From: Maribacter zhoushanensis
Lineage (GTDB): Bacteria; Bacteroidota; Bacteroidia; Flavobacteriales; Flavobacteriaceae
DNA: 64,000 bases
Direction of reading: 5' to 3'
Assembly: GCF_029350975.1 (NCBI RefSeq)
Contig: NZ_JARKMR010000001.1
Coordinates: 1,178,001 to 1,242,000, forward strand
Shown here: piece by piece, positions 1-64,000 of the stretch
Layout of the letters: the number at the start of each line of letters is the position of its first letter
How positions within the stretch are numbered: the first letter of the stretch is position 1
Position numbers and translations under genes: made by a program
The notes under the pieces: generated by a model
What the model was told of the DNA's origin: nothing
The model's database searches: none
What the model saw: the letters and a program-made list of their open reading frames with translations, nothing else

Positions 1-189
1 CTTTTTTCTGAACAAGTAAAATACTGGGAATGTTTTCAAACAATTTATTTTTTAACATTGAATGTTTATATAATTTTAGCGTTTGACTATAAATTGTTGT
101 AATAATATATGGGTTGTAAAATTTTTAAAAATCATATAATTAATTTTTGTTAATATTTGATTTTTTGGTAATTTTTTTACACTAATTAA

Positions 190-1293
190 GTGAATATGAT
201 AAACAGTGTAGATGATAGTTTGCCAAGATTTATAACTATAGAAAAAAGCCTTTATGGCAATTCTTCTTCTAATTTAGATGTTGAGTTGTTTAAACTTAAA
301 ATAATTGGGGGTATAGAAGTATGTATTATTACATATGGTGGTAGAATAACATCTATTAAAACGTTGGATAGAAATGGAAATTTAGACAACGTTGTACTTT
401 CTTTTTCTAATTTGGAATTGTATGAAAATGATAATCCTTTTTTTGGTGCATTAATTGGTCGTTATGGCAACAGAATTGCCAATGGAAAATTTAGCTTGGA
501 TGGAGAGGAATATATATTGGCAAAAAATAATGGGCAAAATTCTTTACACGGAGGGGCTAAAGGATTTGACAAAGTAATTTGGAAAGTAGAAGAAGTAAAA
601 GAATCATCCACATACGTATCCTTGAAATTAAGTTATTTAAGTAAGGATAAGGAAGAAGGTTTTCCCGGTAATTTAAAAACTACGGTTACATACACCTTAC
701 ACACAAATAATAGTTTACACATTTTGTATGAAGCAACTACAGACAAAACCACCGTTGTCAATTTAACCCAACACTCTTATTTTAATCTATCTGGCGATTT
801 CACAAAAAGTATTGTAGACCATGAAGTGAAAATTGAGGCAGATAAATTTGTTCCCGTAGATACATCTTTGATACCAACAGGTGAATTAGTACCCGTTGAT
901 AATACGCCTTTTGATTTTAGAACTGCTACACTAGTAGGTAATGTTATTGATAAGGAGCATAGGCAAATTGAAATTGCCGGTGGCTTTGATCATTGTTGGG
1001 TTTTAAATGAAGCAGCAACAGGTTATCGTTCTGTTGCCACTGCTTATCATGCCGCAACTGGTAGAGTAATAGAAGTCCTAACTGATCAAACGGGTATGCA
1101 ATTTTATACCGGTAATTTTTTAAACGGAACATTACCCATGCCAAATGGTGGTGTTTATAAAAAAAGAAGCGGATTCTGTTTGGAGACACAACACTTTCCT
1201 GATTCACCCAACCAATCGCAATTTCCTAGTACTACTCTTGGTGCAGGAGAAAAATATATGACTAGGACAACGTTTAAATTCTCTGTTGAATAG
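190..1293 (+). CDS. galM: aldose 1-epimerase (mutarotase)
   Basis: Aldose 1-epimerase interconverts alpha and beta anomers of free hexoses in the cytoplasm or periplasm. The 367-residue protein has the family landmarks in order: GRYGNRI near residue 95, SLHGG near 117, the NLTQHSYFNL stretch near 195 that carries the catalytic histidine, a GGFDHCW segment near 265, and FCLETQHFPDSPN near 330 with the catalytic glutamate. Length is normal for the family. No signal peptide is evident. The frame opens with GTG at 190; ATG at 196 is an equally possible start. It lies just upstream of a sugar-dehydrogenase-like SDR on the same strand and fits the sugar-catabolic surroundings. Confidence 0.9.
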   Translation: MNMINSVDDSLPRFITIEKSLYGNSSSNLDVELFKLKIIGGIEVCIITYGGRITSIKTLDRNGNLDNVVLSFSNLELYENDNPFFGALIGRYGNRIANGKFSLDGEEYILAKNNGQNSLHGGAKGFDKVIWKVEEVKESSTYVSLKLSYLSKDKEEGFPGNLKTTVTYTLHTNNSLHILYEATTDKTTVVNLTQHSYFNLSGDFTKSIVDHEVKIEADKFVPVDTSLIPTGELVPVDNTPFDFRTATLVGNVIDKEHRQIEIAGGFDHCWVLNEAATGYRSVATAYHAATGRVIEVLTDQTGMQFYTGNFLNGTLPMPNGGVYKKRSGFCLETQHFPDSPNQSQFPSTTLGAGEKYMTRTTFKFSVE

Positions 1294-1445
1294 GGAGAAT
1301 CTTGTAAGATTAATTTGATGCTATCTTTAAAATGACTTGTGGTATACTATAAGTTATAAGAAGATATCTTGTGCTAGTAATCTTGGTTATTGCGATAATT
1401 ATAGTAGACAAAGTCAGATATATTTACACAACTAAATATAACGTT

Positions 1446-2264
1446 ATGCAAAAACCAAATAGAAGATTAGAAGAACAAACCTGTATTGTTACAGGTTCCA
1501 GTGACGGTATTGGCGAGGCTGTAGCAAAGGCTATGGGTCTGGAGGGTGCTAATATTGTTGTTAATTACCACAGTAGTAAAGAAGAAGCAGAAGAAGTTGC
1601 GCACGAGATTAGTACAAATTCAAATGCAGGTGATGCTATTGTAGTAAAATGTGACGTTAGTAAAGAAGATGACGTTAAAGACATGTTTAAGAAAACCATA
1701 TCTAAATTTAGTACTGTAGACATATGTGTTACCAATGCTGGTTTGCAGTTGGATCATCCACTTCATGAGATGCCATTGAAAGATTGGCAAAGGGTGATAG
1801 ATGTGAATCTTACAGGGCAGTTTCTTTGCGCTAAAGAAGCGATTATAGAATTTAAAAGAAGAGGAATGCGACCTGTAGTATCTAAATCTCTGGGTAAAAT
1901 AATACATATGAGTTCTGTGCATGAAGTTATTCCGTGGGCAGGTCATGCTAATTATGCTGCTTCTAAAGGAGGTTTGGTCATGCTCATGCAAACAATTTGC
2001 CAAGAATATGGTCCAGAAAAAATAAGATGTAATTCCATAGCTCCCGGTGCTATCAAAACAGATATAAATAAAGACGTTTGGAGTACCCAAGAAGGTAGAG
2101 AGGGAATGCTGAAATTAATTCCTTACAAACAAATTGGCGTACCAGATGATGTAGGTAGCGTAGCTAGTTGGTTGGCATCAGATGAATCTGAATATATTAA
2201 TGGAACCACAATTTTTGTTGATGGTGGTATGACGTGCTACCCAGGTTTCACGGCTAATGGATAA
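1446..2264 (+). CDS. SDR family oxidoreductase, glucose 1-dehydrogenase-like
   Basis: This is a classical short-chain dehydrogenase (272 aa). It has the N-terminal cofactor motif TGSSDGIG, the NAG motif (VTNAGLQ), the catalytic Ser and YAASK, and a C-terminal VDGGMTCYPGF tail like that of Bacillus-type glucose 1-dehydrogenases. The likely reaction is NAD(P)-dependent oxidation of an aldose to its lactone, but SDR substrate cannot be read from sequence. The frame is open from 1371, but the first 25 codons are hydrophobic and unlike the family, so ATG 1446 is chosen. The mutarotase upstream would supply the beta anomer that such dehydrogenases prefer. A strong terminator follows directly. Confidence 0.85.
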   Translation: MQKPNRRLEEQTCIVTGSSDGIGEAVAKAMGLEGANIVVNYHSSKEEAEEVAHEISTNSNAGDAIVVKCDVSKEDDVKDMFKKTISKFSTVDICVTNAGLQLDHPLHEMPLKDWQRVIDVNLTGQFLCAKEAIIEFKRRGMRPVVSKSLGKIIHMSSVHEVIPWAGHANYAASKGGLVMLMQTICQEYGPEKIRCNSIAPGAIKTDINKDVWSTQEGREGMLKLIPYKQIGVPDDVGSVASWLASDESEYINGTTIFVDGGMTCYPGFTANG

Positions 2265-2273
2265 ATGGCCATA

Positions 2274-2307
2274 AAAAAAGCCACCCGATTGATCGGGTGG
2301 CTTTTTT
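2274..2307. terminator. bidirectional rho-independent terminator
   Basis: A perfect GC-rich 10-bp stem (GCCACCCGAT / ATCGGGTGGC) with a 2-nt gap at its apex is flanked by an A-run on the left and a T-run on the right. It lies between convergent genes (SDR on plus, SYLF protein on minus) and can end both transcripts. Confidence 0.9.
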
Positions 2308-2327
2308 AAAACTTCTAAGTGAAATTA

Positions 2328-2864
2328 TTATTTCATCATTGGAGTGTAATCAAACTTTTGACCGCCTACAGACGCATCTGCCATTAGTCCAGCTTTTGGT
2401 AAAGCAAATACTGCAACACCATCTCTATATTTTGCATTTACAGATACTCCAGATTTTAAGGCTACCGCTGATGCTTCGGCAGAAAATTCAAAATCTCCTT
2501 CTTTAAATTCTCTTAAATCTTCTGGTGTTTCAAAGAAAATAACTTCAGTTATGGCTTGTCCGCCAGCTTGTAATCCTACGCTTAGCTTTTTCAAATCTGC
2601 CATACCTACAATAGTTCCGTCTTCGTATACAACACCATTACCAGATGCTCCGCCTATTATAAATCCGCCTTTTCCAACGTTTGGGAATACTACATATCCG
2701 GCAGAAGTATTAAAAAATTGGTCTAGACCAACTTCCATAGTCATTAATTTTTCTTTTGCATTGTCTGCATCCTTAATAATTTTTTTGTCTTTACTACTTT
2801 GGGCATTTATCCCAACGGACAAGAATAATAAGGTTGCGAATGTTATTGATTTTAAAATTTTCAT
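2328..2864 (-). CDS. SYLF (YSC84-like) domain secreted protein
   Basis: The 178-aa protein starts with a Sec signal peptide (cleavage near residue 21, after GINA) followed by one SYLF/DUF500 domain. Family hallmarks visible are a glycine-rich core (GKGGFIIGGASGNGVVY, about residues 65-82), SVGLQAGGQ and a C-terminal ADASVGGQKFDY. SYLF domains bind lipids in eukaryotes; the bacterial secreted forms have no settled role. It probably sits in the periplasm. It is monocistronic, with its own terminator, and not obviously linked to the sugar genes. Confidence 0.85.
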   Translation of the reverse strand: MKILKSITFATLLFLSVGINAQSSKDKKIIKDADNAKEKLMTMEVGLDQFFNTSAGYVVFPNVGKGGFIIGGASGNGVVYEDGTIVGMADLKKLSVGLQAGGQAITEVIFFETPEDLREFKEGDFEFSAEASAVALKSGVSVNAKYRDGVAVFALPKAGLMADASVGGQKFDYTPMMK

Positions 2865-3139
2865 TTGTTCTGTTTTTAAAGATTACTATAAATTTTTCTT
2901 CACATCAAAGATAGAATCAGTGTAAAAAAGTCTTTATCCTATATACTATAAAATTTAGCTCAAATGAATGTTAAGTATTTGTAAATCAGTTAATTGAATG
3001 TTAAATTATATATATGCTTTCTTTCAGTGTACGCGTAACTATTTTACACATAGTCACTTGTGTTAAAAACCTATTTCTTAAAAATTTGTTAATTAATGGT
3101 TTAAGCTCTATATTCATAACATATTAAAAGAGACGCAAG

Positions 3140-3331
3140 ATGGAGAATAATGAGAAAATTTTAGATTCTAAGACGATAGCTAACTTTCTTATAGCATTTG
3201 CATTGATGCTTACAGCAGTCTATTACTTTAATAATTCTGAAGAAATTGAAAATGAAGTAAGTTCTGCAGTTGTAAGTTCATTGGCAGATGTGAACAATAG
3301 TTTGGCAGAGCATGAAACGTCTCGCAAATAA
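3140..3331 (+). CDS. small single-pass membrane protein, function unknown
   Basis: This 63-aa protein has a hydrophilic N-terminus, one hydrophobic segment (about residues 14-30, NFLIAFALMLTAVYYF) and a charged C-terminal tail rich in Glu, Ser and Asn. I do not recognise a family. Support for it being real: it fills the gap between two transcription units, begins with ATG after an AT-rich leader, and is followed 27 bp later by a good terminator. It stands alone. Confidence 0.6.
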   Translation: MENNEKILDSKTIANFLIAFALMLTAVYYFNNSEEIENEVSSAVVSSLADVNNSLAEHETSRK

Positions 3332-3357
3332 TTGAAATTTCCGACCAAAACTATAGG

Positions 3358-3388
3358 CTGCCTATTCATTGTAATGGGCAGTTTTTTT
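3358..3388 (+). terminator. rho-independent terminator
   Basis: A 9-bp stem CTGCCTATT / AATGGGCAG (one G-T pair) with a 6-nt loop is followed by seven T. It ends the small membrane protein transcript and separates it from the convergent EamA gene. Confidence 0.85.
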
Positions 3389-3403
3389 ATTTAAAATAGT
3401 GGG

Positions 3404-4237
3404 TTAACTTCTTTTGCCAATCATAATATTGGCTATTAATGCCCCAACTATCATTAATATTCCTAAGAGGCTCCAAAGCGAGTAAATATCGCCAAACCAG
3501 AAAATGCCAACGGTTATGGTAAATATTACTTCAATATATTTTAAAGGTGCTACCAAATTTGTTTTAGCTATTTGAAAAGCTTTGGTCATAAATACCTGAC
3601 CAAAAAATCCAAATATGCCTAAACTTGATAATAGTAACCAATCGATCCCTACTGGAGTAACCCAATTACTGATGCTTAATAAACCTCCAATAACAGTACC
3701 TGTAAACATGAAATAGTTAACAATGACTAATGGGTGATCACTATTACCTATTTTGCGTATTAGAACATAAACTAACCCACTAAAGACTGATGCTGCCAAT
3801 ACAAGTAGTAAACCAGTTGTTTTTATATTGTTATCAAATCCTTTTAAAACTAAAACACCGGCAAATGCGAATAGAAATAAAAACCATTGTATGGGTTTTA
3901 ATTTCTCTTTTAACAGAAAGACAGCAAATACTGCAGCATAAATAGGGGCAAGGTATCTTAATGATACAGCAGTACCAACCGGCAAATATTTTAAGGACAT
4001 AAAGAATAAGCTCATAGCTGTTAAGCCTGCAATAGCCCTAAATATCATATATCTACGCTTGTTCCCTAAAATAGAAATACCTTTAATTAAAATGTAAGTG
4101 GTACCTAATATCAACGAACCTATTGTTCTAAAAAAGACTATTTCAAACGTAGGGAAATGGTCTAAGTATTTCACGAACGAGTTCATTAAACTAAATGAAA
4201 ACGTACTAATGATCATAAAAAGAATTGCCTTCTTCAC
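3404..4237 (-). CDS. EamA/DMT family permease
   Basis: The 277-aa integral membrane protein has about ten hydrophobic segments arranged as two EamA halves (about residues 3-135 and 145-272). Typical sequences are the YLPVGTAVSLRYLAPIYAAVFAVFLLKEKL stretch's helix-end 'LKEKLKPIQW' and the second-half 'APLKYIEVIFTITVG'. Members of the drug/metabolite transporter superfamily export or import small metabolites across the inner membrane; the substrate is not predictable. It is divergent from the downstream SDR and could move a sugar acid or amino acid. Confidence 0.85.
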   Translation of the reverse strand: MKKAILFMIISTFSFSLMNSFVKYLDHFPTFEIVFFRTIGSLILGTTYILIKGISILGNKRRYMIFRAIAGLTAMSLFFMSLKYLPVGTAVSLRYLAPIYAAVFAVFLLKEKLKPIQWFLFLFAFAGVLVLKGFDNNIKTTGLLLVLAASVFSGLVYVLIRKIGNSDHPLVIVNYFMFTGTVIGGLLSISNWVTPVGIDWLLLSSLGIFGFFGQVFMTKAFQIAKTNLVAPLKYIEVIFTITVGIFWFGDIYSLWSLLGILMIVGALIANIMIGKRS

Positions 4238-4596
4238 AGTCTAAAAATTGAATGTGCAAAGTTACTGGTGACAATGAGAATTCTACGGCTATACTATTTA
4301 AAATAACTATTTAACCATAAGATTTGTGATACTCATAATTTTAAGGTCTTAAATGTGATTGTTCAATTATTTTCTGCATGTATTCACTTATAATTAAGCA
4401 GAATGTTCAATGTTTTTTATCAATTTCTACTTTCAGGCATATTCTGTTAATATATGTTATAGAAGCTATTATAATGGGTATATGTTAACGTAACATTTTC
4501 CGAGATCTCTTAACTTGGCAGAACAAAATAAAATAGTCGATTTAATCCAATAATAAAGGTTTTAAATCACAGATGAATAGATAAAATAGATTGAAA
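4238..4596. other. divergent intergenic region
   Basis: This 359-bp AT-rich stretch lies between the divergent EamA permease and the SDR operon. No ORF or RNA gene is visible. It contains a short inverted repeat at 4482-4496 and should hold promoters in both directions. Confidence 0.6.
4482..4496. promoter_or_regulatory. possible operator, inverted repeat ATGTTA-ACG-TAACAT
   Basis: A perfect 6-bp inverted repeat with a 3-bp centre lies about 100 bp upstream of the SDR/cytochrome pair. The shape resembles LacI- or GntR-type operators. The left nine bases (ATGTTAACG) recur on the minus strand at 14740-14748 in the PUL promoter region. No matching regulator gene is in the window, so the assignment is weak. 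Confidence 0.3.
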
Positions 4597-5415
4597 ATGA
4601 ACGAATTGTTGTCGTTGAAAGATAAAAATTTTGCCCTATCTGGGGGTACAGGGACCTTAGGTGGTTCAATTGCTCAATACCTAATAGAAAATGGAGCTAA
4701 GGTTCTTCTGCTTGGTAGATCAGAAGATAAGCTAAAATCTAAACAAACCGAGCTGAACACTATCGTCCCTAACAGTACATTTATTTTTAAGGTAGATGTA
4801 ATGAGCGAGGTTGATCTTAAGGAATTAAAAAATAAGATTAAAGCAGATTTTGATCATTTAGACGGTTTGGTAAACCTTGCAGGTGGTAATATTCCCGGTG
4901 CTACGTTGAAACCAGATCAAACTATTAGGGATATTGAAATGAACGATACCCAAAAAGTTGTGGATATTAATTTATTCGGTACAGTAACGCCAACCGTTAT
5001 TTTAAGTGATCTAATGGTTGAACAAGGTTATGGCTCAATTGTCAATATTTCATCTATGGCGGCAAAGCAAACTATATCTAGGGTCTTAGGTTATTCTATG
5101 GCGAAAGCTGCTGTTGATATTTTTACAAAATGGATGGCAAATGAACTAGCCTCTAAACACGGAGATAAAATTAGGGTCAATGCGGTAGCTCCAGGCTTTT
5201 TTATTGGTAATCAAAATAGACGTTTGTTGACAAATGAAGATGGTTCTTTTACCGAAAGAGGAAATAGTATTATCAAGAATACACCTATGGGTCGTTTTGG
5301 TGATGCGTCAGAACTAAATGGAATGGTTCACTACCTGCTTAGTGATGCTTCTAGTTTTGTAACCGGTAGCATTTTTGATGTTGATGGAGGGTTCAGTTCT
5401 TTCTCAGGAGTTTAA
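4597..5415 (+). CDS. SDR family oxidoreductase, probable D-mannonate (fructuronate) oxidoreductase
   Basis: This 272-aa short-chain dehydrogenase has SGGTGTLGGSIA (residues about 16-27) as nucleotide motif, NLAGGNIPGAT, the catalytic Ser (NISSMAAKQ) and YSMAK. It is clearly a paralogue of the SDR at 8911-9726, sharing the GGN(I/M)PGAT segment, the VNAVAPGFFIGNQNR stretch and the FSSFSGV/FSAFSGV end. In Bacteroidota, SDRs of this type next to uxuA are assigned to NADH-dependent reduction of D-fructuronate to D-mannonate; that role is inferred from context. The frame opens at a TTG (4591), but ATG 4597 fits the family. The cytochrome protein gene follows after 54 bp, probably in one transcript. 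Confidence 0.8.
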   Translation: MNELLSLKDKNFALSGGTGTLGGSIAQYLIENGAKVLLLGRSEDKLKSKQTELNTIVPNSTFIFKVDVMSEVDLKELKNKIKADFDHLDGLVNLAGGNIPGATLKPDQTIRDIEMNDTQKVVDINLFGTVTPTVILSDLMVEQGYGSIVNISSMAAKQTISRVLGYSMAKAAVDIFTKWMANELASKHGDKIRVNAVAPGFFIGNQNRRLLTNEDGSFTERGNSIIKNTPMGRFGDASELNGMVHYLLSDASSFVTGSIFDVDGGFSSFSGV

Positions 5416-5469
5416 CATGGTATCCCGTCAAAATTAAAATATTTTAAATTCAATATAACTTCTAAGTTC

Positions 5470-7704
5470 ATGCGCTTTTGGCTTTTAATTCTATTTTCTA
5501 TTTGGGCATTTTTGTATTCTTGCCAACCATCGCATACCGAGTCTAACATAGCGTTAGATTCTTATCATGTGGAAGATGGGTTTAATTTAGAAGTAATTGC
5601 TGCAGAGCCTCTTTTAAAAGCACCTGTTGCAATAGATTTTGATTCTAGAGGTAGAATTTGGGTTGCGCAAATGCCAGGTTATATGGATGACCTGCAGGGT
5701 TCAGGAGAGGAAGACCCTTCAGGTAGTATCGTTATTCTAGAAGACTTAGATGATGATGGTATTGTTGAACACGCTAAGGTTTTTATAGATAGTTTAACCA
5801 TGCCTAGAGCATTGGCACATGTATACGGTGGGCTATTGTATGCTGAACCTCCGTATTTATGGTTTGTAGATATAGAGAACGACAAACCTGTAAATAAGGT
5901 TTTGGTAGATTCTGTTTATGCCGTTGAGGGTAATCCAGAACACCAACCAAACGGATTAGAGCTAAATATTGATAATTGGATATACAATGCCAAATCTAAC
6001 TTTCGATACCGAAGGTACAATGGTGTTTGGGAGAAAGAGCCAACTACCTTCAGGGGGCAATGGGGTATTACCCATGACAACTTTGGTAGGTTATATTATA
6101 ATGATAATTCTCGAATCCTATTAGGAGATTATGTGTTACCCAATACATTAATTAATAATAAATATTTTACACCAAAATCTAGTCTAGATAAACTGTTGAC
6201 AAATGATCAAAGGGTGTACCCGGCATTTGCGGCATCGGTAAATAGAGGATATGCAAAAGGGGTTTTAAATTCAGATAGCATTTTGGTAAATGCTACCGCA
6301 GCTTGTAGTCCATTAGTCTATAGAGGTGGTAAGTTTACTGCAGCTTATGACGAAAATGTATTTGTATGTATACCTGAAGGAAATTTGATAAAGCGTGCTT
6401 TGTTGACATTTACGGGCGACTCTACCATAGCTAAACAAGCTTGGCAAAATAAAGAGTTTATAACTTCTACAGACGAAGGTTTTAGACCCGTTAGTTTAAA
6501 GAATGGTCCTGATGGTGGTATGTATGTTGTTGATATGCATAGAGGTATGATAGGGCATCATGCTTATATGAGTCCCTACTTAAGGGATAGAGCTAAGGAA
6601 AAGCAATTAGATACTATCATAAATTTTGGACGGATTTTGAAAGTATCTCATGAAACTGCAACCGTTGATGAGATACCAGATTTTAATGACTTAGATGCGA
6701 ATGAACTATTGTCCTTGTTAAGTAATAATAATGGATGGGTTCGTGACAGGGCACAGCATTTTTTAATTTTTAAAGAGCTTAAAGATGTTATAGATGAGGT
6801 AAAGAAGCTCGCATATAACACGGAGAAACCACTTAGTCAAATACACGCATTATATGTTTTGGAAGGGTGGGATGCTTTGACGTTTAATATTCTTGCCAAG
6901 GTTATACAAAAGAGTGGAAGCGAGGTTGCTTCTCACGCATTGGTACTTTCTAAAAAATTTGTTTCCGATGACAATTCTGGTCAAGCAGTGAGTGTTTTTG
7001 AATATGTGATAAAACAAAATGACCTTAGTTTAGACCTTTATTTAGGGAATTCATTGGGCAATTGGATAGCTCTTGACGAAGAAAAATTTCTGCCATTTAT
7101 GATGGAAATTCTAAAGCGAAGAGAGAAGAATGCGACTATTACAGATGCTGTTATAAGTGGTTTAAGCCAGGTAGATTCACTTATTTATAACAATATAACT
7201 ATAATGAACAGCTTTAAACACACACCGTTTGTAAATAAATTGGCTAAAAGTGTGGCAGATAAAAAGGCTGATAGAATGAACGCTATTTTTACCAAAGAGG
7301 TAACCAAAGAAGATACCCGTACTAGTGGCGCAAAAATGTTTTTTCAAATCTGCGCATCTTGTCATGGTGCTGACGGTAAAGGTATAGATGGTTTGGCTCC
7401 ACCGTTAATGGGGTCTGAGCACGTAAAAAATACAGAACGTTTGGCATTGATTGTTTTACATGGTCTAGAAGGACCGGTACATGTAAACGGTGAAGAGTAT
7501 AATATAAATTTGGCAATGCCCGGTCTTATTAGAAATGAAACTATAAGTGATACGGATATTGCCAATATTATATCTTATGTAACAAATGCGTTCTCTGATA
7601 ATCCTAAAAGATTAAGCAAAGAACGCATAGGTGAACTTAGAACTGTTAAGTCTTCTACCGGTATGGAGTTTACCGAGAAAGAACTACAAGCATTAGAAGA
7701 CTAA
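5470..7704 (+). CDS. PVC-type heme-binding protein: beta-propeller dehydrogenase-like domain plus cytochrome c
   Basis: This 744-aa protein begins with a lipoprotein signal (FLYSCQPS, Cys18). Residues about 30-380 form a sorbosone/glucose dehydrogenase-like propeller typical of the PVC-type membrane-bound dehydrogenases (LEVIAAEPLLKAPVAIDFDSRGRIWVA-type start). A helical HEAT-like middle region (about 410-600) follows, then a class I cytochrome c domain with the heme motif CASCH (about residue 627) and a later methionine ligand candidate in NLAMPGL. It probably oxidises a sugar or sugar derivative in the periplasm and passes electrons to the respiratory chain. The partner uronate and 3-keto-glycoside genes suggest a carbohydrate substrate, but which one is unknown. 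Confidence 0.8.
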   Translation: MRFWLLILFSIWAFLYSCQPSHTESNIALDSYHVEDGFNLEVIAAEPLLKAPVAIDFDSRGRIWVAQMPGYMDDLQGSGEEDPSGSIVILEDLDDDGIVEHAKVFIDSLTMPRALAHVYGGLLYAEPPYLWFVDIENDKPVNKVLVDSVYAVEGNPEHQPNGLELNIDNWIYNAKSNFRYRRYNGVWEKEPTTFRGQWGITHDNFGRLYYNDNSRILLGDYVLPNTLINNKYFTPKSSLDKLLTNDQRVYPAFAASVNRGYAKGVLNSDSILVNATAACSPLVYRGGKFTAAYDENVFVCIPEGNLIKRALLTFTGDSTIAKQAWQNKEFITSTDEGFRPVSLKNGPDGGMYVVDMHRGMIGHHAYMSPYLRDRAKEKQLDTIINFGRILKVSHETATVDEIPDFNDLDANELLSLLSNNNGWVRDRAQHFLIFKELKDVIDEVKKLAYNTEKPLSQIHALYVLEGWDALTFNILAKVIQKSGSEVASHALVLSKKFVSDDNSGQAVSVFEYVIKQNDLSLDLYLGNSLGNWIALDEEKFLPFMMEILKRREKNATITDAVISGLSQVDSLIYNNITIMNSFKHTPFVNKLAKSVADKKADRMNAIFTKEVTKEDTRTSGAKMFFQICASCHGADGKGIDGLAPPLMGSEHVKNTERLALIVLHGLEGPVHVNGEEYNINLAMPGLIRNETISDTDIANIISYVTNAFSDNPKRLSKERIGELRTVKSSTGMEFTEKELQALED

Positions 7705-7716
7705 GCAATTCTTTTA

Positions 7717-8892
7717 TTATTGACTTTTTCTAATACCTAATTCTAAACCTCTTAACTCTGCTAAACCTCTTAATCGACCAATACCAGAATATCCAGGATT
7801 GGTTTTCTTTCTAAGGTCATCTAACATTTTATGTCCGTGGTCTGGGCGTAGTGGCATTCTGGTATCTTTTCTGCCAGCTAATTTTCTTTTTTCTTGCTCA
7901 GCTATCAATGCTTTCATAACAGAAAACATATCAACGTTACCTTCTAAATGATTTGCTTCGTGAAAATTTCCTTCGGCATCACATTGGGTGCTGCGTAAAT
8001 GAATAAAATGTATGCGATCTCCTAAACGCTCTATCATTCCGGGCAAGTCATTATCTGGTCTTACACCAAAAGATCCCGTACAGAAGGTTAATCCGTTGTT
8101 TGGGCTGTCAACCGCATTGTACAGATCAACAATATCTTGTTCGGTACTAACAACTCTTGGAAGTCCTAATATTGGAAAAGGTGGATCATCAGGATGTATG
8201 CACATACGTATGCCCGCTTCTTCTGCAACAGGAATTATATTGGATAAAAACTCGAACAAATGGGCTTTCAATTCTTTAGCTCCAATAGTATCATACGTAG
8301 CTAGAATAGTATTGAATTCTTCTAGGGAATATCCTTCTTCAGCACCAGGTAAACCGGCTATAATATTACTTATTAACTTCTTTTTATCACCTTCTGAAAG
8401 CGAATCATGGTAGGCTTTAGCTTCAGATTTTTGAGAAGTTGAATACATACTTTCTGCTCCTGGTCTTTTTAACAAATACAACTCAAATGCAGCAAAAGCG
8501 ACGGCTTCAAATCGAAGCGCTGTTGATCCATCTTCAACCTCAAAATCTAAATTGGTTCTGGTCCAGTCTAAAACTGGCATAAAATTGTAACAGACCGTAT
8601 CTATGCCGCATTCTCCTAAATTTGAAAGTGTTTGTTTATAATTTTCATAATATGTTTTATAATCGCCTTTTTGAGTCTTTATTTCCTCGTGAATAGGAAC
8701 ACTTTCTACTACGGACCATGTTAGACCAGCAGCTTCAATAGTATTTTTACGCTCCATAATTTCATCTACAGACCAAATAACGCCATTGGGTATATGGTGT
8801 AAAGCACTTACTATACCTGTTGCACCTGCCTGTTTAATATCTGATAATGATACGGGGTCATTTGGACCGTACCAACGCCATGTTTGTTCCAT
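7717..8892 (-). CDS. uxuA: mannonate dehydratase
   Basis: Cytoplasmic UxuA dehydrates D-mannonate to 2-keto-3-deoxy-D-gluconate. The 391-aa length matches the family (about 394). It begins [16 protein letters not shown], the usual UxuA start, and shows the metal-site segments [16 protein letters not shown] (about 234-250), FCTGSFG (about 270) and HFIHLRS (about 292), ending in the RPDHGHKM motif (about 350). It is the last gene of the minus-strand operon, 18 bp after an SDR that likely makes its substrate. KDG kinase, KDPG aldolase and glucuronate isomerase are not in the window and must be encoded elsewhere. Confidence 0.95.
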
Positions 8893-8910
8893 GTTTAATT
8901 TATAAAATAA

Positions 8911-9726
8911 TTATACTCCACTAAAAGCACTAAAACCACCATCTATTGGGAGAACAACACCTGTCACAAATTTTGATGCATCTGCGCATAAGTAATGAAT
9001 AGTACCATTTAATTCATCGGTTTCCCCAAATCTTTTCATTGGTGTGTTTTTTATTATGGTTTTGCCACGATCAGTAAATTTACCGGTTTCTTTATCAATT
9101 AAAAGGTTTCTATTTTGATTTCCTATAAAAAAACCTGGTGCAATTGCATTTACACGTAAACCTTCACCAAATTTAGTTGCCAATTCTACAGATAACCATT
9201 TGGTGAAATTATCAATTGCCGCTTTAGAAGCAGAATAGCCTACAACTCTTGTTATGGCACTTTGGGCTGTCATAGACGAAATATTTATGATAACACCTTT
9301 TTTATGTTTCACCATTTCTTTGCCAAATACCAATGCCGGCAGAATACTACCGAATAGATTAAGGTCTACTACTTTTTTAAAATGATCGATATTTACATCA
9401 AAAATGGTTTGGTCAACGCCAATAGTTGCACCGGGCATATTGCCCCCGGCTGCATTGATAAGAATATCGATTTTACCATGTTGGTCAATGATTTTATCCG
9501 CTACTTTTTTTAAGCTTTCCTCATCTAATGCGTTGCAAACAAATCCTGTAACGGTATTTTTTACCTTTTTTAGATTTTCAACTGCTTCGTTTACAATCTC
9601 TTCTTTGTAGTCTAAAATTACAATATTAGCACCTTTAGATAACAAATAATTAGCCATCTCTCCACCAAGGACTCCGCCACCTCCAGTTATTAATATTACT
9701 TTATTTTCTATGTCAAATAAGTTCAT
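8911..9726 (-). CDS. SDR family oxidoreductase, probable D-mannonate (fructuronate) oxidoreductase
   Basis: This 271-aa SDR has ITGGGGVLGGEMA near the N-terminus, NAAGGNMPGAT, the catalytic ISSMTAQ and YSASK motifs and ends DGGFSAFSGV. It is a paralogue of the enzyme at 4597-5415. The frame is open to 9768, but the upstream 14 codons would overlap the preceding gene; ATG 9726 gives MNLFDIENKVILITGG, as in related proteins, and a 10-bp gap. It sits directly upstream of uxuA (18 bp), which supports fructuronate-to-mannonate reduction. The presence of two versions suggests either different regulation or a different substrate for one of them. Confidence 0.82.
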   Translation of the reverse strand: MNLFDIENKVILITGGGGVLGGEMANYLLSKGANIVILDYKEEIVNEAVENLKKVKNTVTGFVCNALDEESLKKVADKIIDQHGKIDILINAAGGNMPGATIGVDQTIFDVNIDHFKKVVDLNLFGSILPALVFGKEMVKHKKGVIINISSMTAQSAITRVVGYSASKAAIDNFTKWLSVELATKFGEGLRVNAIAPGFFIGNQNRNLLIDKETGKFTDRGKTIIKNTPMKRFGETDELNGTIHYLCADASKFVTGVVLPIDGGFSAFSGV

Positions 9727-9736
9727 ATGATGTTGT

Positions 9737-11572
9737 TTATAGTTGTATTTCAATGGTATTGTTGCCACTGTTTAAAATCAAGGAGTTAGTAGCCCTTTTT
9801 ATTTTTTTACCATTAAGTTTAATTTTTGAAAAATGATGAGGTATTATAAATTGAGCAGTCATATTATTTGGTATTTCAACAGTATAATGGCGGGTATTTT
9901 TATGTTTTTTAAAACTAGCGGATATAATGCCTTTTTTGGTTGGTACTTTAATAGTTGAAAAAGTTAAATCTGCTAGTTGAGGTTTAATTTCAGCTATTTC
10001 AAAACCCGGGGTTTTGGGTTTAATTCCCCACATATAGCGGGTTGTAATATTTAATGGCGCCGTACCCCAAGCATGGTTCCAATCAGAATTTGGTTTGTAT
10101 TTTACATCCCAAGCTTCCAACGTCATGGTAGCGCCAATTTCTATCATATTCCACCAACTTCTATCATTTTCAGTTTCTGTAATAAGATCCAAAGCATATT
10201 GCGCTTCGCCACTTTTGTATAGACCTTCTAATAGGTATTGAGAACCGTAAACGCTACAAGCCATACCTCTAGTTTTGATAAAGTCTGTTACAGATTTAAT
10301 ATGTTCTTTAGGTACCAAATCAAAAGCCAATGGCATCATATTACCATGTAGAGATGCATGGCTAGAATTTTCGCCGTCTACATAATACCCCTTGTCCTTA
10401 TCCAATAACTTGTTGTTAATGACATTTTTAATATTTGCCGCTTTATCTTTAAAGAACAATACATCTTCTTCTTTGTCAAGAAACCCCGCAATTTCTGTCA
10501 TGAGTTTAAGATTGTAATAGTAAAATGCGTTGACAACGGTATTGACCGGTACTATCTCATATCCATCTCTTTCTCCTTCTGCAGTTGCCAGTTTCCAACC
10601 TGTATCTTTTTGTGCCGGTGGCCAGTCAATAATATCTTTGATTTTGGTATCTGGTTTTTTAAAGCCTAACCTTGAAATCAAATCTTTATCCATCTTAGGT
10701 GATGAAGAACTTATTAGACCGTCTTCACGCTCTAAGTCCATCAATGTTTTTAATTTGAGATTTTCATAATGTTCTCTCAATGGTTCCAAATTACCCGTAT
10801 ACATATAATCTGCATAGAACATTGGTACGGTATGTAATAACCATTCTGTAGGCCATGTTGGGTTTTTTATGAAATAGGAATTGGTTCTTCTGCTCATATC
10901 ATAAAGGCTATCTACACTATAATGGCTAAGTTGATTAATATAGGCATCTGCTTCATACGGTATTCTTTCACGGTCACCATCTACGTAGTAGCCTATAAAA
11001 CTTGTGGCTTTAATAGTGTGTTTACATAATTTCCATATAGAATCTAATACTTCATTAGAAGAAGTAAAGTTGCTAGCACTATCATTAAAGTTGTTGTGTA
11101 CCGCTTTCTGTACAATTTCAATATCTTCAATAGGTATTTGTAAATTCTCTATTTCACAATACCTAAAGGGCATAACGGTACCAATAGTATCCTGTAAGAG
11201 TATAGCGGCACCTGAAGTATTTTTTTTGTTAGGTATTAGGTCTATACTGGTAACATTGTTAGCTTGTAGTTTAGGTAATACTATTTTTTGATATCTGATT
11301 GATGCACCTGGTTTTTGGTCTATTCTATGTTCTGAATTTAATTTTTCGCCTAGATGTATAATCAGTGAATCGTTTTGAGGTGTAGTACTGCGCAATTCAA
11401 CCGTACCAAAAAAAGCTTTTCCGAAATCAACCAAATAGTTGTTTTCAGATACCTGTGTTATTTTGACAGGATTATTTTTTGTGATTCTTAAATCGATTTT
11501 ATCACTGCTATGTTGTGCTTTACAACAGAATATAGAAAGGGTGATAAACCATATATAGATATGCTTTTTCAT
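9737..11572 (-). CDS. GH78-like (alpha-L-rhamnosidase family) secreted glycoside hydrolase
   Basis: The 611-aa protein has an N-terminal signal peptide with a possible lipobox (FCCKAQ), a beta-sandwich region (about 25-150) and an (alpha/alpha)6 barrel (about 160-520). Family features are the YVDGDRERIPYEADAY stretch (about 198-213), which sits where GH78 enzymes carry acidic catalytic residues, the EAWDVKY and SDWNHAWGTAPL stretches (about 495-520), and a C-terminal sandwich (GIKPKTPGFEIAEIKPQL). It is shorter than many GH78 enzymes, lacking extra N-terminal modules. Alpha-rhamnosidase activity is the family default but has not been shown for this subgroup. It is in an operon with uronate genes. 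Confidence 0.75.
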   Translation of the reverse strand: MKKHIYIWFITLSIFCCKAQHSSDKIDLRITKNNPVKITQVSENNYLVDFGKAFFGTVELRSTTPQNDSLIIHLGEKLNSEHRIDQKPGASIRYQKIVLPKLQANNVTSIDLIPNKKNTSGAAILLQDTIGTVMPFRYCEIENLQIPIEDIEIVQKAVHNNFNDSASNFTSSNEVLDSIWKLCKHTIKATSFIGYYVDGDRERIPYEADAYINQLSHYSVDSLYDMSRRTNSYFIKNPTWPTEWLLHTVPMFYADYMYTGNLEPLREHYENLKLKTLMDLEREDGLISSSSPKMDKDLISRLGFKKPDTKIKDIIDWPPAQKDTGWKLATAEGERDGYEIVPVNTVVNAFYYYNLKLMTEIAGFLDKEEDVLFFKDKAANIKNVINNKLLDKDKGYYVDGENSSHASLHGNMMPLAFDLVPKEHIKSVTDFIKTRGMACSVYGSQYLLEGLYKSGEAQYALDLITETENDRSWWNMIEIGATMTLEAWDVKYKPNSDWNHAWGTAPLNITTRYMWGIKPKTPGFEIAEIKPQLADLTFSTIKVPTKKGIISASFKKHKNTRHYTVEIPNNMTAQFIIPHHFSKIKLNGKKIKRATNSLILNSGNNTIEIQL

Positions 11573-11733
11573 AGATATAATTGCATGTAGAATTATTAAT
11601 ATATTACTGGATACTAGTATGTAAAGTATATGGTATCCAGTAATATGTATATGTAGTTTTTTTTTAAAATAGAAATGCTGTACGTAATTATTTTCTATAG
11701 TTTCAAAAACATCATTTTTATGGAAATATATAG

Positions 11734-13089
11734 TTATACATCTTTAATTTCCCAACCCGGCTCGTATGATCTTGACCATAGTTTCATGGCCTCTCTATTA
11801 AATATACGTCCTGTAGTTTCATCAATTTCAAAAGAATCATCTATTCTCGATGCTATATTGGCATAATGGGTAAGCATCTGGCTGATAGCGCCTTCATCTA
11901 TAGGCGATGTTAATTCAGCTTTTCCTCTTATGGCATCAAAAAAGTTGACAGTATGTAACGTAGACATATCTCCACCGCCGCCAAGTGCTGTACCTGCTTC
12001 TTTACCTGAAGATAGGTTTTCCTTTATCAAATTACCTTTCTGATCAAAAAGTTTATAGCCGCCACGATCAATGTAGGCAGTGCCTTCAGAACCGGAAACG
12101 ATGGTTCCTCTTCCGTATTTATTGCCAAATTTATGATAGCCACTTCTACTATTTCCGTCCCATTTTATGGTTTTGTTCCCGGCGAATTTAAAGGTTGCCT
12201 CCATAGTATCGTACATTTCCCAACCATCATCTTTGTAATGATATTTACCAGCATCTACAGATACATGTTCAGGGTAGGTTACACCTAATGCCCAGCGTGC
12301 AATATCTAATTCATGTGTAGCATTATTACCCATTTCAGCTGTTCCATAATCCCAACCATACCAATGCCAGTTGTAGTCCCAGGTATTATCCGTATAAGCT
12401 CTTCTTGGTGCCGGACCTTGAAAAAGATCCCAATCCAATCCTTCTGGCGGGTTTGTTTTGGTTTGATGTGGAACCGGACCCCTTGCACTTACATAAAAAG
12501 CAGTAGCCTTATAGGCATCTCCAATTATCCCATTATGAATTTCTTTAATAATTTCTTGAGACTCTGGTGCAGACCTTTGTTGGTTACCCATTTGTACCAC
12601 TTTATTATATTTTTTTTGGTAGGCTACCACCAATTCACCTTCTCTAGGGTTATGACTGCAAGGTTTTTCTAAGAATACATGTTTACCGGCTTGCATGGCC
12701 ATACAAGCGCCTGGCGCGTGCCAATGATCAGGTGTTGACATAAATATGGCATCTACGTCTTTATCGTTTAAAATTTTACGAATATCATTTTCTAGTTTTG
12801 GCTTATAGTCGATTTTTGAAGCTAATTCAGACGCAGCTTTATCTCGCTGACTTTTCATTACATCGCACAAATATTTTAGCTCAATATTATTCTGCTTATG
12901 AGCAATTGCGGGTATATAAGCACCATATCTTCTACCTAAGCCTTGTATAGCAACATTTATTCTGTCATTTGCACCAATTATTTTAGAATAACTCTTTGCT
13001 GTCATTGCATTAGCGCTTGAACCTACTAGTGTAGCACCAACAGCGCCTATTGCAGTTTTCTTTATAAAATCTCTTCTGTTTGAACTCAT
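11734..13089 (-). CDS. Tat-exported Gfo/Idh/MocA family oxidoreductase
   Basis: This 451-aa protein starts with a twin-arginine signal (SSNRRDFIKKTAIGAVGATLVG), so it is folded with cofactor and exported. The Rossmann domain follows (INVAIQGLGRRYGAYI, about 43-58; the GLGRR variant is usual in this secreted group), with the EKPCSHNP motif (about 141) that contains the conserved Lys, and a C-terminal alpha/beta domain with GWDYGTAEMGNNATHELD (about 250). Such proteins oxidise or reduce sugars at C3 or related positions with tightly held NAD(H). It lies 5 bp after a DUF1080 gene, a pairing that suggests 3-keto-glycoside chemistry. Confidence 0.85.
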   Translation of the reverse strand: MSSNRRDFIKKTAIGAVGATLVGSSANAMTAKSYSKIIGANDRINVAIQGLGRRYGAYIPAIAHKQNNIELKYLCDVMKSQRDKAASELASKIDYKPKLENDIRKILNDKDVDAIFMSTPDHWHAPGACMAMQAGKHVFLEKPCSHNPREGELVVAYQKKYNKVVQMGNQQRSAPESQEIIKEIHNGIIGDAYKATAFYVSARGPVPHQTKTNPPEGLDWDLFQGPAPRRAYTDNTWDYNWHWYGWDYGTAEMGNNATHELDIARWALGVTYPEHVSVDAGKYHYKDDGWEMYDTMEATFKFAGNKTIKWDGNSRSGYHKFGNKYGRGTIVSGSEGTAYIDRGGYKLFDQKGNLIKENLSSGKEAGTALGGGGDMSTLHTVNFFDAIRGKAELTSPIDEGAISQMLTHYANIASRIDDSFEIDETTGRIFNREAMKLWSRSYEPGWEIKDV

Positions 13090-13094
13090 GATGT

Positions 13095-14483
13095 TTATTC
13101 TTTAGTGTTGCTGATTGAACGAACTTTAATGTTTTTGAAAGAAACAAGGTCACCGTGATCTTGTAATAGAATTTGACCCTTTTCCAGTTCTCCAAAATTT
13201 GGCCACTTGGCATATTTACTTTCAGCTACAAGCTTTCTATAGGCATCGCTCTTACGTTCGTATTCTAAAACCTTGGTTCCGTTTAACCAATGCTCAACAT
13301 GGTTGTCTTTTGATATTATATATGCCGTGTTCCATTCTCCTATTGGTTTAATAGGTTTGTTCACATCTGCCTGTATAAGGTCATATAGGGAACTTACTGT
13401 TCTACTGCCTTCATGATTTCCTAGTTTGGCATCTGGGTGAAGGTTATCATCAAGTATTTGGTATTCTAACCCTATAGATGAACCTGCACCTTTATTAATT
13501 TCAGTGTCTACATAGTATTTTATACCACTGTTGGCAGCTGGCGTTAATTTAAAATCGACCTTTAACTCAAAATCACCGTACAAATCTTTTGTAACAATAT
13601 CTCCACCGGCAGTAGATTCTTCACCACCAGATGCAAGTACACTTAGTATGCCGTCTTCTATTTTCCACCCTTTTTCTGGAAACTCATCTAGTTTGGCACC
13701 TTTCCAACCATTAGTGGTTTTGCCGTCCCAAAGTAATTTCCATCCATCTTTTTTCTCATCTATAGTCAATTTGTTTTTGGTAATGATTGGGGTTAATGGA
13801 GATTCTGTAGCATATTTGGAAACACTGTCCGTAATTATTTTTACATTTTTCCATATAATGTCCGTTCCAGCTTTTTGGTCGTCATGTATACTATGAACTT
13901 GTAAGCAGATAAATCCTTTTGCAGTTTTATCATCTATCAAGTATGCCGCAGGTACATCGTTTACCCATGTTTTAATAGTATCGCTAATAGCTTCAATACG
14001 GTAATGGTTCCATTCATTTTGTTTAAAAGCTTTTTGCGCAGTTGCATTGTCTGTTAGCGGGTTTAACCAACCTCGTCTAGATTCATCATAAATACCACCG
14101 CTCCATGCTCTTTCAGATGGATCTATCTCAACTTGGTAGCCATGAACTCTACCATCTCTATATGTTGGTATGCTATTACTTCTAATCTGTATACCTGAGT
14201 TCATAGTAGAATCTACTTTATAGTCTAGCTCTAAAATAAAATCACCGTACATTTTATCTGTAGTTAAAAAAGTATTTGGTGTTCCGTGGGTAGTGGTCCC
14301 AACAATAGCACCATCATTTACCGCATATGTTGCATTACCGCCTAATTTATGCCAGCCGTTTAAAGTTTCACCGTCAAAAAGGTCTACCCATGGGGTTTCA
14401 TCTTTTTTGTTTTCGGCACAACCTATAAGTAATAGGACCGCTATTACTGCTAATAGTTTAGAGTTTGATAAGAAATTTTTCAT
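13095..14483 (-). CDS. tandem DUF1080 (3-keto-disaccharide hydrolase) lipoprotein
   Basis: The 462-aa lipoprotein (LIGCAENK, Cys22) carries two DUF1080/PF06439 beta-jelly-roll domains, residues about 30-215 and 235-457. Each opens with the family pattern (WVDLFDGETLNGWHKLGG and WKLLWDGKTTNGWKGAK) and carries paired NSGI motifs (SGIQIRS, SGIKYYV) and a GE/NEWN(H/T) segment. DUF1080 proteins have been named 3-keto-disaccharide hydrolases: they cleave glycosidic bonds after C3 oxidation. It is the first gene of the minus-strand operon. The leader contains an AraC-type site 57 bp upstream of its start. Confidence 0.82.
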   Translation of the reverse strand: MKNFLSNSKLLAVIAVLLLIGCAENKKDETPWVDLFDGETLNGWHKLGGNATYAVNDGAIVGTTTHGTPNTFLTTDKMYGDFILELDYKVDSTMNSGIQIRSNSIPTYRDGRVHGYQVEIDPSERAWSGGIYDESRRGWLNPLTDNATAQKAFKQNEWNHYRIEAISDTIKTWVNDVPAAYLIDDKTAKGFICLQVHSIHDDQKAGTDIIWKNVKIITDSVSKYATESPLTPIITKNKLTIDEKKDGWKLLWDGKTTNGWKGAKLDEFPEKGWKIEDGILSVLASGGEESTAGGDIVTKDLYGDFELKVDFKLTPAANSGIKYYVDTEINKGAGSSIGLEYQILDDNLHPDAKLGNHEGSRTVSSLYDLIQADVNKPIKPIGEWNTAYIISKDNHVEHWLNGTKVLEYERKSDAYRKLVAESKYAKWPNFGELEKGQILLQDHGDLVSFKNIKVRSISNTKE

Positions 14484-14540
14484 TATTGAAATATTGGTTT
14501 AGAATGGTTTAACAAAGTACTGCGGTTATCGTTTTTTTGA

Positions 14541-14568
14541 ATGGACATTTTAATAAAAAGCATGGATT
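14541..14568 (-). promoter_or_regulatory. candidate AraC/HTCS operator for the DUF1080-uxuA operon
   Basis: On the minus strand the half-sites AATCCAT and TGTCCAT are separated by 14 bp, so their starts are 21 bp apart (two helical turns, the AraC half-site spacing). The proximal half-site ends 57 bp upstream of the DUF1080 start codon. It mirrors the site at 14711-14738. Confidence 0.5.
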
Positions 14569-14710
14569 TTTTGCTCTAAATGTTAAAGTGTATTATTCTT
14601 CATTAGATGAAAATATGTAATTTTTGCTATTATGAATATGTGAATTATGTAAAATTTTAATTCAATTTTTGTGTAATTATGAATTTAAAAATAAATCAAA
14701 TTTTGCCCAT

Positions 14711-14738
14711 TGTCCATATTTTCGATGAATATGTCCAT
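14711..14738 (+). promoter_or_regulatory. candidate AraC/HTCS operator for the susC operon
   Basis: Two identical TGTCCAT half-sites are separated by 14 bp (21-bp period). The proximal one ends 56 bp upstream of the susC start and abuts the expected -33 element. The spacing fits the tandem helix-turn-helix of an AraC-type output domain such as that of the regulator at 32833-36867. Confidence 0.55.
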
Positions 14739-14794
14739 TCGTTAACATGGTCTTAACAATACATTAGTAGTCAATTAACTTAACAATAAAAAAA

Positions 14795-17700
14795 ATGAAA
14801 AAACTTAAACTATTAATGGTATTCCTTTTATTGGGCATGTCATCGGTACTATTGGCGCAGAGTAGCGTTACGGGTACGGTGGCAGATGACCAGGGTATGC
14901 CAATTCCAGGAGCATCTATTGTAGTAAAAGGAACATCAAACGGTACCGTAACAGATTTTGATGGAAATTTTAGTATTTCAGTAGAGAGCGGAAATGTACT
15001 TAGTATCTCTTACTTAGGTTATAAGCCTGTAGAGGTAACTTATTCTGGGCAACCTAATTTATCGGTTACTATGACAGAAGATAGGGCGCAACTAGATGAA
15101 GTTGTAGTTATTGGTTATGGATCTGTAAAGAAAAGTGATTTAACAGGTGCAGTTGCCTCGGTCGATAGTAAAACGCTTACCGAACAAAGAAAAACAGATT
15201 TAGGTCAGGCAATACAAGGCCGTATTGCGGGTGTAGATGTTAGAACATTAAACTCTAAACCAGGTGCACCGTTGTCTATTAAGATTCGTGGTAATACGGT
15301 AATTACGGCAAATCAAGGTAATGAGCGTGATGGTGTTAGTGATAACTTAGCTGACGACCCTTCTAAACCTTTATTTGTAGTAGACGGTATATTTTTCGAC
15401 GATATAAGTGTTCTTAACCCTGCTGATATTGAGCAGATGGATATTTTAAAAGATGCTTCTGCAACTGCTATCTATGGTTCTAGAGGGGCGAACGGGGTTG
15501 TAATCATAACTACTAAAAGTGGTATTGAAGGTAAAACTGTTTTTACCTATGATTCTTCTTTTGGTCTACGTTCTGCAACCAATGTACCAGAACTGTACTC
15601 AGGTTCTGAATATGTTGCGTTTGTTGATGACGTTCTAAGAGCACGTGAGTGGCTAGGAACAGATAGAACTGTTGCATCATATAATAATATAGCGGTAGAT
15701 AGATCTACAGAAATTCAATCATCTAACGAAGAGGCATCTAATGTTGCCAATGGTAGATATACAGATTGGATGGACCTTTTTAGAAAATCTGGATTGCAGA
15801 CCAGCCATACCGTAGGTATGTCAGGCGGTAGTAACGGTTTAGTGTATAACGGTTCTATAGGTTATTTGCATGATGAAGGGGTAATGGGTATTGAAGAATT
15901 TGAAAGGTATAATATTAGTGCTTCGTTATCCAAAAAAGTATCTGATAAAGTTACCGTAGGTATTAAAACCTATTTGGCGTTATCAGAAAGAGAGCAGGGA
16001 AGTAGAGAATTGTTTAGAAGTACTTTGCGTTTGGCGCCAACGGTAAATCCGTATGATGCAAATGGGGAGCCAATACTTTTTCCGGATGATCAAGATTTAA
16101 GGTTTGTAAACCCAATTTATGATGCAGAAGGAGCTTGGAGAGTTAATAATAGGTCTTTAGATGTTATTGCAAATGTTTTCTTTAACTATAAGCCTAATGA
16201 TTGGATCAACTTTAAAACACAATTTTCTCCAAATATTAGTTCTGATCGCTTTGGTGAGTACCGTGGTTTGTTGACAAAATCTTCTAGAAACGATCCATCA
16301 AGAATACGTTCTTACTATGAATCTGGTTTTGACACCTCTTATACTTGGGATAATATTGCAGATTTTAATTTTGATATTGCAGAAGGGCATAACCTTAAAA
16401 CAACCTTAATTAATTCTTTATATTATTCAAACCCTGAGGGCAGTAATATTCAGGTTAGGGATTTTGATACAGATGCTTACTTGTTCTTTAATACACAAGC
16501 AGGGTCAGATGTGCCAAATGATTATGGCAGTTTCTATGAAAAAGAAACATTGGCTTCTTTTGCCGGTCGTTTAAATTATAATATACAAGATAGATATCTA
16601 TTCACATTTACCGGTAGGTATGACGGATCTTCTAAATTATCTGAAGGTAATAAATGGGCATTTTTTCCATCAGCAGCTTTTGCATGGAAAGCAAGTGAAG
16701 AAACCTTTTTAAAGGATGTAGATTGGTTAAGTAATCTGAAATTAAGATTAAGTTATGGTGAGTCTGGTAATGATAAAACGGTAAACCCATACAGCTCATT
16801 GGCATTCTTATCTCAAGAGAGTTATTTATTTGGAGATGAATTTAGCATTGGTAAATCTGTTGCAGGTCTTTCAAATGCAGATTTGACATGGGAAGTTTCA
16901 AAGGAATATAACTTTGGTCTTGATCTTTCAGTCTTTAATAATAGAATTAATTTTGGTTTTGAATATTACAATAAGAAAACGGAAGGCAGTATTCTTGCCC
17001 GTCAATTATCTTTTGTAACCGGTTTTGGTGATTCTGGAACGGTAGGTAATTTTGGATCTGTTAGAAATAAAGGTGTGGAAATCACCTTGAATACGGTAAA
17101 TGTACGTACTGATGATTTTTCATGGCGTACCAATTTCAACTTCACAAAGAACGATAACGAGATTATAGAACTTTTTGATGGTCTTGATCAAATTTTAGTA
17201 GGTACTGATTCTAGATTGAACGGTGTATTACAAGTGGGTGCGCCAATTGATGCTACTTTTGATTATGAGGTAGATGGAATTTGGCAAATAGACGAAGCGG
17301 CTGAGGCAGAATCTTTTGGTCTTTTACCTGGGCAATATAAGTATGTTGATCAAAACGACGATGGTGTAATTAACCAAGATGATAAAAGAGTACTTGGTTC
17401 ACAATCTCCAGATTGGATTGCGGGTATGACCAACACTTTTAATTACAAGAATTTTGAAATGAATGTTCAGGTAAACACAAGACAAGGTGTTTTTGGACAC
17501 TCTGAATTTCATCAAAATTTTGCCACTTTTAATGGTGATGCAGCAGTATTCAATAGCTTAAAGCAGGATTATTGGACACCTAATAATCCAGATGCAAAAT
17601 ACCCATCTCCAGAGTATGGCGAATCTGCTTACCCTTGGTTTTATGAAGATATGTCTTATGTGAGAATTGGTAATATAGGGTTGGCGTATTCTTTCCCTCA

Positions 17701-17872
17701 AGAGCTTTTGGACAAATTCAAGATGTCTAATCTACGTCTTTCATTAGATGTTCAAAATCCGTTCACATTTACAGATTTTGCAGGTCCAGATCCAGAAACA
17801 GGATTACAGAATTCCTACAACATGGGGTATTCGGTTAAAACAGTTTTGTTCGGGTTAAAATTAGCATACTAA
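14795..17872 (+). CDS. SusC/RagA-type TonB-linked outer-membrane transporter
   Basis: This 1025-aa protein has a signal peptide (cleaved after LLAQ, about residue 21), a CarboxypepD_reg-like domain (about 25-105), a TonB box region around DEVVVIGYGSVKKSDLTGAV (about 101-120, the SusC signature), a plug domain (to about 235, with ILKDASATAIYGSRGANGVV) and a 22-strand barrel to the C-terminal aromatic end (LFGLKLAY). It imports oligosaccharides or glycolipid headgroups across the outer membrane with its SusD partner 18 bp downstream. It heads the PUL operon and has an AraC-type site in its leader. Confidence 0.95.
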   Translation: MKKLKLLMVFLLLGMSSVLLAQSSVTGTVADDQGMPIPGASIVVKGTSNGTVTDFDGNFSISVESGNVLSISYLGYKPVEVTYSGQPNLSVTMTEDRAQLDEVVVIGYGSVKKSDLTGAVASVDSKTLTEQRKTDLGQAIQGRIAGVDVRTLNSKPGAPLSIKIRGNTVITANQGNERDGVSDNLADDPSKPLFVVDGIFFDDISVLNPADIEQMDILKDASATAIYGSRGANGVVIITTKSGIEGKTVFTYDSSFGLRSATNVPELYSGSEYVAFVDDVLRAREWLGTDRTVASYNNIAVDRSTEIQSSNEEASNVANGRYTDWMDLFRKSGLQTSHTVGMSGGSNGLVYNGSIGYLHDEGVMGIEEFERYNISASLSKKVSDKVTVGIKTYLALSEREQGSRELFRSTLRLAPTVNPYDANGEPILFPDDQDLRFVNPIYDAEGAWRVNNRSLDVIANVFFNYKPNDWINFKTQFSPNISSDRFGEYRGLLTKSSRNDPSRIRSYYESGFDTSYTWDNIADFNFDIAEGHNLKTTLINSLYYSNPEGSNIQVRDFDTDAYLFFNTQAGSDVPNDYGSFYEKETLASFAGRLNYNIQDRYLFTFTGRYDGSSKLSEGNKWAFFPSAAFAWKASEETFLKDVDWLSNLKLRLSYGESGNDKTVNPYSSLAFLSQESYLFGDEFSIGKSVAGLSNADLTWEVSKEYNFGLDLSVFNNRINFGFEYYNKKTEGSILARQLSFVTGFGDSGTVGNFGSVRNKGVEITLNTVNVRTDDFSWRTNFNFTKNDNEIIELFDGLDQILVGTDSRLNGVLQVGAPIDATFDYEVDGIWQIDEAAEAESFGLLPGQYKYVDQNDDGVINQDDKRVLGSQSPDWIAGMTNTFNYKNFEMNVQVNTRQGVFGHSEFHQNFATFNGDAAVFNSLKQDYWTPNNPDAKYPSPEYGESAYPWFYEDMSYVRIGNIGLAYSFPQELLDKFKMSNLRLSLDVQNPFTFTDFAGPDPETGLQNSYNMGYSVKTVLFGLKLAY

Positions 17873-17890
17873 TACTAAAAAAAATTAAAG

Positions 17891-19537
17891 ATGAAACTAT
17901 ATAAAAACATAAAGGTTGTAGCAGTGGCGCTTACCCTATCGCTGTCGTATGCCTGTAACGATTATTTAGAAGAAGATATTTTTTCTGACATTACATCAGA
18001 GAATTTTATAGACCAAAATAATGCAGATCAATTAGTTGTTGGGGTATACAGTAGTTTGCGTGATGTATATCGTGATTATACGTATCAATTTTTTGGTACT
18101 GATATTTTTGCAAGTCAAAGTGAGGCATTTTCCTTTAGCCCAACAAACGATTATTTTAACCTTAACTCGGGAGAAGGTTTATCGGTATGGTCCAATAATT
18201 ACAAAGTTATAAGTAAGGCGAATACCGCAATTAGTAGGTATACCGAACAAATTAGTTGGAGTGATGCCAATTTAGATCAAAGAGATTATGGTATTGCCCA
18301 GGCACAGGCATTAAGAGCTTTGGCTTACTTTAATTTGGTTCAACAATATGGCGGCGTTGTCATTGAATTAGAAGAAGTACAGACCATACGTACAGATTAT
18401 GCAAGATCTACCGAAGCAGAAACTTATGCACAGATCATTACAGATCTAGAAGCTGCAATACCTGTTTTATTGGATGACCCCGGTACAGGAAGATTTTCTA
18501 AAAGAGCTGCACAGCATTTATTGGCACAAGTTTATTTAACAAGAGCATATACCGCTGCAGGTAGTTCTGCAGATTTTACTACTGCCGCTGCACTTGCAGA
18601 ACAGGCAATTGGTAATTACGATATACGTAGCCAGTCATATGCAGAAGTGTTCGATTATGATAACCAGGAAAATGATGAGGTTTTGTTTGCCATACAATAT
18701 GGTAACAGTGGGCTTACTGCAGATAAGAGCAATAACAAGCATTCATTATTTATGAACCAGGTTTTTAATTATCCAGGTGTAAATAGAACAACGACACCTT
18801 ATGGGGTAAGTGGTTTTGAAGCAATGCCTACACCTTTCTTTTATTCTTTGTTTGCGGATAACGATACAAGAGAAGATGCAACTATTCACCGTGCAATTAT
18901 TGCTGATAGTGATGAGCCAGATGGTCCTGATAATATTGTTGCAGGTGATACTATTGTATACTATCCAAAAAATGCATTAGATGCAGATGAGCTTGCAGAG
19001 CGTTTAGATCGTTACTGGGTATATCAACCAGATCAATATCTTTTTGGTTTGCCAGATGATGTGCCAGGAGTTAACTATTTATATTCATTGAACATTGAGC
19101 GCACAAATTTTCCAATTTTCAAGAAGTTTGATGATCAGGATTTCAATGAAGATACGGATGGTGCTAGAGATACTTTTGTATTTAGGGTAGCTGGCACACA
19201 TTTACTTGCTGCAGAAGCTTACTTAGGTGCCAGCAATACAGCATCAGCTTTATCACACATCAATATTGTGAGAGAAAGAGCTACGGGTGTGGCAAATGAA
19301 TATACTTCTATTACCATTGATGATATCTTGAACGAAAGAGCTATTGAGCTTGCAGGTGAAGAAAACAGATGGGCGGTACTTAAAAGAACAGGTAAGTTAG
19401 AAGAGCGTATAGATTTATACAACCCTCAAGTAATAGACCATGGTGCTTTTGATAGTAGTATTCATTTATTAAGACCTATACCGGCTAATGAATTACAATT
19501 ATCAGATGGTTCTTTAGTTCAAAACCCAGGTTACTAA
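17891..19537 (+). CDS. SusD/RagB-type surface glycan-binding lipoprotein
   Basis: The 548-aa lipoprotein (SLSYACNDYLEE, Cys22) has the SusD helical TPR scaffold: an N-terminal NADQLVVGVYSSLRD helix region, the RALAYFNLVQQYGGV motif (about 139-152) and the C-terminal SusD domain with AAEAYLGAS, INIVRERA and ILNERAIELAGEENRWAVLKRTG (about 480-505). It closes the lid of the SusC barrel and binds the glycan substrate. Adjacent to susC and followed by a stem-loop, which may lower expression of the downstream enzymes relative to susCD. Confidence 0.95.
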   Translation: MKLYKNIKVVAVALTLSLSYACNDYLEEDIFSDITSENFIDQNNADQLVVGVYSSLRDVYRDYTYQFFGTDIFASQSEAFSFSPTNDYFNLNSGEGLSVWSNNYKVISKANTAISRYTEQISWSDANLDQRDYGIAQAQALRALAYFNLVQQYGGVVIELEEVQTIRTDYARSTEAETYAQIITDLEAAIPVLLDDPGTGRFSKRAAQHLLAQVYLTRAYTAAGSSADFTTAAALAEQAIGNYDIRSQSYAEVFDYDNQENDEVLFAIQYGNSGLTADKSNNKHSLFMNQVFNYPGVNRTTTPYGVSGFEAMPTPFFYSLFADNDTREDATIHRAIIADSDEPDGPDNIVAGDTIVYYPKNALDADELAERLDRYWVYQPDQYLFGLPDDVPGVNYLYSLNIERTNFPIFKKFDDQDFNEDTDGARDTFVFRVAGTHLLAAEAYLGASNTASALSHINIVRERATGVANEYTSITIDDILNERAIELAGEENRWAVLKRTGKLEERIDLYNPQVIDHGAFDSSIHLLRPIPANELQLSDGSLVQNPGY

Positions 19538-19892
19538 ATAGTGTAATAAACTAAAAATATTTGAGTAGTTAGTTTTAATTGAAGTTGATACGGGCAGGTG
19601 AAAACCCTGCCTGTATTTAACATCAAGTGCTATTAGAGTAGATATTTTGAAATGCGGTTCATTTGGTTTGTCTAAAGTTATCTCAGCTTAATTTATAAGA
19701 TTTAATTGTTGCGCTACAAAACTGTGTCGTTCACTATCCGGATGCTATAGAATTAATCTATAATTCTATGTTGTCATGCTCTAATTTAGAAAACTATCCT
19801 TATAAACATATTTTAATCCGTAGGCCTTAATGGTCTACTTATTTTAATTAATAAAATGTCCAAAACTTCTAGTAATAGAAAGACCTGAACAA
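19538..19892. other. 355-bp gap after susD
   Basis: No ORF was seen. The left part holds a stem-loop (19588-19619). The rest is AT-rich and may contain a secondary promoter for the enzyme genes. I found no convincing copy of the TGTCCAT-N14-TGTCCAT site here; a single TGTCCA at 19857-19862 lacks a partner. Confidence 0.5.
19588..19619 (+). terminator. stem-loop after susD (partial terminator or mRNA-stabilising)
   Basis: An 11-bp stem ATACGGGCAGG / CCTGCCTGTAT (one G-T pair) with a short A-rich loop is followed by only three T. The weak T-run suggests attenuation or 3'-end protection of the susCD message, not full termination. Confidence 0.6.
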
Positions 19893-21938
19893 ATGATTAA
19901 AAAAAATATAATAATACCATTTCTCTTATTGCTTACTTTCTGCATCTCTTGTAGTAATAATGCAGAACAGCTATCGTCTATTTGTATAATTCAAGGTATA
20001 CATGCTACAGATGTAGAAAAGTCTACTATCAATGACTTGAAAAACGATTTACAAAAAGTTTTAAATGAAGATGTTCAGATAATTAATAATGAAGATACTG
20101 TTCCCAAAAATGCTTTGATTTTTATAGTAGGAACTGCAAATTCTAACCCTGTTATCGCAGATATGTTGTCTAATGATGATTTAGACTTAACAGATGAAAA
20201 TCGATTGTCAGGCAGTGGTTCATGGTCTAAAAATACTTTTAATGGCTCTAATGCCATAGTAATTACCGGTGCTGACGTGAAAGGACTTCAACGTGCGGTA
20301 TATGATTATTCAAAAGAAATATTGGGTGTGGATCCTTTGGCATATTGGACAGGTAAAAATCCTGTAAAAATAAAAGCGACCGAGGTTTACAATTTTAAGT
20401 CAAAGACCATAGCACCCCCAAAAGTACCAGAACTTACATATTTTGAAAATGATGTAGATGAGCTTGCCAATTATAGAGGTGAACTTTTAAAGTACGACTG
20501 GGAAAGTTATACTGAAATGATTAATTCATTGGTACGCTTAAGATATACTTCTATTCAGCTTTTTGATATGCTTGGCAGACCTGAGTTTTATATTAGACCA
20601 GAGTACAAAAAGCTAAATCCAGATTATCAAATAGATGTTGACTATGTGGAGAAAATGATAGACTATGCGCATACAAAAGGCATGAAAATAGCCGTTGATT
20701 TTGCTCTTGGTTATCAAATACATCCCATGGATGCTGAAAAAGCAGATTGCTGGAAACTACATAAAGAAGATTGGCTAAAAGCATGGCGCTACTATTTTGA
20801 ACATACACCATTAGCAAAAACGGATATTTTTATTTTAAGACCTCGCCACCAGGTGTGGGACTGGGAATATGAAAGTACTTGTGGTGAAAGTAAAATAGAT
20901 GTGTTCAATGAGGTTTATGCCGCTTTTGGTATACTGGTAGATGAATATAAACCCAATGCGGAAAAAGTATTGGTTTGTTATTCTGATGGTATGGAAATGT
21001 GGAATGAAGGTTTTAGACCTCCAGAGGATTGGACCGTACTTTGGTCTGATCACGGTTTTGGTGATTTTGAGCACCTGCCGAACACTACAGATGATTATGA
21101 GTTTGGTACTTATATGCATGCTGGTTATTGGTTGAACCATACCGTTCATAATCCTTATCCAGAGAAAGTGGAGTCTGTAATGAAAGAGATGTTCAATACT
21201 TACAATGCAGATAAGTACTGTTTGGTAAACGGACAGAATTTTAGACCATTTTTATTAAATCTAGAGGCTTATAGTGAGGTGTGTAACAATCCAGAAACTT
21301 TCAATGCAGACCTCTTTTATAAGGAATGGACAGAACGTTATTTTAGCAAAGAAGCAGCAGAACATGCCGTAAAATCTATGAAGCTTCTAAGCGAGGCTCA
21401 GGAAGGTAGAAAAGGATATGTTGAACATTTATGGGAAATTAGAGAGGCAGTTTCTTATCTGTCTAATGCACCAATTATTAGACCGGGAAAATCACCGGTT
21501 CCTTTTGATTACGAGCGCGTAATAGGTGATGTGGAGAATGTAAAACGAGTAAAGGAAGTTTTAGAGAAATCACTTTCAGAAGCAGAATTAGGATATGAAC
21601 TATTGAAGAGAAACGATAATTTCTATCACTCTTATATTTTGCTACCTGCCCAATTATATTCAGACTTAATAGCTTTTGAAACAGTGTTGCATAACATGGC
21701 ACTGTTGAAAAAAGAGTATGAAACTACCAAGAATCAAAAGTATTTGAACCAGGCTAAAGCTATGTTGCCAAAGGCGAGAAAAGATCTTGATATCATATTT
21801 GAGCATAGAAGTTCTGGAGATATTGAAGATAAATGGAAAAATTGGTATGCCATAGGCAATAGAAGACAGAACAATGGTTTTCCAACTTATGAAATGCTTA
21901 ATGCAATAGAGGCTAATCTAAATAATATGACACTTTAA
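19893..21938 (+). CDS. GH115-like lipoprotein, putative alpha-glucuronidase relative
   Basis: The 681-aa lipoprotein (FCISCSNN, Cys20) has an alpha/beta N-terminal domain (about 25-150) ending in the ADVKGLQRAVYDYSKEILGVDPLAYW stretch's GH115-like pattern, then a TIM-barrel-like region (about 170-450). The barrel parallels the full GH115 protein at 27932-30922: a wide LVRLRYTSIQLFDM strand matches LLRLRANTIWPAM, and DKYCLVNGQNFRPFLLNLE matches DIWILNCGDIKPHEYNIE. It lacks the C-terminal GH115 domain and shows no close match to the GH115 active-site motifs. I infer a remote GH115-clan hydrolase; it could define a separate family. Two bp of the intergenic gap precede the GH92 frame. Confidence 0.55.
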   Translation: MIKKNIIIPFLLLLTFCISCSNNAEQLSSICIIQGIHATDVEKSTINDLKNDLQKVLNEDVQIINNEDTVPKNALIFIVGTANSNPVIADMLSNDDLDLTDENRLSGSGSWSKNTFNGSNAIVITGADVKGLQRAVYDYSKEILGVDPLAYWTGKNPVKIKATEVYNFKSKTIAPPKVPELTYFENDVDELANYRGELLKYDWESYTEMINSLVRLRYTSIQLFDMLGRPEFYIRPEYKKLNPDYQIDVDYVEKMIDYAHTKGMKIAVDFALGYQIHPMDAEKADCWKLHKEDWLKAWRYYFEHTPLAKTDIFILRPRHQVWDWEYESTCGESKIDVFNEVYAAFGILVDEYKPNAEKVLVCYSDGMEMWNEGFRPPEDWTVLWSDHGFGDFEHLPNTTDDYEFGTYMHAGYWLNHTVHNPYPEKVESVMKEMFNTYNADKYCLVNGQNFRPFLLNLEAYSEVCNNPETFNADLFYKEWTERYFSKEAAEHAVKSMKLLSEAQEGRKGYVEHLWEIREAVSYLSNAPIIRPGKSPVPFDYERVIGDVENVKRVKEVLEKSLSEAELGYELLKRNDNFYHSYILLPAQLYSDLIAFETVLHNMALLKKEYETTKNQKYLNQAKAMLPKARKDLDIIFEHRSSGDIEDKWKNWYAIGNRRQNNGFPTYEMLNAIEANLNNMTL

Positions 21939-21948
21939 ATTGAATTTG

Positions 21949-24276
21949 ATGACATTAGCTAATACATTAAAATACAGCGTTGTCCTATTGGGTATTTCAA
22001 TCTTGTTTTTTGGTTCGTGTAAAAAACAGCCAGATAATAACGAGGTAATAGATTCTCAAGAGATTGATTATACTGCCAAAGTGTACCCGCTTTTAGATAC
22101 TGAAAACTCAAGATGGTTCTACTTCTCATCTGCAAGTAGGCCTTTTGGTATGGTGAACCTTAGTCCAGATACCCAAATTGGCGGTGCTTGGGGTAGCGGT
22201 TATCGTTATAAAACAGATACCATTAAAGGTTTCAGCCATATTCATGCATGGCAGATGTCAGGTATTTCAGTAATGCCGGTTACAATCAACGATCAAACCA
22301 AAGAAGGTATTTTTAACGACTTTTATTCTAAGTTTAGCCATGATAATGAAGTGGTTATACCAGGTTACCATAAAGTGGAATTGGAACGTTATCAAATAGA
22401 AGCTCAACTATCGAGTACCAAAAGAGTTGGTTTTCATCAGTATATATTCCCCGAGAATGAAGAAGAAAAAGCAGTGCTTTTTAATTTAAATACGCTATTG
22501 GGTCCAAGTAAAAATATAGATGGATTTTTAGAACAGAATTCAGAAAATGAGCTTTCTGGAAAAGTAACAATGGAACCAACGCATAGACGTCCAAAACCTA
22601 TGACCGTTTATTTCAAGGTACAGCTGAATACTAAAATAACTTCTGTAAATAAAGATGACAGTACTGGGAATTACCTTGTTGTATTAGACGAAAATAATAG
22701 CGATGTGTTAATGAAAGTGGGCATTTCTTATACTTCTGTTGCCAATGCAGAACTTAATATAACAACAGAATTACCTAACTGGAAATTTGATAATATTAGA
22801 AGTGCAGCAAAACAAGAATGGAATAGTTTATTGGGCAAAATAGATGTCAAAGGCGGTTCTGACCAAGATCAAAGAAGATTCTATACAGATTTATGGCACG
22901 CACTACAAGGTCGTAGAATTATAAATGATGTAAATGGTGCTTATCCAGATAATACTGGGAAAACTTTTAGAATAGGACAATTGCCTTTAGATGAGAAAGG
23001 CAATCCTAAATTCAACCATTATAATTCAGATTCTTTCTGGGGAGCTCAATGGACGTTGAATACGCTGTGGGGCTTGGCGTATCCTGAAATTATGTATGAG
23101 TTTTCTAATTCATTAATGCAGTACTACAAAGATGGTGGTTTGGTGCCAAGAGGTCCTTCTGGGGGTAATTATACCTATGTAATGACGGGCGCAACTTCTA
23201 CTCCTTTTCTGGTATCGGCAATTCAAAAAGGAATACTTGTAGACGAGTTGGAAACGGTGTATCAAGCTTTAAAGAAAAATCATGAAGCTAGTGGTATAAT
23301 GGGCAAAGCTGGTTACGAGCATACTACTGATATTGGCGGAGGTTTACAATATTATATGAATGATGGTTATGTGCCTTACCCCATTCCTGAAGGTAAATTT
23401 GGTAGCCACCAAGATGGTGCAAGTTTAACAATGGAGTACGCTTACCAAGATTGGACTTTGGCACAATTAGCTAAGAAGTTGGGTCATAGTGAAGATTATG
23501 ATTATTTCTTAAAAAGATCAGAGAACTATAAGAATGTTTATGATGTGGAAATAGGATGGATGCGTCCCAAAGATGTTAAAGGTGAATGGAAAGTAGATTA
23601 TGATCCTTACCAAGCAGAAAATGGTTTTATAGAATCTAACGGAGCACAATCTACATGGTTTGTCCCTCATGATATAAAAGGATTGGCAAACTTAATGGGT
23701 GGTAAGAATGCTGCCATAAAAAAATTAAACGAGCAATTTACAACGGCAGCAAAATTGAATTTTACCGCTGGTACATCGCATTCTGCAGAGCTTCATCCTG
23801 AGTATAGTAGAATTCCAATCAATTTTGGGAATCAGCCTTCTATCCAAACCGCATTTATTTTTAATGAATTGGGTAGACCTGATCTAACTCAATATTGGTC
23901 AAGAAGCGTGGCTACTTCCGTGTTTGGTGGTTTGTCACCATCTACGGGGTATAATGGCGATGAAGACCAAGGATTAATGGGCAGTTTGGCTGTACTGTTG
24001 AAGATAGGTCTTTTTCAAATGAATGGTGGTACAGAGGCTAATCCTGAGTACCAGATTGGAAGCCCAATTTTTGATGAGGTTACTATTAAATTAAATAAAG
24101 ATTTTTATAATGGCGACTTATTTACCATAAAAGCTAACAACAATAGTGATGCTAATTTTTATATATCAGAGACTGAGTTCAATGGAACGTCAATAAAAGC
24201 TAATAGCTTAAGACATGAAGATATTGTAAAAGGAGGCGAGCTGAATTTGAATATGGTTTCAAAACCTTTAAACTAG
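21949..24276 (+). CDS. GH92 family glycoside hydrolase (exo-alpha-mannosidase)
   Basis: GH92 enzymes are calcium-dependent exo-alpha-mannosidases. The 775-aa lipoprotein (GSCKKQ) shows the N-terminal sandwich start ASRPFGMVNLSPDT (about 62-75) with GYRYKTDTIKGFSHIHAWQMSG, the barrel motif RRFYTDLWHALQGRR (about 305), NSDSFWGAQWTLNTLWGLAYPE (about 358-379) and the C-terminal GYNGDEDQGLMGSL (about 663), where GH92 has its catalytic acidic residues. ATG 21949 is preferred to the TTG at 21940. It follows the GH115-like gene after 10 bp. It likely trims terminal alpha-mannose from the substrate. Confidence 0.9.
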   Translation: MTLANTLKYSVVLLGISILFFGSCKKQPDNNEVIDSQEIDYTAKVYPLLDTENSRWFYFSSASRPFGMVNLSPDTQIGGAWGSGYRYKTDTIKGFSHIHAWQMSGISVMPVTINDQTKEGIFNDFYSKFSHDNEVVIPGYHKVELERYQIEAQLSSTKRVGFHQYIFPENEEEKAVLFNLNTLLGPSKNIDGFLEQNSENELSGKVTMEPTHRRPKPMTVYFKVQLNTKITSVNKDDSTGNYLVVLDENNSDVLMKVGISYTSVANAELNITTELPNWKFDNIRSAAKQEWNSLLGKIDVKGGSDQDQRRFYTDLWHALQGRRIINDVNGAYPDNTGKTFRIGQLPLDEKGNPKFNHYNSDSFWGAQWTLNTLWGLAYPEIMYEFSNSLMQYYKDGGLVPRGPSGGNYTYVMTGATSTPFLVSAIQKGILVDELETVYQALKKNHEASGIMGKAGYEHTTDIGGGLQYYMNDGYVPYPIPEGKFGSHQDGASLTMEYAYQDWTLAQLAKKLGHSEDYDYFLKRSENYKNVYDVEIGWMRPKDVKGEWKVDYDPYQAENGFIESNGAQSTWFVPHDIKGLANLMGGKNAAIKKLNEQFTTAAKLNFTAGTSHSAELHPEYSRIPINFGNQPSIQTAFIFNELGRPDLTQYWSRSVATSVFGGLSPSTGYNGDEDQGLMGSLAVLLKIGLFQMNGGTEANPEYQIGSPIFDEVTIKLNKDFYNGDLFTIKANNNSDANFYISETEFNGTSIKANSLRHEDIVKGGELNLNMVSKPLN

Positions 24277-24331
24277 ATTAAGTTGTTTATGTTGAAATTG
24301 AGAAAATGGAAGTGAAACATATAACTAGATA

Positions 24332-26890
24332 ATGAAGAGGAGTTTTTTTTATTTAATTACGGTTTGGCTATTGCCAATTTTAAGTTTAGGTCAAAATCAA
24401 TGGGACTTTCAAAATCAAGATTTACCGTTAGAAACAAGGGTAGATGATTTAATGGATAGGCTATCTATTGAAGAAAAGATTTCTATGTTGATATCTACTG
24501 CAGAGGCTATTCCAAGATTAGAAATAGAAAATTACTACCATGGAAACGAAGCTTTACATGGTGTAGTTAAAGGTGGTAGGTTTACTGTTTTTCCACAAGC
24601 AGTTGCATTGGCGTCAACATGGAACCCTAATTTAATTCATCAAGTTTCAACCGCTATTTCAGATGAGGCTAGGGGTAAATGGAATTTCTATAACCAAGGT
24701 AAAGATCAAAAGAATGTGTATAGTGATCTATTGACATTCTGGTCTCCAACTATTAATATGGCTAGAGATCCACGCTGGGGTAGAACTCCAGAAACCTATG
24801 GTGAAGACCCATATTTAACGAGTAGGATTGGTGTTTCTTTTGTAAAGGGTTTACAAGGAGATGATGATAAATATTTAAAGGTTGTTTCTACACCGAAGCA
24901 TTTTGTAGCCAATAACCAAGAAGAAAATAGGTTTGCTTACAACGCCAATATTTCAGAAAAATCTTTACGTGAATATTATTTCCCTGCATATAAAGTGGCT
25001 GTTCAAGAAGGTAATGCCCAATCTATTATGAGTGCATACAACGCTTTAAATGGGGTGCCAAGTACGTCAAATAATTGGCTGTTAAATACTGTTTTAAGAG
25101 ATGAATGGGGTTTTGAGGGGTACGTAGTAAGTGATTGTGGTGCGCCCACCTATATTCAGAAATCACACAAATATGTGAACACAAAAGAAGAGGCTGCTAA
25201 GGTAGCCCTAGAAGGTGGACTTGATTTGGAGTGTGGAGACGATATTTATGCCGATTACCTGTTAAAGGCATATGAAAATGGGCTAGTGTCCCAGGCAAAC
25301 ATAGATAAGGCGGTAAAAAGGGTTTTGACCGCTCGTTTTAAATTAGGAATTTTTGATAAGGTTGACGGCAACCCATACACCAAAATTTCCCCAGATGTAA
25401 TTGGGTCAAAAAAGCATCAAGAACTGGCATTGGAAACATCAAGACAATCTATGGTTTTGTTGAAGAATCAAAATGATATTTTGCCTTTAAATGTAAATGA
25501 TATTAAAAAAATTGCGGTTGTCGGTTTTAATGCTAATCAGGTTGTTTTTGGTGATTATAGTGGTCTTCCTGTGATTAAACCCATATCACCTTTAGATGGG
25601 ATAAAAAATAAAGTGGGTGACAAAGCAGAGGTCACTTATGTAAAGTGGAAAACGGCTGCCAAGAATTTAAACTTAATTGAAGCTGAAAATTTAATAAATG
25701 ACCAAACTGGTGAACCGGGTTTGTTTGGCGAATATTTTGATGATAAATTTTTAGAAGGCACGCCACAAACGCGCGTTGATAAAGTGGTGAATTTTGATCC
25801 GGTAAATAATCCGCCAGATCCATATACTAACTTTCGTCATAAATCTATGCGTTGGTCTGGTTACATAACCCCAAATTTTTCAGGGGTGTATAAAATTGGA
25901 GTCAATTCTGATGATGGGGTTCGTATGTGGTTAAATGGTAAATTGGTGGTAGATGAATGGCACAACCGTGGTATGACTACTGACCAAGTAGAATTACATA
26001 TGAAGGCGGGTGAAAATTACGATATCAAATTAGAATATTTTGATAATGGAGGTGATGCCATTTGTCAATTGCTTTGGGAAGTACCTACGACTACAAACGA
26101 TTTATATAAGGAGGACAAGCAGGTTGCAAAAGAGAGCGATTATGTGATAGCTGTTATGGGAATTAATAAATCTATTGAAAAAGAAGGTCGTGATAGAACT
26201 TCGTTAGCGTTGCCAGAAGACCAGGTCTATTACTTAAAAGAGATATATGCACATAATAAAAATCTAATTGTTGTTTTGGTTGCAGGGAGTTCATTAGCTA
26301 TTAATTGGATGGATGAAAATGTACCTGCAATTGTGGATGCATGGTACCCAGGTGAAGCCGGCGGTACTGCCATTGCAGATGTGTTATTTGGAGATTACAA
26401 TCCTGCGGGTAGATTGCCATTTACCTTTTATAAATCGGTTTCAGATTTACCTGATATGGATGATTACGAGGTTTCTAATGGTAGAACATATATGTATTTT
26501 AAGGGAGACGTACTATATCCTTTTGGGTATGGGTTAAGTTATACCCAATTTAAATATGATTCTTTAAAAGTAAAGTCTAAATCTGATACTGTTGTAATAT
26601 CTGCATCAATTAAAAATACTGGGACTTATAATGGTGATGAGGTAGTGCAGTTGTATTATACGGTTAATAATTCAGCTGTAGAAAGACCTATTAAAAAAAT
26701 GATAAGGTTCGAAAGAATCAGCTTAAATGTAGGAGAATCAAAAACTATTGAATTTAAAGTGACTAAAAATGACCTGCAGTATTGGGATGAAAACGCTAAA
26801 CAATGGTCGTTTGAGAAAGCTGAATATAAATTTATGATTGGGGCATCTTCTAAAGATATACGACTTCAAGAATCGAAAAAAATAGACTAA
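24332..26890 (+). CDS. GH3 family beta-glycosidase with PA14 insertion
   Basis: This 852-aa protein has a Sec signal peptide (cleavage near residue 20, SLG/Q), the GH3 TIM-barrel domain (about 35-340) with YHGNEALHG, RDPRWGRTPETYGEDP, KHFVANN and the nucleophile Asp268 in VVSDCGA, the alpha/beta sandwich domain interrupted by a PA14 module (about 462-585, with GVYKIGVNSDDGVRMWLNGK), and a C-terminal fibronectin-III-like domain. Such GH3-PA14 enzymes act as beta-glucosidases or beta-xylosidases; the actual sugar is uncertain. Its stop overlaps the start of the next gene by 1 bp (TAATG), so they are translationally coupled. Confidence 0.9.
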   Translation: MKRSFFYLITVWLLPILSLGQNQWDFQNQDLPLETRVDDLMDRLSIEEKISMLISTAEAIPRLEIENYYHGNEALHGVVKGGRFTVFPQAVALASTWNPNLIHQVSTAISDEARGKWNFYNQGKDQKNVYSDLLTFWSPTINMARDPRWGRTPETYGEDPYLTSRIGVSFVKGLQGDDDKYLKVVSTPKHFVANNQEENRFAYNANISEKSLREYYFPAYKVAVQEGNAQSIMSAYNALNGVPSTSNNWLLNTVLRDEWGFEGYVVSDCGAPTYIQKSHKYVNTKEEAAKVALEGGLDLECGDDIYADYLLKAYENGLVSQANIDKAVKRVLTARFKLGIFDKVDGNPYTKISPDVIGSKKHQELALETSRQSMVLLKNQNDILPLNVNDIKKIAVVGFNANQVVFGDYSGLPVIKPISPLDGIKNKVGDKAEVTYVKWKTAAKNLNLIEAENLINDQTGEPGLFGEYFDDKFLEGTPQTRVDKVVNFDPVNNPPDPYTNFRHKSMRWSGYITPNFSGVYKIGVNSDDGVRMWLNGKLVVDEWHNRGMTTDQVELHMKAGENYDIKLEYFDNGGDAICQLLWEVPTTTNDLYKEDKQVAKESDYVIAVMGINKSIEKEGRDRTSLALPEDQVYYLKEIYAHNKNLIVVLVAGSSLAINWMDENVPAIVDAWYPGEAGGTAIADVLFGDYNPAGRLPFTFYKSVSDLPDMDDYEVSNGRTYMYFKGDVLYPFGYGLSYTQFKYDSLKVKSKSDTVVISASIKNTGTYNGDEVVQLYYTVNNSAVERPIKKMIRFERISLNVGESKTIEFKVTKNDLQYWDENAKQWSFEKAEYKFMIGASSKDIRLQESKKID

Positions 26891-27954
26891 TGAAACAGAC
26901 CATTACTTCGTGTATGTTGATGTTCGCTTGTACATTTATAGGCTGTAAGAGCAACCATGTGGCACTAAACGATATTCAAGTAATAGGGAGCCATAATTCA
27001 TACAAAATAGGGATTGAACAACCATTGTATGATTATTTGCATACTCTTGAACCAAAGAAAATGGAAAGTTTGCAATACACCCATATTTCTTTAGAGAAAC
27101 AATTGAATTTAGGTTTACGAAATTTAGAATTGGATGTTTTTTATGATCCAAAAGGAGGTCATTTTTCTAGCCCTAAAGGATTAGAAATAGTAAGATCTCT
27201 TGGTCAAGAACCTTTAGTTTTTGATATGGAAGAAAAGCTGAAACAGCCTGGCTTAAAAATGTTTCATGTCCAGGATATTGACTTTCGAAGTCATTATCTT
27301 TTATTCAAGGACGGATTGAAAGCTCTAAAGAAATGGTCTACGGATAACCCAGAACATTCACCTATCATAATTCTAATCAATACCAAAGATCAGAAAGTAC
27401 CGCAAACTAGAGCACCTTTGGCATTTGATAAAAGTGCTTTAAATGCGCTTGATGATGAAATAAAAAGTGTGCTTCCCGCAACTCAATTAATAACTCCAGA
27501 TGATATAAGGGGTGATTTTGAATCTCTTGAAAAAGCTATTTTAAATAAAGGCTGGCCTAGTATAAAAAACTTACAGGGAAAATTCTTATTTGTATTGGAT
27601 GAAAAAGAAGAACGTATTCAAAATTATATACAAGGTCATGAATCGCTTAAGGGTAGGGTGCTTTTTGTGAACAGCAAAGAAGGTAATCCTAAAGCTGGTT
27701 TTAGAATTGTGAACAAACCAATTAAAGATTTTGAATATATAAAAGAACTGGTTTCCAAAGGGTATATGGTACGTACCAGAGCCGATGCCGGTACTAAAGA
27801 GGCGAGAACTAATAGCTATGAAAAATTTGAAAAAGCTAAAGCATCTGGCGCACAAGTAATTTCTACAGATTATTATTTGCCTTCTACATTATTTAGGTCT
27901 GATTATAAAGTGATTTTTGAAGATGGAACTTATGAGAGAATTAAGAATAAATAA
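26890..27954 (+). CDS. secreted PI-PLC-like phosphodiesterase (Ca2+-dependent, SaPLC1-like)
   Basis: This 354-aa lipoprotein (FIGCKSN, Cys19) belongs to the PI-PLC X-domain superfamily. The catalytic pair is visible: His35 in GSHNSYK and His126 in FHVQDID, with the acidic metal-site candidates Glu80 and Asp82 in LRNLELDVFYD. The rest (IIILINTKD, LFVLDEKEE, FVNSKEGNPKAGFRIVNKP, VRTRADAGTKEARTN) matches the PI-PLC C1-like group. Known members cleave phosphatidylinositol or related phosphodiesters, giving inositol phosphates. Here it lies inside a PUL, coupled to GH3 and overlapping GH115, with myo-inositol oxygenase downstream. I infer that it cuts an inositol-phosphate ester. Confidence 0.85.
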   Translation: MKQTITSCMLMFACTFIGCKSNHVALNDIQVIGSHNSYKIGIEQPLYDYLHTLEPKKMESLQYTHISLEKQLNLGLRNLELDVFYDPKGGHFSSPKGLEIVRSLGQEPLVFDMEEKLKQPGLKMFHVQDIDFRSHYLLFKDGLKALKKWSTDNPEHSPIIILINTKDQKVPQTRAPLAFDKSALNALDDEIKSVLPATQLITPDDIRGDFESLEKAILNKGWPSIKNLQGKFLFVLDEKEERIQNYIQGHESLKGRVLFVNSKEGNPKAGFRIVNKPIKDFEYIKELVSKGYMVRTRADAGTKEARTNSYEKFEKAKASGAQVISTDYYLPSTLFRSDYKVIFEDGTYERIKNK

Positions 27955-30922
27955 AAAATTTAATAATGTATTGCTATTACTTGTATGCTTTCAAGTAATA
28001 ATAACATCTGCACAAGAGCAAACGGCTACAGACTTTACAATGGTGGCTGAAAATGTAACTACAGGTATTTTAATTGATAAGGCAGATGCAAAAGTAGTTG
28101 GTATAGCAACAGCACTACTTGCAGATGATATTGAAAAAATATCCGGCAAAAAACCGGTGGTTTCTTTTAAAAAGAATAATCAAAATAATACCATTATAGC
28201 AGGTACTATTGGTAATAGTAAATGGATTGATGCTATGATTGCCAATGGTAAAATTAGCGTAGCGGAAATTAAAAATGGTTGGGAACGCTTTCAGATTCAG
28301 ATTGTAGAAAATCCAATGGCAGGCATTGATAAAGCTTTGGTCGTTGTTGGTAGTGATCGTAGAGGAACAGCTTACGGAGTGTTAGAATTGTCTAGAAAAA
28401 TTGGAGTTTCACCGTGGGAGTGGTGGGCAGATGTTACGCCCGCCAAAAAAGATGCAATTTCTATTACCCTTAATAAAATAGTTTCTAAATCTCCTTCGGT
28501 AAAATATAGGGGTGTTTTTTTAAATGATGAAGATTGGGGGCTGCAACGTTGGGCAGCTTTAAATTATGAACCTGAAACGGGGGATATTGGACCTAAAACC
28601 TATGCAAAGGTTTTTGAACTACTGTTACGATTAAGGGCAAATACAATTTGGCCTGCAATGCACTCAAGTACCAAACCTTTTTACTCTTACCCAAAGAATA
28701 AGTTCGTGGCAGATGATTATGCTGTTGTTATTGGCACATCGCATGCAGAGCCTATGTTGAGTAACATAAATACCGAATGGAAACATGATGAAATGGGGGA
28801 GTATAGGTATGATACCAATTCAGAAACTATAAAAAGTCTGTTTACAAAGAGGGTAAAGGAAACTGCAAAACTAGAAGGCATTTACACTACTGGAATGCGT
28901 GGTGAGCATGATTCGCCCATGATTGTTGGTGAAGATGATACCGATGCGCAAGTGAATTTATTAGAGCGTGTAATTACCGATCAACGAGCTATTTTAAAAA
29001 AGGAAACCAAGAAAGACCCAACGACTATTCCACAGGCATTTGTACCTTATAAAGAAGTATTGAATTACTACCAAAGCGGATTAAAATTACCTGAAGATAT
29101 TACTTTGGTTTGGACCGATGATAATTATGGGTATATACGCCAATTGAGCAACCCAAAAGAGCAGGAAAGGTCTGGCGGTGCCGGTGTGTACTACCATACA
29201 TCTTATTGGGGTAGACCGCATGACTATTTATGGTTAAATTCTACAAATCCGGTTTTAATGTGGGAAGAAATGTCTAAAGCTTACGAGTTTAAATCTCGAG
29301 ATATCTGGATCTTGAATTGTGGAGATATTAAACCACATGAGTATAATATAGAGCTGTTTTTAGATATGGCCTGGAATATGGACGATTTTAAACAAAGTAC
29401 AACGGTTAAAGACCATACCCAAAAATGGGCAACCCGTGAATTTGGTAATGAAACGGCATCAAAAATCACCGATGTTTTATTTGAGAACAATCGCCTGGCA
29501 TATATACGAAGACCTGAATTTATGGCTTGGAGTCAAGTTGAGCCGGTTACAAAAGAAGGGGAGACAACGTTGACACAATACCATTATGGTGATGAGGTTA
29601 CCCAGCGTTTAGAAAATTATCAATCATTGGTTGATGATACTGAAAAACTATATGAACAAATACCAGATTATAGGAAAGATGCATTTTATCAGTTGATATA
29701 TTACCCTATAATAGGAGCCTCAAAACTAAATCAAAAATGGCTGTATAGTTTTAAAAATAAATTTTCAGCTAAACAGGGTAGGCAAAGTGCCAATACTTTT
29801 GGGGCATTGTCCGCCAATGCCTTTAAACGAATTGAGAAAGAAACGGCATATTATAACACACAACTTAAAAATGGAAAATGGAATTATATTATGACCATGG
29901 CTCCGCGCTTTCTTCCTGTTTTTTCACAACCTTCAACTTCAAGTATTATTAATAATGAGGTTGCTAGTATTGGTCTGGCTTTAGAAGGTTATCAAATGGA
30001 ATTGAATAATACTATTATCAATAGCTATGCAGATGTATTGCCCGTATTCAATAGCTATACCAATAGCAGCTATTTTATAGATGTCTTTGCAAAGGGTAAG
30101 GGCACAGTTCATTGGGAAGCAAGACCAAAGGTAGATTGGATCAAGTTGTCTGAAAGTAAAGGTAGTTTTGACGAAAAAAACCTAGAAAAAAGAATTTGGG
30201 TAAGTATAGATTGGAGTAAAGTTCCAAAAGGGGAAAACAAAAAAGAAGCTCCACTAGGACACGATTTTCAGTTGATTCCGCCAAGCTTTAAAGTAAACAG
30301 TGCTATAGATTTTATATCCAATGGAAAAACCATGAGTGTTGGCGTTTCTGCATATAATCCTAAATTTAAGACATTAGAAAATTATAAAGGTTTTGTAGAA
30401 GACAAGGGTTATGTTTCTATTAATGCGGAAAACTTTTCTAGAAAACTGGATGGTAAAGAAACAAACTGGCAAATTTTTGATGGTTTAGGGTATACCAATA
30501 AAGTAATTACAGCATTTCCAAGAACCGCAAAACCATTAGTAACTATAAACGAAATATTAAATGAGAGTCCGGTTTTAGAGTATGATTTTTATACTTTTAA
30601 TTTTGGAGAAGTTGATGTTAACCTACAAGTTGTGCCCACACATGCTGCCCACAATGGTATTGGTGTGCGTTGTGCAGTGGCTATTGATGATGCTACACCT
30701 GTTTTAATAGATTTTGAAACAATTGGGCGTAGTGATGAGTGGAAGCAGAGCGTTCTTAATAATGCTGCGGTACATTCTGCAAAACAAATTGTAAACAAGG
30801 CAGGTGAACATACATTAAAAATATGGATGGTAGACCCTGGAGTAATGATAGATCAGGTGTTGATAGATTTAGGAGGATGGAAAAAGAGCTACGCGTTTCC
30901 AAAGGAAACAATGATAAAATAA
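27932..30922 (+). CDS. GH115 family alpha-glucuronidase
   Basis: The 996-aa secreted protein has a signal peptide (VCFQVIITSAQ, to about residue 27), the GH115 N-terminal alpha/beta domain (about 30-170, with GSDRRGTAYGVLELSRKIGVSPWEWWADV), the TIM-barrel domain (YRGVFLNDEDWGLQRWA, TIWPAMH, GTSHAEPM, MRGEHDSPM, WTDDNYGYIRQL), a helical domain (to about 680) and the C-terminal sandwich domain (VSINAENFSRK onwards). GH115 enzymes remove (4-O-methyl)glucuronic acid from non-terminal positions. The frame opens at 27917, but ATG 27932 gives a normal signal peptide, still overlapping the previous gene by 23 bp. Confidence 0.92.
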   Translation: MRELRINKKFNNVLLLLVCFQVIITSAQEQTATDFTMVAENVTTGILIDKADAKVVGIATALLADDIEKISGKKPVVSFKKNNQNNTIIAGTIGNSKWIDAMIANGKISVAEIKNGWERFQIQIVENPMAGIDKALVVVGSDRRGTAYGVLELSRKIGVSPWEWWADVTPAKKDAISITLNKIVSKSPSVKYRGVFLNDEDWGLQRWAALNYEPETGDIGPKTYAKVFELLLRLRANTIWPAMHSSTKPFYSYPKNKFVADDYAVVIGTSHAEPMLSNINTEWKHDEMGEYRYDTNSETIKSLFTKRVKETAKLEGIYTTGMRGEHDSPMIVGEDDTDAQVNLLERVITDQRAILKKETKKDPTTIPQAFVPYKEVLNYYQSGLKLPEDITLVWTDDNYGYIRQLSNPKEQERSGGAGVYYHTSYWGRPHDYLWLNSTNPVLMWEEMSKAYEFKSRDIWILNCGDIKPHEYNIELFLDMAWNMDDFKQSTTVKDHTQKWATREFGNETASKITDVLFENNRLAYIRRPEFMAWSQVEPVTKEGETTLTQYHYGDEVTQRLENYQSLVDDTEKLYEQIPDYRKDAFYQLIYYPIIGASKLNQKWLYSFKNKFSAKQGRQSANTFGALSANAFKRIEKETAYYNTQLKNGKWNYIMTMAPRFLPVFSQPSTSSIINNEVASIGLALEGYQMELNNTIINSYADVLPVFNSYTNSSYFIDVFAKGKGTVHWEARPKVDWIKLSESKGSFDEKNLEKRIWVSIDWSKVPKGENKKEAPLGHDFQLIPPSFKVNSAIDFISNGKTMSVGVSAYNPKFKTLENYKGFVEDKGYVSINAENFSRKLDGKETNWQIFDGLGYTNKVITAFPRTAKPLVTINEILNESPVLEYDFYTFNFGEVDVNLQVVPTHAAHNGIGVRCAVAIDDATPVLIDFETIGRSDEWKQSVLNNAAVHSAKQIVNKAGEHTLKIWMVDPGVMIDQVLIDLGGWKKSYAFPKETMIK

Positions 30923-32751
30923 GCAGGTCGGTTATAAAACTACCAAGAGTTATATGCTTTTTTTTGGTGTTATTTATAAGTCTCTCTTGTAGTAATAAAC
31001 AGGAGACGGAATTTGAAGAAGTAAAAATTGCATTCATTGCAGATGCACATTTTCAAGATATCTATGCCCAGTTTAATGATGCCGATTATAAGGGTATATT
31101 GAATACGGAAACGGGAGATTTTGTAAACATACGTACCATGAATGCCCAGTTAAAGTCTACCCGTATCTTCAATGAAAATTACTTTGCATTTATTGAAGCC
31201 TTAGATGATATTGTAGCTAGGGGGATAAAATATGTTGCGCTTCCAGGAGATTTTAGTGATGATGGTCAACCTGTACACGTTAAAGGATTGCGCAAGATTC
31301 TAAATCAATATTCCAAGAAATACGGACTTTTATTTTTTGCGACAACCGGAAATCACGATCCCGTAAAACCTTTTGAACAAGATGCTGGTAAAACAGACTT
31401 TTTAGGTGTTGGTGGCAAAGAGCAGATTATTACTAGCAATAAAAGAAATGTAAAAAATACATCAGCGGATCAGCTTACACCTATTATAACAGAAGAAATA
31501 AAAAAATGGGGCTATAAGGATATCTTAAATGAAATGTCTGCATTTGGGTTTTACCCTCAGAAAGAATATTTGTATTGGGAGACTCCTTTCTCTAAATACA
31601 CTTATAATGAATACACTTTTGGGAAAGCTGAAAAAGCAGCTGTATTAGGCAATAGAACCTATGCTGTAGATGATTATAACAAACACCCAGATGCTAGTTA
31701 TTTAGTAGAACCAACAGAGGGTATTTGGCTTTTGGCTATAGATGCCAATGTATATGTTCCTAAAGAAAAAATGACATCATCTTCAGAAAATGGTAATGAT
31801 TTTGAAAGTGCCAGTATAGGTTATAATAATGTGATTTTACAAAAACGCCATTTAATAGATTGGGTAAAGAAAGTAGCTGAGAAAGCCAATAAAATGAATA
31901 AGGTGTTGATTGCTTTTAGCCATTATCCTATGGTAGATTTTAATGATGGTGCCGCTACTGAAATGAAACATTTTTTTGGTGAAAAGAAAATGCAGTTACA
32001 TCGGGTGCCAAATGTGGAAGTAGCCGAAACGTTTGCCAATGCAGGTATTCAAATTCATTTTGGTGGTCATATGCATATTAATGATACCGGTGTTTATGAA
32101 AGTGCAAAGGGTAATACATTGTTCAACATACAAACACCTTCACTTGCTGCCTATGCACCGGGTTATAAAGTTTTGTCGATTCGTTCAAAAACAAGGTTTG
32201 AGGTAGAGACAGTGGTGATAGAAAAGGCAAAAGATTTTAATAGTCTGTTTTCTTTGTATGAAGAAGAATATGCTTATTTATTAGAAAATGAAACTCCGGA
32301 TATTTGGAATAAAGACATTTTAACCGCTGAAAATTATAGAGATTTTACGCAGTGGCATTTAAAAGAATTGGTGAGGCTTAGGTTTATACCAGATGATTGG
32401 TCAAGCGAATTTTTGACCGAATTTGTAAATAAAACAGGGAAAGAATTGATACTTGAATATTCGGGTCATTTAGATGAGGAGACTAATAATATAGTACCGG
32501 ATGATTTTAAGGGTTGGACAGGTATTGATTTGATCTATGATTTTTACAGATTACGAAGTGCAGATGAATTGGCTAAAGTAGATATTGGTAACCATAGGCT
32601 GCAGCAATATAAAATAGTATGTAATCTATTGAAAACATCTCATATCAAAGCTATTGGTAATTGGGCGGTCATTTTTGAAAAAGCAATGAACGGTGAGCCT
32701 TCCGATCATTTTGTAATTGATATAATTGAAGGGTCTATTAAAGAACTATAG
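30877..32751 (+). CDS. secreted metallophosphoesterase
   Basis: This 624-aa protein has a lipoprotein signal (FISLSCSNKQ) after a somewhat long basic N-terminus. The calcineurin-like phosphoesterase motifs are all present: IADAHFQD, LPGDFSDDGQP, TTGNHDP, AFSHYPM and FGGHMHIND. These hold two metal ions and hydrolyse phosphomono- or diesters. The start overlaps the GH115 gene by 46 bp; ATG 30877 is the last in-frame ATG before the signal peptide. The context suggests dephosphorylation of the inositol phosphate released by the neighbouring PLC, or removal of other phosphate groups; this is inference. No strong terminator was seen between it and the regulator gene. Confidence 0.88.
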   Translation: MEKELRVSKGNNDKISRSVIKLPRVICFFLVLFISLSCSNKQETEFEEVKIAFIADAHFQDIYAQFNDADYKGILNTETGDFVNIRTMNAQLKSTRIFNENYFAFIEALDDIVARGIKYVALPGDFSDDGQPVHVKGLRKILNQYSKKYGLLFFATTGNHDPVKPFEQDAGKTDFLGVGGKEQIITSNKRNVKNTSADQLTPIITEEIKKWGYKDILNEMSAFGFYPQKEYLYWETPFSKYTYNEYTFGKAEKAAVLGNRTYAVDDYNKHPDASYLVEPTEGIWLLAIDANVYVPKEKMTSSSENGNDFESASIGYNNVILQKRHLIDWVKKVAEKANKMNKVLIAFSHYPMVDFNDGAATEMKHFFGEKKMQLHRVPNVEVAETFANAGIQIHFGGHMHINDTGVYESAKGNTLFNIQTPSLAAYAPGYKVLSIRSKTRFEVETVVIEKAKDFNSLFSLYEEEYAYLLENETPDIWNKDILTAENYRDFTQWHLKELVRLRFIPDDWSSEFLTEFVNKTGKELILEYSGHLDEETNNIVPDDFKGWTGIDLIYDFYRLRSADELAKVDIGNHRLQQYKIVCNLLKTSHIKAIGNWAVIFEKAMNGEPSDHFVIDIIEGSIKEL

Positions 32752-32832
32752 ACATTAAAGATTATTAAAAAACCGTTACCCGAAGCTTTTGTACATTTAT
32801 ATAATACTTAACTCAACTACTCAAAACAACGC

Positions 32833-35800
32833 ATGCGAAATTTTCTAGGCATATTTATCAGCGTATTATTTTTTGTAAAATGTCTGGTTGCCCAAGATAT
32901 TAAGTTTGAACACTATAATGACGATAATGGGTTGTCTCATAATGCCGTCCGCCACATTGTTCAAGATAAGCACGGTTTTTTATGGCTGGGTACTTTTGCC
33001 GGTTTAAATAGATTTGATGGCTATGAGTTTAAATCTTATTTAAGTTCTTCTACTGATAAAACAAAACTGCATAACGACGATATTACAGCTTTAGAACTAG
33101 ATGAGGAATCTAATAATTTATGGATAGGAACTAGAAACGGTTTGTCTCTTTTTAAGACCGACACCTATACTTTTAAAACATTTTTGCCAGATGAGAACAA
33201 TCCTAATAGTTTACCAGAGGGTGAAATACGTTCTGTTTTTGTAGATAAGTTTAAAAGAATTTGGGTAGGTACAAAGAACAGCGGACTTTATATTTTAAAC
33301 CATAATACAGATGTTTTCAATAAGGTTGAAATAAAGAATTTCAATTACATTAAAGAAATTGTTGAAGATAAGAACGATGATATTTGGATTGGTAGCTACG
33401 AATCTGGAGGTGTTGCAAAACTAACGCTTGGTGCAGAAGGGGAAATTGTTCAAAAATACATTTACAACCTATCTATAATAAATTCAGTGGAGAAGAATCC
33501 ATATTTGAATTTTATATATGAAGACGCAAAATCAGATATTTTTATAGGTACAAGAGAAGGTCTGTACAAGCTAAATAAAACGACCAATAAATTTGATAAT
33601 CTAGAAATTAAGGATACTGAAATTAAAGAAGGTCTAGGACCTTATTTTCTTTCTGTAGCACAAGCGCCAGACGGGAAATATTGGGTAGGTACACTTGGTG
33701 GTTTAATTGTTTGTGATCAATTAGAAGATATTGAAGAGGGTGAGTTTAAATGGCATTATTCCGTACTCCCTGATGATACTTCTTTAGTGGACAACTTGGT
33801 ATCAGCTTTGTTTTTTGATGCTTCAGGGGTGCTATGGATAGGTACTGAAGATGGTTTGGATAAGTATGATCCATTTGAAAATCAGTTTAATAGCAATAAG
33901 GATATTTCGCTGCATATTAATAATCAGGTACCTAGAATACGTGGGTTTAGTAAAACTTTTGATAATAAAGTGGTTGTGGCAACTAGGCATAACGGACTAT
34001 TTATTTCTGAAGATGAAGATTTTTTACCACTTTATAATAGTCAAAAAGATGTAGCAAGTATTTATTCTACAGATGGTGTTATATTTTACTGTGGTTTATG
34101 GAACGGAAATCTTTTGGTGTATAACTACAAAAATAACACTGCCAAAGAAATTTCTGTTGGTTTTGAACAATCCCCAATTTTTGCTTTTGAGGCTTTAGAT
34201 GAGAATCAGTTAATATTGGGGTCTTTTGGTGAAGGCGCCATGTTGTTAGATACTAAAACCTTAAAAAAGGTAATCGGTACAGATGTAATCTTGCAAGGGT
34301 ACCAAATCAATGAAATTGTCAAACAAAACGATGCCAATATTTGGTTTGCTACAGAAACAGGTGTTGTTCATTTTTTGAAGGATAAAAATACTTTTGAATA
34401 TTATACATCTATTAGTTCACCAGAACCAGGTTTGTTGCATGATAATGTTAGTGACATCATGTTAGATAATGAAAATCGTTTATGGGCTGCGACCAGAAAA
34501 GGTATTAGTCTTTTTGATTTCAAGGAGAATAAATTTAAACCGTTAGAAGAACCCGTTGAACTTAGGGATAAATGGATAACCGATATGCTCACGTACACAA
34601 ATGGTGATATTTGGTTTAACCTAAATAGCAATAGTGTCGCTAGGCTAAAATCTAACTTAAAAAGTTATAATATTTACGATGTTAAAAGTGGTAATAGATT
34701 AGATGTCTTTAGTTCTAGCGGTTTCTATAATTTTCAAAACTCAAATATATATTTAGGAGGTAAAAATGGTATTATTTATTTTTCACCGCATGCTATCAGT
34801 GAAAATAAGATTGCTAAAAAACCTATGATTACCGAATTTAAGATTCAGAACGAGGTAATAAATCCGGGTACTGAAATTAATGGTCAAATACCTTTAGAAA
34901 AAGACTTAAACGAGACCAAGAACGTAAGCTTAGATTATAAGAATAGAAATTTTTCACTTCAATTTTCTGCACCATCGTACGTTAACGAAAAGCTCAATAG
35001 GTTTGAATATATGTTAGAAGGTTTTGACGAAAACTGGATATCTACTACAAGCAATTCTAGAACGGTACAGTATACAAACTTGTTTCCAGGAGATTATACT
35101 TTTAAAATAAAATCAAGCAACAGTGATGGTTTTTGGAGTGATGTAAATTCATATCAAATTTCAATAACACCTCCTTTTTGGTTAACATATCAAGCTTTAA
35201 TACTCTTTTTGGCATTGTTCATTTTAATCATTTATTTGATAAGAAGAGAAATGAAGAACAGGTTGCGATTAAAGCAAGAACTGGTTACAGAAAAGGTAAA
35301 TAGAGAGCGTGATATAAAATTGAATAATGAGAAACTTCGCTTTTTTACAAATATCTCTCATGAGTTGAGAACACCGTTAACATTGATTTTGGGTCCGGCT
35401 AAACAACTATTGGAAGAAAGTAGTGAGAACAGTAGCGAATACCAAAAGAGTAGGTTTAATCTCATACACCAAAACGCTAGTAGGTTACTTAATTTGGTAA
35501 ATCAGGTTCTTGATTTTAGAAAAGCGCAAACCGGGGAACTAAAACTAAAAGTATCTAAAACAGATATTTTAATGTTTACGATGAACACGTTCGAGTCTTT
35601 TAAAGAGTTCGCTTACAACAAACAAATAGAATTAAATATTAATAGTGAAGTAGAGGATTTGTTTGGTTGGATAGATAGAGACAAGTTTGACAAGATTCTG
35701 TATAACCTTTTATCTAACGCCATAAAGTTTACCAATAAATATGGGCATGTTGATCTGTTTATAAAGCTCAAAGAAACCAATAGTGAAATGTTGGTCATTG

Positions 35801-36867
35801 AAGTGAGTGATGACGGTATAGGTATACCCGTAAAAAGCCAGGAAAAAATATTTACCCGTTTTTATCAAGCTACAAATAGTAAAGAAAATAATACTGGGTC
35901 AGGTATTGGCCTTTCTTTGGTGAAATCTCTTGTAGAATTACATAAAGGAACAATCGTTGTTGAAAGTAAACCTAATGAAGGCAGTACATTTACCGTAGAA
36001 ATTCCTATAACCAGAAATAGCTATTCTAAAAAAGAGGTTTTTGAATTTATTTCAAATAAAGAGGTAGAAGAGCCAGAAACATATGTTCCCGTAAAAAGGA
36101 AAACCACAAATACCGAGATAAAAGATAAGGTACTGGTCATTGAAGATAACATTGAACTAAGAAAATATCTTATTGACTATTTATCTGCTTACTACAAGGT
36201 TTATGAGGCAGAAAACGGTCAAGAAGGATTACAGCTATGTAGAAAGATCAAACCCATGTTGTGCGTAGCAGATGTTATGATGCCGGTTATGGATGGTTTA
36301 GAATTTTGTAATGAATTAAAGAATGACGAATTTATAAGTCATATTCCTGTAATTCTACTAACGGCGCTGTCTGAAAACGAGGACAAGGTGAAAGGGTATG
36401 ATGTTGGTGCAGATTCTTATTTGGTAAAGCCTTTTGATCCGTCGTTATTAAAATCGGTAATCGTAAATACCATTAAAACACGATTAGAACTTAAGGCAAA
36501 GTTTTCTGACGAGGTAGAGAGTGAAGTGGGGCTGCTTACACATTCTCCCATAGACAAAGAATTAATGGAACAAATCACCCAGATTATTGAGGATAATATT
36601 GATGACGTTGATTTAACCACCAACTACCTTTGTCAAGAATTAGGTATGAGTTCCTCAAAATTGTACCGTAAAATTAAAGAACTAACAGATTTGGCACCAA
36701 ACGAATTTATTAGAACCATTAGATTAAAGAAATCTGCACAACTGCTAAAGACTAAAAAGTATAACGTGTCAGAAGTAACAGATTTAATAGGCTTTAATGA
36801 TCCACTTTACTTTAGTAGATGTTTTAAAAAACAGTTTGGCTTTCCACCTAGTAAATTGTTGAAATAG
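32833..36867 (+). CDS. hybrid two-component system regulator (HTCS) of the PUL
   Basis: This 1344-aa one-protein sensor-regulator has a signal peptide (CLVAQ), a two-bladed-propeller periplasmic sensor built of Reg_prop repeats (about 25-700; repeated G-W-x-G-T/D-x-x-G-L units), a Y_Y_Y domain (about 716-772), a transmembrane helix (about 786-806), HisKA with the phospho-acceptor His843 (NISHELRTPL), HATPase (about 935-1060; GSGIGLSLV), a receiver domain with Asp1147 (VADVMMPVMDG) and a C-terminal AraC HTH (about 1240-1344). It senses a breakdown product of the PUL substrate and activates susC. The TGTCCAT-N14-TGTCCAT sites upstream of susC are the likely targets. Confidence 0.95.
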   Translation: MRNFLGIFISVLFFVKCLVAQDIKFEHYNDDNGLSHNAVRHIVQDKHGFLWLGTFAGLNRFDGYEFKSYLSSSTDKTKLHNDDITALELDEESNNLWIGTRNGLSLFKTDTYTFKTFLPDENNPNSLPEGEIRSVFVDKFKRIWVGTKNSGLYILNHNTDVFNKVEIKNFNYIKEIVEDKNDDIWIGSYESGGVAKLTLGAEGEIVQKYIYNLSIINSVEKNPYLNFIYEDAKSDIFIGTREGLYKLNKTTNKFDNLEIKDTEIKEGLGPYFLSVAQAPDGKYWVGTLGGLIVCDQLEDIEEGEFKWHYSVLPDDTSLVDNLVSALFFDASGVLWIGTEDGLDKYDPFENQFNSNKDISLHINNQVPRIRGFSKTFDNKVVVATRHNGLFISEDEDFLPLYNSQKDVASIYSTDGVIFYCGLWNGNLLVYNYKNNTAKEISVGFEQSPIFAFEALDENQLILGSFGEGAMLLDTKTLKKVIGTDVILQGYQINEIVKQNDANIWFATETGVVHFLKDKNTFEYYTSISSPEPGLLHDNVSDIMLDNENRLWAATRKGISLFDFKENKFKPLEEPVELRDKWITDMLTYTNGDIWFNLNSNSVARLKSNLKSYNIYDVKSGNRLDVFSSSGFYNFQNSNIYLGGKNGIIYFSPHAISENKIAKKPMITEFKIQNEVINPGTEINGQIPLEKDLNETKNVSLDYKNRNFSLQFSAPSYVNEKLNRFEYMLEGFDENWISTTSNSRTVQYTNLFPGDYTFKIKSSNSDGFWSDVNSYQISITPPFWLTYQALILFLALFILIIYLIRREMKNRLRLKQELVTEKVNRERDIKLNNEKLRFFTNISHELRTPLTLILGPAKQLLEESSENSSEYQKSRFNLIHQNASRLLNLVNQVLDFRKAQTGELKLKVSKTDILMFTMNTFESFKEFAYNKQIELNINSEVEDLFGWIDRDKFDKILYNLLSNAIKFTNKYGHVDLFIKLKETNSEMLVIEVSDDGIGIPVKSQEKIFTRFYQATNSKENNTGSGIGLSLVKSLVELHKGTIVVESKPNEGSTFTVEIPITRNSYSKKEVFEFISNKEVEEPETYVPVKRKTTNTEIKDKVLVIEDNIELRKYLIDYLSAYYKVYEAENGQEGLQLCRKIKPMLCVADVMMPVMDGLEFCNELKNDEFISHIPVILLTALSENEDKVKGYDVGADSYLVKPFDPSLLKSVIVNTIKTRLELKAKFSDEVESEVGLLTHSPIDKELMEQITQIIEDNIDDVDLTTNYLCQELGMSSSKLYRKIKELTDLAPNEFIRTIRLKKSAQLLKTKKYNVSEVTDLIGFNDPLYFSRCFKKQFGFPPSKLLK

Positions 36868-37009
36868 AATGTTTTAGATGTTAATTATTTTTTTGATTAT
36901 CCATATTTATGACAATATTATCCATCTTGTTTTGGCTTAATTGATATACATTGCATGTAGATATTTTTAGGATATCATATCAACTTACTCAAAAACTAAT
37001 TACAACTTT

Positions 37010-37885
37010 ATGGAAAATGCCTTCAATAAACAGAACAACCCCATGGCTGATATCGACGATTGGGAAGATAACTTATTAGAGAGATACCCTAATCCAGAAG
37101 AAATCACAAAAGAAAAAGAAGAGTTTAGAAATTACGTGGACTCAGAAAGGTTAGATACTGTCAAAGAATTCTATAAAATAAACCATCAATTTCAAACCTA
37201 TGATTTTGTAGTTGAAAAAGAGAAGGAGTTTTTGCAGTTCAATAAAAAAGAAATGTCTATTTGGGAAGCGGTGGATTTCCTAAATACCCTGGTAGACGAT
37301 AGTGATCCAGATATTGACCTTGATCAATTGCAGCATTTATTGCAAACTTCTGAAGCAATAAGAGCAGACGGGCATCCAGATTGGTTTGTACTTACCGGTT
37401 TTATACATGACCTAGGTAAAATACTTTGCCTTTTTGGAGAACCACAATGGGCGGTAGTTGGTGATACCTTCCCTGTTGGTTGTGCCTATTCCGATAAAAT
37501 AGTATATCCAGAATTTTTCAGTGCAAACCCCGATGCTACCAACGAAAAATACAATACAAAATATGGTGTCTATGAACCTAATTGCGGATTGGATAAGGTA
37601 AAAATGAGCTGGGGGCATGATGAGTATCTATATCAGATCATGAAAGATTATTTGCCAGAACCGGCACTGTACATGATTCGTTATCATTCTTTCTACTCAC
37701 AACATAGAGAAAATGATTACGAACATTTAATGACAGCAAAAGATATTGAGATGTTTGAATGGGTAAAGAAATTTAACCCATATGATTTATATTCAAAAGC
37801 GCCTGTTCCACCAGATGCAAAAGAATTACTTCCTTATTATAAAGAATTGGTAGCAAAATATTTACCGGAGAAGTTAAATTTTTAG
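37010..37885 (+). CDS. myo-inositol oxygenase
   Basis: Myo-inositol oxygenase (MIOX) is a di-iron enzyme that cleaves myo-inositol with O2 to D-glucuronate in the cytoplasm. The 291-aa protein matches the family length (about 285 in mammals) and shows the iron-ligand motifs: [18 protein letters not shown] (His and HD pair), [19 protein letters not shown] and the late Asp in NPYDLYSK. The substrate-lid segment [15 protein letters not shown] is conserved. It lies immediately after the PUL regulator and before a sodium symporter. It would join released inositol to the glucuronate pathway served by uxuA. A terminator follows. Confidence 0.95.
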
Positions 37886-37909
37886 TTGTTCTAATTATTT
37901 GAGTTTAGC

Positions 37910-37942
37910 AATGCTCTAGCATATTCTACTAGAGCATTTTTT
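37910..37942 (+). terminator. rho-independent terminator after myo-inositol oxygenase
   Basis: A 10-bp stem AATGCTCTAG / CTAGAGCATT with a 9-nt loop is followed by a run of T. It may separate MIOX from the symporter gene or partly attenuate read-through. Confidence 0.85.
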
Positions 37943-37976
37943 TTACCTAATATTTTCAAAACCAACCAATCTACCT

Positions 37977-39554
37977 ATGTATACCGCTATTACATTTATT
38001 GCGTTTACCGCCTTTGTTGCCTTTTATTCATGGTTTAAACTAAGAAAAGAAAAACTGGACTCTAAGGACGGATATTTTCTTGGAGGAAGAAGTTTAACGG
38101 GCGTGGTTATTGCCGGCTCAATGTTATTGACAAATATTTCTACTGAACATTTAATAGGTATGAACGGCTCGTCTTATAAAAACGGGTTCATCATAATTGC
38201 TTGGGAGATAACATCTGCATTGGCATTAGTGGTGGCGGCTATATATTTTGTTCCCAAATATTTAAAAATGGGATTGACCACGATACCCGAGTATTTAGAA
38301 AAAAGGTTTGACAGCACCACTAGAACTTTGGTAGCGCTATTTTTAATGGTTTCCTTCATTATAACATTGCTGCCAATTGTACTTTATACCGGTGCAATCA
38401 ATATTGAAAGTATTTTTAATATATCAGAAGTGCTTGATGTTTCAAAAGAACAAGGGTTGTGGATCACTGTGGTCTGTATAGGTATTCTTGGCTCTATATA
38501 CGCCATATTTGGTGGTCTTAAAGCTGTTGCCATTTCAGACACGATTAATGGCTATGGTTTGTTAATCGGTGGTTTGGCAATACCTATTATAGCTTTATTT
38601 GGTATAGGTGATGGTAATCTATTTGATGGTTTGTCTAAAGTATACAACCATAGCCCAGAGAAATTTAATGTTATTGGGGCTAAAGACTCTGTACTACCAT
38701 TTGAAGTGCTTTTTACAGGGCTTATCATTAATCAGCTATATTTCTGGAGTATGAACCAAACCATTATTCAACGAGCCCTTGGTGCCAAGAATTTGGTAGA
38801 GGCACAAAAGGGTCTTCTCTTTACGGGAGTTTTAAAAATTTTAGTCCCTATAATCATTATTCTACCTGGTGTAATCGCCTTTTACTATTTTGGTGATTCT
38901 CTTTATGACAATCAAGATATGATCTATCCTGAGCTTGTTAAAAAGGTTTTGCCTATTGGTTTTGTTGGTGTATTCGCTGCAATTATTATGGGAGCCGTGC
39001 TAAGCACTTTTAATAGTGTATTGAACAGTGCTGCAACTATTTTCAGTATAGATGTTTTTAAACGGCATTTTGGTAAGAATGCAAGCGATAAAAAATTGGT
39101 AAGAATAGGGAAAATTACATCTACCATTCTTGCGGTGTTTGCTATTCTGGTAGCGCCTATGGTGGCAAATGCGCCAGACGGACTTTATCAGCTATTACAG
39201 CAATTAAACGGTATTTTCTTTATACCGATAGCTTCGATTATGTTAGCAGGTTTCTTTCTGAATAAAGTATCTGCCATGGCTGCCAAAGTAGCTTTGCTTG
39301 TTGGTTTAACGTTCTACATCTTAACTACTTTTGTGTTCAAGGTTGATATTCATTTTGTACATATTTGGGGAATTGAATTTGTTCTAAATGTATTGGTGAT
39401 GTTCATTGTTTCATATTTCTATCCTAATCATAAAGGAACAATAGAAGAAGATCATGATTATGTGGAAATGAAAGAATGGAGGTATACAAAGCCTATGGCT
39501 ATTATCTTATGTATTATTACCGTAGTGATATATGTACTATTGGGTACAAATTAA
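37977..39554 (+). CDS. sodium:solute symporter (SSS family)
   Basis: The 525-aa integral membrane protein has about 14 hydrophobic segments and SSS-family motifs: the DGYFLGGRSLTG N-terminus (about 31-42), TNISTEHLIGMNGSSYKNG (about 53-71), the GGLKAVAISDTINGYG stretch (about 180-195) and LSTFNSVLNSAATIFSIDVFKR (about 343-364). It is in the SGLT-like branch, which includes sugar and inositol transporters. Next to MIOX, the most economical substrate is myo-inositol or a released monosaccharide, but it is not proven. The gap to MIOX contains a terminator, so it may have its own promoter. Confidence 0.88.
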   Translation: MYTAITFIAFTAFVAFYSWFKLRKEKLDSKDGYFLGGRSLTGVVIAGSMLLTNISTEHLIGMNGSSYKNGFIIIAWEITSALALVVAAIYFVPKYLKMGLTTIPEYLEKRFDSTTRTLVALFLMVSFIITLLPIVLYTGAINIESIFNISEVLDVSKEQGLWITVVCIGILGSIYAIFGGLKAVAISDTINGYGLLIGGLAIPIIALFGIGDGNLFDGLSKVYNHSPEKFNVIGAKDSVLPFEVLFTGLIINQLYFWSMNQTIIQRALGAKNLVEAQKGLLFTGVLKILVPIIIILPGVIAFYYFGDSLYDNQDMIYPELVKKVLPIGFVGVFAAIIMGAVLSTFNSVLNSAATIFSIDVFKRHFGKNASDKKLVRIGKITSTILAVFAILVAPMVANAPDGLYQLLQQLNGIFFIPIASIMLAGFFLNKVSAMAAKVALLVGLTFYILTTFVFKVDIHFVHIWGIEFVLNVLVMFIVSYFYPNHKGTIEEDHDYVEMKEWRYTKPMAIILCIITVVIYVLLGTN

Positions 39555-39746
39555 TAGGTTGTTTTTTGGTGCGGATTAAGGTTTATGTCGTACTCAATTA
39601 GTAAAACTAGAAACAATTCAATTACGAAATATGTAACTATAATTTCAAGGTATTTTAATTTCAACAGGCGTTTAAGTCTATAAAATGGTGCCAGAGCTCC
39701 GTGTTTAATACACTCTTCATTGAGAATTATGCCTTATAAAACCTAA

Positions 39747-39780
39747 AAAACCCTGCAAATATTAAAATTTGCAGGGTTTT
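39747..39780. terminator. bidirectional terminator
   Basis: A 14-bp perfect stem (AAAACCCTGCAAAT / ATTTGCAGGGTTTT) with a 6-nt loop lies 7 bp beyond the tRNA 3' end. It ends the minus-strand tRNA transcript and possibly the plus-strand symporter transcript. Confidence 0.85.
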
Positions 39781-39787
39781 GTTTTTG

Positions 39788-39861
39788 TGACCTCGACAGG
39801 ATTCAAACCTGTAACCTCTTGAGCCGTAATCAAGTGCGCTATTCAGTTGCGCCACGAGGCC
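39788..39861 (-). tRNA. tRNA-Arg (anticodon ACG)
   Basis: On the minus strand a 74-nt cloverleaf folds: 7-bp acceptor stem GGCCTCG / CGAGGTC (one G-T pair), D arm GCGC/GCGC, anticodon stem CTTGA/TCAAG with loop TTACGGC and anticodon ACG (39825-39827), and T arm ACAGG/CCTGT with TTTGAAT loop. Discriminator is A and CCA is not encoded. It reads CGU-type arginine codons. Confidence 0.93.
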
Positions 39862-39937
39862 ATTTTGATTTTTCCCTTAGCGGGGTGCAAATATATTTCT
39901 TTTTACATTTACCACAAAATAAAGAACACAATATTAA

Positions 39938-40450
39938 ATGGATTTTAAAAGCTTAATTAGAGATGTGCCTGATTTTCCTAAAGAAGGAGTCGTTTTTAAA
40001 GACATAACTTTATTACTTCAGAACCCTAAAGCACTTCATGAAACAGCAAATGCATTGCATGATTTGTTAAATGGTCAGCAGATAGACAAGGTGGTTGGTA
40101 TGGAAAGCAGAGGTTTTATATTTGGACCTATGTTGGCTCAAAAATTAAATGCTGGTTTTGTACCTGTACGCAAACCTGGTAAGCTGCCGTCTACCACTTT
40201 GAGTGAAACTTATGATTTGGAATATGGTACGGATACCTTAGAAATTCATATTGATGGTATTGAGAAAGGGGATAAGGTGTTAATACATGATGATGTGTTG
40301 GCGACAGGTGGTACTGCTAAAGCAACATGTAATTTAATAGAAAAATTGGGTGGAGAAATAGTTCAGTGTAATTTTCTAATTGAACTTACTTTTTTAGAAG
40401 GCGTTTCTAAAATTAGCGATTATGCCGTGAAATCTCTGGTTAAATACTAG
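39938..40450 (+). CDS. apt: adenine phosphoribosyltransferase
   Basis: Apt salvages adenine with PRPP to make AMP in the cytoplasm. The 170-aa protein has the normal length, the N-terminal IRDVPDFPKEGVVFKDI, the ESRGFIFG segment (about 57-64) and the PRPP-binding loop VLIHDDVLATGGTAKA (about 117-132). The stop codon overlaps the convergent 58-aa gene's stop (shared CTAG at 40447-40450). Confidence 0.95.
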   Translation: MDFKSLIRDVPDFPKEGVVFKDITLLLQNPKALHETANALHDLLNGQQIDKVVGMESRGFIFGPMLAQKLNAGFVPVRKPGKLPSTTLSETYDLEYGTDTLEIHIDGIEKGDKVLIHDDVLATGGTAKATCNLIEKLGGEIVQCNFLIELTFLEGVSKISDYAVKSLVKY

Positions 40451-40623
40451 TCCAACGCTTTTTTGGTAATAAAATAGCGCCAACCAATAAGAGCCATTTG
40501 TAATTTGCTAGCTTTGGATAAATCTAATTGCTGTTTACTGTAAGAAGGTAATATGGCTTTATTTAGCTTGGCTATTAATTTGTAGAGCTTCTTTTTCAAT
40601 TTAAAATTTTTATAAAAATACAT
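40447..40623 (-). CDS. small basic protein (58 aa), conserved-looking flavobacterial type
   Basis: The minus-strand frame from ATG 40623 to TAG 40447 gives a 58-aa, lysine-rich protein. It has a basic N-terminus, a central LPSYSKQQLDLSKASK segment (about 26-41) and a C-terminal IGWRYFITKKALD. I recall similar short proteins in flavobacterial genomes, sometimes labelled 'SsrA-binding protein', but it is far too short to be SmpB and I assign no function. It is tail-to-tail with apt, their stop codons sharing the palindrome CTAG. The codon use and amino acid composition look like coding sequence. Confidence 0.7.
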   Translation of the reverse strand: MYFYKNFKLKKKLYKLIAKLNKAILPSYSKQQLDLSKASKLQMALIGWRYFITKKALD

Positions 40624-41177
40624 AAATTACTTAACGCTTGATCAAGTCGTTAAGTAGCTATGAATGTAATTTCTTAAAAAATGTTTAGTGGTAAACCAAG
40701 GTTACGATTATACTTAAGATTAAGACAACAAGAAGTTTTATTAAAGTAATCATATTTTAAAGTTTTAGTGGTTGATAATTTTAGATTGTTTTCGAAAGAT
40801 ATCATTGTAGTAGTGTTCCCACAAATAAAAATTGATAAAATAATGATTTTGAATACTAATATGTAAGTGTATAAATTATATACATTATAATAAATAACAC
40901 GTATTCTATAAATAAGTTTATTTATGTAAGTATAATTATGATTTTAGTATTGGTTTGTAATAATTGTAGGCTATTTTTGAGTGGTATTTAAAAATCGTAG
41001 ACCTAAAATTCAGTAAAATAGCTTAAAAAGTGTCATTCCATTCTACTTTATAGAAATGTGCAATGTTTTAAGTACATCGTAATTTAATAATTAGTTGGTG
41101 CTATTTTAGGTTATAGATGACATCAATTGTCATGTGCCGTCACATATCTTCTAATTATATTTGTCAAAATTCTTTTC
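40624..41177. other. 554-bp AT-rich intergenic region
   Basis: No standard gene was found between the small basic protein and the antiporter. The only candidate is a 22-codon hydrophobic minus-strand ORF at 40685-40753. The rest is very AT-rich; it should contain the promoter for the 58-aa gene and for the antiporter. Confidence 0.5.
40685..40753 (-). CDS. possible 22-aa hydrophobic micropeptide
   Basis: ATG 40753 to TAA encodes a peptide of 22 residues, almost all of it a membrane helix (MITLIKLLVVLILSIIVTL core) ending VYH. Such short helices are found as real membrane micropeptides but also arise by chance in AT-rich DNA. It lies 61 bp upstream of the 58-aa gene on the same strand. Support is weak. 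Confidence 0.25.
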   Translation of the reverse strand: MITLIKLLVVLILSIIVTLVYH

Positions 41178-42116
41178 ATGCAAGATTTCTTATTTATAGT
41201 TGGAGGGTTAGTATTACTAATAGCAGGGGGTAACTGGCTATTGAAAGCTGCGGTCGATTTATCGTTAAAGCTTAAAATACCTAAAATTGTAATAGGTATG
41301 ACGGTGGTATCTTTTGCTACATCAGCGCCAGAGCTTATAGTAAGTATAAACGCCGCTTTAGATGGTTTTCCTGATTTGGCACTTGGTAATGTGGTAGGTT
41401 CAAATATCGCTAATTTAGGGTTGGTACTTGCTATTACTATTTTGCTTAGTCCTATAGATGTAAGTAAAAGTTTTTATACTACAGATTGGCCTGTAATGAT
41501 GATTGCTTCTTTACTTTTCTTTTTCTTTATTTATTTCGATGGTGTAATTCAGCAATATGAGGGTATTGTTATGGTGGTCTTTCTGTTTTTCTTTCTAGTG
41601 TATCTATTGCGGTTTCAAAAGCCAGCGGTCATTGATGAAGAAGATGAGCCAGATGTTATGATGCCTACGTATAAGACAGCATTGTTCTTAGGATTAGGTG
41701 GTGGGGCACTTTGGGGCGGTTCTGAGCTGCTAATTAGTGGAGCGGTAGGTATGGCAACCGCATTCGGAGTTAGTGAACGTGTAATAGCAATAACTATAGT
41801 TTCTGTCGGTACAAGTATTCCTGAACTTGCAGCATCTATAATTGCAGTGGTGAAAAAGGAAAAAGCAATTTCATTAGGGAATTTAATAGGTTCTAATATT
41901 TTTAATCTGTTAGCAGTTTTAGGAATCACTTCCATTATAACACCCATATCGGTCATGGACCAAGGCTTATTGACCAATGATATTTTCTGGATGTTAGGTA
42001 TTTCATTCTTAATATTACCGCTAGTTTTTATACCTAAAGGATTGAGATTGGGTTGGAGAGATGGTCTGGTACTTGTTTCAATTTATTTGGCATTTGTATA
42101 TGTCACCATCTCATAA
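41178..42116 (+). CDS. calcium/sodium antiporter (CaCA family)
   Basis: This 312-aa inner-membrane protein has ten hydrophobic segments and the two inverted alpha-repeats of the CaCA family: GMTVVSFATSAPELIVSINAAL with GNVVGSNIANLGL (about 39-90) and ITIVSVGTSIPELAASIIAVV with GNLIGSNIFNLLAV (about 195-255). It exchanges Na+ or H+ for Ca2+, as in E. coli YrbG. The frame is open from 41127, but ATG 41178 (MQDFLFIVGG) matches the family start. A terminator follows. Confidence 0.92.
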   Translation: MQDFLFIVGGLVLLIAGGNWLLKAAVDLSLKLKIPKIVIGMTVVSFATSAPELIVSINAALDGFPDLALGNVVGSNIANLGLVLAITILLSPIDVSKSFYTTDWPVMMIASLLFFFFIYFDGVIQQYEGIVMVVFLFFFLVYLLRFQKPAVIDEEDEPDVMMPTYKTALFLGLGGGALWGGSELLISGAVGMATAFGVSERVIAITIVSVGTSIPELAASIIAVVKKEKAISLGNLIGSNIFNLLAVLGITSIITPISVMDQGLLTNDIFWMLGISFLILPLVFIPKGLRLGWRDGLVLVSIYLAFVYVTIS

Positions 42117-42138
42117 GTTGGTTGAGCAAAAACAAATA

Positions 42139-42172
42139 AAAAACGCCTTGGAAAAATATCCAAGGCGTTTTT
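42139..42172. terminator. bidirectional terminator
   Basis: A 14-bp stem (AAAAACGCCTTGGA / TCCAAGGCGTTTTT) with a 6-nt loop lies between the convergent antiporter and glutamine synthetase genes. Confidence 0.9.
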
Positions 42173-42197
42173 AGTATAATCGACAATTAATTTGGTA

Positions 42198-43220
42198 TTA
42201 GATCTTTGCAGACTTTACGGTCTTAATAATTCTAGCTGCAATTTTGTATGGATCACCGTTAGAAGCTGGTCTTCTATCTTCTAACCATCCTTTATATCCT
42301 TTTTCGACAGCAATTAATGGAATACGTATAGATGCACCTCTATCTGAGATACCCCATGAGAAATCATTAATAGAAGCTGTTTCATGTAAACCTGTTAAAC
42401 GTTGGTCGTTAAACTCACCGTAAACAGCAATGTGTTCTTTTACAAATGGTCTGAAAGACTCACAGATTGCAGCGTAAACATCTTTACTACCACTAGTTCT
42501 TAAAGCAGTGTTAGAGAAGTTGGCATGCATACCTGATCCATTCCAATCCATATCTTTTCCTAATGGCTTTGGGTGGTAATCTATGTAGTAACCATATTTT
42601 TCAGTTAATCTGTCAAGTAAATATCTAGCGATCCAGATTTCATCACCTGCTTTCTTAGCACCTTTAGCGAATAATTGAAACTCCCATTGTCCAGAAGCAA
42701 CTTCTTGATTGATACCTTCAAAGTTTAAACCTGCATCGATACATAAATCGGCATGCTCTTCAACTAAACCTCTACCGTGTGTATTTTTACCACCAACTGA
42801 ACAGTAGTACATACCTTGTGGAGCAGGATAACCACCAATAGGGAAACCTAATGGTAATTGTGTTTTAGTATCCATAATGAAATACTCTTGCTCAAAACCG
42901 AACCAGAAATCTTGATCTTCATCATCAATAGTAGATCTACCGTTAGAAACGTGGGGTGTTCCGTCAGCATTCATTACTTCTGTCATTACCAAATAACCGT
43001 TGATCCTAGCTGGATCTGGGTATATAGCTACAGGTACTAACAAACAATCTGAAGATCCACCTTCGGCTTGTCTTGTAGATGATCCGTCAAAAGACCAGTT
43101 ACCTAATTCTTCAAGAGTTCCTTTAAAATCTTCATGCTCTTCAACCTTTGTTTTGCTTCGCATGTTTTGAGTTGGAAAGTATCCATCTAACCAGATGTAT
43201 TCTAATTTAATTTTGGCCAT
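42198..43220 (-). CDS. glutamine synthetase type II (GSII)
   Basis: This 340-aa enzyme makes glutamine from glutamate, ammonia and ATP. It is of the eukaryote-like GSII type: EYIWLDGYFPTQNMRSKT near the start, NWSFDGSSTRQAEGGSSDCLLVP (about 42-64), FGFEQEYFI (about 107-115), GINQEVASGQWEFQ (about 168-181), the NGSGMHANFS segment (about 232-241) and the DRGASIRIP substrate loop (about 293-301). It is shorter than plant enzymes (about 355). It is divergent from a GSIII gene; a TATTTTTG -7 candidate lies at 43253-43260 on the minus strand. Confidence 0.95.
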   Translation of the reverse strand: MAKIKLEYIWLDGYFPTQNMRSKTKVEEHEDFKGTLEELGNWSFDGSSTRQAEGGSSDCLLVPVAIYPDPARINGYLVMTEVMNADGTPHVSNGRSTIDDEDQDFWFGFEQEYFIMDTKTQLPLGFPIGGYPAPQGMYYCSVGGKNTHGRGLVEEHADLCIDAGLNFEGINQEVASGQWEFQLFAKGAKKAGDEIWIARYLLDRLTEKYGYYIDYHPKPLGKDMDWNGSGMHANFSNTALRTSGSKDVYAAICESFRPFVKEHIAVYGEFNDQRLTGLHETASINDFSWGISDRGASIRIPLIAVEKGYKGWLEDRRPASNGDPYKIAARIIKTVKSAKI

Positions 43221-43326
43221 AATATGTTCGTTATTTTTTAATAAAAGACAAACAAAAATATGTTTTTTATGATTTGGTTGCGTTTTTTTAGGGGGTTAAT
43301 GTCAAAAAATTAAATTTATTGTTTTA

Positions 43327-43348
43327 TACCCCTATTTTTTATCGGGTA
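43327..43348. promoter_or_regulatory. candidate nitrogen-control palindrome between GSII and GSIII
   Basis: TACCCC and CGGGTA arms are separated by 10 bp, ending 1 bp before the TTTG -33 element of the GSIII promoter. Similar ACCC...GGGT pairs lie upstream of the PII gene. The position suits an activator. Confidence 0.35.
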
Positions 43349-43349
43349 T

Positions 43350-43383
43350 TTTGTCATATTTATATTTATTGAACGTAATTTTG
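43350..43383 (+). promoter_or_regulatory. Bacteroidota-type promoter of the GSIII gene
   Basis: TTTG (43350-43353) and TAATTTTG (43376-43383) match the Bacteroidota -33 TTTG and -7 TAnnTTTG elements with a 22-bp spacer. The predicted transcription start is near 43390, which would favour ATG 43407 or a very short leader for ATG 43395. Confidence 0.5.
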
Positions 43384-43394
43384 CTAAATTAATA

Positions 43395-45593
43395 ATGAAT
43401 TTAGATATGAAGTCATCAAGATTTACTGCTATAACCGAAAGTCAAAAGAGAAATAGCATTGCTATTGAGGAGAAGGGAAGACGATCAGATTTGTTCGGTG
43501 TTAATGTGTTCAATGAAAAGAAAATGCTGCAATACCTTACCAAAGATGCCTTAGAGAGTTTAAAAGGTGCTATGGTATCAGGATCTAAAATAGATAGAAA
43601 AATTGCAGATCAAGTGGCAGAGGCCATTAAGGGTTGGGCAATTAGTATGGGAGCTACACATTATACACATTGGTTTCAACCATTAACAGGTTCAACGGCA
43701 GAGAAACATGATGCATTTTTTGATCTTTTGCCAGATGGCACTGCCTTAGAAAAGTTTGGTGGAGGCCAATTGGTGCAGCAAGAACCAGATGCTTCAAGTT
43801 TTCCAAGTGGCGGAATTAGAAATACGTTCGAAGCTAGAGGTTATACTGCTTGGGATCCTTCTTCGCCAGCATTTATTTATGGTACAACATTATGCATCCC
43901 AACTATTTTTGTTTCATACACGGGTGAAGCTTTGGACAACAAAGCGCCTCTTTTAAGAGCTTTAAGTGCGGTAGATGATGCGGCTACTGCCGTTGCCAAG
44001 TATTTTGATAAAACGGTAACAAAAGTCAATGCAACTTTAGGCTGGGAACAAGAATATTTTTTGATCGATAAGGCACTGGCGCATTCTAGACCAGATATAA
44101 TGATGACGGGTCGTACTTTGGTGGGTGAAACTCCGGCTAAAGGGCAGCAGCTAGATGATCATTATTTTGGTGTGATACCAAGTCGTGTATTGAGTTTCAT
44201 GAGCGATTTAGAAAAAGAATGTACCAAACTAGGAATTCCTGTTAAGACAAGACATAATGAGGTGGCTCCAAATCAGTTTGAATTAGCACCTGTTTTTGAA
44301 GAGGCCAATCTTGCCATTGATCACAATTTATTATTGATGGATGTAATGGATAAAATTGCTGATAAACATCATTTTAAAGTGCTTTTTCATGAAAAACCAT
44401 TTGCAGGTATTAATGGTTCTGGTAAACATAACAACTGGTCTTTGGCAACAGATACCGGGGTAAATTTATTGAGCCCGGGTTCTACACCAATGAAAAATCT
44501 TCAATTTTTGACCTTCTTTATAAATACGATTAAAGCTGTAGATACTTATGAAGAGCTTTTACGTTCTTCAATAGCATCTGCAGGTAACGATCATCGTTTA
44601 GGTGCAAATGAAGCCCCACCAGCCATATTTTCAATTTTTGTAGGTTCACAATTAAGCAATGTTTTAGATGAATTAGAAGGGGTTTCTAAAGGAAAATTAT
44701 CTCCTGAAGAAAAAACAGAGCTAAAGCTGAACGTAGTAGGTAAAATCCCTGAAATTTTGATGGATAATACCGATCGTAACAGAACATCTCCTTTTGCTTT
44801 TACCGGAAATAAATTTGAAATGCGTGGCGTAGGTGCAAAAATGAACTGTGCCAAACCAATGACCATTTTAAATACCATAGTAGCAAAACAATTAAAAGAT
44901 TTTAAGAAGGAAGTTGATGTTTTGATCGATAAGAAAAGCTTAAAGAAAGATGAAGCTGTTTTTAATGTATTGCGTGAGTATATAAAAACATCTAAACGTA
45001 TTCGTTTTGATGGTGATGGGTATAGCACGGAGTGGGAAAATGAAGCCAAAAGAAGAAAATTAAGTAATAATAAAAATACTCCAGAGGCTCTAGAAATTTT
45101 ATCTTCTAAAGATAGTATAGCCTTGTTCGAATCAATGAACGTAATGAGCCAAGTAGAGGTCAGTGCGCGCCAAGAGGTAGATTTGGAGAATTACATTATG
45201 CATTTACAGATAGAGGGTAGGGTGTATAATGAACTGGTGTACGGTTATATTATGCCGGCAGCATTGGAATATCAAAATAAACTAGTTGAAAATGTGTCTG
45301 GTTTAAAAGAGATTTATGGTGCGGCGCATAAGAAGTTCTCTGAAGGACAGTTGACCATGATCGAAGATATTGCAGAACATGTGGTAGGTATCAAAAAAAT
45401 GGTAGATGCTATGGCAGATGCCCGTAAAAAAGCAAATGCTTTGAAAGACACTAAAAAGAAAGCCGATGCATATTGCCATAATGTAAAACCATATTTTTCA
45501 GAAATAAGAACGCATAGTGATAAGCTAGAAAAATTAATGGACAATAGGTTGTGGCCATTAACTAAGTACAGAGAATTGTTATTTATTGAGTAG
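43395..45593 (+). CDS. glutamine synthetase type III (GSIII)
   Basis: The 732-aa protein is the large GSIII form typical of Bacteroidota and cyanobacteria. Landmarks are FGVNVFNEKKM near the start, GATHYTHWFQPLTGSTAEKHDAF (about 80-102), the GWEQEYFLID catalytic strand (about 216-225), KTRHNEVAPNQFELAP (about 282-297), NGSGKHNNWSL (about 342-352) and the NDHRLGANEAPPAI segment (about 398-411). The C-terminal helical region (about 600-720) is GSIII-specific. ATG 43395 is annotated; ATG 43407 is a good alternative given the promoter position. It is divergent from GSII. Confidence 0.95.
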   Translation: MNLDMKSSRFTAITESQKRNSIAIEEKGRRSDLFGVNVFNEKKMLQYLTKDALESLKGAMVSGSKIDRKIADQVAEAIKGWAISMGATHYTHWFQPLTGSTAEKHDAFFDLLPDGTALEKFGGGQLVQQEPDASSFPSGGIRNTFEARGYTAWDPSSPAFIYGTTLCIPTIFVSYTGEALDNKAPLLRALSAVDDAATAVAKYFDKTVTKVNATLGWEQEYFLIDKALAHSRPDIMMTGRTLVGETPAKGQQLDDHYFGVIPSRVLSFMSDLEKECTKLGIPVKTRHNEVAPNQFELAPVFEEANLAIDHNLLLMDVMDKIADKHHFKVLFHEKPFAGINGSGKHNNWSLATDTGVNLLSPGSTPMKNLQFLTFFINTIKAVDTYEELLRSSIASAGNDHRLGANEAPPAIFSIFVGSQLSNVLDELEGVSKGKLSPEEKTELKLNVVGKIPEILMDNTDRNRTSPFAFTGNKFEMRGVGAKMNCAKPMTILNTIVAKQLKDFKKEVDVLIDKKSLKKDEAVFNVLREYIKTSKRIRFDGDGYSTEWENEAKRRKLSNNKNTPEALEILSSKDSIALFESMNVMSQVEVSARQEVDLENYIMHLQIEGRVYNELVYGYIMPAALEYQNKLVENVSGLKEIYGAAHKKFSEGQLTMIEDIAEHVVGIKKMVDAMADARKKANALKDTKKKADAYCHNVKPYFSEIRTHSDKLEKLMDNRLWPLTKYRELLFIE

Positions 45594-45687
45594 TCTTTTT
45601 TAATAATAAATAAAATTGAGGGAATTATTAAGCTGTTGAGAGGTTACAGTTTTAATGATTCCCTTATTTTTGCCACAAATTTATATT

Positions 45688-46866
45688 ATGTCCACATCAA
45701 GTAGTGAAAGATATCAGCAACGCGGCGTGTCTGCCTCTAAAGAGGATGTACACAACGCTATTAAAAATATTGACAAAGGTCTTTTTCCAAAGGCATTTTG
45801 TAAGATAGTGCCTGATTATCTGACCGGAGATGAGGAATATTGCTTGGTAATGCATGCAGATGGTGCTGGTACAAAATCTTCATTGGCTTACATGTACTGG
45901 AAGGAAACAGGAGATATTTCTGTATGGAAAGGTATTGCACAAGACGCATTGATCATGAATATTGATGATTTGATCTGTGTTGGTGCTACAGATAATATTA
46001 TGCTTTCTTCTACTATAGGTAGAAATAAAAATAAGATTCCGGGTGAAGTGCTTTCTGCTATTATCAATGGTACCGAAGAATTGATCAATGACTTAGGTGA
46101 GTTTGGTATTACCATTCATTCTACCGGTGGTGAAACTGCAGATGTTGGAGATTTGGTTAGAACTATAATAGTAGATTCTACGGTAACCGCTAGATTAAAA
46201 AGGAGTGATGTTATCGATAATGCCAATATTAAGGCTGGAGATGTTATCGTTGGTCTAGAATCATTTGGTCAGGCCAATTATGAAAAGGAATATAATGGCG
46301 GAATGGGCAGTAACGGATTGACCTCTGCTCGTCATGATGTTTTTTCTAACTATTTAGCAGAAAAATTTCCAGAAAGTTTTGATGCTGAAGTACCTAAAGA
46401 CCTTGTTTATTCTGGTAATGTGAAGTTGACTGACAAAGTAGAAAACTCACCAATAGATGCGGGTAAATTAGTGTTGTCTCCAACACGAACATATGCTCCA
46501 ATAGTTAAAAGAATTCTTTCTAAATATAGCTCAAATGAAATTCATGGAATGATTCATTGCAGCGGAGGGGCACAGACCAAAATTCTTCATTTTATTGATG
46601 AATTACATGTGGTCAAAGATAATTTGTTTGATGTTCCCCCATTATTTCAATTAATTCAAGAACAGTCTGGTACAGATTGGAAAGAAATGTATAAAGTTTT
46701 TAATTGTGGACATCGATTAGAATTTTATCTTCCTGAAGATGTCGCAAATGATATCATTGAAATTTCAAAAAGTTTTGGTGTAAATGCTCAGATTATCGGT
46801 AGGGTAGAAGCGTCAGATTCAAAAAAACTGACAATTTCAAGTAAGTACGGCACCTTTGTGTATTAA
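45688..46866 (+). CDS. purM: phosphoribosylformylglycinamidine cyclo-ligase (AIR synthase), Bacteroidota clade
   Basis: PurM closes FGAM to aminoimidazole ribotide in purine synthesis. The 392-aa protein is of the longer Bacteroidota clade: YQQRGVSASKEDVHNAIKN start, HADGAGTKSSLAYMYW (about 56-71), AQDALIMNIDDLICVGA (about 90-106), STGGETADVGDLVRT (about 153-167) and MIHCSGGAQTKILHF (about 292-306). The frame opens at 45655, but ATG 45688 (MSTSSSERYQQRG) is the family start. In related genomes it is near prfA and pyrF, which here lie 1.7 kb downstream beyond a Rieske and an ApbE gene. Confidence 0.9.
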   Translation: MSTSSSERYQQRGVSASKEDVHNAIKNIDKGLFPKAFCKIVPDYLTGDEEYCLVMHADGAGTKSSLAYMYWKETGDISVWKGIAQDALIMNIDDLICVGATDNIMLSSTIGRNKNKIPGEVLSAIINGTEELINDLGEFGITIHSTGGETADVGDLVRTIIVDSTVTARLKRSDVIDNANIKAGDVIVGLESFGQANYEKEYNGGMGSNGLTSARHDVFSNYLAEKFPESFDAEVPKDLVYSGNVKLTDKVENSPIDAGKLVLSPTRTYAPIVKRILSKYSSNEIHGMIHCSGGAQTKILHFIDELHVVKDNLFDVPPLFQLIQEQSGTDWKEMYKVFNCGHRLEFYLPEDVANDIIEISKSFGVNAQIIGRVEASDSKKLTISSKYGTFVY

Positions 46867-46919
46867 GACATACGATTAACGTAAATAAATCGTTCTTTTT
46901 TGTATAAACCTATCTTGCT

Positions 46920-47363
46920 ATGGAAAGAAAAGAATTTTTACGAACACTGGGCGCTGGTGCTGCATTTGCAATAACTTTTCCTTGTTTAGGCAGCTGTTCA
47001 AAAGATAGCGAAGTTGAAGGTGATATTGTAACCCCGCCAACAGATATAGATTTTACTATTGATCTTGATTCTGAAGAAGCTGAAAAACTTGCTAATAATG
47101 GTGGTTTCATTCTAAAAAACTTAGTTGTAGTTGTCAAAAATTTAGAAGGTGAATTTGTTGCTGCTACACAAATTTGTAGTCATGAACAATATGATCAGGT
47201 TCGGTTTGTAAATCAAGATGGAGGTATATTCTACTGTGATGTTCATGGGTCTAAATTCTCTCAAACCGGAACACCTTTAAATGAGATACCTAATAGTACA
47301 TCAAAAGCATTAAAAATTTATAATACATCTTTAGAGGGTTCTATATTGCGTGTTTATGAGTAA
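46920..47363 (+). CDS. exported Rieske [2Fe-2S] protein
   Basis: The 147-aa protein has an N-terminal export signal with ERKEFLRTLGAGAAF and a lipobox-like LGSCSKD (Cys25). The Rieske cluster ligands are CSH (about residue 87) and CDVH (about residue 107), each followed by family-like residues (GGIFYCDVHGSKFSQTGTPL). It lacks the second Cys of each classical Rieske loop disulfide (CSHEQY and CDVHGS here), so the loop is likely of the ferredoxin type. It probably carries electrons in the periplasm. An ApbE flavin transferase gene follows. Confidence 0.85.
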   Translation: MERKEFLRTLGAGAAFAITFPCLGSCSKDSEVEGDIVTPPTDIDFTIDLDSEEAEKLANNGGFILKNLVVVVKNLEGEFVAATQICSHEQYDQVRFVNQDGGIFYCDVHGSKFSQTGTPLNEIPNSTSKALKIYNTSLEGSILRVYE

Positions 47364-47450
47364 ATAACATGCAACAAACCAATTATTAGAACTACACCAA
47401 CCTAACTTATTATTCTTTATGACCATAAATACCCCCAATTAGAGAATTAA

Positions 47451-48437
47451 GTGAAAAAGATTTTTGCCTTATTAATATGTCTTATGACCTGCTTTATGTA
47501 CGGTCAAGAGAAAAGGTACGTAACGGTCAAAAAGTCTTATGAGGTAATGGGCGGTGAATTTGATATTACCGTAATATCTGAAGATGAAGAGTTAGGGTAT
47601 ATTTATATTCAAGAGGCATTGGCAGAAGTGCAAAGAATAGAAAAATTGATATCTTCTTGGGATGTGGACTCTGAAACTAGTTTAATCAATAAAAATGCTG
47701 GTATAAAACCTGTACCTGTTAGTTGGGAGTTATACAAACTTATAGAACGGTCCATTTTGTTATCTGAAATAACCAACGGTGCCTTTGATATTACTTTTAC
47801 ACCATTAAACCATATTTGGAAACTAGATGGTACTATGGAAGCTGTCCCTTCTTCAACAGAAGTAAAAGAGGTGAAGAATAAGGTCGGTTATAAAAATATC
47901 GTACTAAATAGTAAAGATCGTACTGTATTCTTGAGTAAAAGGGGAATGCGCATTTCGTTTGGTGGTATTGGTAAAGGTTTTGCTGCCGATAAGGCAAAAG
48001 CTTTGTTGGTCTCAAATGATGTAAAGGCGGGTATTATTAATATAGATGGAGATATCACTACCTGGGGAACTAAAGTTACAGGAGATAAATGGCTTATTGG
48101 GGTGGTGAACCCTGATTTAAAGGGTGGAATATCATCATGGATACCTATTTTAGAATCCTCTGTGGCAACCACTGGTGGCGATGGTAATTTTATAATGTCG
48201 GGCAATAAAAAATACACGCATATTATGGATCCCAGAACAGGATATCCTGCTATTGGTATTAATAGTGTTTCTGTTTTTGCTAAAAGTGCAGAAACCTCGG
48301 ACGCTTTGGCTACTTCTATTTTTGTGATGGGGCTTGATGCCGGGCTCGCATTGATCAATCAATTGGGCGACACTGAAGTAATTATCGTTGATAGTGCCAA
48401 TAAAATGCATAAAAGCAACGGGGTCTTACTTAACTAG
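47451..48437 (+). CDS. apbE: FAD:protein FMN transferase (ApbE)
   Basis: ApbE attaches FMN covalently to Ser/Thr of exported flavoproteins, using FAD and Mg2+. The 328-aa protein has a signal peptide, MGGEFDITV (about 28-36), the SFGGIGKGFAADKAK segment (about 167-181), INIDGDITTWG (about 195-205) and the THIMDPRTGYPA and ETSDALATSIFVMG motifs (about 256-300). It starts with GTG at 47451. No obvious flavinylation target is in the window; the Rieske protein beside it suggests a shared extracytoplasmic electron-transfer role. Periplasmic or membrane-anchored. Confidence 0.93.
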   Translation: MKKIFALLICLMTCFMYGQEKRYVTVKKSYEVMGGEFDITVISEDEELGYIYIQEALAEVQRIEKLISSWDVDSETSLINKNAGIKPVPVSWELYKLIERSILLSEITNGAFDITFTPLNHIWKLDGTMEAVPSSTEVKEVKNKVGYKNIVLNSKDRTVFLSKRGMRISFGGIGKGFAADKAKALLVSNDVKAGIINIDGDITTWGTKVTGDKWLIGVVNPDLKGGISSWIPILESSVATTGGDGNFIMSGNKKYTHIMDPRTGYPAIGINSVSVFAKSAETSDALATSIFVMGLDAGLALINQLGDTEVIIVDSANKMHKSNGVLLN

Positions 48438-48523
48438 TTTTCAATTTTTAATTCTTACCGTAATTATCCCGCTAGGGTGTCTATAATTTTATTGTAAATT
48501 TGCCATACAAGTGAAGTAAGCAT

Positions 48524-49600
48524 ATGATAGATAAGTTAAACATCGTAAAACAACGTTTTGATGAGGTTTCAGACCTTATAATTCAACCGGATATTATATC
48601 CGATCAGAGTAAATATGTGAAGCTCACAAAAGAATATAAGGATCTTAAAGATTTAATGGATAAGCGAGAAGAATATCTTGAGCTTACCAATAACATTGCC
48701 GAAGCAGAAGAAATTATTGCTGATAGTAGTGATGCGGAAATGCTAGAAATGGCAAAAATGCAAATGGAAGAAGCTAAAGCAGGATTGCCGAAGCTAGAGG
48801 AGGATATAAAATTGATGTTGATTCCTAAAGATCCTGAGGATGCAAAAGATGTCGTTGTTGAAATTAGAGCCGGAACGGGTGGTGATGAAGCAAGTATTTT
48901 TGCGGGCGATCTTTTTAGAATGTATACCAAGTATTGTGAAGGTAAAGGTTGGAAAACCAATGTAATTGACCTTAGTGAAGGTACTAGTGGTGGTTATAAA
49001 GAAATACAATTTGAAGTTTCTGGAGCAAACGTTTATGGGACTTTGAAGTTTGAAGCAGGTGTTCACCGTGTGCAACGTGTGCCACAAACAGAAACTCAAG
49101 GTAGAGTACATACTAGTGCAGCTACTGTAATGGTTTTGCCTGAAGCAGAAGATTTTGATGTGCAGATAGATCCAAAAGATGTTAGAATAGATTTCTTCTG
49201 TTCTTCCGGTCCTGGTGGTCAGTCTGTAAACACAACTTACTCTGCTGTTCGTTTAACCCACATCCCAACCGGATTGATTGCACAATGTCAAGATCAAAAA
49301 TCACAACACAAGAATAAGGATAAGGCATTTAGGGTTCTTCGTTCTAGATTGTATGATTTAGAATTGGCGAAGAAACAAGAAGAAGATGCCGCTAAACGAA
49401 ATTCTCAAGTTAGTAGTGGTGACCGTTCTGCAAAGATTAGAACGTATAACTATCCTCAAGGTAGGGTAACAGATCACCGTATTGGGCTTACGTTATATGA
49501 TTTGTCGAATATTATAGATGGTGACATTCAAAAAATAATAGACGAACTTAGTTTTGTAGAGAATACTGAGAAATTGAGGGAAGCCTCTGAGATATTTTAA
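48524..49600 (+). CDS. prfA: peptide chain release factor 1
   Basis: RF1 reads UAA and UAG stops on the ribosome. The 358-aa protein has the N-terminal helical domain, the [16 protein letters not shown] segment (about 109-124), the peptide anticodon region ([18 protein letters not shown], about 184-201; the PxT-like QTET segment) and the GGQ motif in [18 protein letters not shown] (about 227-244). The neighbour pyrF starts 4 bp after its stop, so they form an operon. Confidence 0.96.
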
Positions 49601-49603
49601 GCT

Positions 49604-50425
49604 ATGACCACTCAAGAGTTAGTTGCCCAAATACATAAGAAACAATCTTTTTTATGTATTGGTTTAGATACGGATTTGGAAAAGATTCCATCATACTTAT
49701 TGGAAGATGAAGATCCTATTTTTGCGTTCAACAAAGCTATTATAGATGCTACACATGAACTGTGCGTAGCATATAAACCAAACATTGCTTTTTATGAAGC
49801 ATACGGAGTTCAAGGCTGGTCGGCATTACGTAAGACAATTGCATACTTAAACGAAAACTATCCAGATATATTTACCATTGCAGATGCAAAAAGGGGAGAT
49901 ATAGGAAATACTTCTACGAGATATGCCAAGGCATTTTTTGAAGATTTGAATTTCGATTCTATTACTATAGCTCCTTATATGGGTAGAGATTCTGTTGAGC
50001 CTTTTTTGGCGTTTAAAGATAAGCACACAATATTACTTGCTCTGACTTCTAATCAAGGTGCTTTTGATTTGCAAACCAAAAAGATAGACGGTAAGGAGCT
50101 TTATAAAGAAGTATTATTGGTTTCTACAACATATGAAGGTGCTGAGAATCTAATGTACGTGGTAGGCGCCACTAAAGCGGAATATCTTACTGAAATACGT
50201 GAAATTGTACCTAATAGCTTCTTATTGGTACCTGGTGTAGGAGCGCAAGGAGGAAGCCTGAAAGAGGTATGTAAATATGGGATGTCTGAAAACGTAGGAC
50301 TCTTAATTAATTCTTCTCGCGGAATAATATACGCATCTGATCAAGAGAACTTTGCAGAAGCCGCTAGGGCTAAGGCAGAAGAATTACAGCAGGCAATGAA
50401 AATGGAACTAGAAAGATTAAACTAA
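49604..50425 (+). CDS. pyrF: orotidine 5'-phosphate decarboxylase
   Basis: PyrF makes UMP from OMP. The 273-aa protein is of the longer (PyrF type 2) form found in Bacteroidota. It has [14 protein letters not shown] (about 16-29), the catalytic [15 protein letters not shown] (about 86-100; Asp-Lys-Asp tetrad), [14 protein letters not shown] (about 121-134) and the phosphate loop [11 protein letters not shown] (about 207-217). It is coupled to prfA (3-bp gap) and overlaps the convergent small gene by 9 bp. Confidence 0.96.
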
Positions 50426-50608
50426 ATCTTCTAAGGTTCTTTTGATTCTTTGTGCTTTTGATTCGAAAAATTCTCCCAATTGAGTGTTTGACTGAATGTC
50501 AGAAGCTTTTTCTATAAATGTCTGATATTGATACTCCAATAAGCTTATGATATCATTATTTGCTTCCATTGGTGTTACCGATCCTACCTTACAATACTGC
50601 TTGTTCAT
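50417..50608 (-). CDS. small hypothetical protein (63 aa)
   Basis: The 63-aa protein is hydrophilic and largely helical, with an acidic middle ([24 protein letters not shown]) and basic end. I do not recognise a family. It starts with ATG, has no shadow gene on the other strand apart from a 9-bp overlap with the pyrF 3' end, and its composition looks coding, so I consider it probably real. Confidence 0.55.
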
Positions 50609-50833
50609 TATACTATATTTATGTTCTTACAAATATACGTTCAGAATCGAGTTTTGGACGTGGGTATGTTGAGCTGTACATCTAATTAATAGGTAATATG
50701 TCTTTTTTTTAACATTTATACAGATGAAAACTTAAAAGGATGTTGATTTTGCGTGAAATTTGATTATCCTAAATGTTATATCAAAAAGAATTAATACATT
50801 GTAAGTTAACTGTCTTTTAAAGAAATTTTCAAT

Positions 50834-51616
50834 TTGCTTCACTATATAACATATCAACATAAAACATCTACCACTTGGGTTACATTTGTACATGGTGCAG
50901 GTGGCAGTTCTTCTATTTGGTATAAGCAGATAAGAGAGTTCAAAAAACATTTCAACGTACTTCTTTTAGATTTAAGAGGGCATGGTAATTCAAAACCAAG
51001 TCTTAAGAATGTATTTGATGAAAAATATACCTTTGATGTTATAACCAATGATATTGTAGAGGTTATTGATCATGAAAAGATTGAAAAATCACATTTTGTA
51101 GGTATATCCCTTGGTACCATACTTATTAGAAATTTAGCGGAAAATTACCCGGAGCGAGTAGAAAGTATGGTAATGGGCGGTGCAATTATGAAATTGAACC
51201 TGCGTTCACAAATATTAATGAAACTGGGTATTATTTTTAAAACCGTCATACCTTATTTATGGCTATATAAGTTTTTCGCCATTATTATAATGCCCAATAA
51301 GAACCATAGAGAGTCTAGGCTTTTATTTGTCCGTGAGGCAAAGAAATTATACCAAAAAGAGTTTATTAGGTGGTTTAAGCTCACCTCAGAGATTAATCCG
51401 CTGCTACAATTCTTTAGATCTGCTGATATAAAAATACCTACCCTTTATGTTATGGGCGAGGAAGATTATTTATTCTTGCCAAGTATTCGCAAAATTGCAA
51501 AATCTCATGAGAATTCGCAGTTGATTGTGGTTGAAGACTGTGGTCACGTAGTAAATGTGGAACAGCCTAACTTTTTTAACGAGAAAGTGGTGTCTTATTT
51601 AATAGGACAGAATTAA
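50834..51616 (+). CDS. alpha/beta hydrolase
   Basis: The 260-aa cytoplasmic protein has the alpha/beta hydrolase order: oxyanion-hole HGAGGSSSIW (about 20-29), LLDLRGHGNS (about 46-55), the nucleophile elbow GISLGT (about 91-96, Ser93), the acidic MGEEDYL (about 211-217) and the catalytic His in DCGHVVNVEQP (about 236-246). The substrate is unknown; peroxidase- or esterase-like functions are common in this superfamily. No ATG occurs upstream or near the start in this frame, so a TTG start at 50834 is proposed. A terminator follows. Confidence 0.85.
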   Translation: MLHYITYQHKTSTTWVTFVHGAGGSSSIWYKQIREFKKHFNVLLLDLRGHGNSKPSLKNVFDEKYTFDVITNDIVEVIDHEKIEKSHFVGISLGTILIRNLAENYPERVESMVMGGAIMKLNLRSQILMKLGIIFKTVIPYLWLYKFFAIIIMPNKNHRESRLLFVREAKKLYQKEFIRWFKLTSEINPLLQFFRSADIKIPTLYVMGEEDYLFLPSIRKIAKSHENSQLIVVEDCGHVVNVEQPNFFNEKVVSYLIGQN

Positions 51617-51680
51617 TAAAGGTATATATAGATTGTTGAGCACGGACTAAGCATTTTAGACTTCATGTTGGGTTAAAAAC

Positions 51681-51710
51681 AAAAAAAAACCGATGCTCCC
51701 ACCGGTTTTT
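51681..51710 (+). terminator. rho-independent terminator
   Basis: An AAAAACCG / CGGTTTTT stem with a 10-nt loop closes the alpha/beta hydrolase transcript. Confidence 0.65.
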
Positions 51711-51713
51711 AAC

Positions 51714-51745
51714 TAACTAACTCAAAAAATAACTAACTCAAAAAA
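51714..51745. repeat. perfect 16-bp tandem repeat (TAACTAACTCAAAAAA, two copies)
   Basis: Two abutting identical copies, 51714-51729 and 51730-51745, lie directly after the terminator. The core ACTCAAAA also occurs in the leaders of the HTCS, MIOX and amtB genes. It leads into a 21-codon ORF. Confidence 0.85.
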
Positions 51746-51751
51746 TTGAAA

Positions 51752-51817
51752 ATGAATGCTTTAATATTGTTCTGTTTAATTTTAACGCATAACTTTTTAA
51801 GTTATTGTAAGAGCTAA
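51752..51817 (+). CDS. possible 21-aa hydrophobic micropeptide
   Basis: ATG 51752 to TAA 51817 encodes a mostly hydrophobic peptide (starts MNALILFCLILTHNFL). It has an ACTCAAAA-type leader like several real genes in the window, 11 bp from the ATG. It ends 7 bp before the convergent DUF4197 stop. No homologue is known to me; the case rests only on leader and position. Confidence 0.3.
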   Translation: MNALILFCLILTHNFLSYCKS

Positions 51818-51824
51818 AGAAAAT

Positions 51825-52541
51825 CTACTTTTTATCTTGAAGAGCAAATACTTTTTTAAGTACATCTGTTGTTCTTGAAGAATATTTTGTTCTAATTTCC
51901 TCTTCTTCTACAGCAATCATTTTATACACTCCTGATAATGCTTCCTCAGTAACATAATCAGTTAAATCAGGATTTACATTATTTGTAAGTGGTATAGAAT
52001 TGTACTTTGTTATGATTGAGCTCCATATTTTATCTGCTCCTACTTTTTTAAATGATTCACTAATAACAGGATTGAATTTTGAGTACAACTCAGTATTTGT
52101 TTTAGTTTCTAAATATGTAGTAGCTGCATCGTTACTTCCTAATAATATGTTTTTTGCATCTGCAAAAGACATTTCTTTAACAGCATTTACAAAAATAGGT
52201 GTGGCTTCTGAAACAGCATCTTCAGCCGCACGATTTAAAACTTTTAATCCTTCATCTGCTAAGCTGCCCAAGCCTATATCGCGTAAAGTTTTATCAACCT
52301 TTTGTAAATCTTCTGGTAAAAGAATTTTTACCAATTCATTTTTGTAGAAACCGTCTGTTGCGGTTAATTTACTAACCTGTTTTTCAATACCAAGGTCAAG
52401 AGCTTCTTTTAATCCGTTGGCAATTGTTTCGTTACTTAAAACGCTTTCAGTAGAAGTTGGTAATTGATTTACAACTTGTTGTAATTCTGCGCATGATACT
52501 ATTACCAATATGCATATGGCCAAGCTTACTTTTTTAATCAT
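51825..52541 (-). CDS. DUF4197 lipoprotein
   Basis: The 238-aa protein has a lipoprotein signal (LVIVSCAEL, Cys17) and a DUF4197 domain over the rest: the start pattern ETIANGLKEALDLGIEKQVSKL, FYKNELVKILLPEDLQKV and the late YVTEEALSGVYKMIAVEEEEIR are typical. It is all-helical and predicted to be periplasmic or outer-membrane attached. The role of the family is unknown. It lies just upstream (in its own direction) of nothing obviously related; purU precedes it by 31 bp on the same strand. Confidence 0.88.
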   Translation of the reverse strand: MIKKVSLAICILVIVSCAELQQVVNQLPTSTESVLSNETIANGLKEALDLGIEKQVSKLTATDGFYKNELVKILLPEDLQKVDKTLRDIGLGSLADEGLKVLNRAAEDAVSEATPIFVNAVKEMSFADAKNILLGSNDAATTYLETKTNTELYSKFNPVISESFKKVGADKIWSSIITKYNSIPLTNNVNPDLTDYVTEEALSGVYKMIAVEEEEIRTKYSSRTTDVLKKVFALQDKK

Positions 52542-52572
52542 CTTATTAATATTTATTTAGGGTCTAATGTAC

Positions 52573-53424
52573 TTACGAGAATATTATAGTTTTATTGTTG
52601 TATACTATTGTTTTACGTGCAATATGGAGTTTTACACCTCTTGAAAGCACTATTTTTTCCAAATCCCTACCTTTTGCAATGAAATCTGTAATAGAGTGGG
52701 AGTGGGTAACGGTGGTTACGTCTTGCTCAATGATTGGACCGGCATCTAGTTCTTCTGTTACATAATGACTAGTTGCGCCTATAATTTTCACACCTCTTTT
52801 AAATGCTGCGTGATATGGTTTTGCTCCGGCAAACGCAGGTAAAAATGAATGGTGAATATTTATAATCTTATTTGGGAATTTATCGATAAGCGTTCCGCTT
52901 ACTATTTGCATATACCTGGCCAAAACAATGAAGTCAATATCATATTTTTCTAATAATGTCAATTGTTCTTGTTCCGCTTCAGTTCTATTCTCTTTAGTAA
53001 AAGGTATATGGTAGAACGGAATATTGAATTGATCTGCAATATCTTTAAGGTCATTGTGGTTGCTTAAAATAAAAGGTATCTCAACTGCTAGTTCACCAGA
53101 ACGATACCTGCTTAACAAGTCATATAGGCAATGTTTGTACTTAGATACGAAAATGGCCATTTTAGGCAATTTATCATCTGTATGTATGCTCCATTGCATA
53201 GTATATGTAGTTGCCAACTCTTTTTGAAAAAGAGATTTAAAATGGTCTAAGCCGGTGAAGTCATCTTCGAATTCTACCACGGTACGCATAAAAAATACGT
53301 TGGCAGATTTATCTACATGCTGGTCAAGGTAAACAATGTTACCTTTGTTTTTACTTATAAATCCGGTTACAGTGCATATAATACCTGCTTGATCCGGACA
53401 ATGAACGAGAATTGTTGTTTTCAA
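52573..53424 (-). CDS. purU: formyltetrahydrofolate deformylase
   Basis: PurU hydrolyses 10-formyl-THF to THF and formate, balancing one-carbon pools. The 283-aa protein has an N-terminal ACT domain (HCPDQAGIICTVTGFI, about 8-23) and a formyl-transferase-like C-terminal domain with the catalytic INIHHSFLPAFAGAKPY stretch (about 190-206; Asn-His) and the GATSHYVTEELDAGPIIEQD segment (about 218-237). Length is normal (E. coli 280). DUF4197 follows closely on the same strand. Confidence 0.95.
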   Translation of the reverse strand: MKTTILVHCPDQAGIICTVTGFISKNKGNIVYLDQHVDKSANVFFMRTVVEFEDDFTGLDHFKSLFQKELATTYTMQWSIHTDDKLPKMAIFVSKYKHCLYDLLSRYRSGELAVEIPFILSNHNDLKDIADQFNIPFYHIPFTKENRTEAEQEQLTLLEKYDIDFIVLARYMQIVSGTLIDKFPNKIINIHHSFLPAFAGAKPYHAAFKRGVKIIGATSHYVTEELDAGPIIEQDVTTVTHSHSITDFIAKGRDLEKIVLSRGVKLHIARKTIVYNNKTIIFS

Positions 53425-53508
53425 TGGAAGTTTATTATGGCTTCAAAAATAGCTCATAATTCTTAAAGTGCCTGCTATATCTCGTAATTTGGGAAGAATT
53501 TAAAACGA

Positions 53509-53922
53509 TTAAGAGTGCTCGGATTTCCAAGCTTTATATGATTTTCTAAAACTTTTTATCTCTTTTCTTAATAGGTTGATGTACTCCGTTTCTTTTACAC
53601 CATGTTTTTCTAAGCCTATACAATAAGAGTTGATATTTCTTATAATAATATTAATGTAAGAAATGGTTTCTAGACGTTCATTGCTACAATTAGAATATTC
53701 TACCTGTGCAATTTTTTGAGGTATTAAAATAGAATCTGTTAAGATAGAATTGGCCATTATATCCCTAAGACTTTTTGATTCGCATAGGCGCATTAAATCT
53801 TTATTGAAAGATACATATGAGGCAATCTCTCTACTCATTGTGCAGAGCTCCAATGCTTTCCTGTAAATAGGTAAATGTCTTAAACTTCGATATGCCATTA
53901 TGTGGGGTGTAATTAGCGTCAT
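53509..53922 (-). CDS. four-helix-bundle-like protein, function unknown
   Basis: The 137-aa protein is all-helical and basic. The pattern YRSLRHLPIYRKALELCTMSREIA at the start and the SILIPQKIAQVEYSN segment (about 65-79) recall the S23/Avd-type four-helix-bundle family, but similarity by eye is weak. ATG 53898 (MAYRSLRHL) is an alternative start. It is divergent from the Lrp regulator gene. Nothing in the neighbourhood indicates a job for it. Confidence 0.6.
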   Translation of the reverse strand: MTLITPHIMAYRSLRHLPIYRKALELCTMSREIASYVSFNKDLMRLCESKSLRDIMANSILTDSILIPQKIAQVEYSNCSNERLETISYINIIIRNINSYCIGLEKHGVKETEYINLLRKEIKSFRKSYKAWKSEHS

Positions 53923-54016
53923 ATAAAATTACGTTAGTTATTTGTAAATTTTCTATTGAATAGAAACGTAATTTGTATTTTTACCTTTGATAATAAATAA
54001 TTAAACAGAAAAACTT

Positions 54017-54466
54017 TTGAATCCAAAGATTGATGAGCTTAATTGGAAAATACTGAAGCAATTGCAAGATAATGCAAGAGAATCTTTTGCAAATATTGGT
54101 CGCACGGTAGGGCTAACAGCGCCTGCAGTAGCTGAGCGTGTTAAGAAAATGGAGGATCTTGGTATTATACATGGCTACAAGGCTACCGTATCTCATGCAT
54201 TGACAGGGCACCAATTAAAAGCAATAATTACATTACGCGCTTTTATGGGGAAATTAAAGCCTTTTTTGGCTGTGGTACCAACTTTACAAGAGGTTATAAA
54301 TTGCTATAGAATAACTGGTAATGAAAATATAGTTATGGAGGTGGTATTGAAAGATCAATTCCATTTAGAAAAATTTATTGATAAGCTCATTCAATATGGC
54401 GAAACCAGAACACATATTGTATTGTCGCAAGTAATTTCAAATGCCCCAATGCATAAAATAAAATAG
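54017..54466 (+). CDS. Lrp/AsnC family transcriptional regulator
   Basis: The 149-aa protein has the Lrp N-terminal winged HTH (NPKIDELNWKILKQLQDNARESF, then LTAPAVAERVKKMEDLGII) and a C-terminal RAM/AsnC ligand-binding domain (about 70-145, with ITGNENIVMEVVL). No ATG occurs near the family start, so a TTG start at 54017 is used. It likely senses an amino acid and regulates amino acid metabolism; the targets are not visible. Confidence 0.92.
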   Translation: MNPKIDELNWKILKQLQDNARESFANIGRTVGLTAPAVAERVKKMEDLGIIHGYKATVSHALTGHQLKAIITLRAFMGKLKPFLAVVPTLQEVINCYRITGNENIVMEVVLKDQFHLEKFIDKLIQYGETRTHIVLSQVISNAPMHKIK

Positions 54467-54569
54467 AATTTCTATAATTGTTTTAACTAGATTTAAGTTG
54501 TATTTGTAATTTGAATTTAAAAGACAATTGATTAAATATTATTTTGGCTAGATTTTTGATGCAAAATAA

Positions 54570-55985
54570 ATGATGAAAAAAATACTACTCTTTGCCTTTG
54601 TTTTGATTTCGTGGACTTCTTTTGCTCAAGAGCTTAGACTTTTAAGAGGTGCCATTACAGAAAATTTAATAGTGAATGATTCTGTCAGCGAAACGTATTC
54701 ACTTTATTTACCTACAGATTTTGAAGTAAACAAACCTTGGCCTGTAGTTTTTGTGATGGATTTAGATGGTAAAGGAAAGGCGGCAGTTTCTATGTTGATC
54801 AATGCCGCAGAGAAAGAAGGTTATGTGTTGGCTAGTTCCAATAATATAAGTGATTCTCTATCTATTGCAGAGAATGTTTTGGTTGCAAATAGAATGTTCA
54901 ATTCTGTATTTAATACAATACCTACGGCAAAAAATCGTACATACACGGCTGGGTTTTCCAGTGGGGCAATGTTCGCATCTATTTTACCAACGTTTGTTAG
55001 GGAAATAAAGGGTGTTATTTCAATAGGAGCCTCTGTAGGAAATGTTGAAATATTGAGCGTAAAGCAACCCTTTCAGTTTATTGGTTTGGTAAACAGGTCA
55101 GATTATAATTTTACTGATATGTATAATACCAGGCAGATACTTAATAAGCTGAAATTTCCTAATGAATTACTGGTGTTTGATGGTGATCGTAACCTGCCGG
55201 AAAAAGAAGTAATTGCTAAAGCGTTTAGAATGCTAACATTGACCAGTATGGCAAAAGGTCATTTACAACGGAACGATAGTTTGATCAATGCATCATACAA
55301 TGAATTTTTGGTAGATGTTAATACTAGTGTTTCTAAGCAAAAGCCATTATTGGCAACATATCAAATGTTAGATATGGAGAAAATTTTCTATCCTTTAATG
55401 AAACTTGACTCTTTAAAAGCCTCGCAAAAAGTATTGAGAAGAAGTACTTCTTACAGGCAAGCAAATAGAAGTCAGAATAGTTATTTTCTAAAAGAATCGT
55501 TTACCAAAGAGGATTATAGTTATTACTTGGAAGAAGATATCATTTCTTACAACTATGCCAATTTAGGTTGGTGGAATTATCAGATGGATGAATTAAGTAA
55601 ATTAGATAAAAGTACTAATCTGTTTGAGCGTCAAATGTCTGCTAGGCTAAGAGGTTATATTAATGCCTTGGTTTCTGATAATATCGATTTTATAGCTGCA
55701 GATGAAAAGGTTGATTGGGAGGCTTTGAACTTATTGAACATGATAAAAACTATAACTGCACCAACTGAACATGAAGGTTATTTAAATGTTATATCCGCTA
55801 GTTCTAAAATGGAAGATTACGGCACGGCACTTTTTTATCTGGAAGAACTTTTAAAAACAGGATACTCTGATAAGCAAAAGTTATATTCAATAGAGCATAC
55901 ATCATTATTTAGAATTATGCCAGAGTTTAATGAGATGATAGAAAAGTATCTAAAAGATGCTAGATATGATGTTATTGAACAGTAA
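54570..55985 (+). CDS. secreted alpha/beta-hydrolase-like protein
   Basis: This 471-aa protein has a signal peptide (SWTSFAQ, cleavage near residue 20) and an esterase-like alpha/beta hydrolase domain (about 25-215). It shows a nucleophile elbow GFSSGAMF (about 129-136; Ser at the centre) after the WPVVFVMDLDGKG strand. The C-terminal 250 residues are helical and may be TPR-like (ISASSKMEDYGTALFYLEELLKTG). Catalytic His and Asp cannot be placed with confidence. Its 3' end overlaps the convergent DJ-1/PfpI gene by 14 bp. Confidence 0.7.
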   Translation: MMKKILLFAFVLISWTSFAQELRLLRGAITENLIVNDSVSETYSLYLPTDFEVNKPWPVVFVMDLDGKGKAAVSMLINAAEKEGYVLASSNNISDSLSIAENVLVANRMFNSVFNTIPTAKNRTYTAGFSSGAMFASILPTFVREIKGVISIGASVGNVEILSVKQPFQFIGLVNRSDYNFTDMYNTRQILNKLKFPNELLVFDGDRNLPEKEVIAKAFRMLTLTSMAKGHLQRNDSLINASYNEFLVDVNTSVSKQKPLLATYQMLDMEKIFYPLMKLDSLKASQKVLRRSTSYRQANRSQNSYFLKESFTKEDYSYYLEEDIISYNYANLGWWNYQMDELSKLDKSTNLFERQMSARLRGYINALVSDNIDFIAADEKVDWEALNLLNMIKTITAPTEHEGYLNVISASSKMEDYGTALFYLEELLKTGYSDKQKLYSIEHTSLFRIMPEFNEMIEKYLKDARYDVIEQ

Positions 55986-56715
55986 GGTGTGGCACCTTTT
56001 CTACATCCCAATCTATGACCAATCCTTTTGCTAAAGATTTGGTAATCTCTTTTCCATAAAGTAATTCGCAAAGATATAGAGCTGCTTCAAAGCTTTTAGC
56101 TCCGCCGGCAGAGGTAATGTATTTTCCGTCGTGAACAAACAGGACATTGTCTTTTATATTCAAATCAGGGAACATCTTTCTATAATTTTCCACATCGCTA
56201 GGGAATGTGGTTGAAGCAACTGAATCTAAAATTCCTGTCTTTGCCAAGGGGAAGGCTCCGTCGCAGTGGCTTGTCATGTAGATAGCGGTTTCATCGACTT
56301 TTTTTATAAAATCTAACATTACAGTGTCTTCCAAATCACTGTCCATGGAATGTTCTGCGCTAGGCACTACTAAAATATCTATTCTAGGTAGCTCATCTTT
56401 TGTGTAGTCATAATCTGGTAGTATACGTACTCCCTCAAAAGTGGTGATGGGTTCTAAAGTGTTGGCAACTATTAAAGTGTTCATTGCCTTTATATTCTTT
56501 CTATATTTTGTATGCTGAAAAATATCGAATGGTGCAGTAAACTCAGTATTAAAAGTGCCATCCATAATAAGAAAGGCAACATTGTAGCTTTCAGGATTTA
56601 GCTCAGGCATAACTCTAATTTCTTCTACAACAGCCACTTTTTCAGTTGTTGTCTTATGTTCGTTACAACTGAATAGTGTTAAAAGGAAAATCGGCAGTAC
56701 ATGTATAAATTTCAT
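55972..56715 (-). CDS. DJ-1/PfpI family lipoprotein
   Basis: The 247-aa lipoprotein (LTLFSCNEH, Cys17) carries a DJ-1/PfpI domain (about 43-230): YNVAFLIMDGTFNTEFTAPFD at the start, DILVVPSAEHSM, and the nucleophile Cys in TSHCDGAFPLAKTG (about 147-160) followed by TSAGGAKSFEAALYLCELLYG. The superfamily includes glyoxalases, proteases and AraC-type sensor domains; the exported form has no clear reaction. Confidence 0.85.
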   Translation of the reverse strand: MKFIHVLPIFLLTLFSCNEHKTTTEKVAVVEEIRVMPELNPESYNVAFLIMDGTFNTEFTAPFDIFQHTKYRKNIKAMNTLIVANTLEPITTFEGVRILPDYDYTKDELPRIDILVVPSAEHSMDSDLEDTVMLDFIKKVDETAIYMTSHCDGAFPLAKTGILDSVASTTFPSDVENYRKMFPDLNIKDNVLFVHDGKYITSAGGAKSFEAALYLCELLYGKEITKSLAKGLVIDWDVEKVPHLTVQ

Positions 56716-56804
56716 ATTGAAAAAGTATAAGGTTCTAAAGTACGACTATATGTAAAATAACTTACAATGAATAAATTGTATTTTTGAAGCGTAAAGGAAG
56801 AAAT

Positions 56805-57449
56805 ATGAGGTTATGTATTGCAGTTTTGGTTTTGGGAATGTTTGTTTCATGCGGACAAGAAAAGAAATATCACGATGTAAAAGATGATGCCGTTTCTACC
56901 GCAACATCAGATAAATTAGTAGATATTTTAATTTTTCAGAAAGAATTAAATACTGAATTTAAAGATCCTGAAACTTCTCCATTAGCGGATCGATTTCGAA
57001 TTGATTTTGAAACCTTAGATTTCTTTGAGCCAGATACCAGTTATGTAATTGAGGCAGAATTTATAAGAACTCCAGAAGCATTGCCTTTTTCAATGCCTAC
57101 TACTACAGATAGGGAGTCTACAGAGGTAGTGTTTGCTATTGCGAAGTTTTCTATTAAAGGAAAAGAACATGAATTGGAAATTTATCAATCTCCTGATTTA
57201 ATTACGCAAGAAAAATATGAGGATTACCTGTTTTTGCCCTTTACAGATAATACGAATGGCGAAGAAACTTATGGCGGTGGTAGGTATTTAGATTTAAGAA
57301 TTCCTGATGGCAATACCATTATTCTTGATTTTAATAAAGCATATAATCCTTACTGTGCCTATAACAAGAAATTTAGTTGTCCTTTAGTACCTGCCGTTAA
57401 TAATTTAGATACTGAAATTAAAGCAGGGGTAAAGGCTTTTGAACATTAA
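56805..57449 (+). CDS. DUF1684 lipoprotein
   Basis: The 214-aa protein (starting at ATG 56805 for the lipoprotein signal MFVSCGQE) is a DUF1684 member. Typical elements are the RTPEALPFSMPTTTDR stretch (about 90-105), YLFLPFTDNTNGEETYGGGRYLDL and the C-terminal DFNKAYNPYCAYNKKFSCPL with its cysteines. The frame opens at a TTG (56784), but ATG 56805 matches the lipobox position. The role of the family is unknown. A terminator follows. Confidence 0.85.
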   Translation: MRLCIAVLVLGMFVSCGQEKKYHDVKDDAVSTATSDKLVDILIFQKELNTEFKDPETSPLADRFRIDFETLDFFEPDTSYVIEAEFIRTPEALPFSMPTTTDRESTEVVFAIAKFSIKGKEHELEIYQSPDLITQEKYEDYLFLPFTDNTNGEETYGGGRYLDLRIPDGNTIILDFNKAYNPYCAYNKKFSCPLVPAVNNLDTEIKAGVKAFEH

Positions 57450-57460
57450 TGGCAGATAAT

Positions 57461-57492
57461 AAAAAACCTCGGCAGGTATTGCCGAGGTTTTA
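57461..57492. terminator. bidirectional terminator
   Basis: An 11-bp stem (AAACCTCGGCA / TGCCGAGGTTT) with a 5-nt loop sits between the convergent DUF1684 and porin genes and can serve both. Confidence 0.9.
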
Positions 57493-57533
57493 AAACTCAA
57501 ACTATAAAATCAACCATTAATTTTATCTACAAC

Positions 57534-58550
57534 TTAGAAAGAGTAAACTGCTGCTACTAAGAAAGAAGATAAGCTTTTAGAAGCTGCACCATCTGCATCG
57601 AAATAAGGCTCAACATCGCTACCCCAAGAATCTAATCTAATTTCTGGCTTAATTGTTAAGTTTTCTACTGAATAGCTACCTGTTAATGTTAAACCTAATA
57701 CACTTGGGTTATCTACGCCAGGTGTATCTAGGTCAACAGCAAAGTATTCACCTCTTAAGCCAATAGAAAAATCATCTGATGTAGCATACTGTGGGTAAAG
57801 CGCAACGCCTGAGAAACCAGCACCATCGTTATCAGCATAAGCTGCATTTATTCCTAAATAAAAATCCTCAGAAAGATCAAAACCACCTGTGTAGTCAACT
57901 TCAAAACCTAAAGCTTCACCACCATCATAGTAGAAGTTAAGGTATTGACCTGAATAACCTAATTGAGCACCAGCAGAATAAGCACCTGTTAAGTTGTTGT
58001 TAGTGTCAGTTACATTCATAATAGCTAACATTAAACTGAAATCATCAGAAAGTGCAAAATCAGCCTTTAAACCAACGTGAGAGAAAGGTCCGTTAGAAAA
58101 TAAGTAAGATGTGCTGTAGTTAAAGTTACCTACAGGAGAAATTACTTCATATCCTAAATAGGTATTAAATCTACCCATTGTTAAAGTAGTACCTTCAGAT
58201 ACATTCCAGTATGCATAAAGTTGGTTTAGGTTATACCCGCCAACAGCTTCATCTCCTCTTGGTCCAAAAACTACATCTGCAACCACACCTGTTTTTTCGC
58301 CTTCGTAAGCAGCAACTATGTTTGCCATACCTAAAGCAAAACCTAATTCATTAGCAAATGAACTACCGAATGATTGTGCTGTTGCGTCTGATGCACTTAA
58401 GTTAGTTTGATAGTAAGCATCAACAGAACCGCTAATGCTAATCTTTTTCTCTTCTTCATCTTCCTGAGCTACTACACTAGCAGCTGCAAAAAGCATAAGA
58501 CCTGTTGCAAAAATATTTTTTGCGTACTTTGTATTAATAATCGTTTTCAT
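57534..58550 (-). CDS. outer-membrane beta-barrel porin
   Basis: The 338-aa protein has a signal peptide (FAAASVVAQ, cleavage near residue 28) and a barrel of repeated alternating strands with an aromatic C-terminus (AAVYSF), typical of Bacteroidota OmpL-like porins (putative beta-barrel porin-2). It is the last gene of the PII-amtB-porin operon, separated from amtB by 96 bp with a stem-loop. A role in letting ammonium or another small nitrogen compound cross the outer membrane is inferred from this context. Confidence 0.82.
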   Translation of the reverse strand: MKTIINTKYAKNIFATGLMLFAAASVVAQEDEEEKKISISGSVDAYYQTNLSASDATAQSFGSSFANELGFALGMANIVAAYEGEKTGVVADVVFGPRGDEAVGGYNLNQLYAYWNVSEGTTLTMGRFNTYLGYEVISPVGNFNYSTSYLFSNGPFSHVGLKADFALSDDFSLMLAIMNVTDTNNNLTGAYSAGAQLGYSGQYLNFYYDGGEALGFEVDYTGGFDLSEDFYLGINAAYADNDGAGFSGVALYPQYATSDDFSIGLRGEYFAVDLDTPGVDNPSVLGLTLTGSYSVENLTIKPEIRLDSWGSDVEPYFDADGAASKSLSSFLVAAVYSF

Positions 58551-58614
58551 AAATTTTGATTTTTACCCCGTAGGGGATGAATTAAATTGAGTGATTTATT
58601 GATAAGGTTATGTA

Positions 58615-58640
58615 ACGGAGCGTTCTGCAAAACGCTCCGT
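58615..58640. other. stem-loop between amtB and porin gene
   Basis: A perfect 10-bp stem ACGGAGCGTT / AACGCTCCGT with a 6-nt loop lies downstream of amtB. A T-run follows only on the plus strand; on the transcribed minus strand no U-run follows. This points to mRNA processing or stabilisation, so that amtB and porin levels differ, or to weak attenuation. Confidence 0.6.
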
Positions 58641-58646
58641 ATTTTT

Positions 58647-59927
58647 TTATTTGTCGCTTGAAATATGCTCAGGGTATGCTTCAAGACCATGCTCTGTAAT
58701 ATCCAATCCTTCGATTTCGTCTTGTTTTGAAACTCTTAAACCAATTGTTTTCTTTAATATGAAAAGAACAACAAAGGTTCCAAAAGCTGCCCATAATATG
58801 TAAGCTAGAGAACCGTAAGTCTGAACCCAAAGAAGACCAGCGCCACCTCCGTATAAAAGACCACCGTCTAAAGCGAATACACCTACTAATACAGTACCTA
58901 TGAAACCACATGTACCATGTACAGATATAGCCCCAACTGGATCGTCAATTTTGAACTTTTTGTCCAATATTTCAATAGAAAGGACTACTGCTAAACCACA
59001 TACTAGACCTATTGCTACTGCACCCCAAGCATTCACTGCACCACAACCTGCTGTGATACCAACTAAACCTGCTAAAGCACCGTTCAATGTCATAGAAAGG
59101 TCTGGCTTTCCGTATTTAACCCATGTTAAGAATAGAGCTGCAATGGCTCCGATTGCTGCTGCTAAGTTTGTGTTGATAATTACGCTTCCTGCCGCAATAG
59201 TATCATCACCGCCCCAAGCTAATTGAGATCCACCGTTAAAACCGAACCATCCTAACCAAAGGATAAGTACACCTAACGCTCCATACATCATATTATGACC
59301 AGGGATAACTTTTACTTCTCCGTCAACATATTTACCAATTCTAGGGCCTACCATAATAGCAGCGACCAAAGCAGCTCCACCACCTACAGCGTGTACTACA
59401 GAAGAACCTGCAAAATCAATAAAACCAGCAGTGTTTAACCATGCGTCATCATCAAATGGCCAGTACCAGCTACCTGATATAGGGTAGATAAATGTTGTTA
59501 AAACTGCAGATAGAATTAAATAAGTTGAAAATTTAGTACGTTCTGCAACTGCTCCAGATACAATTGTAGCTGCTGTTGCACAGAATACAGTTTGGAAAAA
59601 TAAATTATACCAATCTGTAGCACTAAAGAAGAAATATCCTTGTTCAGCAGGACTTGATCTAAAAAAGCCACCTAATACTAGATCACTACCGTACATTATA
59701 CCGTAACCTACGGCCCAGAACATAATTGAACCTACGGCAAGGTCCATTAAGTTTTTCATTACTATGTTTCCTGAGTTCTTACTTCTGGTAAAACCTACTT
59801 CTACCAAAGTGAACCCTGCTTGCATAAAGAAAACTAAAATAGCGGCAATGGTAATCCATAAGGCTCCCATGTCTCCATTTATAGCATCTATAGCTGCGTT
59901 CATTGATTCTTGTGTTGCTTCATTCAT
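58647..59927 (-). CDS. amtB: ammonium transporter
   Basis: AmtB moves ammonium through the inner membrane as a trimer controlled by PII. The 426-aa protein has about 11 hydrophobic segments, the DWYNLFFQTVFCATAATIVSGAVAERTKF motif (about 105-135), FAGSSVVHAVGGGAALVAA (about 171-189; His twin part) and HGTCGFIGTVLVGVFA (about 330-345; second His). It lies 32 bp after the PII gene on the minus strand, the usual glnK-amtB arrangement. A leader motif ACTACTCAAAA is at 59936-59949. Confidence 0.96.
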   Translation of the reverse strand: MNEATQESMNAAIDAINGDMGALWITIAAILVFFMQAGFTLVEVGFTRSKNSGNIVMKNLMDLAVGSIMFWAVGYGIMYGSDLVLGGFFRSSPAEQGYFFFSATDWYNLFFQTVFCATAATIVSGAVAERTKFSTYLILSAVLTTFIYPISGSWYWPFDDDAWLNTAGFIDFAGSSVVHAVGGGAALVAAIMVGPRIGKYVDGEVKVIPGHNMMYGALGVLILWLGWFGFNGGSQLAWGGDDTIAAGSVIINTNLAAAIGAIAALFLTWVKYGKPDLSMTLNGALAGLVGITAGCGAVNAWGAVAIGLVCGLAVVLSIEILDKKFKIDDPVGAISVHGTCGFIGTVLVGVFALDGGLLYGGGAGLLWVQTYGSLAYILWAAFGTFVVLFILKKTIGLRVSKQDEIEGLDITEHGLEAYPEHISSDK

Positions 59928-59959
59928 AATTGTAATTTTTTGAGTAGTTCTTATAAGGG

Positions 59960-60298
59960 TTAGTTAATTCCTGCCAAACCTTTTTCTTTGGTTCTTATTC
60001 GATAGGCTTCTAATACTTCTGATACAAATACTTTTCCATCACCAACATTACCTGAATATGCCGACTCAAGAATTGTATCTACTGTTTTTTCTAAAAAGTC
60101 GTCTGAAACAACTATAGATAAATATCTACGTTGAATATCTGTAGTGCTATAAGAGATACCACGATATACATGACCTTGTTTTTCATTTCCTACTCCTGTT
60201 ACGTCCCAGTAACTAAAGAAGTTAACTTCAATCTTGTGCAATGCCTCTTTGACATCGTCAAACTTTGATTTTCTGATAATTGCCTCGATTTTTTTCAT
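59960..60298 (-). CDS. glnK: P-II family nitrogen regulatory protein
   Basis: PII senses 2-oxoglutarate, ATP and ADP and blocks AmtB. The 112-aa protein has the PII length, MKKIEAIIRKSKFDDVKEAL at the start, the T-loop with KQGHVYRGISYSTTDIQRRYLSIVV (Tyr in the position of Tyr51), and SGNVGDGKVFV in the B-loop and IRTKEKG in the C-loop. The frame opens at 60346, but ATG 60298 is the family start. It heads the operon with amtB and a porin. The T-loop sequence departs from the enteric one, so uridylylation is uncertain. Confidence 0.94.
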   Translation of the reverse strand: MKKIEAIIRKSKFDDVKEALHKIEVNFFSYWDVTGVGNEKQGHVYRGISYSTTDIQRRYLSIVVSDDFLEKTVDTILESAYSGNVGDGKVFVSEVLEAYRIRTKEKGLAGIN

Positions 60299-60320
60299 TT
60301 GAATAAGTTTTTGATACTGC

Positions 60321-60364
60321 CAAATATATGTTAAAAAAATCCTCACCCTAAAAATATGAGGGTA
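60321..60364 (-). promoter_or_regulatory. candidate promoter and palindrome of the PII-amtB-porin operon
   Basis: A TATATTTG -7 element is at 60321-60328 (minus), 22 bp before the PII ATG. An ACCCT-N9-AGGGT inverted repeat at 60345-60363 overlaps the -33 position. No clean TTTG -33 box is seen, which fits activator-dependence. Confidence 0.45.
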
Positions 60365-60396
60365 TCTAAGCTGATTTTTACGAGTATGATAATATA

Positions 60397-60417
60397 TACC
60401 CCTAAAATTTTGGGGTA
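60397..60417. promoter_or_regulatory. distal nitrogen-control palindrome
   Basis: TACCCC-N9-GGGGTA, a perfect 6-bp inverted repeat, lies about 100 bp upstream of the PII start, 53 bp (five helical turns) from the proximal palindrome. It resembles the GSII/GSIII palindrome at 43327-43348. Confidence 0.4.
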
Positions 60418-60589
60418 ATGTTATTTATTGATAGTAATATTGAATATTTCGAGAATGGAGGATGATGATTTGAGGTTAGCTATAGAAAAATCGTCAGAAA
60501 AAGGAGTAATTATCTAACAATTGTTTAATAAAACTGCAAATACTTAAAAAAATGTATAAAAATAAAATAGTGGGTAATGAATGTTAGTT

Positions 60590-60961
60590 CTATAACATTT
60601 TGCAAATCCATAGACCAAATGATATAGCAAGTATACCAATTGCTACACTTAGCCCCATATATAGAGACGTTTGTAACAGTGAAGATTCTTTAAAAAGAAT
60701 ATTGCTTTCTAGAGCAAAAGTAGAGAAGGTGGTAAAGCCACCACAAAAACCGGTAGCTAATAATAAAGTTTGATTTTCAGAAATGTAGTTGTTCTTCAGT
60801 GAGAGTCCTATTAGTATACCTATTAATAGGCAACCAATTACATTCACTAAAAATGTACCTAAATAAAAATTTGAATAGTAGGCGTTGAGATTCTTAGATA
60901 CATAGTATCTTAATATACTACCAAAACCTCCGCCTAAAAAAACCAGTAAAAATTGTTTCAT
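60590..60961 (-). CDS. crcB: fluoride efflux transporter CrcB/FluC
   Basis: CrcB (FluC) is a small dual-topology fluoride channel. The 123-aa protein has four hydrophobic helices and the family residues GGGFGSILRYYVS (about 10-22), LGTFLVNVIGCLLIG (about 35-49; Asn of the fluoride path) and the GFCGGFTTFSTFALE motif (about 70-84; Phe box). A 59-aa membrane protein gene lies 18 bp upstream. I saw no fluoride riboswitch. Confidence 0.93.
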   Translation of the reverse strand: MKQFLLVFLGGGFGSILRYYVSKNLNAYYSNFYLGTFLVNVIGCLLIGILIGLSLKNNYISENQTLLLATGFCGGFTTFSTFALESNILFKESSLLQTSLYMGLSVAIGILAISFGLWICKML

Positions 60962-60979
60962 ACCTTATAAAGGTAAAAA

Positions 60980-61159
60980 CTAAACTGCTTTCTTGTAGCT
61001 TGTAGTAAGTAAATCTAAAGGATAGATTACAGATGTTGGTTGTTTAGCTGATTTTTGAGATGATGTCTTCGCTTTTTGAGAAACACTGATCAAACTAACT
61101 ATTACCAAGGCAATGTTGATACCTACTAATACTAAAAAAATTGTAAGAAATGTCATCAT
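60980..61159 (-). CDS. small membrane protein (59 aa) upstream of crcB
   Basis: The minus-strand ATG-to-TAG frame encodes a 59-aa protein with one N-terminal hydrophobic helix (about residues 3-25; FLTIFLVLVGINIALVIVSL) and a basic/polar tail ending YPLDLLTTSYKKAV. I do not recognise the family. Its good composition, double ATG start, 18-bp spacing from crcB and lack of an alternative gene support it being real. It may be co-transcribed with crcB. Confidence 0.65.
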   Translation of the reverse strand: MMTFLTIFLVLVGINIALVIVSLISVSQKAKTSSQKSAKQPTSVIYPLDLLTTSYKKAV

Positions 61160-61276
61160 AATTTATTACATCTTATAGATGAATAACGCAAAATTACGGT
61201 ATTTGGTATATATAACGTCGATATTCGGCGTTTTGTTGTGAAAATGTTAATTTTTGTGGTGTAGGAAAAAAATTAA

Positions 61277-61465
61277 CTATTCTTTTAGGAAAAACTTTAT
61301 GAAAAGCAATAAAATTATGAATAGTGTAAAGAAAACACCAATCCATTTTACACCTTTAAAATTCTTTTGGTGTAATTTCAGGTCTTTACGATAAGAAAAG
61401 ACAATAATAATGGCAAAAACCACTGCAAAAAGGATTGCAAAAATGATTTGTCCGGTGCTAAACAT
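61277..61465 (-). CDS. small two-helix membrane protein (62 aa)
   Basis: The 62-aa protein has two hydrophobic helices (about 5-24 and 42-59) joined by a basic loop (SYRKDLKLHQKNFKGVK). Such short two-TM proteins are common in flavobacteria, with unknown roles. ATG 61465 starts it; it is divergent from the pyrophosphohydrolase gene, with 45 bp between starts. Confidence 0.7.
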   Translation of the reverse strand: MFSTGQIIFAILFAVVFAIIIVFSYRKDLKLHQKNFKGVKWIGVFFTLFIILLLFIKFFLKE

Positions 61466-61510
61466 ATTTTATATTTTTACGCAAAGCTAACGGAAAACAG
61501 AATAATAAAG

Positions 61511-61897
61511 ATGAAAAACAAAATCAAAGCAGTAGAAGAATTTCATAATTCTTTTGGTCTGGGTGTTTCAGAAGATATGATTGCAGATTTAGGGGAAGCA
61601 AAGAATACCCTGCGCTATAATTTAATGGATGAGGAGAATAAAGAGTATTTAGAAGCGGCTCAAAATAATGATCTTGTTGAAGTTGCAGATGCTTTGGGAG
61701 ATATGTTATATATATTGTGTGGTACTATTTTAGAGCATGGTATGCAGTATAAGATTGAAGAAGTGTTCAATGAGATACAAAGAAGTAATATGAGTAAGCT
61801 TGGTGAAGACGGTAAGCCTATTTACCGTGAAGATGGCAAGGTGCTTAAAGGACCCTATTATTCTAAGCCAAATATTGGTGTCATTTTAGATAAATAA
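61511..61897 (+). CDS. MazG-like / PRA-PH-type nucleotide pyrophosphohydrolase
   Basis: The 128-aa cytoplasmic protein is all-helical and carries the MazG/PRA-PH pattern: an EENKEYLEAA helix (the ExxE acidic pair, about 44-53) and VEVADALGDMLYIL (about 59-72; ExxD Mg2+ ligands), followed by FNEIQRSNMSKLGEDGKPIYREDGKVLKGPYY-type tail as seen in this phosphohydrolase group. It likely hydrolyses a (d)NTP or related nucleotide to its monophosphate and PPi. The frame opens at 61448, but ATG 61511 avoids overlap with the divergent gene. Confidence 0.82.
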   Translation: MKNKIKAVEEFHNSFGLGVSEDMIADLGEAKNTLRYNLMDEENKEYLEAAQNNDLVEVADALGDMLYILCGTILEHGMQYKIEEVFNEIQRSNMSKLGEDGKPIYREDGKVLKGPYYSKPNIGVILDK

Positions 61898-61924
61898 AAA
61901 AGAGGGCGTTTTGCCCCCTTTTTT
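61896..61924. terminator. bidirectional terminator
   Basis: A stem AAAAAAG(A)GGGC / GCCC(C)CTTTTTT with one internal mismatch and a 4-5-nt loop lies between convergent pyrophosphohydrolase and ilvE. Confidence 0.8.
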
Positions 61925-62995
61925 CTATGCTTTGACTTTATATCGCCATCCAAATTTATCTTCAGATTTATTGTACTGTATATCTGTTATGATTTTCTTT
62001 AATTGTTGTCCAAAACTGTTTTCTAATTCTGGTAAATCATAATCGGTGTCTCTATAACCAAAACCTGCAATTGGTGAAATTACCGCTGCTGTACCTGCAC
62101 CGAACATTTCTTTTAAACTTCCGTCCTTTGCCGCTTCAACAACTTCTTTTACGGTAATTTTTCTAACTTCGGTCTTTATACCTTGATCTTTAGCAATATC
62201 TAAAATACTCTTTCTGGTAATACCATCAAGTATACGATCACTAGTTGGTCCTGTTAATAAGGTGTCATTTATTCTAATGAATATGTTCATGGCACCAGCT
62301 TCTTCAATAAACTCATGGTTGGTGTCATCTGTCCAGATTACTTGGTTGTATCCTTTTTCAACAGCTAGTTGTGTTGGGTAGAACTGACCAGCGTAATTAC
62401 CACCAGCTTTAGCGTAACCTACACCACCGTTTGCCGATCTAGAATATTTCTCCTCTATAAGCACTTTTACCTTGCCAGAAAAATATGCTCCAGAAGGTGC
62501 ACAAGCTATAATGAACTTGTATTCGTCTGCTGGCGATGCATGAAATCCATTACCAGAAGCAAACATAAAAGGTCTAATGTATAAAGAACTACCGTCATTA
62601 GTTGGTATAAAATCTTTATCTAAATTAAGAAGTGTGGTTAACCCTTCCATGAAGTAATCTTCAGGAATTTCTGGAATACACATTCTTTTTGCTGAAATAT
62701 TAAAACGCTTATGGTTTTCTAACGGTCTAAATAAATAGACATCGTCATTTTTATCCTTATAAGCTTTCATACCTTCAAAAATAGATTGTCCGTAATGAAA
62801 AATCTTGGAAGAAGGGTCTAGCGTAATAGGTTGGTATGGTGTTATTTTAGGAGTTTCCCATGCACCGTTCTTATAAGTACAGACTAACATATGGTCTGTA
62901 AATACTGAACCAAAGGCAAGATTTTCAAAATCTACTTGGTCAATTTTTGATGTTTTTACCTTTTCTACTATGATATCTTTCGTTGCAATACTCAT
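61925..62995 (-). CDS. ilvE: branched-chain amino acid aminotransferase
   Basis: IlvE transaminates valine, leucine and isoleucine with 2-oxoglutarate, using PLP. The 356-aa protein is of the longer class IV type: FGSVFTDHMLV near residue 28, HYGQSIFEGMKAYK (about 67-80), YIRPFMFASG (about 138), AKAGGNYAGQFYPTQLAVEKGYNQVIW (the PLP-lysine in AKAGGNY, about 201), EEAGAMNIFI and the DGITRKSILDIA stretch. It is convergent with the pyrophosphohydrolase. Confidence 0.95.
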   Translation of the reverse strand: MSIATKDIIVEKVKTSKIDQVDFENLAFGSVFTDHMLVCTYKNGAWETPKITPYQPITLDPSSKIFHYGQSIFEGMKAYKDKNDDVYLFRPLENHKRFNISAKRMCIPEIPEDYFMEGLTTLLNLDKDFIPTNDGSSLYIRPFMFASGNGFHASPADEYKFIIACAPSGAYFSGKVKVLIEEKYSRSANGGVGYAKAGGNYAGQFYPTQLAVEKGYNQVIWTDDTNHEFIEEAGAMNIFIRINDTLLTGPTSDRILDGITRKSILDIAKDQGIKTEVRKITVKEVVEAAKDGSLKEMFGAGTAAVISPIAGFGYRDTDYDLPELENSFGQQLKKIITDIQYNKSEDKFGWRYKVKA

Positions 62996-63103
62996 GAAAT
63001 ATGTAACTTTAGTTGATTAAAATTAAACAAATATCCCTACTAGCACTTCTTTTTTAGTTTTAAATTGATGAGTTTTGCAGGTATATCAACATTTTTAGGA
63101 TTT

Positions 63104-63583
63104 ATGAAAGGATTTAACATATTACTTGTCTTTTTGTTTGGGTTTTTTACATGCCTTGCCCAGCAAGATGCTGAAATAGATGCATCAGAATTTTACGGCG
63201 AAGAATTTAAAATCACATCTTTGAGTGATAAAAATGAAGTAATGGCTCAATTTGCTTCAATGGCCGTGTCAGATTCTTTGAATCTTCAGTTTAAAACTAA
63301 AGTGAAAGAAGTTTGTAAGGTAAAAGGATGTTGGATGATTGTTGAACTACCAGAGGGTGAGCAGGCAATGGTTAGATTTAAAGATTATGGATTTTTTATG
63401 CCTGCAGATATTCTAGATAAGGAAGTTGTATTAAATGGCTTGGCGTTTGTAGAGGAAATGAGCGTTGGTGATCAGCAGCATTATGCAAAAGATGGTGGTA
63501 AAACAGCAGAAGAGATAGCAAAAATTACAACTCCAAAAAGAATATATAGTTTTGAAGCAACAGGAGTAATAGTCCCCAATTAA
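63104..63583 (+). CDS. DUF4920 secreted protein
   Basis: The 159-aa protein has a signal peptide (FFTCLAQ, to about residue 19) and a DUF4920 domain: ASEFYGEEFKITSL, the VKEVCKVKGCWMIVELPEG segment (about 76-94; two conserved Cys), MVRFKDYGFFMPADILDKEVVLNG and the C-terminal RIYSFEATGVIV. The role of the family is unknown; it is a small beta-rich periplasmic or lipid-attached protein. ATG 63104 is favoured over the upstream 63065 frame opening because it places the signal peptide at the N-terminus. The mnmD gene begins directly after its stop. Confidence 0.85.
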   Translation: MKGFNILLVFLFGFFTCLAQQDAEIDASEFYGEEFKITSLSDKNEVMAQFASMAVSDSLNLQFKTKVKEVCKVKGCWMIVELPEGEQAMVRFKDYGFFMPADILDKEVVLNGLAFVEEMSVGDQQHYAKDGGKTAEEIAKITTPKRIYSFEATGVIVPN

Positions 63584-64000
63584 TTGAAAAGAGAAATTAT
63601 TACTACGGGCGATGGTTCCAAGACCATCCAAATTATGGACTGGCAAGAACAGTACCATTCAAAACATGGTGCCATTCAAGAAGCTTACCATGTTTTTATA
63701 AAATCTGGTTTAGATCTATTCAAGGATCAAGAATTGAATATTCTTGAAATAGGTTTTGGTACCGGGTTAAATGCTTTCATAACATTAATTGAATATGAAA
63801 AACGAAATCTTCAAATTAACTATACTGGTGTAGAAGCATATCCTGTTTCGGCAGAAGAACTTGATCAATTAAATTATTTGGAAGAGTTAGAATCGCTTTC
63901 AAGAAAAGATGATTTTAATTTAATGCATGCTTCTGCATGGGGTCAAAAGATAGAAATTACTTCAAGTTTCCATTTGACTAAGCAACAAAAGCTTTTCAAA
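63584..64000 (+). CDS. mnmD: tRNA U34 5-methylaminomethyl-2-thiouridine methyltransferase MnmD, partial (cut by window edge)
   Basis: The first 139 codons, still open at the window edge, match the MnmD methyltransferase. Landmarks are the start REIITTGDGSKTIQI, the DWQEQYHSKHGAIQEAYHVFI segment (about 20-40) and the SAM-binding ILEIGFGTGLNAF (about 54-66), followed by a YTGVEAYPVS strand. MnmD completes the mnm5s2U modification of tRNA wobble positions. The TTG start at 63584 abuts the DUF4920 stop (TAA TTG), so the two are coupled. The C-terminal part is outside the window. Confidence 0.88.
   Translation, partial: MKREIITTGDGSKTIQIMDWQEQYHSKHGAIQEAYHVFIKSGLDLFKDQELNILEIGFGTGLNAFITLIEYEKRNLQINYTGVEAYPVSAEELDQLNYLEELESLSRKDDFNLMHASAWGQKIEITSSFHLTKQQKLFK

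Follow-up and report, generated by a model that had tools for sequence, protein, structure and literature searches.

A candidate Maribacter locus for the use of glycans joined to inositol phosphate through glucuronate

The locus described here lies in a 64,000-nucleotide stretch of the Maribacter zhoushanensis genome (the window) and is probably a utilization system for glycans joined to inositol phosphate via glucuronate, most likely the GIPC headgroup of algae or plants. Comparative genomics supports the GIPC-type substrate named in the original prediction and favours it over GPI, while canonical GH115 and GH3, which had been counted in the same set, turned out to be only accessory (present in six and five of eight conserved loci, respectively). 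The marker of the system is instead a GH115-like lipoprotein (GH115L). We tentatively regard it as a cross-phylum family hydrolysing the GlcA(alpha1-2)inositol bond, a candidate role that is somewhat less certain than the substrate.

Gene content of the locus

All genes expected in the PUL-like operon at 14795-39554, namely SusC/SusD, GH115, GH115-like, GH92, GH3, PLC, metallophosphoesterase (MPE), regulator, MIOX and SSS symporter, were found there, all but the MPE by profile matches of their own (Table 1). The SusC and SusD genes are adjacent, and GH115L, GH92, GH3, GH115 and HTCS genes are linked to them, as in SusC/SusD PULs. The divergent operon was thought to hold UxuA and two candidate fructuronate reductases. 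UxuA and one SDR are indeed there, but the second SDR is not part of it, being encoded on the opposite strand and separated from it by a PVC-type cytochrome gene; an 89% identical homologue adjoins the conserved locus in genome G022. Missing from the original prediction are three more genes of this operon, for a six-hairpin GH78-like protein, a Gfo/Idh/MocA dehydrogenase and a DUF1080 protein. A UxaC gene is located 8 kb left of the window.

Table 1. Features of the Maribacter locus (positions in the window)
Feature	Position	Strand	Basis
SDR, second fructuronate-reductase-like	4591..5415	+	Pfam adh_short_C2 157.6 bits; putative specific role
UxuA mannonate dehydratase	7717..8892	-	TIGR00695 583.8 bits, above cut-off
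SDR, D-mannonate oxidoreductase (fructuronate reductase) type	8911..9768	-	PRK08277 358 bits, above cut-off
GH78-like six-hairpin glycosidase	9737..11572	-	PF17389 142.2 bits; absent in G022
Gfo/Idh/MocA dehydrogenase, glycoside 3-dehydrogenase relative	11734..13089	-	PF01408 62.6 bits
DUF1080 protein, 3-keto-disaccharide hydrolase family	13095..14483	-	PF06439 305.3 bits
SusC TonB-dependent transporter	14795..17872	+	TIGR04056 826.8 bits
SusD surface lipoprotein	17891..19537	+	PF07980 98.8 bits
GH115L (GH115-like lipoprotein), candidate alpha-glucuronosyl-inositol hydrolase	19893..21938	+	PF15979 65.2 bits
GH92, alpha-mannosidase family	21940..24276	+	PF07971 449.9 bits; closest solved chain 6f8z
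GH3 with PA14, accessory	24332..26890	+	nearest NCBIfam relative xylosidase Xyl3A
PI-PLC-C1 type phosphodiesterase (PLC)	26890..27954	+	PF16670 417 bits
Canonical GH115, accessory	27917..30922	+	PF15979 441.3 bits, PF17829 (GH115_C) 155.2 bits
Metallophosphoesterase (MPE)	30823..32751	+	PF00149 match of homologue, invariant stretches, model fold
Hybrid two-component sensor-regulator (HTCS)	32833..36867	+	Reg_prop, Y_Y_Y, HisKA, HATPase_c, Response_reg, HTH_18 (AraC-type HTH)
Myo-inositol oxygenase (MIOX)	37010..37885	+	PF05153 371.4 bits
SSS sodium symporter, candidate inositol importer	37977..39554	+	PF00474 (SSF) 184.4 bits; PRK10484 above cut-off

Some of the assignments need a closer reading. 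The Gfo/Idh/MocA dehydrogenase scores 149.6 bits with NF058561, below the cut-off of 750, and has a Tat-like N-terminus as judged by eye; GH3 scores 758 bits with the Xyl3A model, again below the cut-off (1250). MIOX aligns over nearly its whole length with 2huo, a solved inositol oxygenase (E=5.6e-86), and the two share the stretches HDLGK and WGHDEYL; homologues of the SSS symporter occur inside two Iol clusters, L242 and L243 (951 and 968 bits). The ORF of the MPE has no Pfam match of its own at E<=1, and its assignment draws on three observations: a homologue with 49% identity matches Metallophos (PF00149), the stretches DxH, GD, GNHD and GHMH, presumably metal-site motifs, do not vary among the 10 homologues compared, and the structural model (pLDDT 74.2) matches the calcineurin-fold enzymes Lmo2642 and SMPDL3A/B in Foldseek. 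Its modelled fold appears to be near that of acid-sphingomyelinase-like enzymes, and its true start is probably downstream of the first codon of the ORF. A PDB sequence search with the MPE gave ribosomal-protein matches only, which were taken as chance.

The claim that the catalytic histidine pair of the PLC is intact was borne out: His 35, 65, 126 and 156 are invariant in all 15 homologues, as are N36, R77, E80 and D82, and we take His 35 and 126 to be the pair. A Streptomyces PLC of the PF16670 type can cyclise via inositol O6. By analogy, the linked PLC may suit a GlcA-bearing headgroup, because O2, which carries the GlcA, would then not be needed; if cyclisation does not proceed via O6, GH115L would have to act ahead of the PLC.

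The content of the locus is not specific for the ceramide part of any substrate, and a Pfam scan of 30 of the 43 window ORFs of at least 150 aa gave no match to a ceramidase family. Between 14300 and 20000, promoter-like sites numbered 22 against a shuffled mean of 22.8, and terminator-like sites 6 against 3.1; neither count was taken as evidence.

GH115L and its link to inositol catabolism

GH115L (681 aa) passes the PF15979 cut-off of 27 bits but has no GH115_C (PF17829) match in the Pfam search, and hhalign aligns it to the canonical GH115 (98.8%) with 22% identity over 566 columns. Its AF2 model (pLDDT 87.6) is predicted to have the GH115/GH67 uronidase fold: Foldseek matches 1-11 are all GH115 (E 7.9e-21 to 4.8e-19, TMq 0.58-0.65) and matches 12-27 are GH67 or GH138. 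Y407 and H409, which are conserved in all 16 sequences, correspond to Tyr420 and His422 in BoAgu115A; those two residues contact the GlcA carboxylate (PMC3879575). At the positions of Glu375 and Asp424 of BoAgu115A, GH115L has Asp and Gly, respectively. R318 is probably the counterpart of Arg328, as placed by one weak alignment stretch, and Asp332 has no certain equivalent.

In a set of 100 genomes, our own included, 14 have PF16670, 24 have MIOX above cut-off and 10 have GH115L in full length, and eight carry GH115L, PLC and MIOX at one locus (hereafter full loci); PLC without GH115L was seen in six genomes and GH115L without PLC in two. This co-location is more than chance. The original prediction had staked itself in part on a conserved neighbourhood of PLC and MIOX with the PUL, which is found in the full loci, and in other lineages GH115L lies near MIOX or Iol genes. 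The full loci fall in three genera-level settings within the same family, and GH92, MPE, HTCS, SSS, Gfo/Idh and DUF1080 genes are each present in all eight.

We detected 71 GH115L-related loci in Bacteroidota, Verrucomicrobiota and Pseudomonadota, 34 of which have MIOX within 20 kb of GH115L. Among the 69 genomes covered by the MIOX and IolD count (L126 and L133 fall outside it), 60 have MIOX or IolD: 44 have MIOX and 16 more IolD above cut-off, while three have partial IolD only and six have neither. For 12 loci MIOX was assigned from the flank by a purpose-made profile, and a Pfam check was made for L145, L153 and L161. Of the 57 Bacteroidota genomes with GH115L, 51 have MIOX or IolD, versus 34 of 296 sampled genomes, a background made up of Bacteroidota only. 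According to the accessible part of one survey, Iol clusters are found in 33% of Proteobacteria species (PMC9430895), and therefore Iol presence alone means less in the 11 Proteobacteria loci. The PLC likewise tracks inositol catabolism, which is present in 14 of 21 PLC genomes versus 20 of 275 others (Fisher p=3e-10), with PLC and inositol genes within 20 kb of each other in only three of those 14 in the phylum sample (G000, G298 and G268).

The GH115L loci are related by descent. A quick GH115L tree with 71 rows, one for the window and the others for 70 loci (the fragmentary L164 was excluded), requires three changes for each of the labels MIOX and Iol, two of them forced by well-supported branches, the 30 rows with neither label being uncounted. 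Eleven loci of Zobellia, Pseudozobellia and Arenibacter (L113-L115, L117, L119-L124 and L126) consist of GH115L, GH92, HTCS and SusCD only (SusCD is cut off in L126), and no PLC or MIOX was found in their examined flanks.

The composition of individual clusters varies. In Rheinheimera (L246 and L247, GH115L being whole in L247), GH115L is contiguous with a jacalin-domain phosphatase-family protein, IolA, IolD, IolC, IolB, UxaC and a UxuB-like gene, and a MIOX search of these genomes found none. Judged from gene content, this cluster would allow both inositol and glucuronate to be used without MIOX. The UxaC gene of Rheinheimera G432 lies on a separate contig. A Rheinheimera protein ahead of GH115L looked PHP-like by eye and was discounted, as it had no Pfam or NCBIfam match. 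L150 combines PLC, UxuB-like, UxaC, GH115L and IolA/MMSDH genes, L159 with L249 has GH92, GH89, NagX-like, NagA, GH115L, GH43, IolA and IolD, and Chitinophagaceae loci carry sulfatases. The available text of one paper gives arabinose, galactose, mannose and fucose as GIPC sugars and places GIPC in plants and algae (PMC12201980). The GH89, GH43, GH2 or GH29 genes added in other GH115L clusters, all absent from the window itself, appear by family to match sugars reported in GIPCs. Candidate enzymes for every reported headgroup sugar and for inositol use are covered by the loci combined, never by any single locus.

Proposed route and alternative substrates

The activities, their order and their localisation are proposed here from the gene families, as is the ceramide part of the substrate. 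The headgroup would be bound and imported by SusC/SusD and trimmed at the surface or in the periplasm, where GH92 would take off alpha-mannose, and GH29, GH3, canonical GH115 and GH78-like enzymes, where present, further decorations. GH115L, with its predicted uronidase fold but distinct from the GH115 enzymes that act on xylan, would cut GlcA from inositol, and the Gfo/Idh and DUF1080 proteins may act together to break a glycosidic bond through 3-keto chemistry. The PF16670 phosphodiesterase would then cut inositol phosphate from the lipid, possibly with help from the sphingomyelinase-like MPE, which would also remove the phosphate. Inositol would be imported by the SSS symporter and converted by MIOX to glucuronate, which together with the released GlcA would be channelled to KDG by UxaC, the SDR reductase and UxuA. 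The presence of UxuA does not prove that the glycan contains GlcA, since MIOX output alone would account for the gene.

One alternative is a GPI-type target (mannose-glucosamine-inositol-phosphate), in which GH92 would remove mannose, GH115L would cleave the glucosaminyl-inositol bond, the PLC would cut the phosphodiester and UxuA would serve MIOX output only. GH92 in 57 of 71 GH115L flanks, the presence of the PLC, GH89 in L159 and L165 and the NagA and NagX-like genes of L159 are consistent with such a glycan. However, GH115L is predicted to have a uronidase fold and keeps the carboxylate-binding Tyr and His, and the Iol-type clusters L150, L155, L157, L164/L246 and L166/L247 carry UxaC near GH115L. 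Iol-type clusters yield no glucuronate from inositol. We therefore favour GIPC over GPI, as a glucuronate isomerase is still found beside GH115L in these clusters, and consider a GPI target quite improbable.

Another possibility is that the target is a GlcA-bearing polysaccharide (xylan, arabinogalactan or algal glucuronomannan) and that PLC, MPE and MIOX form a separate phosphoinositide scavenging module in the same operon. In agreement with this, the canonical GH115 is closest among solved relatives to BtGH115A (5by3, E=5e-179), the GH3 is Xyl3A-like, GH67 adjoins GH115L in L151 and L157, and G298 (L210) has a PLC-MPE-HTCS-MIOX module without GH115L. Yet it is with inositol catabolism that GH115L is associated. 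The full loci of G022 and G037 lack both canonical GH115 and GH3, which are thus dispensable, and of the 11 canonical GH115 sites that the 100 genomes have outside the conserved loci (one of them stop-broken), none has PLC or MIOX within 20 kb. Xylan or arabinogalactan is for these reasons not the first-choice substrate, and we judge a polysaccharide target unlikely. Very unlikely is a target of plain phosphatidylinositol, inositol phosphates or mannosylated phosphoinositides, with GH115L acting on an unrelated acidic sugar: it agrees with the tracking of inositol catabolism by the PLC and with G268 (L235), where SusCD, PLC and Iol genes occur with no GH115L in the examined stretch, but it leaves GH115L and the uronate genes of the Iol-type clusters unexplained.

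Comparison with known systems

A limited search of the open-licence literature found no GIPC-headgroup utilization locus of this kind. One article states that most of the structures of GIPC headgroups are not known (PMC8099651), and, if the GIPC reading is true, the enzymes could help to resolve them. GH115L would then also serve as a genetic marker, and there would be a complete candidate pathway as well as culturable species in which to study it, such as Maribacter stanieri, Cellulophaga baltica and Rheinheimera hassiensis.

GH115L shares with the GH115 alpha-1,2-glucuronidases (BoAgu115A, BtGH115A, SdeAgu115A) the predicted fold and the uronate-binding Tyr and His, but differs from them in its low identity, the missing GH115_C match, the replacement of Glu375 and Asp424 and its association with inositol catabolism; if our reading holds, it would be a new specificity within the GH115/GH67 uronidase fold. 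The PLC belongs above cut-off to the Ca-dependent PI-PLC family PF16670 (PDB 3h4w, 5fyo), although the solved relatives align by sequence over about 100-120 residues only, and its gene, in contrast, sits in a glycan utilization locus. With Iol clusters the system has in common the end use of inositol, and the Rheinheimera clusters have IolA, B, C and D, whereas the Maribacter window uses MIOX; a GH115-like link is absent from the part of the survey available to us (PMC9430895). The SusC/SusD pair, secreted glycosidases, HTCS and divergent catabolic operon are shared with Bacteroidota SusC/SusD PULs. The Maribacter locus adds to these a PI-PLC, an MPE, MIOX and an inositol-type symporter, and it is predicted to act on a phospholipid headgroup instead of a polysaccharide, which would extend the range of SusC/SusD loci to such headgroups.

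Gene content and conservation of the locus

The window comes from a Maribacter with a genome of 4.26 Mb (G000) and includes a main operon and a divergent one. Lipoprotein-like N-termini were seen by eye in the GH115-like protein (GH115L), GH92, the PI-PLC-type phosphodiesterase (PLC), the metallophosphoesterase (MPE), DUF1080 and the GH78-like protein, and no signal was seen by eye at the N-terminus of the myo-inositol oxygenase (MIOX). The contig also encodes UxaC, some 8 kb to the left of the window, and stretch L248 shows near it what look by eye like a TRAP transporter and further uronate genes. The tRNA-Arg gene is a possible boundary of the locus.

Features in the window and in two compared loci (HTCS, hybrid two-component regulator)
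Feature	Position	Remark
Main operon: SusC, SusD, GH115L, GH92, GH3, PF16670 phosphodiesterase, canonical GH115, MPE, HTCS, MIOX, SSS symporter	window 14795-39554	one strand
Divergent operon: DUF1080, Gfo/Idh/MocA dehydrogenase, GH78-like protein, SDR of fructuronate reductase type, UxuA	window 7717-14483	
Gfo/Idh dehydrogenase and DUF1080 hydrolase	window 11734-14483	
tRNA-Arg (acg)	window 39787-39861	directly downstream of symporter
Two glutamine synthetase genes (GlnII-like; type III)	window 42198-45593	divergently oriented
GH88-family gene (PF07470, 31.1 bits)	L076 12593-13795	one Maribacter locus, 3' of symporter
SusC, SusD, PLC, IolB, IolC, IolD	L235 4496-19998 (genome G268)	all one direction; no GH115L in the stretch examined

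Among 100 genomes, the window's own included, 14 have PF16670, 24 have MIOX over the cut-off and 10 have a full-length GH115L; eight have all three together at one place (G000, G004, G011, G016, G017, G022, G028 and G037). All eight of these full loci have GH92, MPE, HTCS, the SSS symporter, Gfo/Idh and DUF1080, while canonical GH115 is present in six and GH3 in five, indicating that the genes pointing to xylan are the dispensable ones. As a control, neither PLC nor MIOX was found within 20 kb of any of 11 canonical GH115 sites outside the full loci. SusC and SusD of G022 are of another type than in the remaining full loci, and GH29 fucosidases have been added in five of the eight (G004, G011, G017 and G037 by Pfam, G028 by profile in L098). 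The Gfo/Idh and DUF1080 proteins are two parts of the 3-keto glycoside cleavage route, and they may open the glycosidic bond of the locus's own substrate.

In G036 and G046 the GH115L locus is short (SusCD-GH115L-GH92-HTCS) and without PLC, and a MIOX of a second type is encoded at another place in the genome. Besides the GH88-family gene of one Maribacter locus, shorter look-alikes were seen by eye in G011 and G017. In G041, one stretch (L083 and L091) has PLC, GH92 and broken-looking pieces of MIOX and symporter; the MIOX has two in-frame stops, so this copy is either decaying or wrongly assembled.

GH115L and inositol catabolism across bacteria

Scanning GTDB genomes with two peptide patterns gave 71 GH115L loci, a lower bound because the patterns miss distant members. 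Bacteroidota account for 59 of them, Pseudomonadota for 11 and Verrucomicrobiota for one, with phylum groups drawn partly from the GH115L tree. In flanks of at most 10 kb, at score thresholds set by us, GH92 was found in 57, SusC in 51, GH29A in 28 and PLC in 26 of the 71. MIOX lies within 20 kb of GH115L in 34 loci (6 taken from relatives, 12 by flank profile, three of them Pfam-checked, and 16 by coordinates, with contigs matched by their lengths), and in 10 more genomes it is more distant or on other contigs. The 25 genomes without MIOX have IolD over the cut-off (16), a partial IolD (3) or neither (6). MIOX or IolD is thus present in 60 of 69 genomes (71 minus L126 and L133). For Bacteroidota the figure is 51 of 57, against 34 of 296 evenly drawn background genomes (MIOX over the cut-off in 23, IolD in 11; GH115L in three of the 296), which is no significance test because the GH115L loci are related by descent. 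The arrangements differ among loci, with MIOX after HTCS, divergent from SusC, as GH28-symporter-MIOX, or as GH115L-MIOX-GH2-GH43, and with Iol clusters in others, which argues for repeated assembly of these gene sets.

In the 296-genome sample, MIOX or IolD was found in 14 of 21 PLC genomes (13 of 20 minus the window genome) versus 20 of the 275 that lack PLC (Fisher p=3e-10). The genes are within 20 kb of each other in only three of the 14 genomes having both, namely G000, G298 and G268. G298 (L210-L211) has a PLC-MPE-HTCS-MIOX module with GH92 and GH2 and without GH115L, and L235 of G268 is possibly a phosphoinositide locus. Two Iol clusters (L242 and L243) encode close homologues of the window symporter, and this supports the idea that the window protein carries inositol.

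The Iol route does not run through glucuronate. Rheinheimera locus L247 has, in order, GH115L, an Exo_endo_phos2 and jacalin protein, IolA, IolD, IolC, a regulator, IolB, a LacI-family regulator, UxaC and a UxuB-like gene, and L246 has the same order with GH115L cut by the contig end. In both, UxaC is over the NCBIfam cut-off and the UxuB-like gene matches fructuronate reductase best, below its cut-off. Since neither genome has MIOX, the presence of glucuronate genes suggests that the target glycan contains GlcA. Similar combinations occur in L150 (PLC, a UxuB-like gene, UxaC, GH115L and IolA/MMSDH; its IolD is partial and lies 38 kb off at a contig end) and in L155 and L157 (UxaC, with IolD 20-22 kb off). 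L159 and its upstream stretch L249 have GH92, GH89, a NagX-like gene, NagA and GH43, with UxaC on a different contig, and L153 and L161 have a beta-galactosidase-type GH2.

Predicted activities and substrate

Over 566 aligned columns GH115L shares 22% identity with canonical GH115 (hhalign 98.8%), and its AF2 model (pLDDT 87.6) matches GH115 folds as hits 1-11 and GH67 and GH138 as hits 12-27. In the canonical enzyme BoAgu115A, Tyr420 and His422 touch the GlcA carboxylate (PMC3879575). The equivalent Y407 and H409 of GH115L are invariant in 16 of 16 sequences, and R318 probably corresponds to Arg328. GH115L has Asp where BoAgu115A has Glu375 and Gly where it has Asp424, shows no certain equivalent of Asp332, and gave no GH115_C match. 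The simplest reading of alignment and model would put a uronate at the scissile position, joined to an aglycone other than that of canonical GH115. The MPE model (pLDDT 74) matches Lmo2642 and then, past one weak modelled complex, the acid-sphingomyelinase-like SMPDL3A/B, so the enzyme may act on the sphingolipid phosphodiester itself.

Enzyme activities are predicted throughout, and the ceramide part of the proposed glycosyl inositol phosphoceramide (GIPC) we infer from the known occurrence of GlcA-inositol-phosphate, not from any gene. GH67 in two Pseudomonadota GH115L loci falls outside what a GIPC substrate explains. Sulfatase-family genes were also observed in Chitinophagaceae-type loci (L155, L156, L158, L160, L162 and L163; by Pfam in L158 and L162, by profile in the rest), with a sulfatase-modifying factor (Pfam) in L155, and these sulfatases stay unexplained by GIPC.

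Our search of the open literature gave nothing joining GIPC with a polysaccharide utilization locus, or polysaccharide utilization with myo-inositol oxygenase. Among the matches listed for GH115 with inositol (12 of 14) or GIPC with glucuronidase (10 of 14), none described such a system in its title or opening abstract lines. The mannose form of the GIPC headgroup is made by GMT1 (PMC12201980), and the GH92 of the window fits this form. Canonical GH115 cuts GlcA at O2 of xylose in xylan (PMC9063842), and the link in tobacco GIPC is GlcA(alpha1-2)inositol (PMC8099651).
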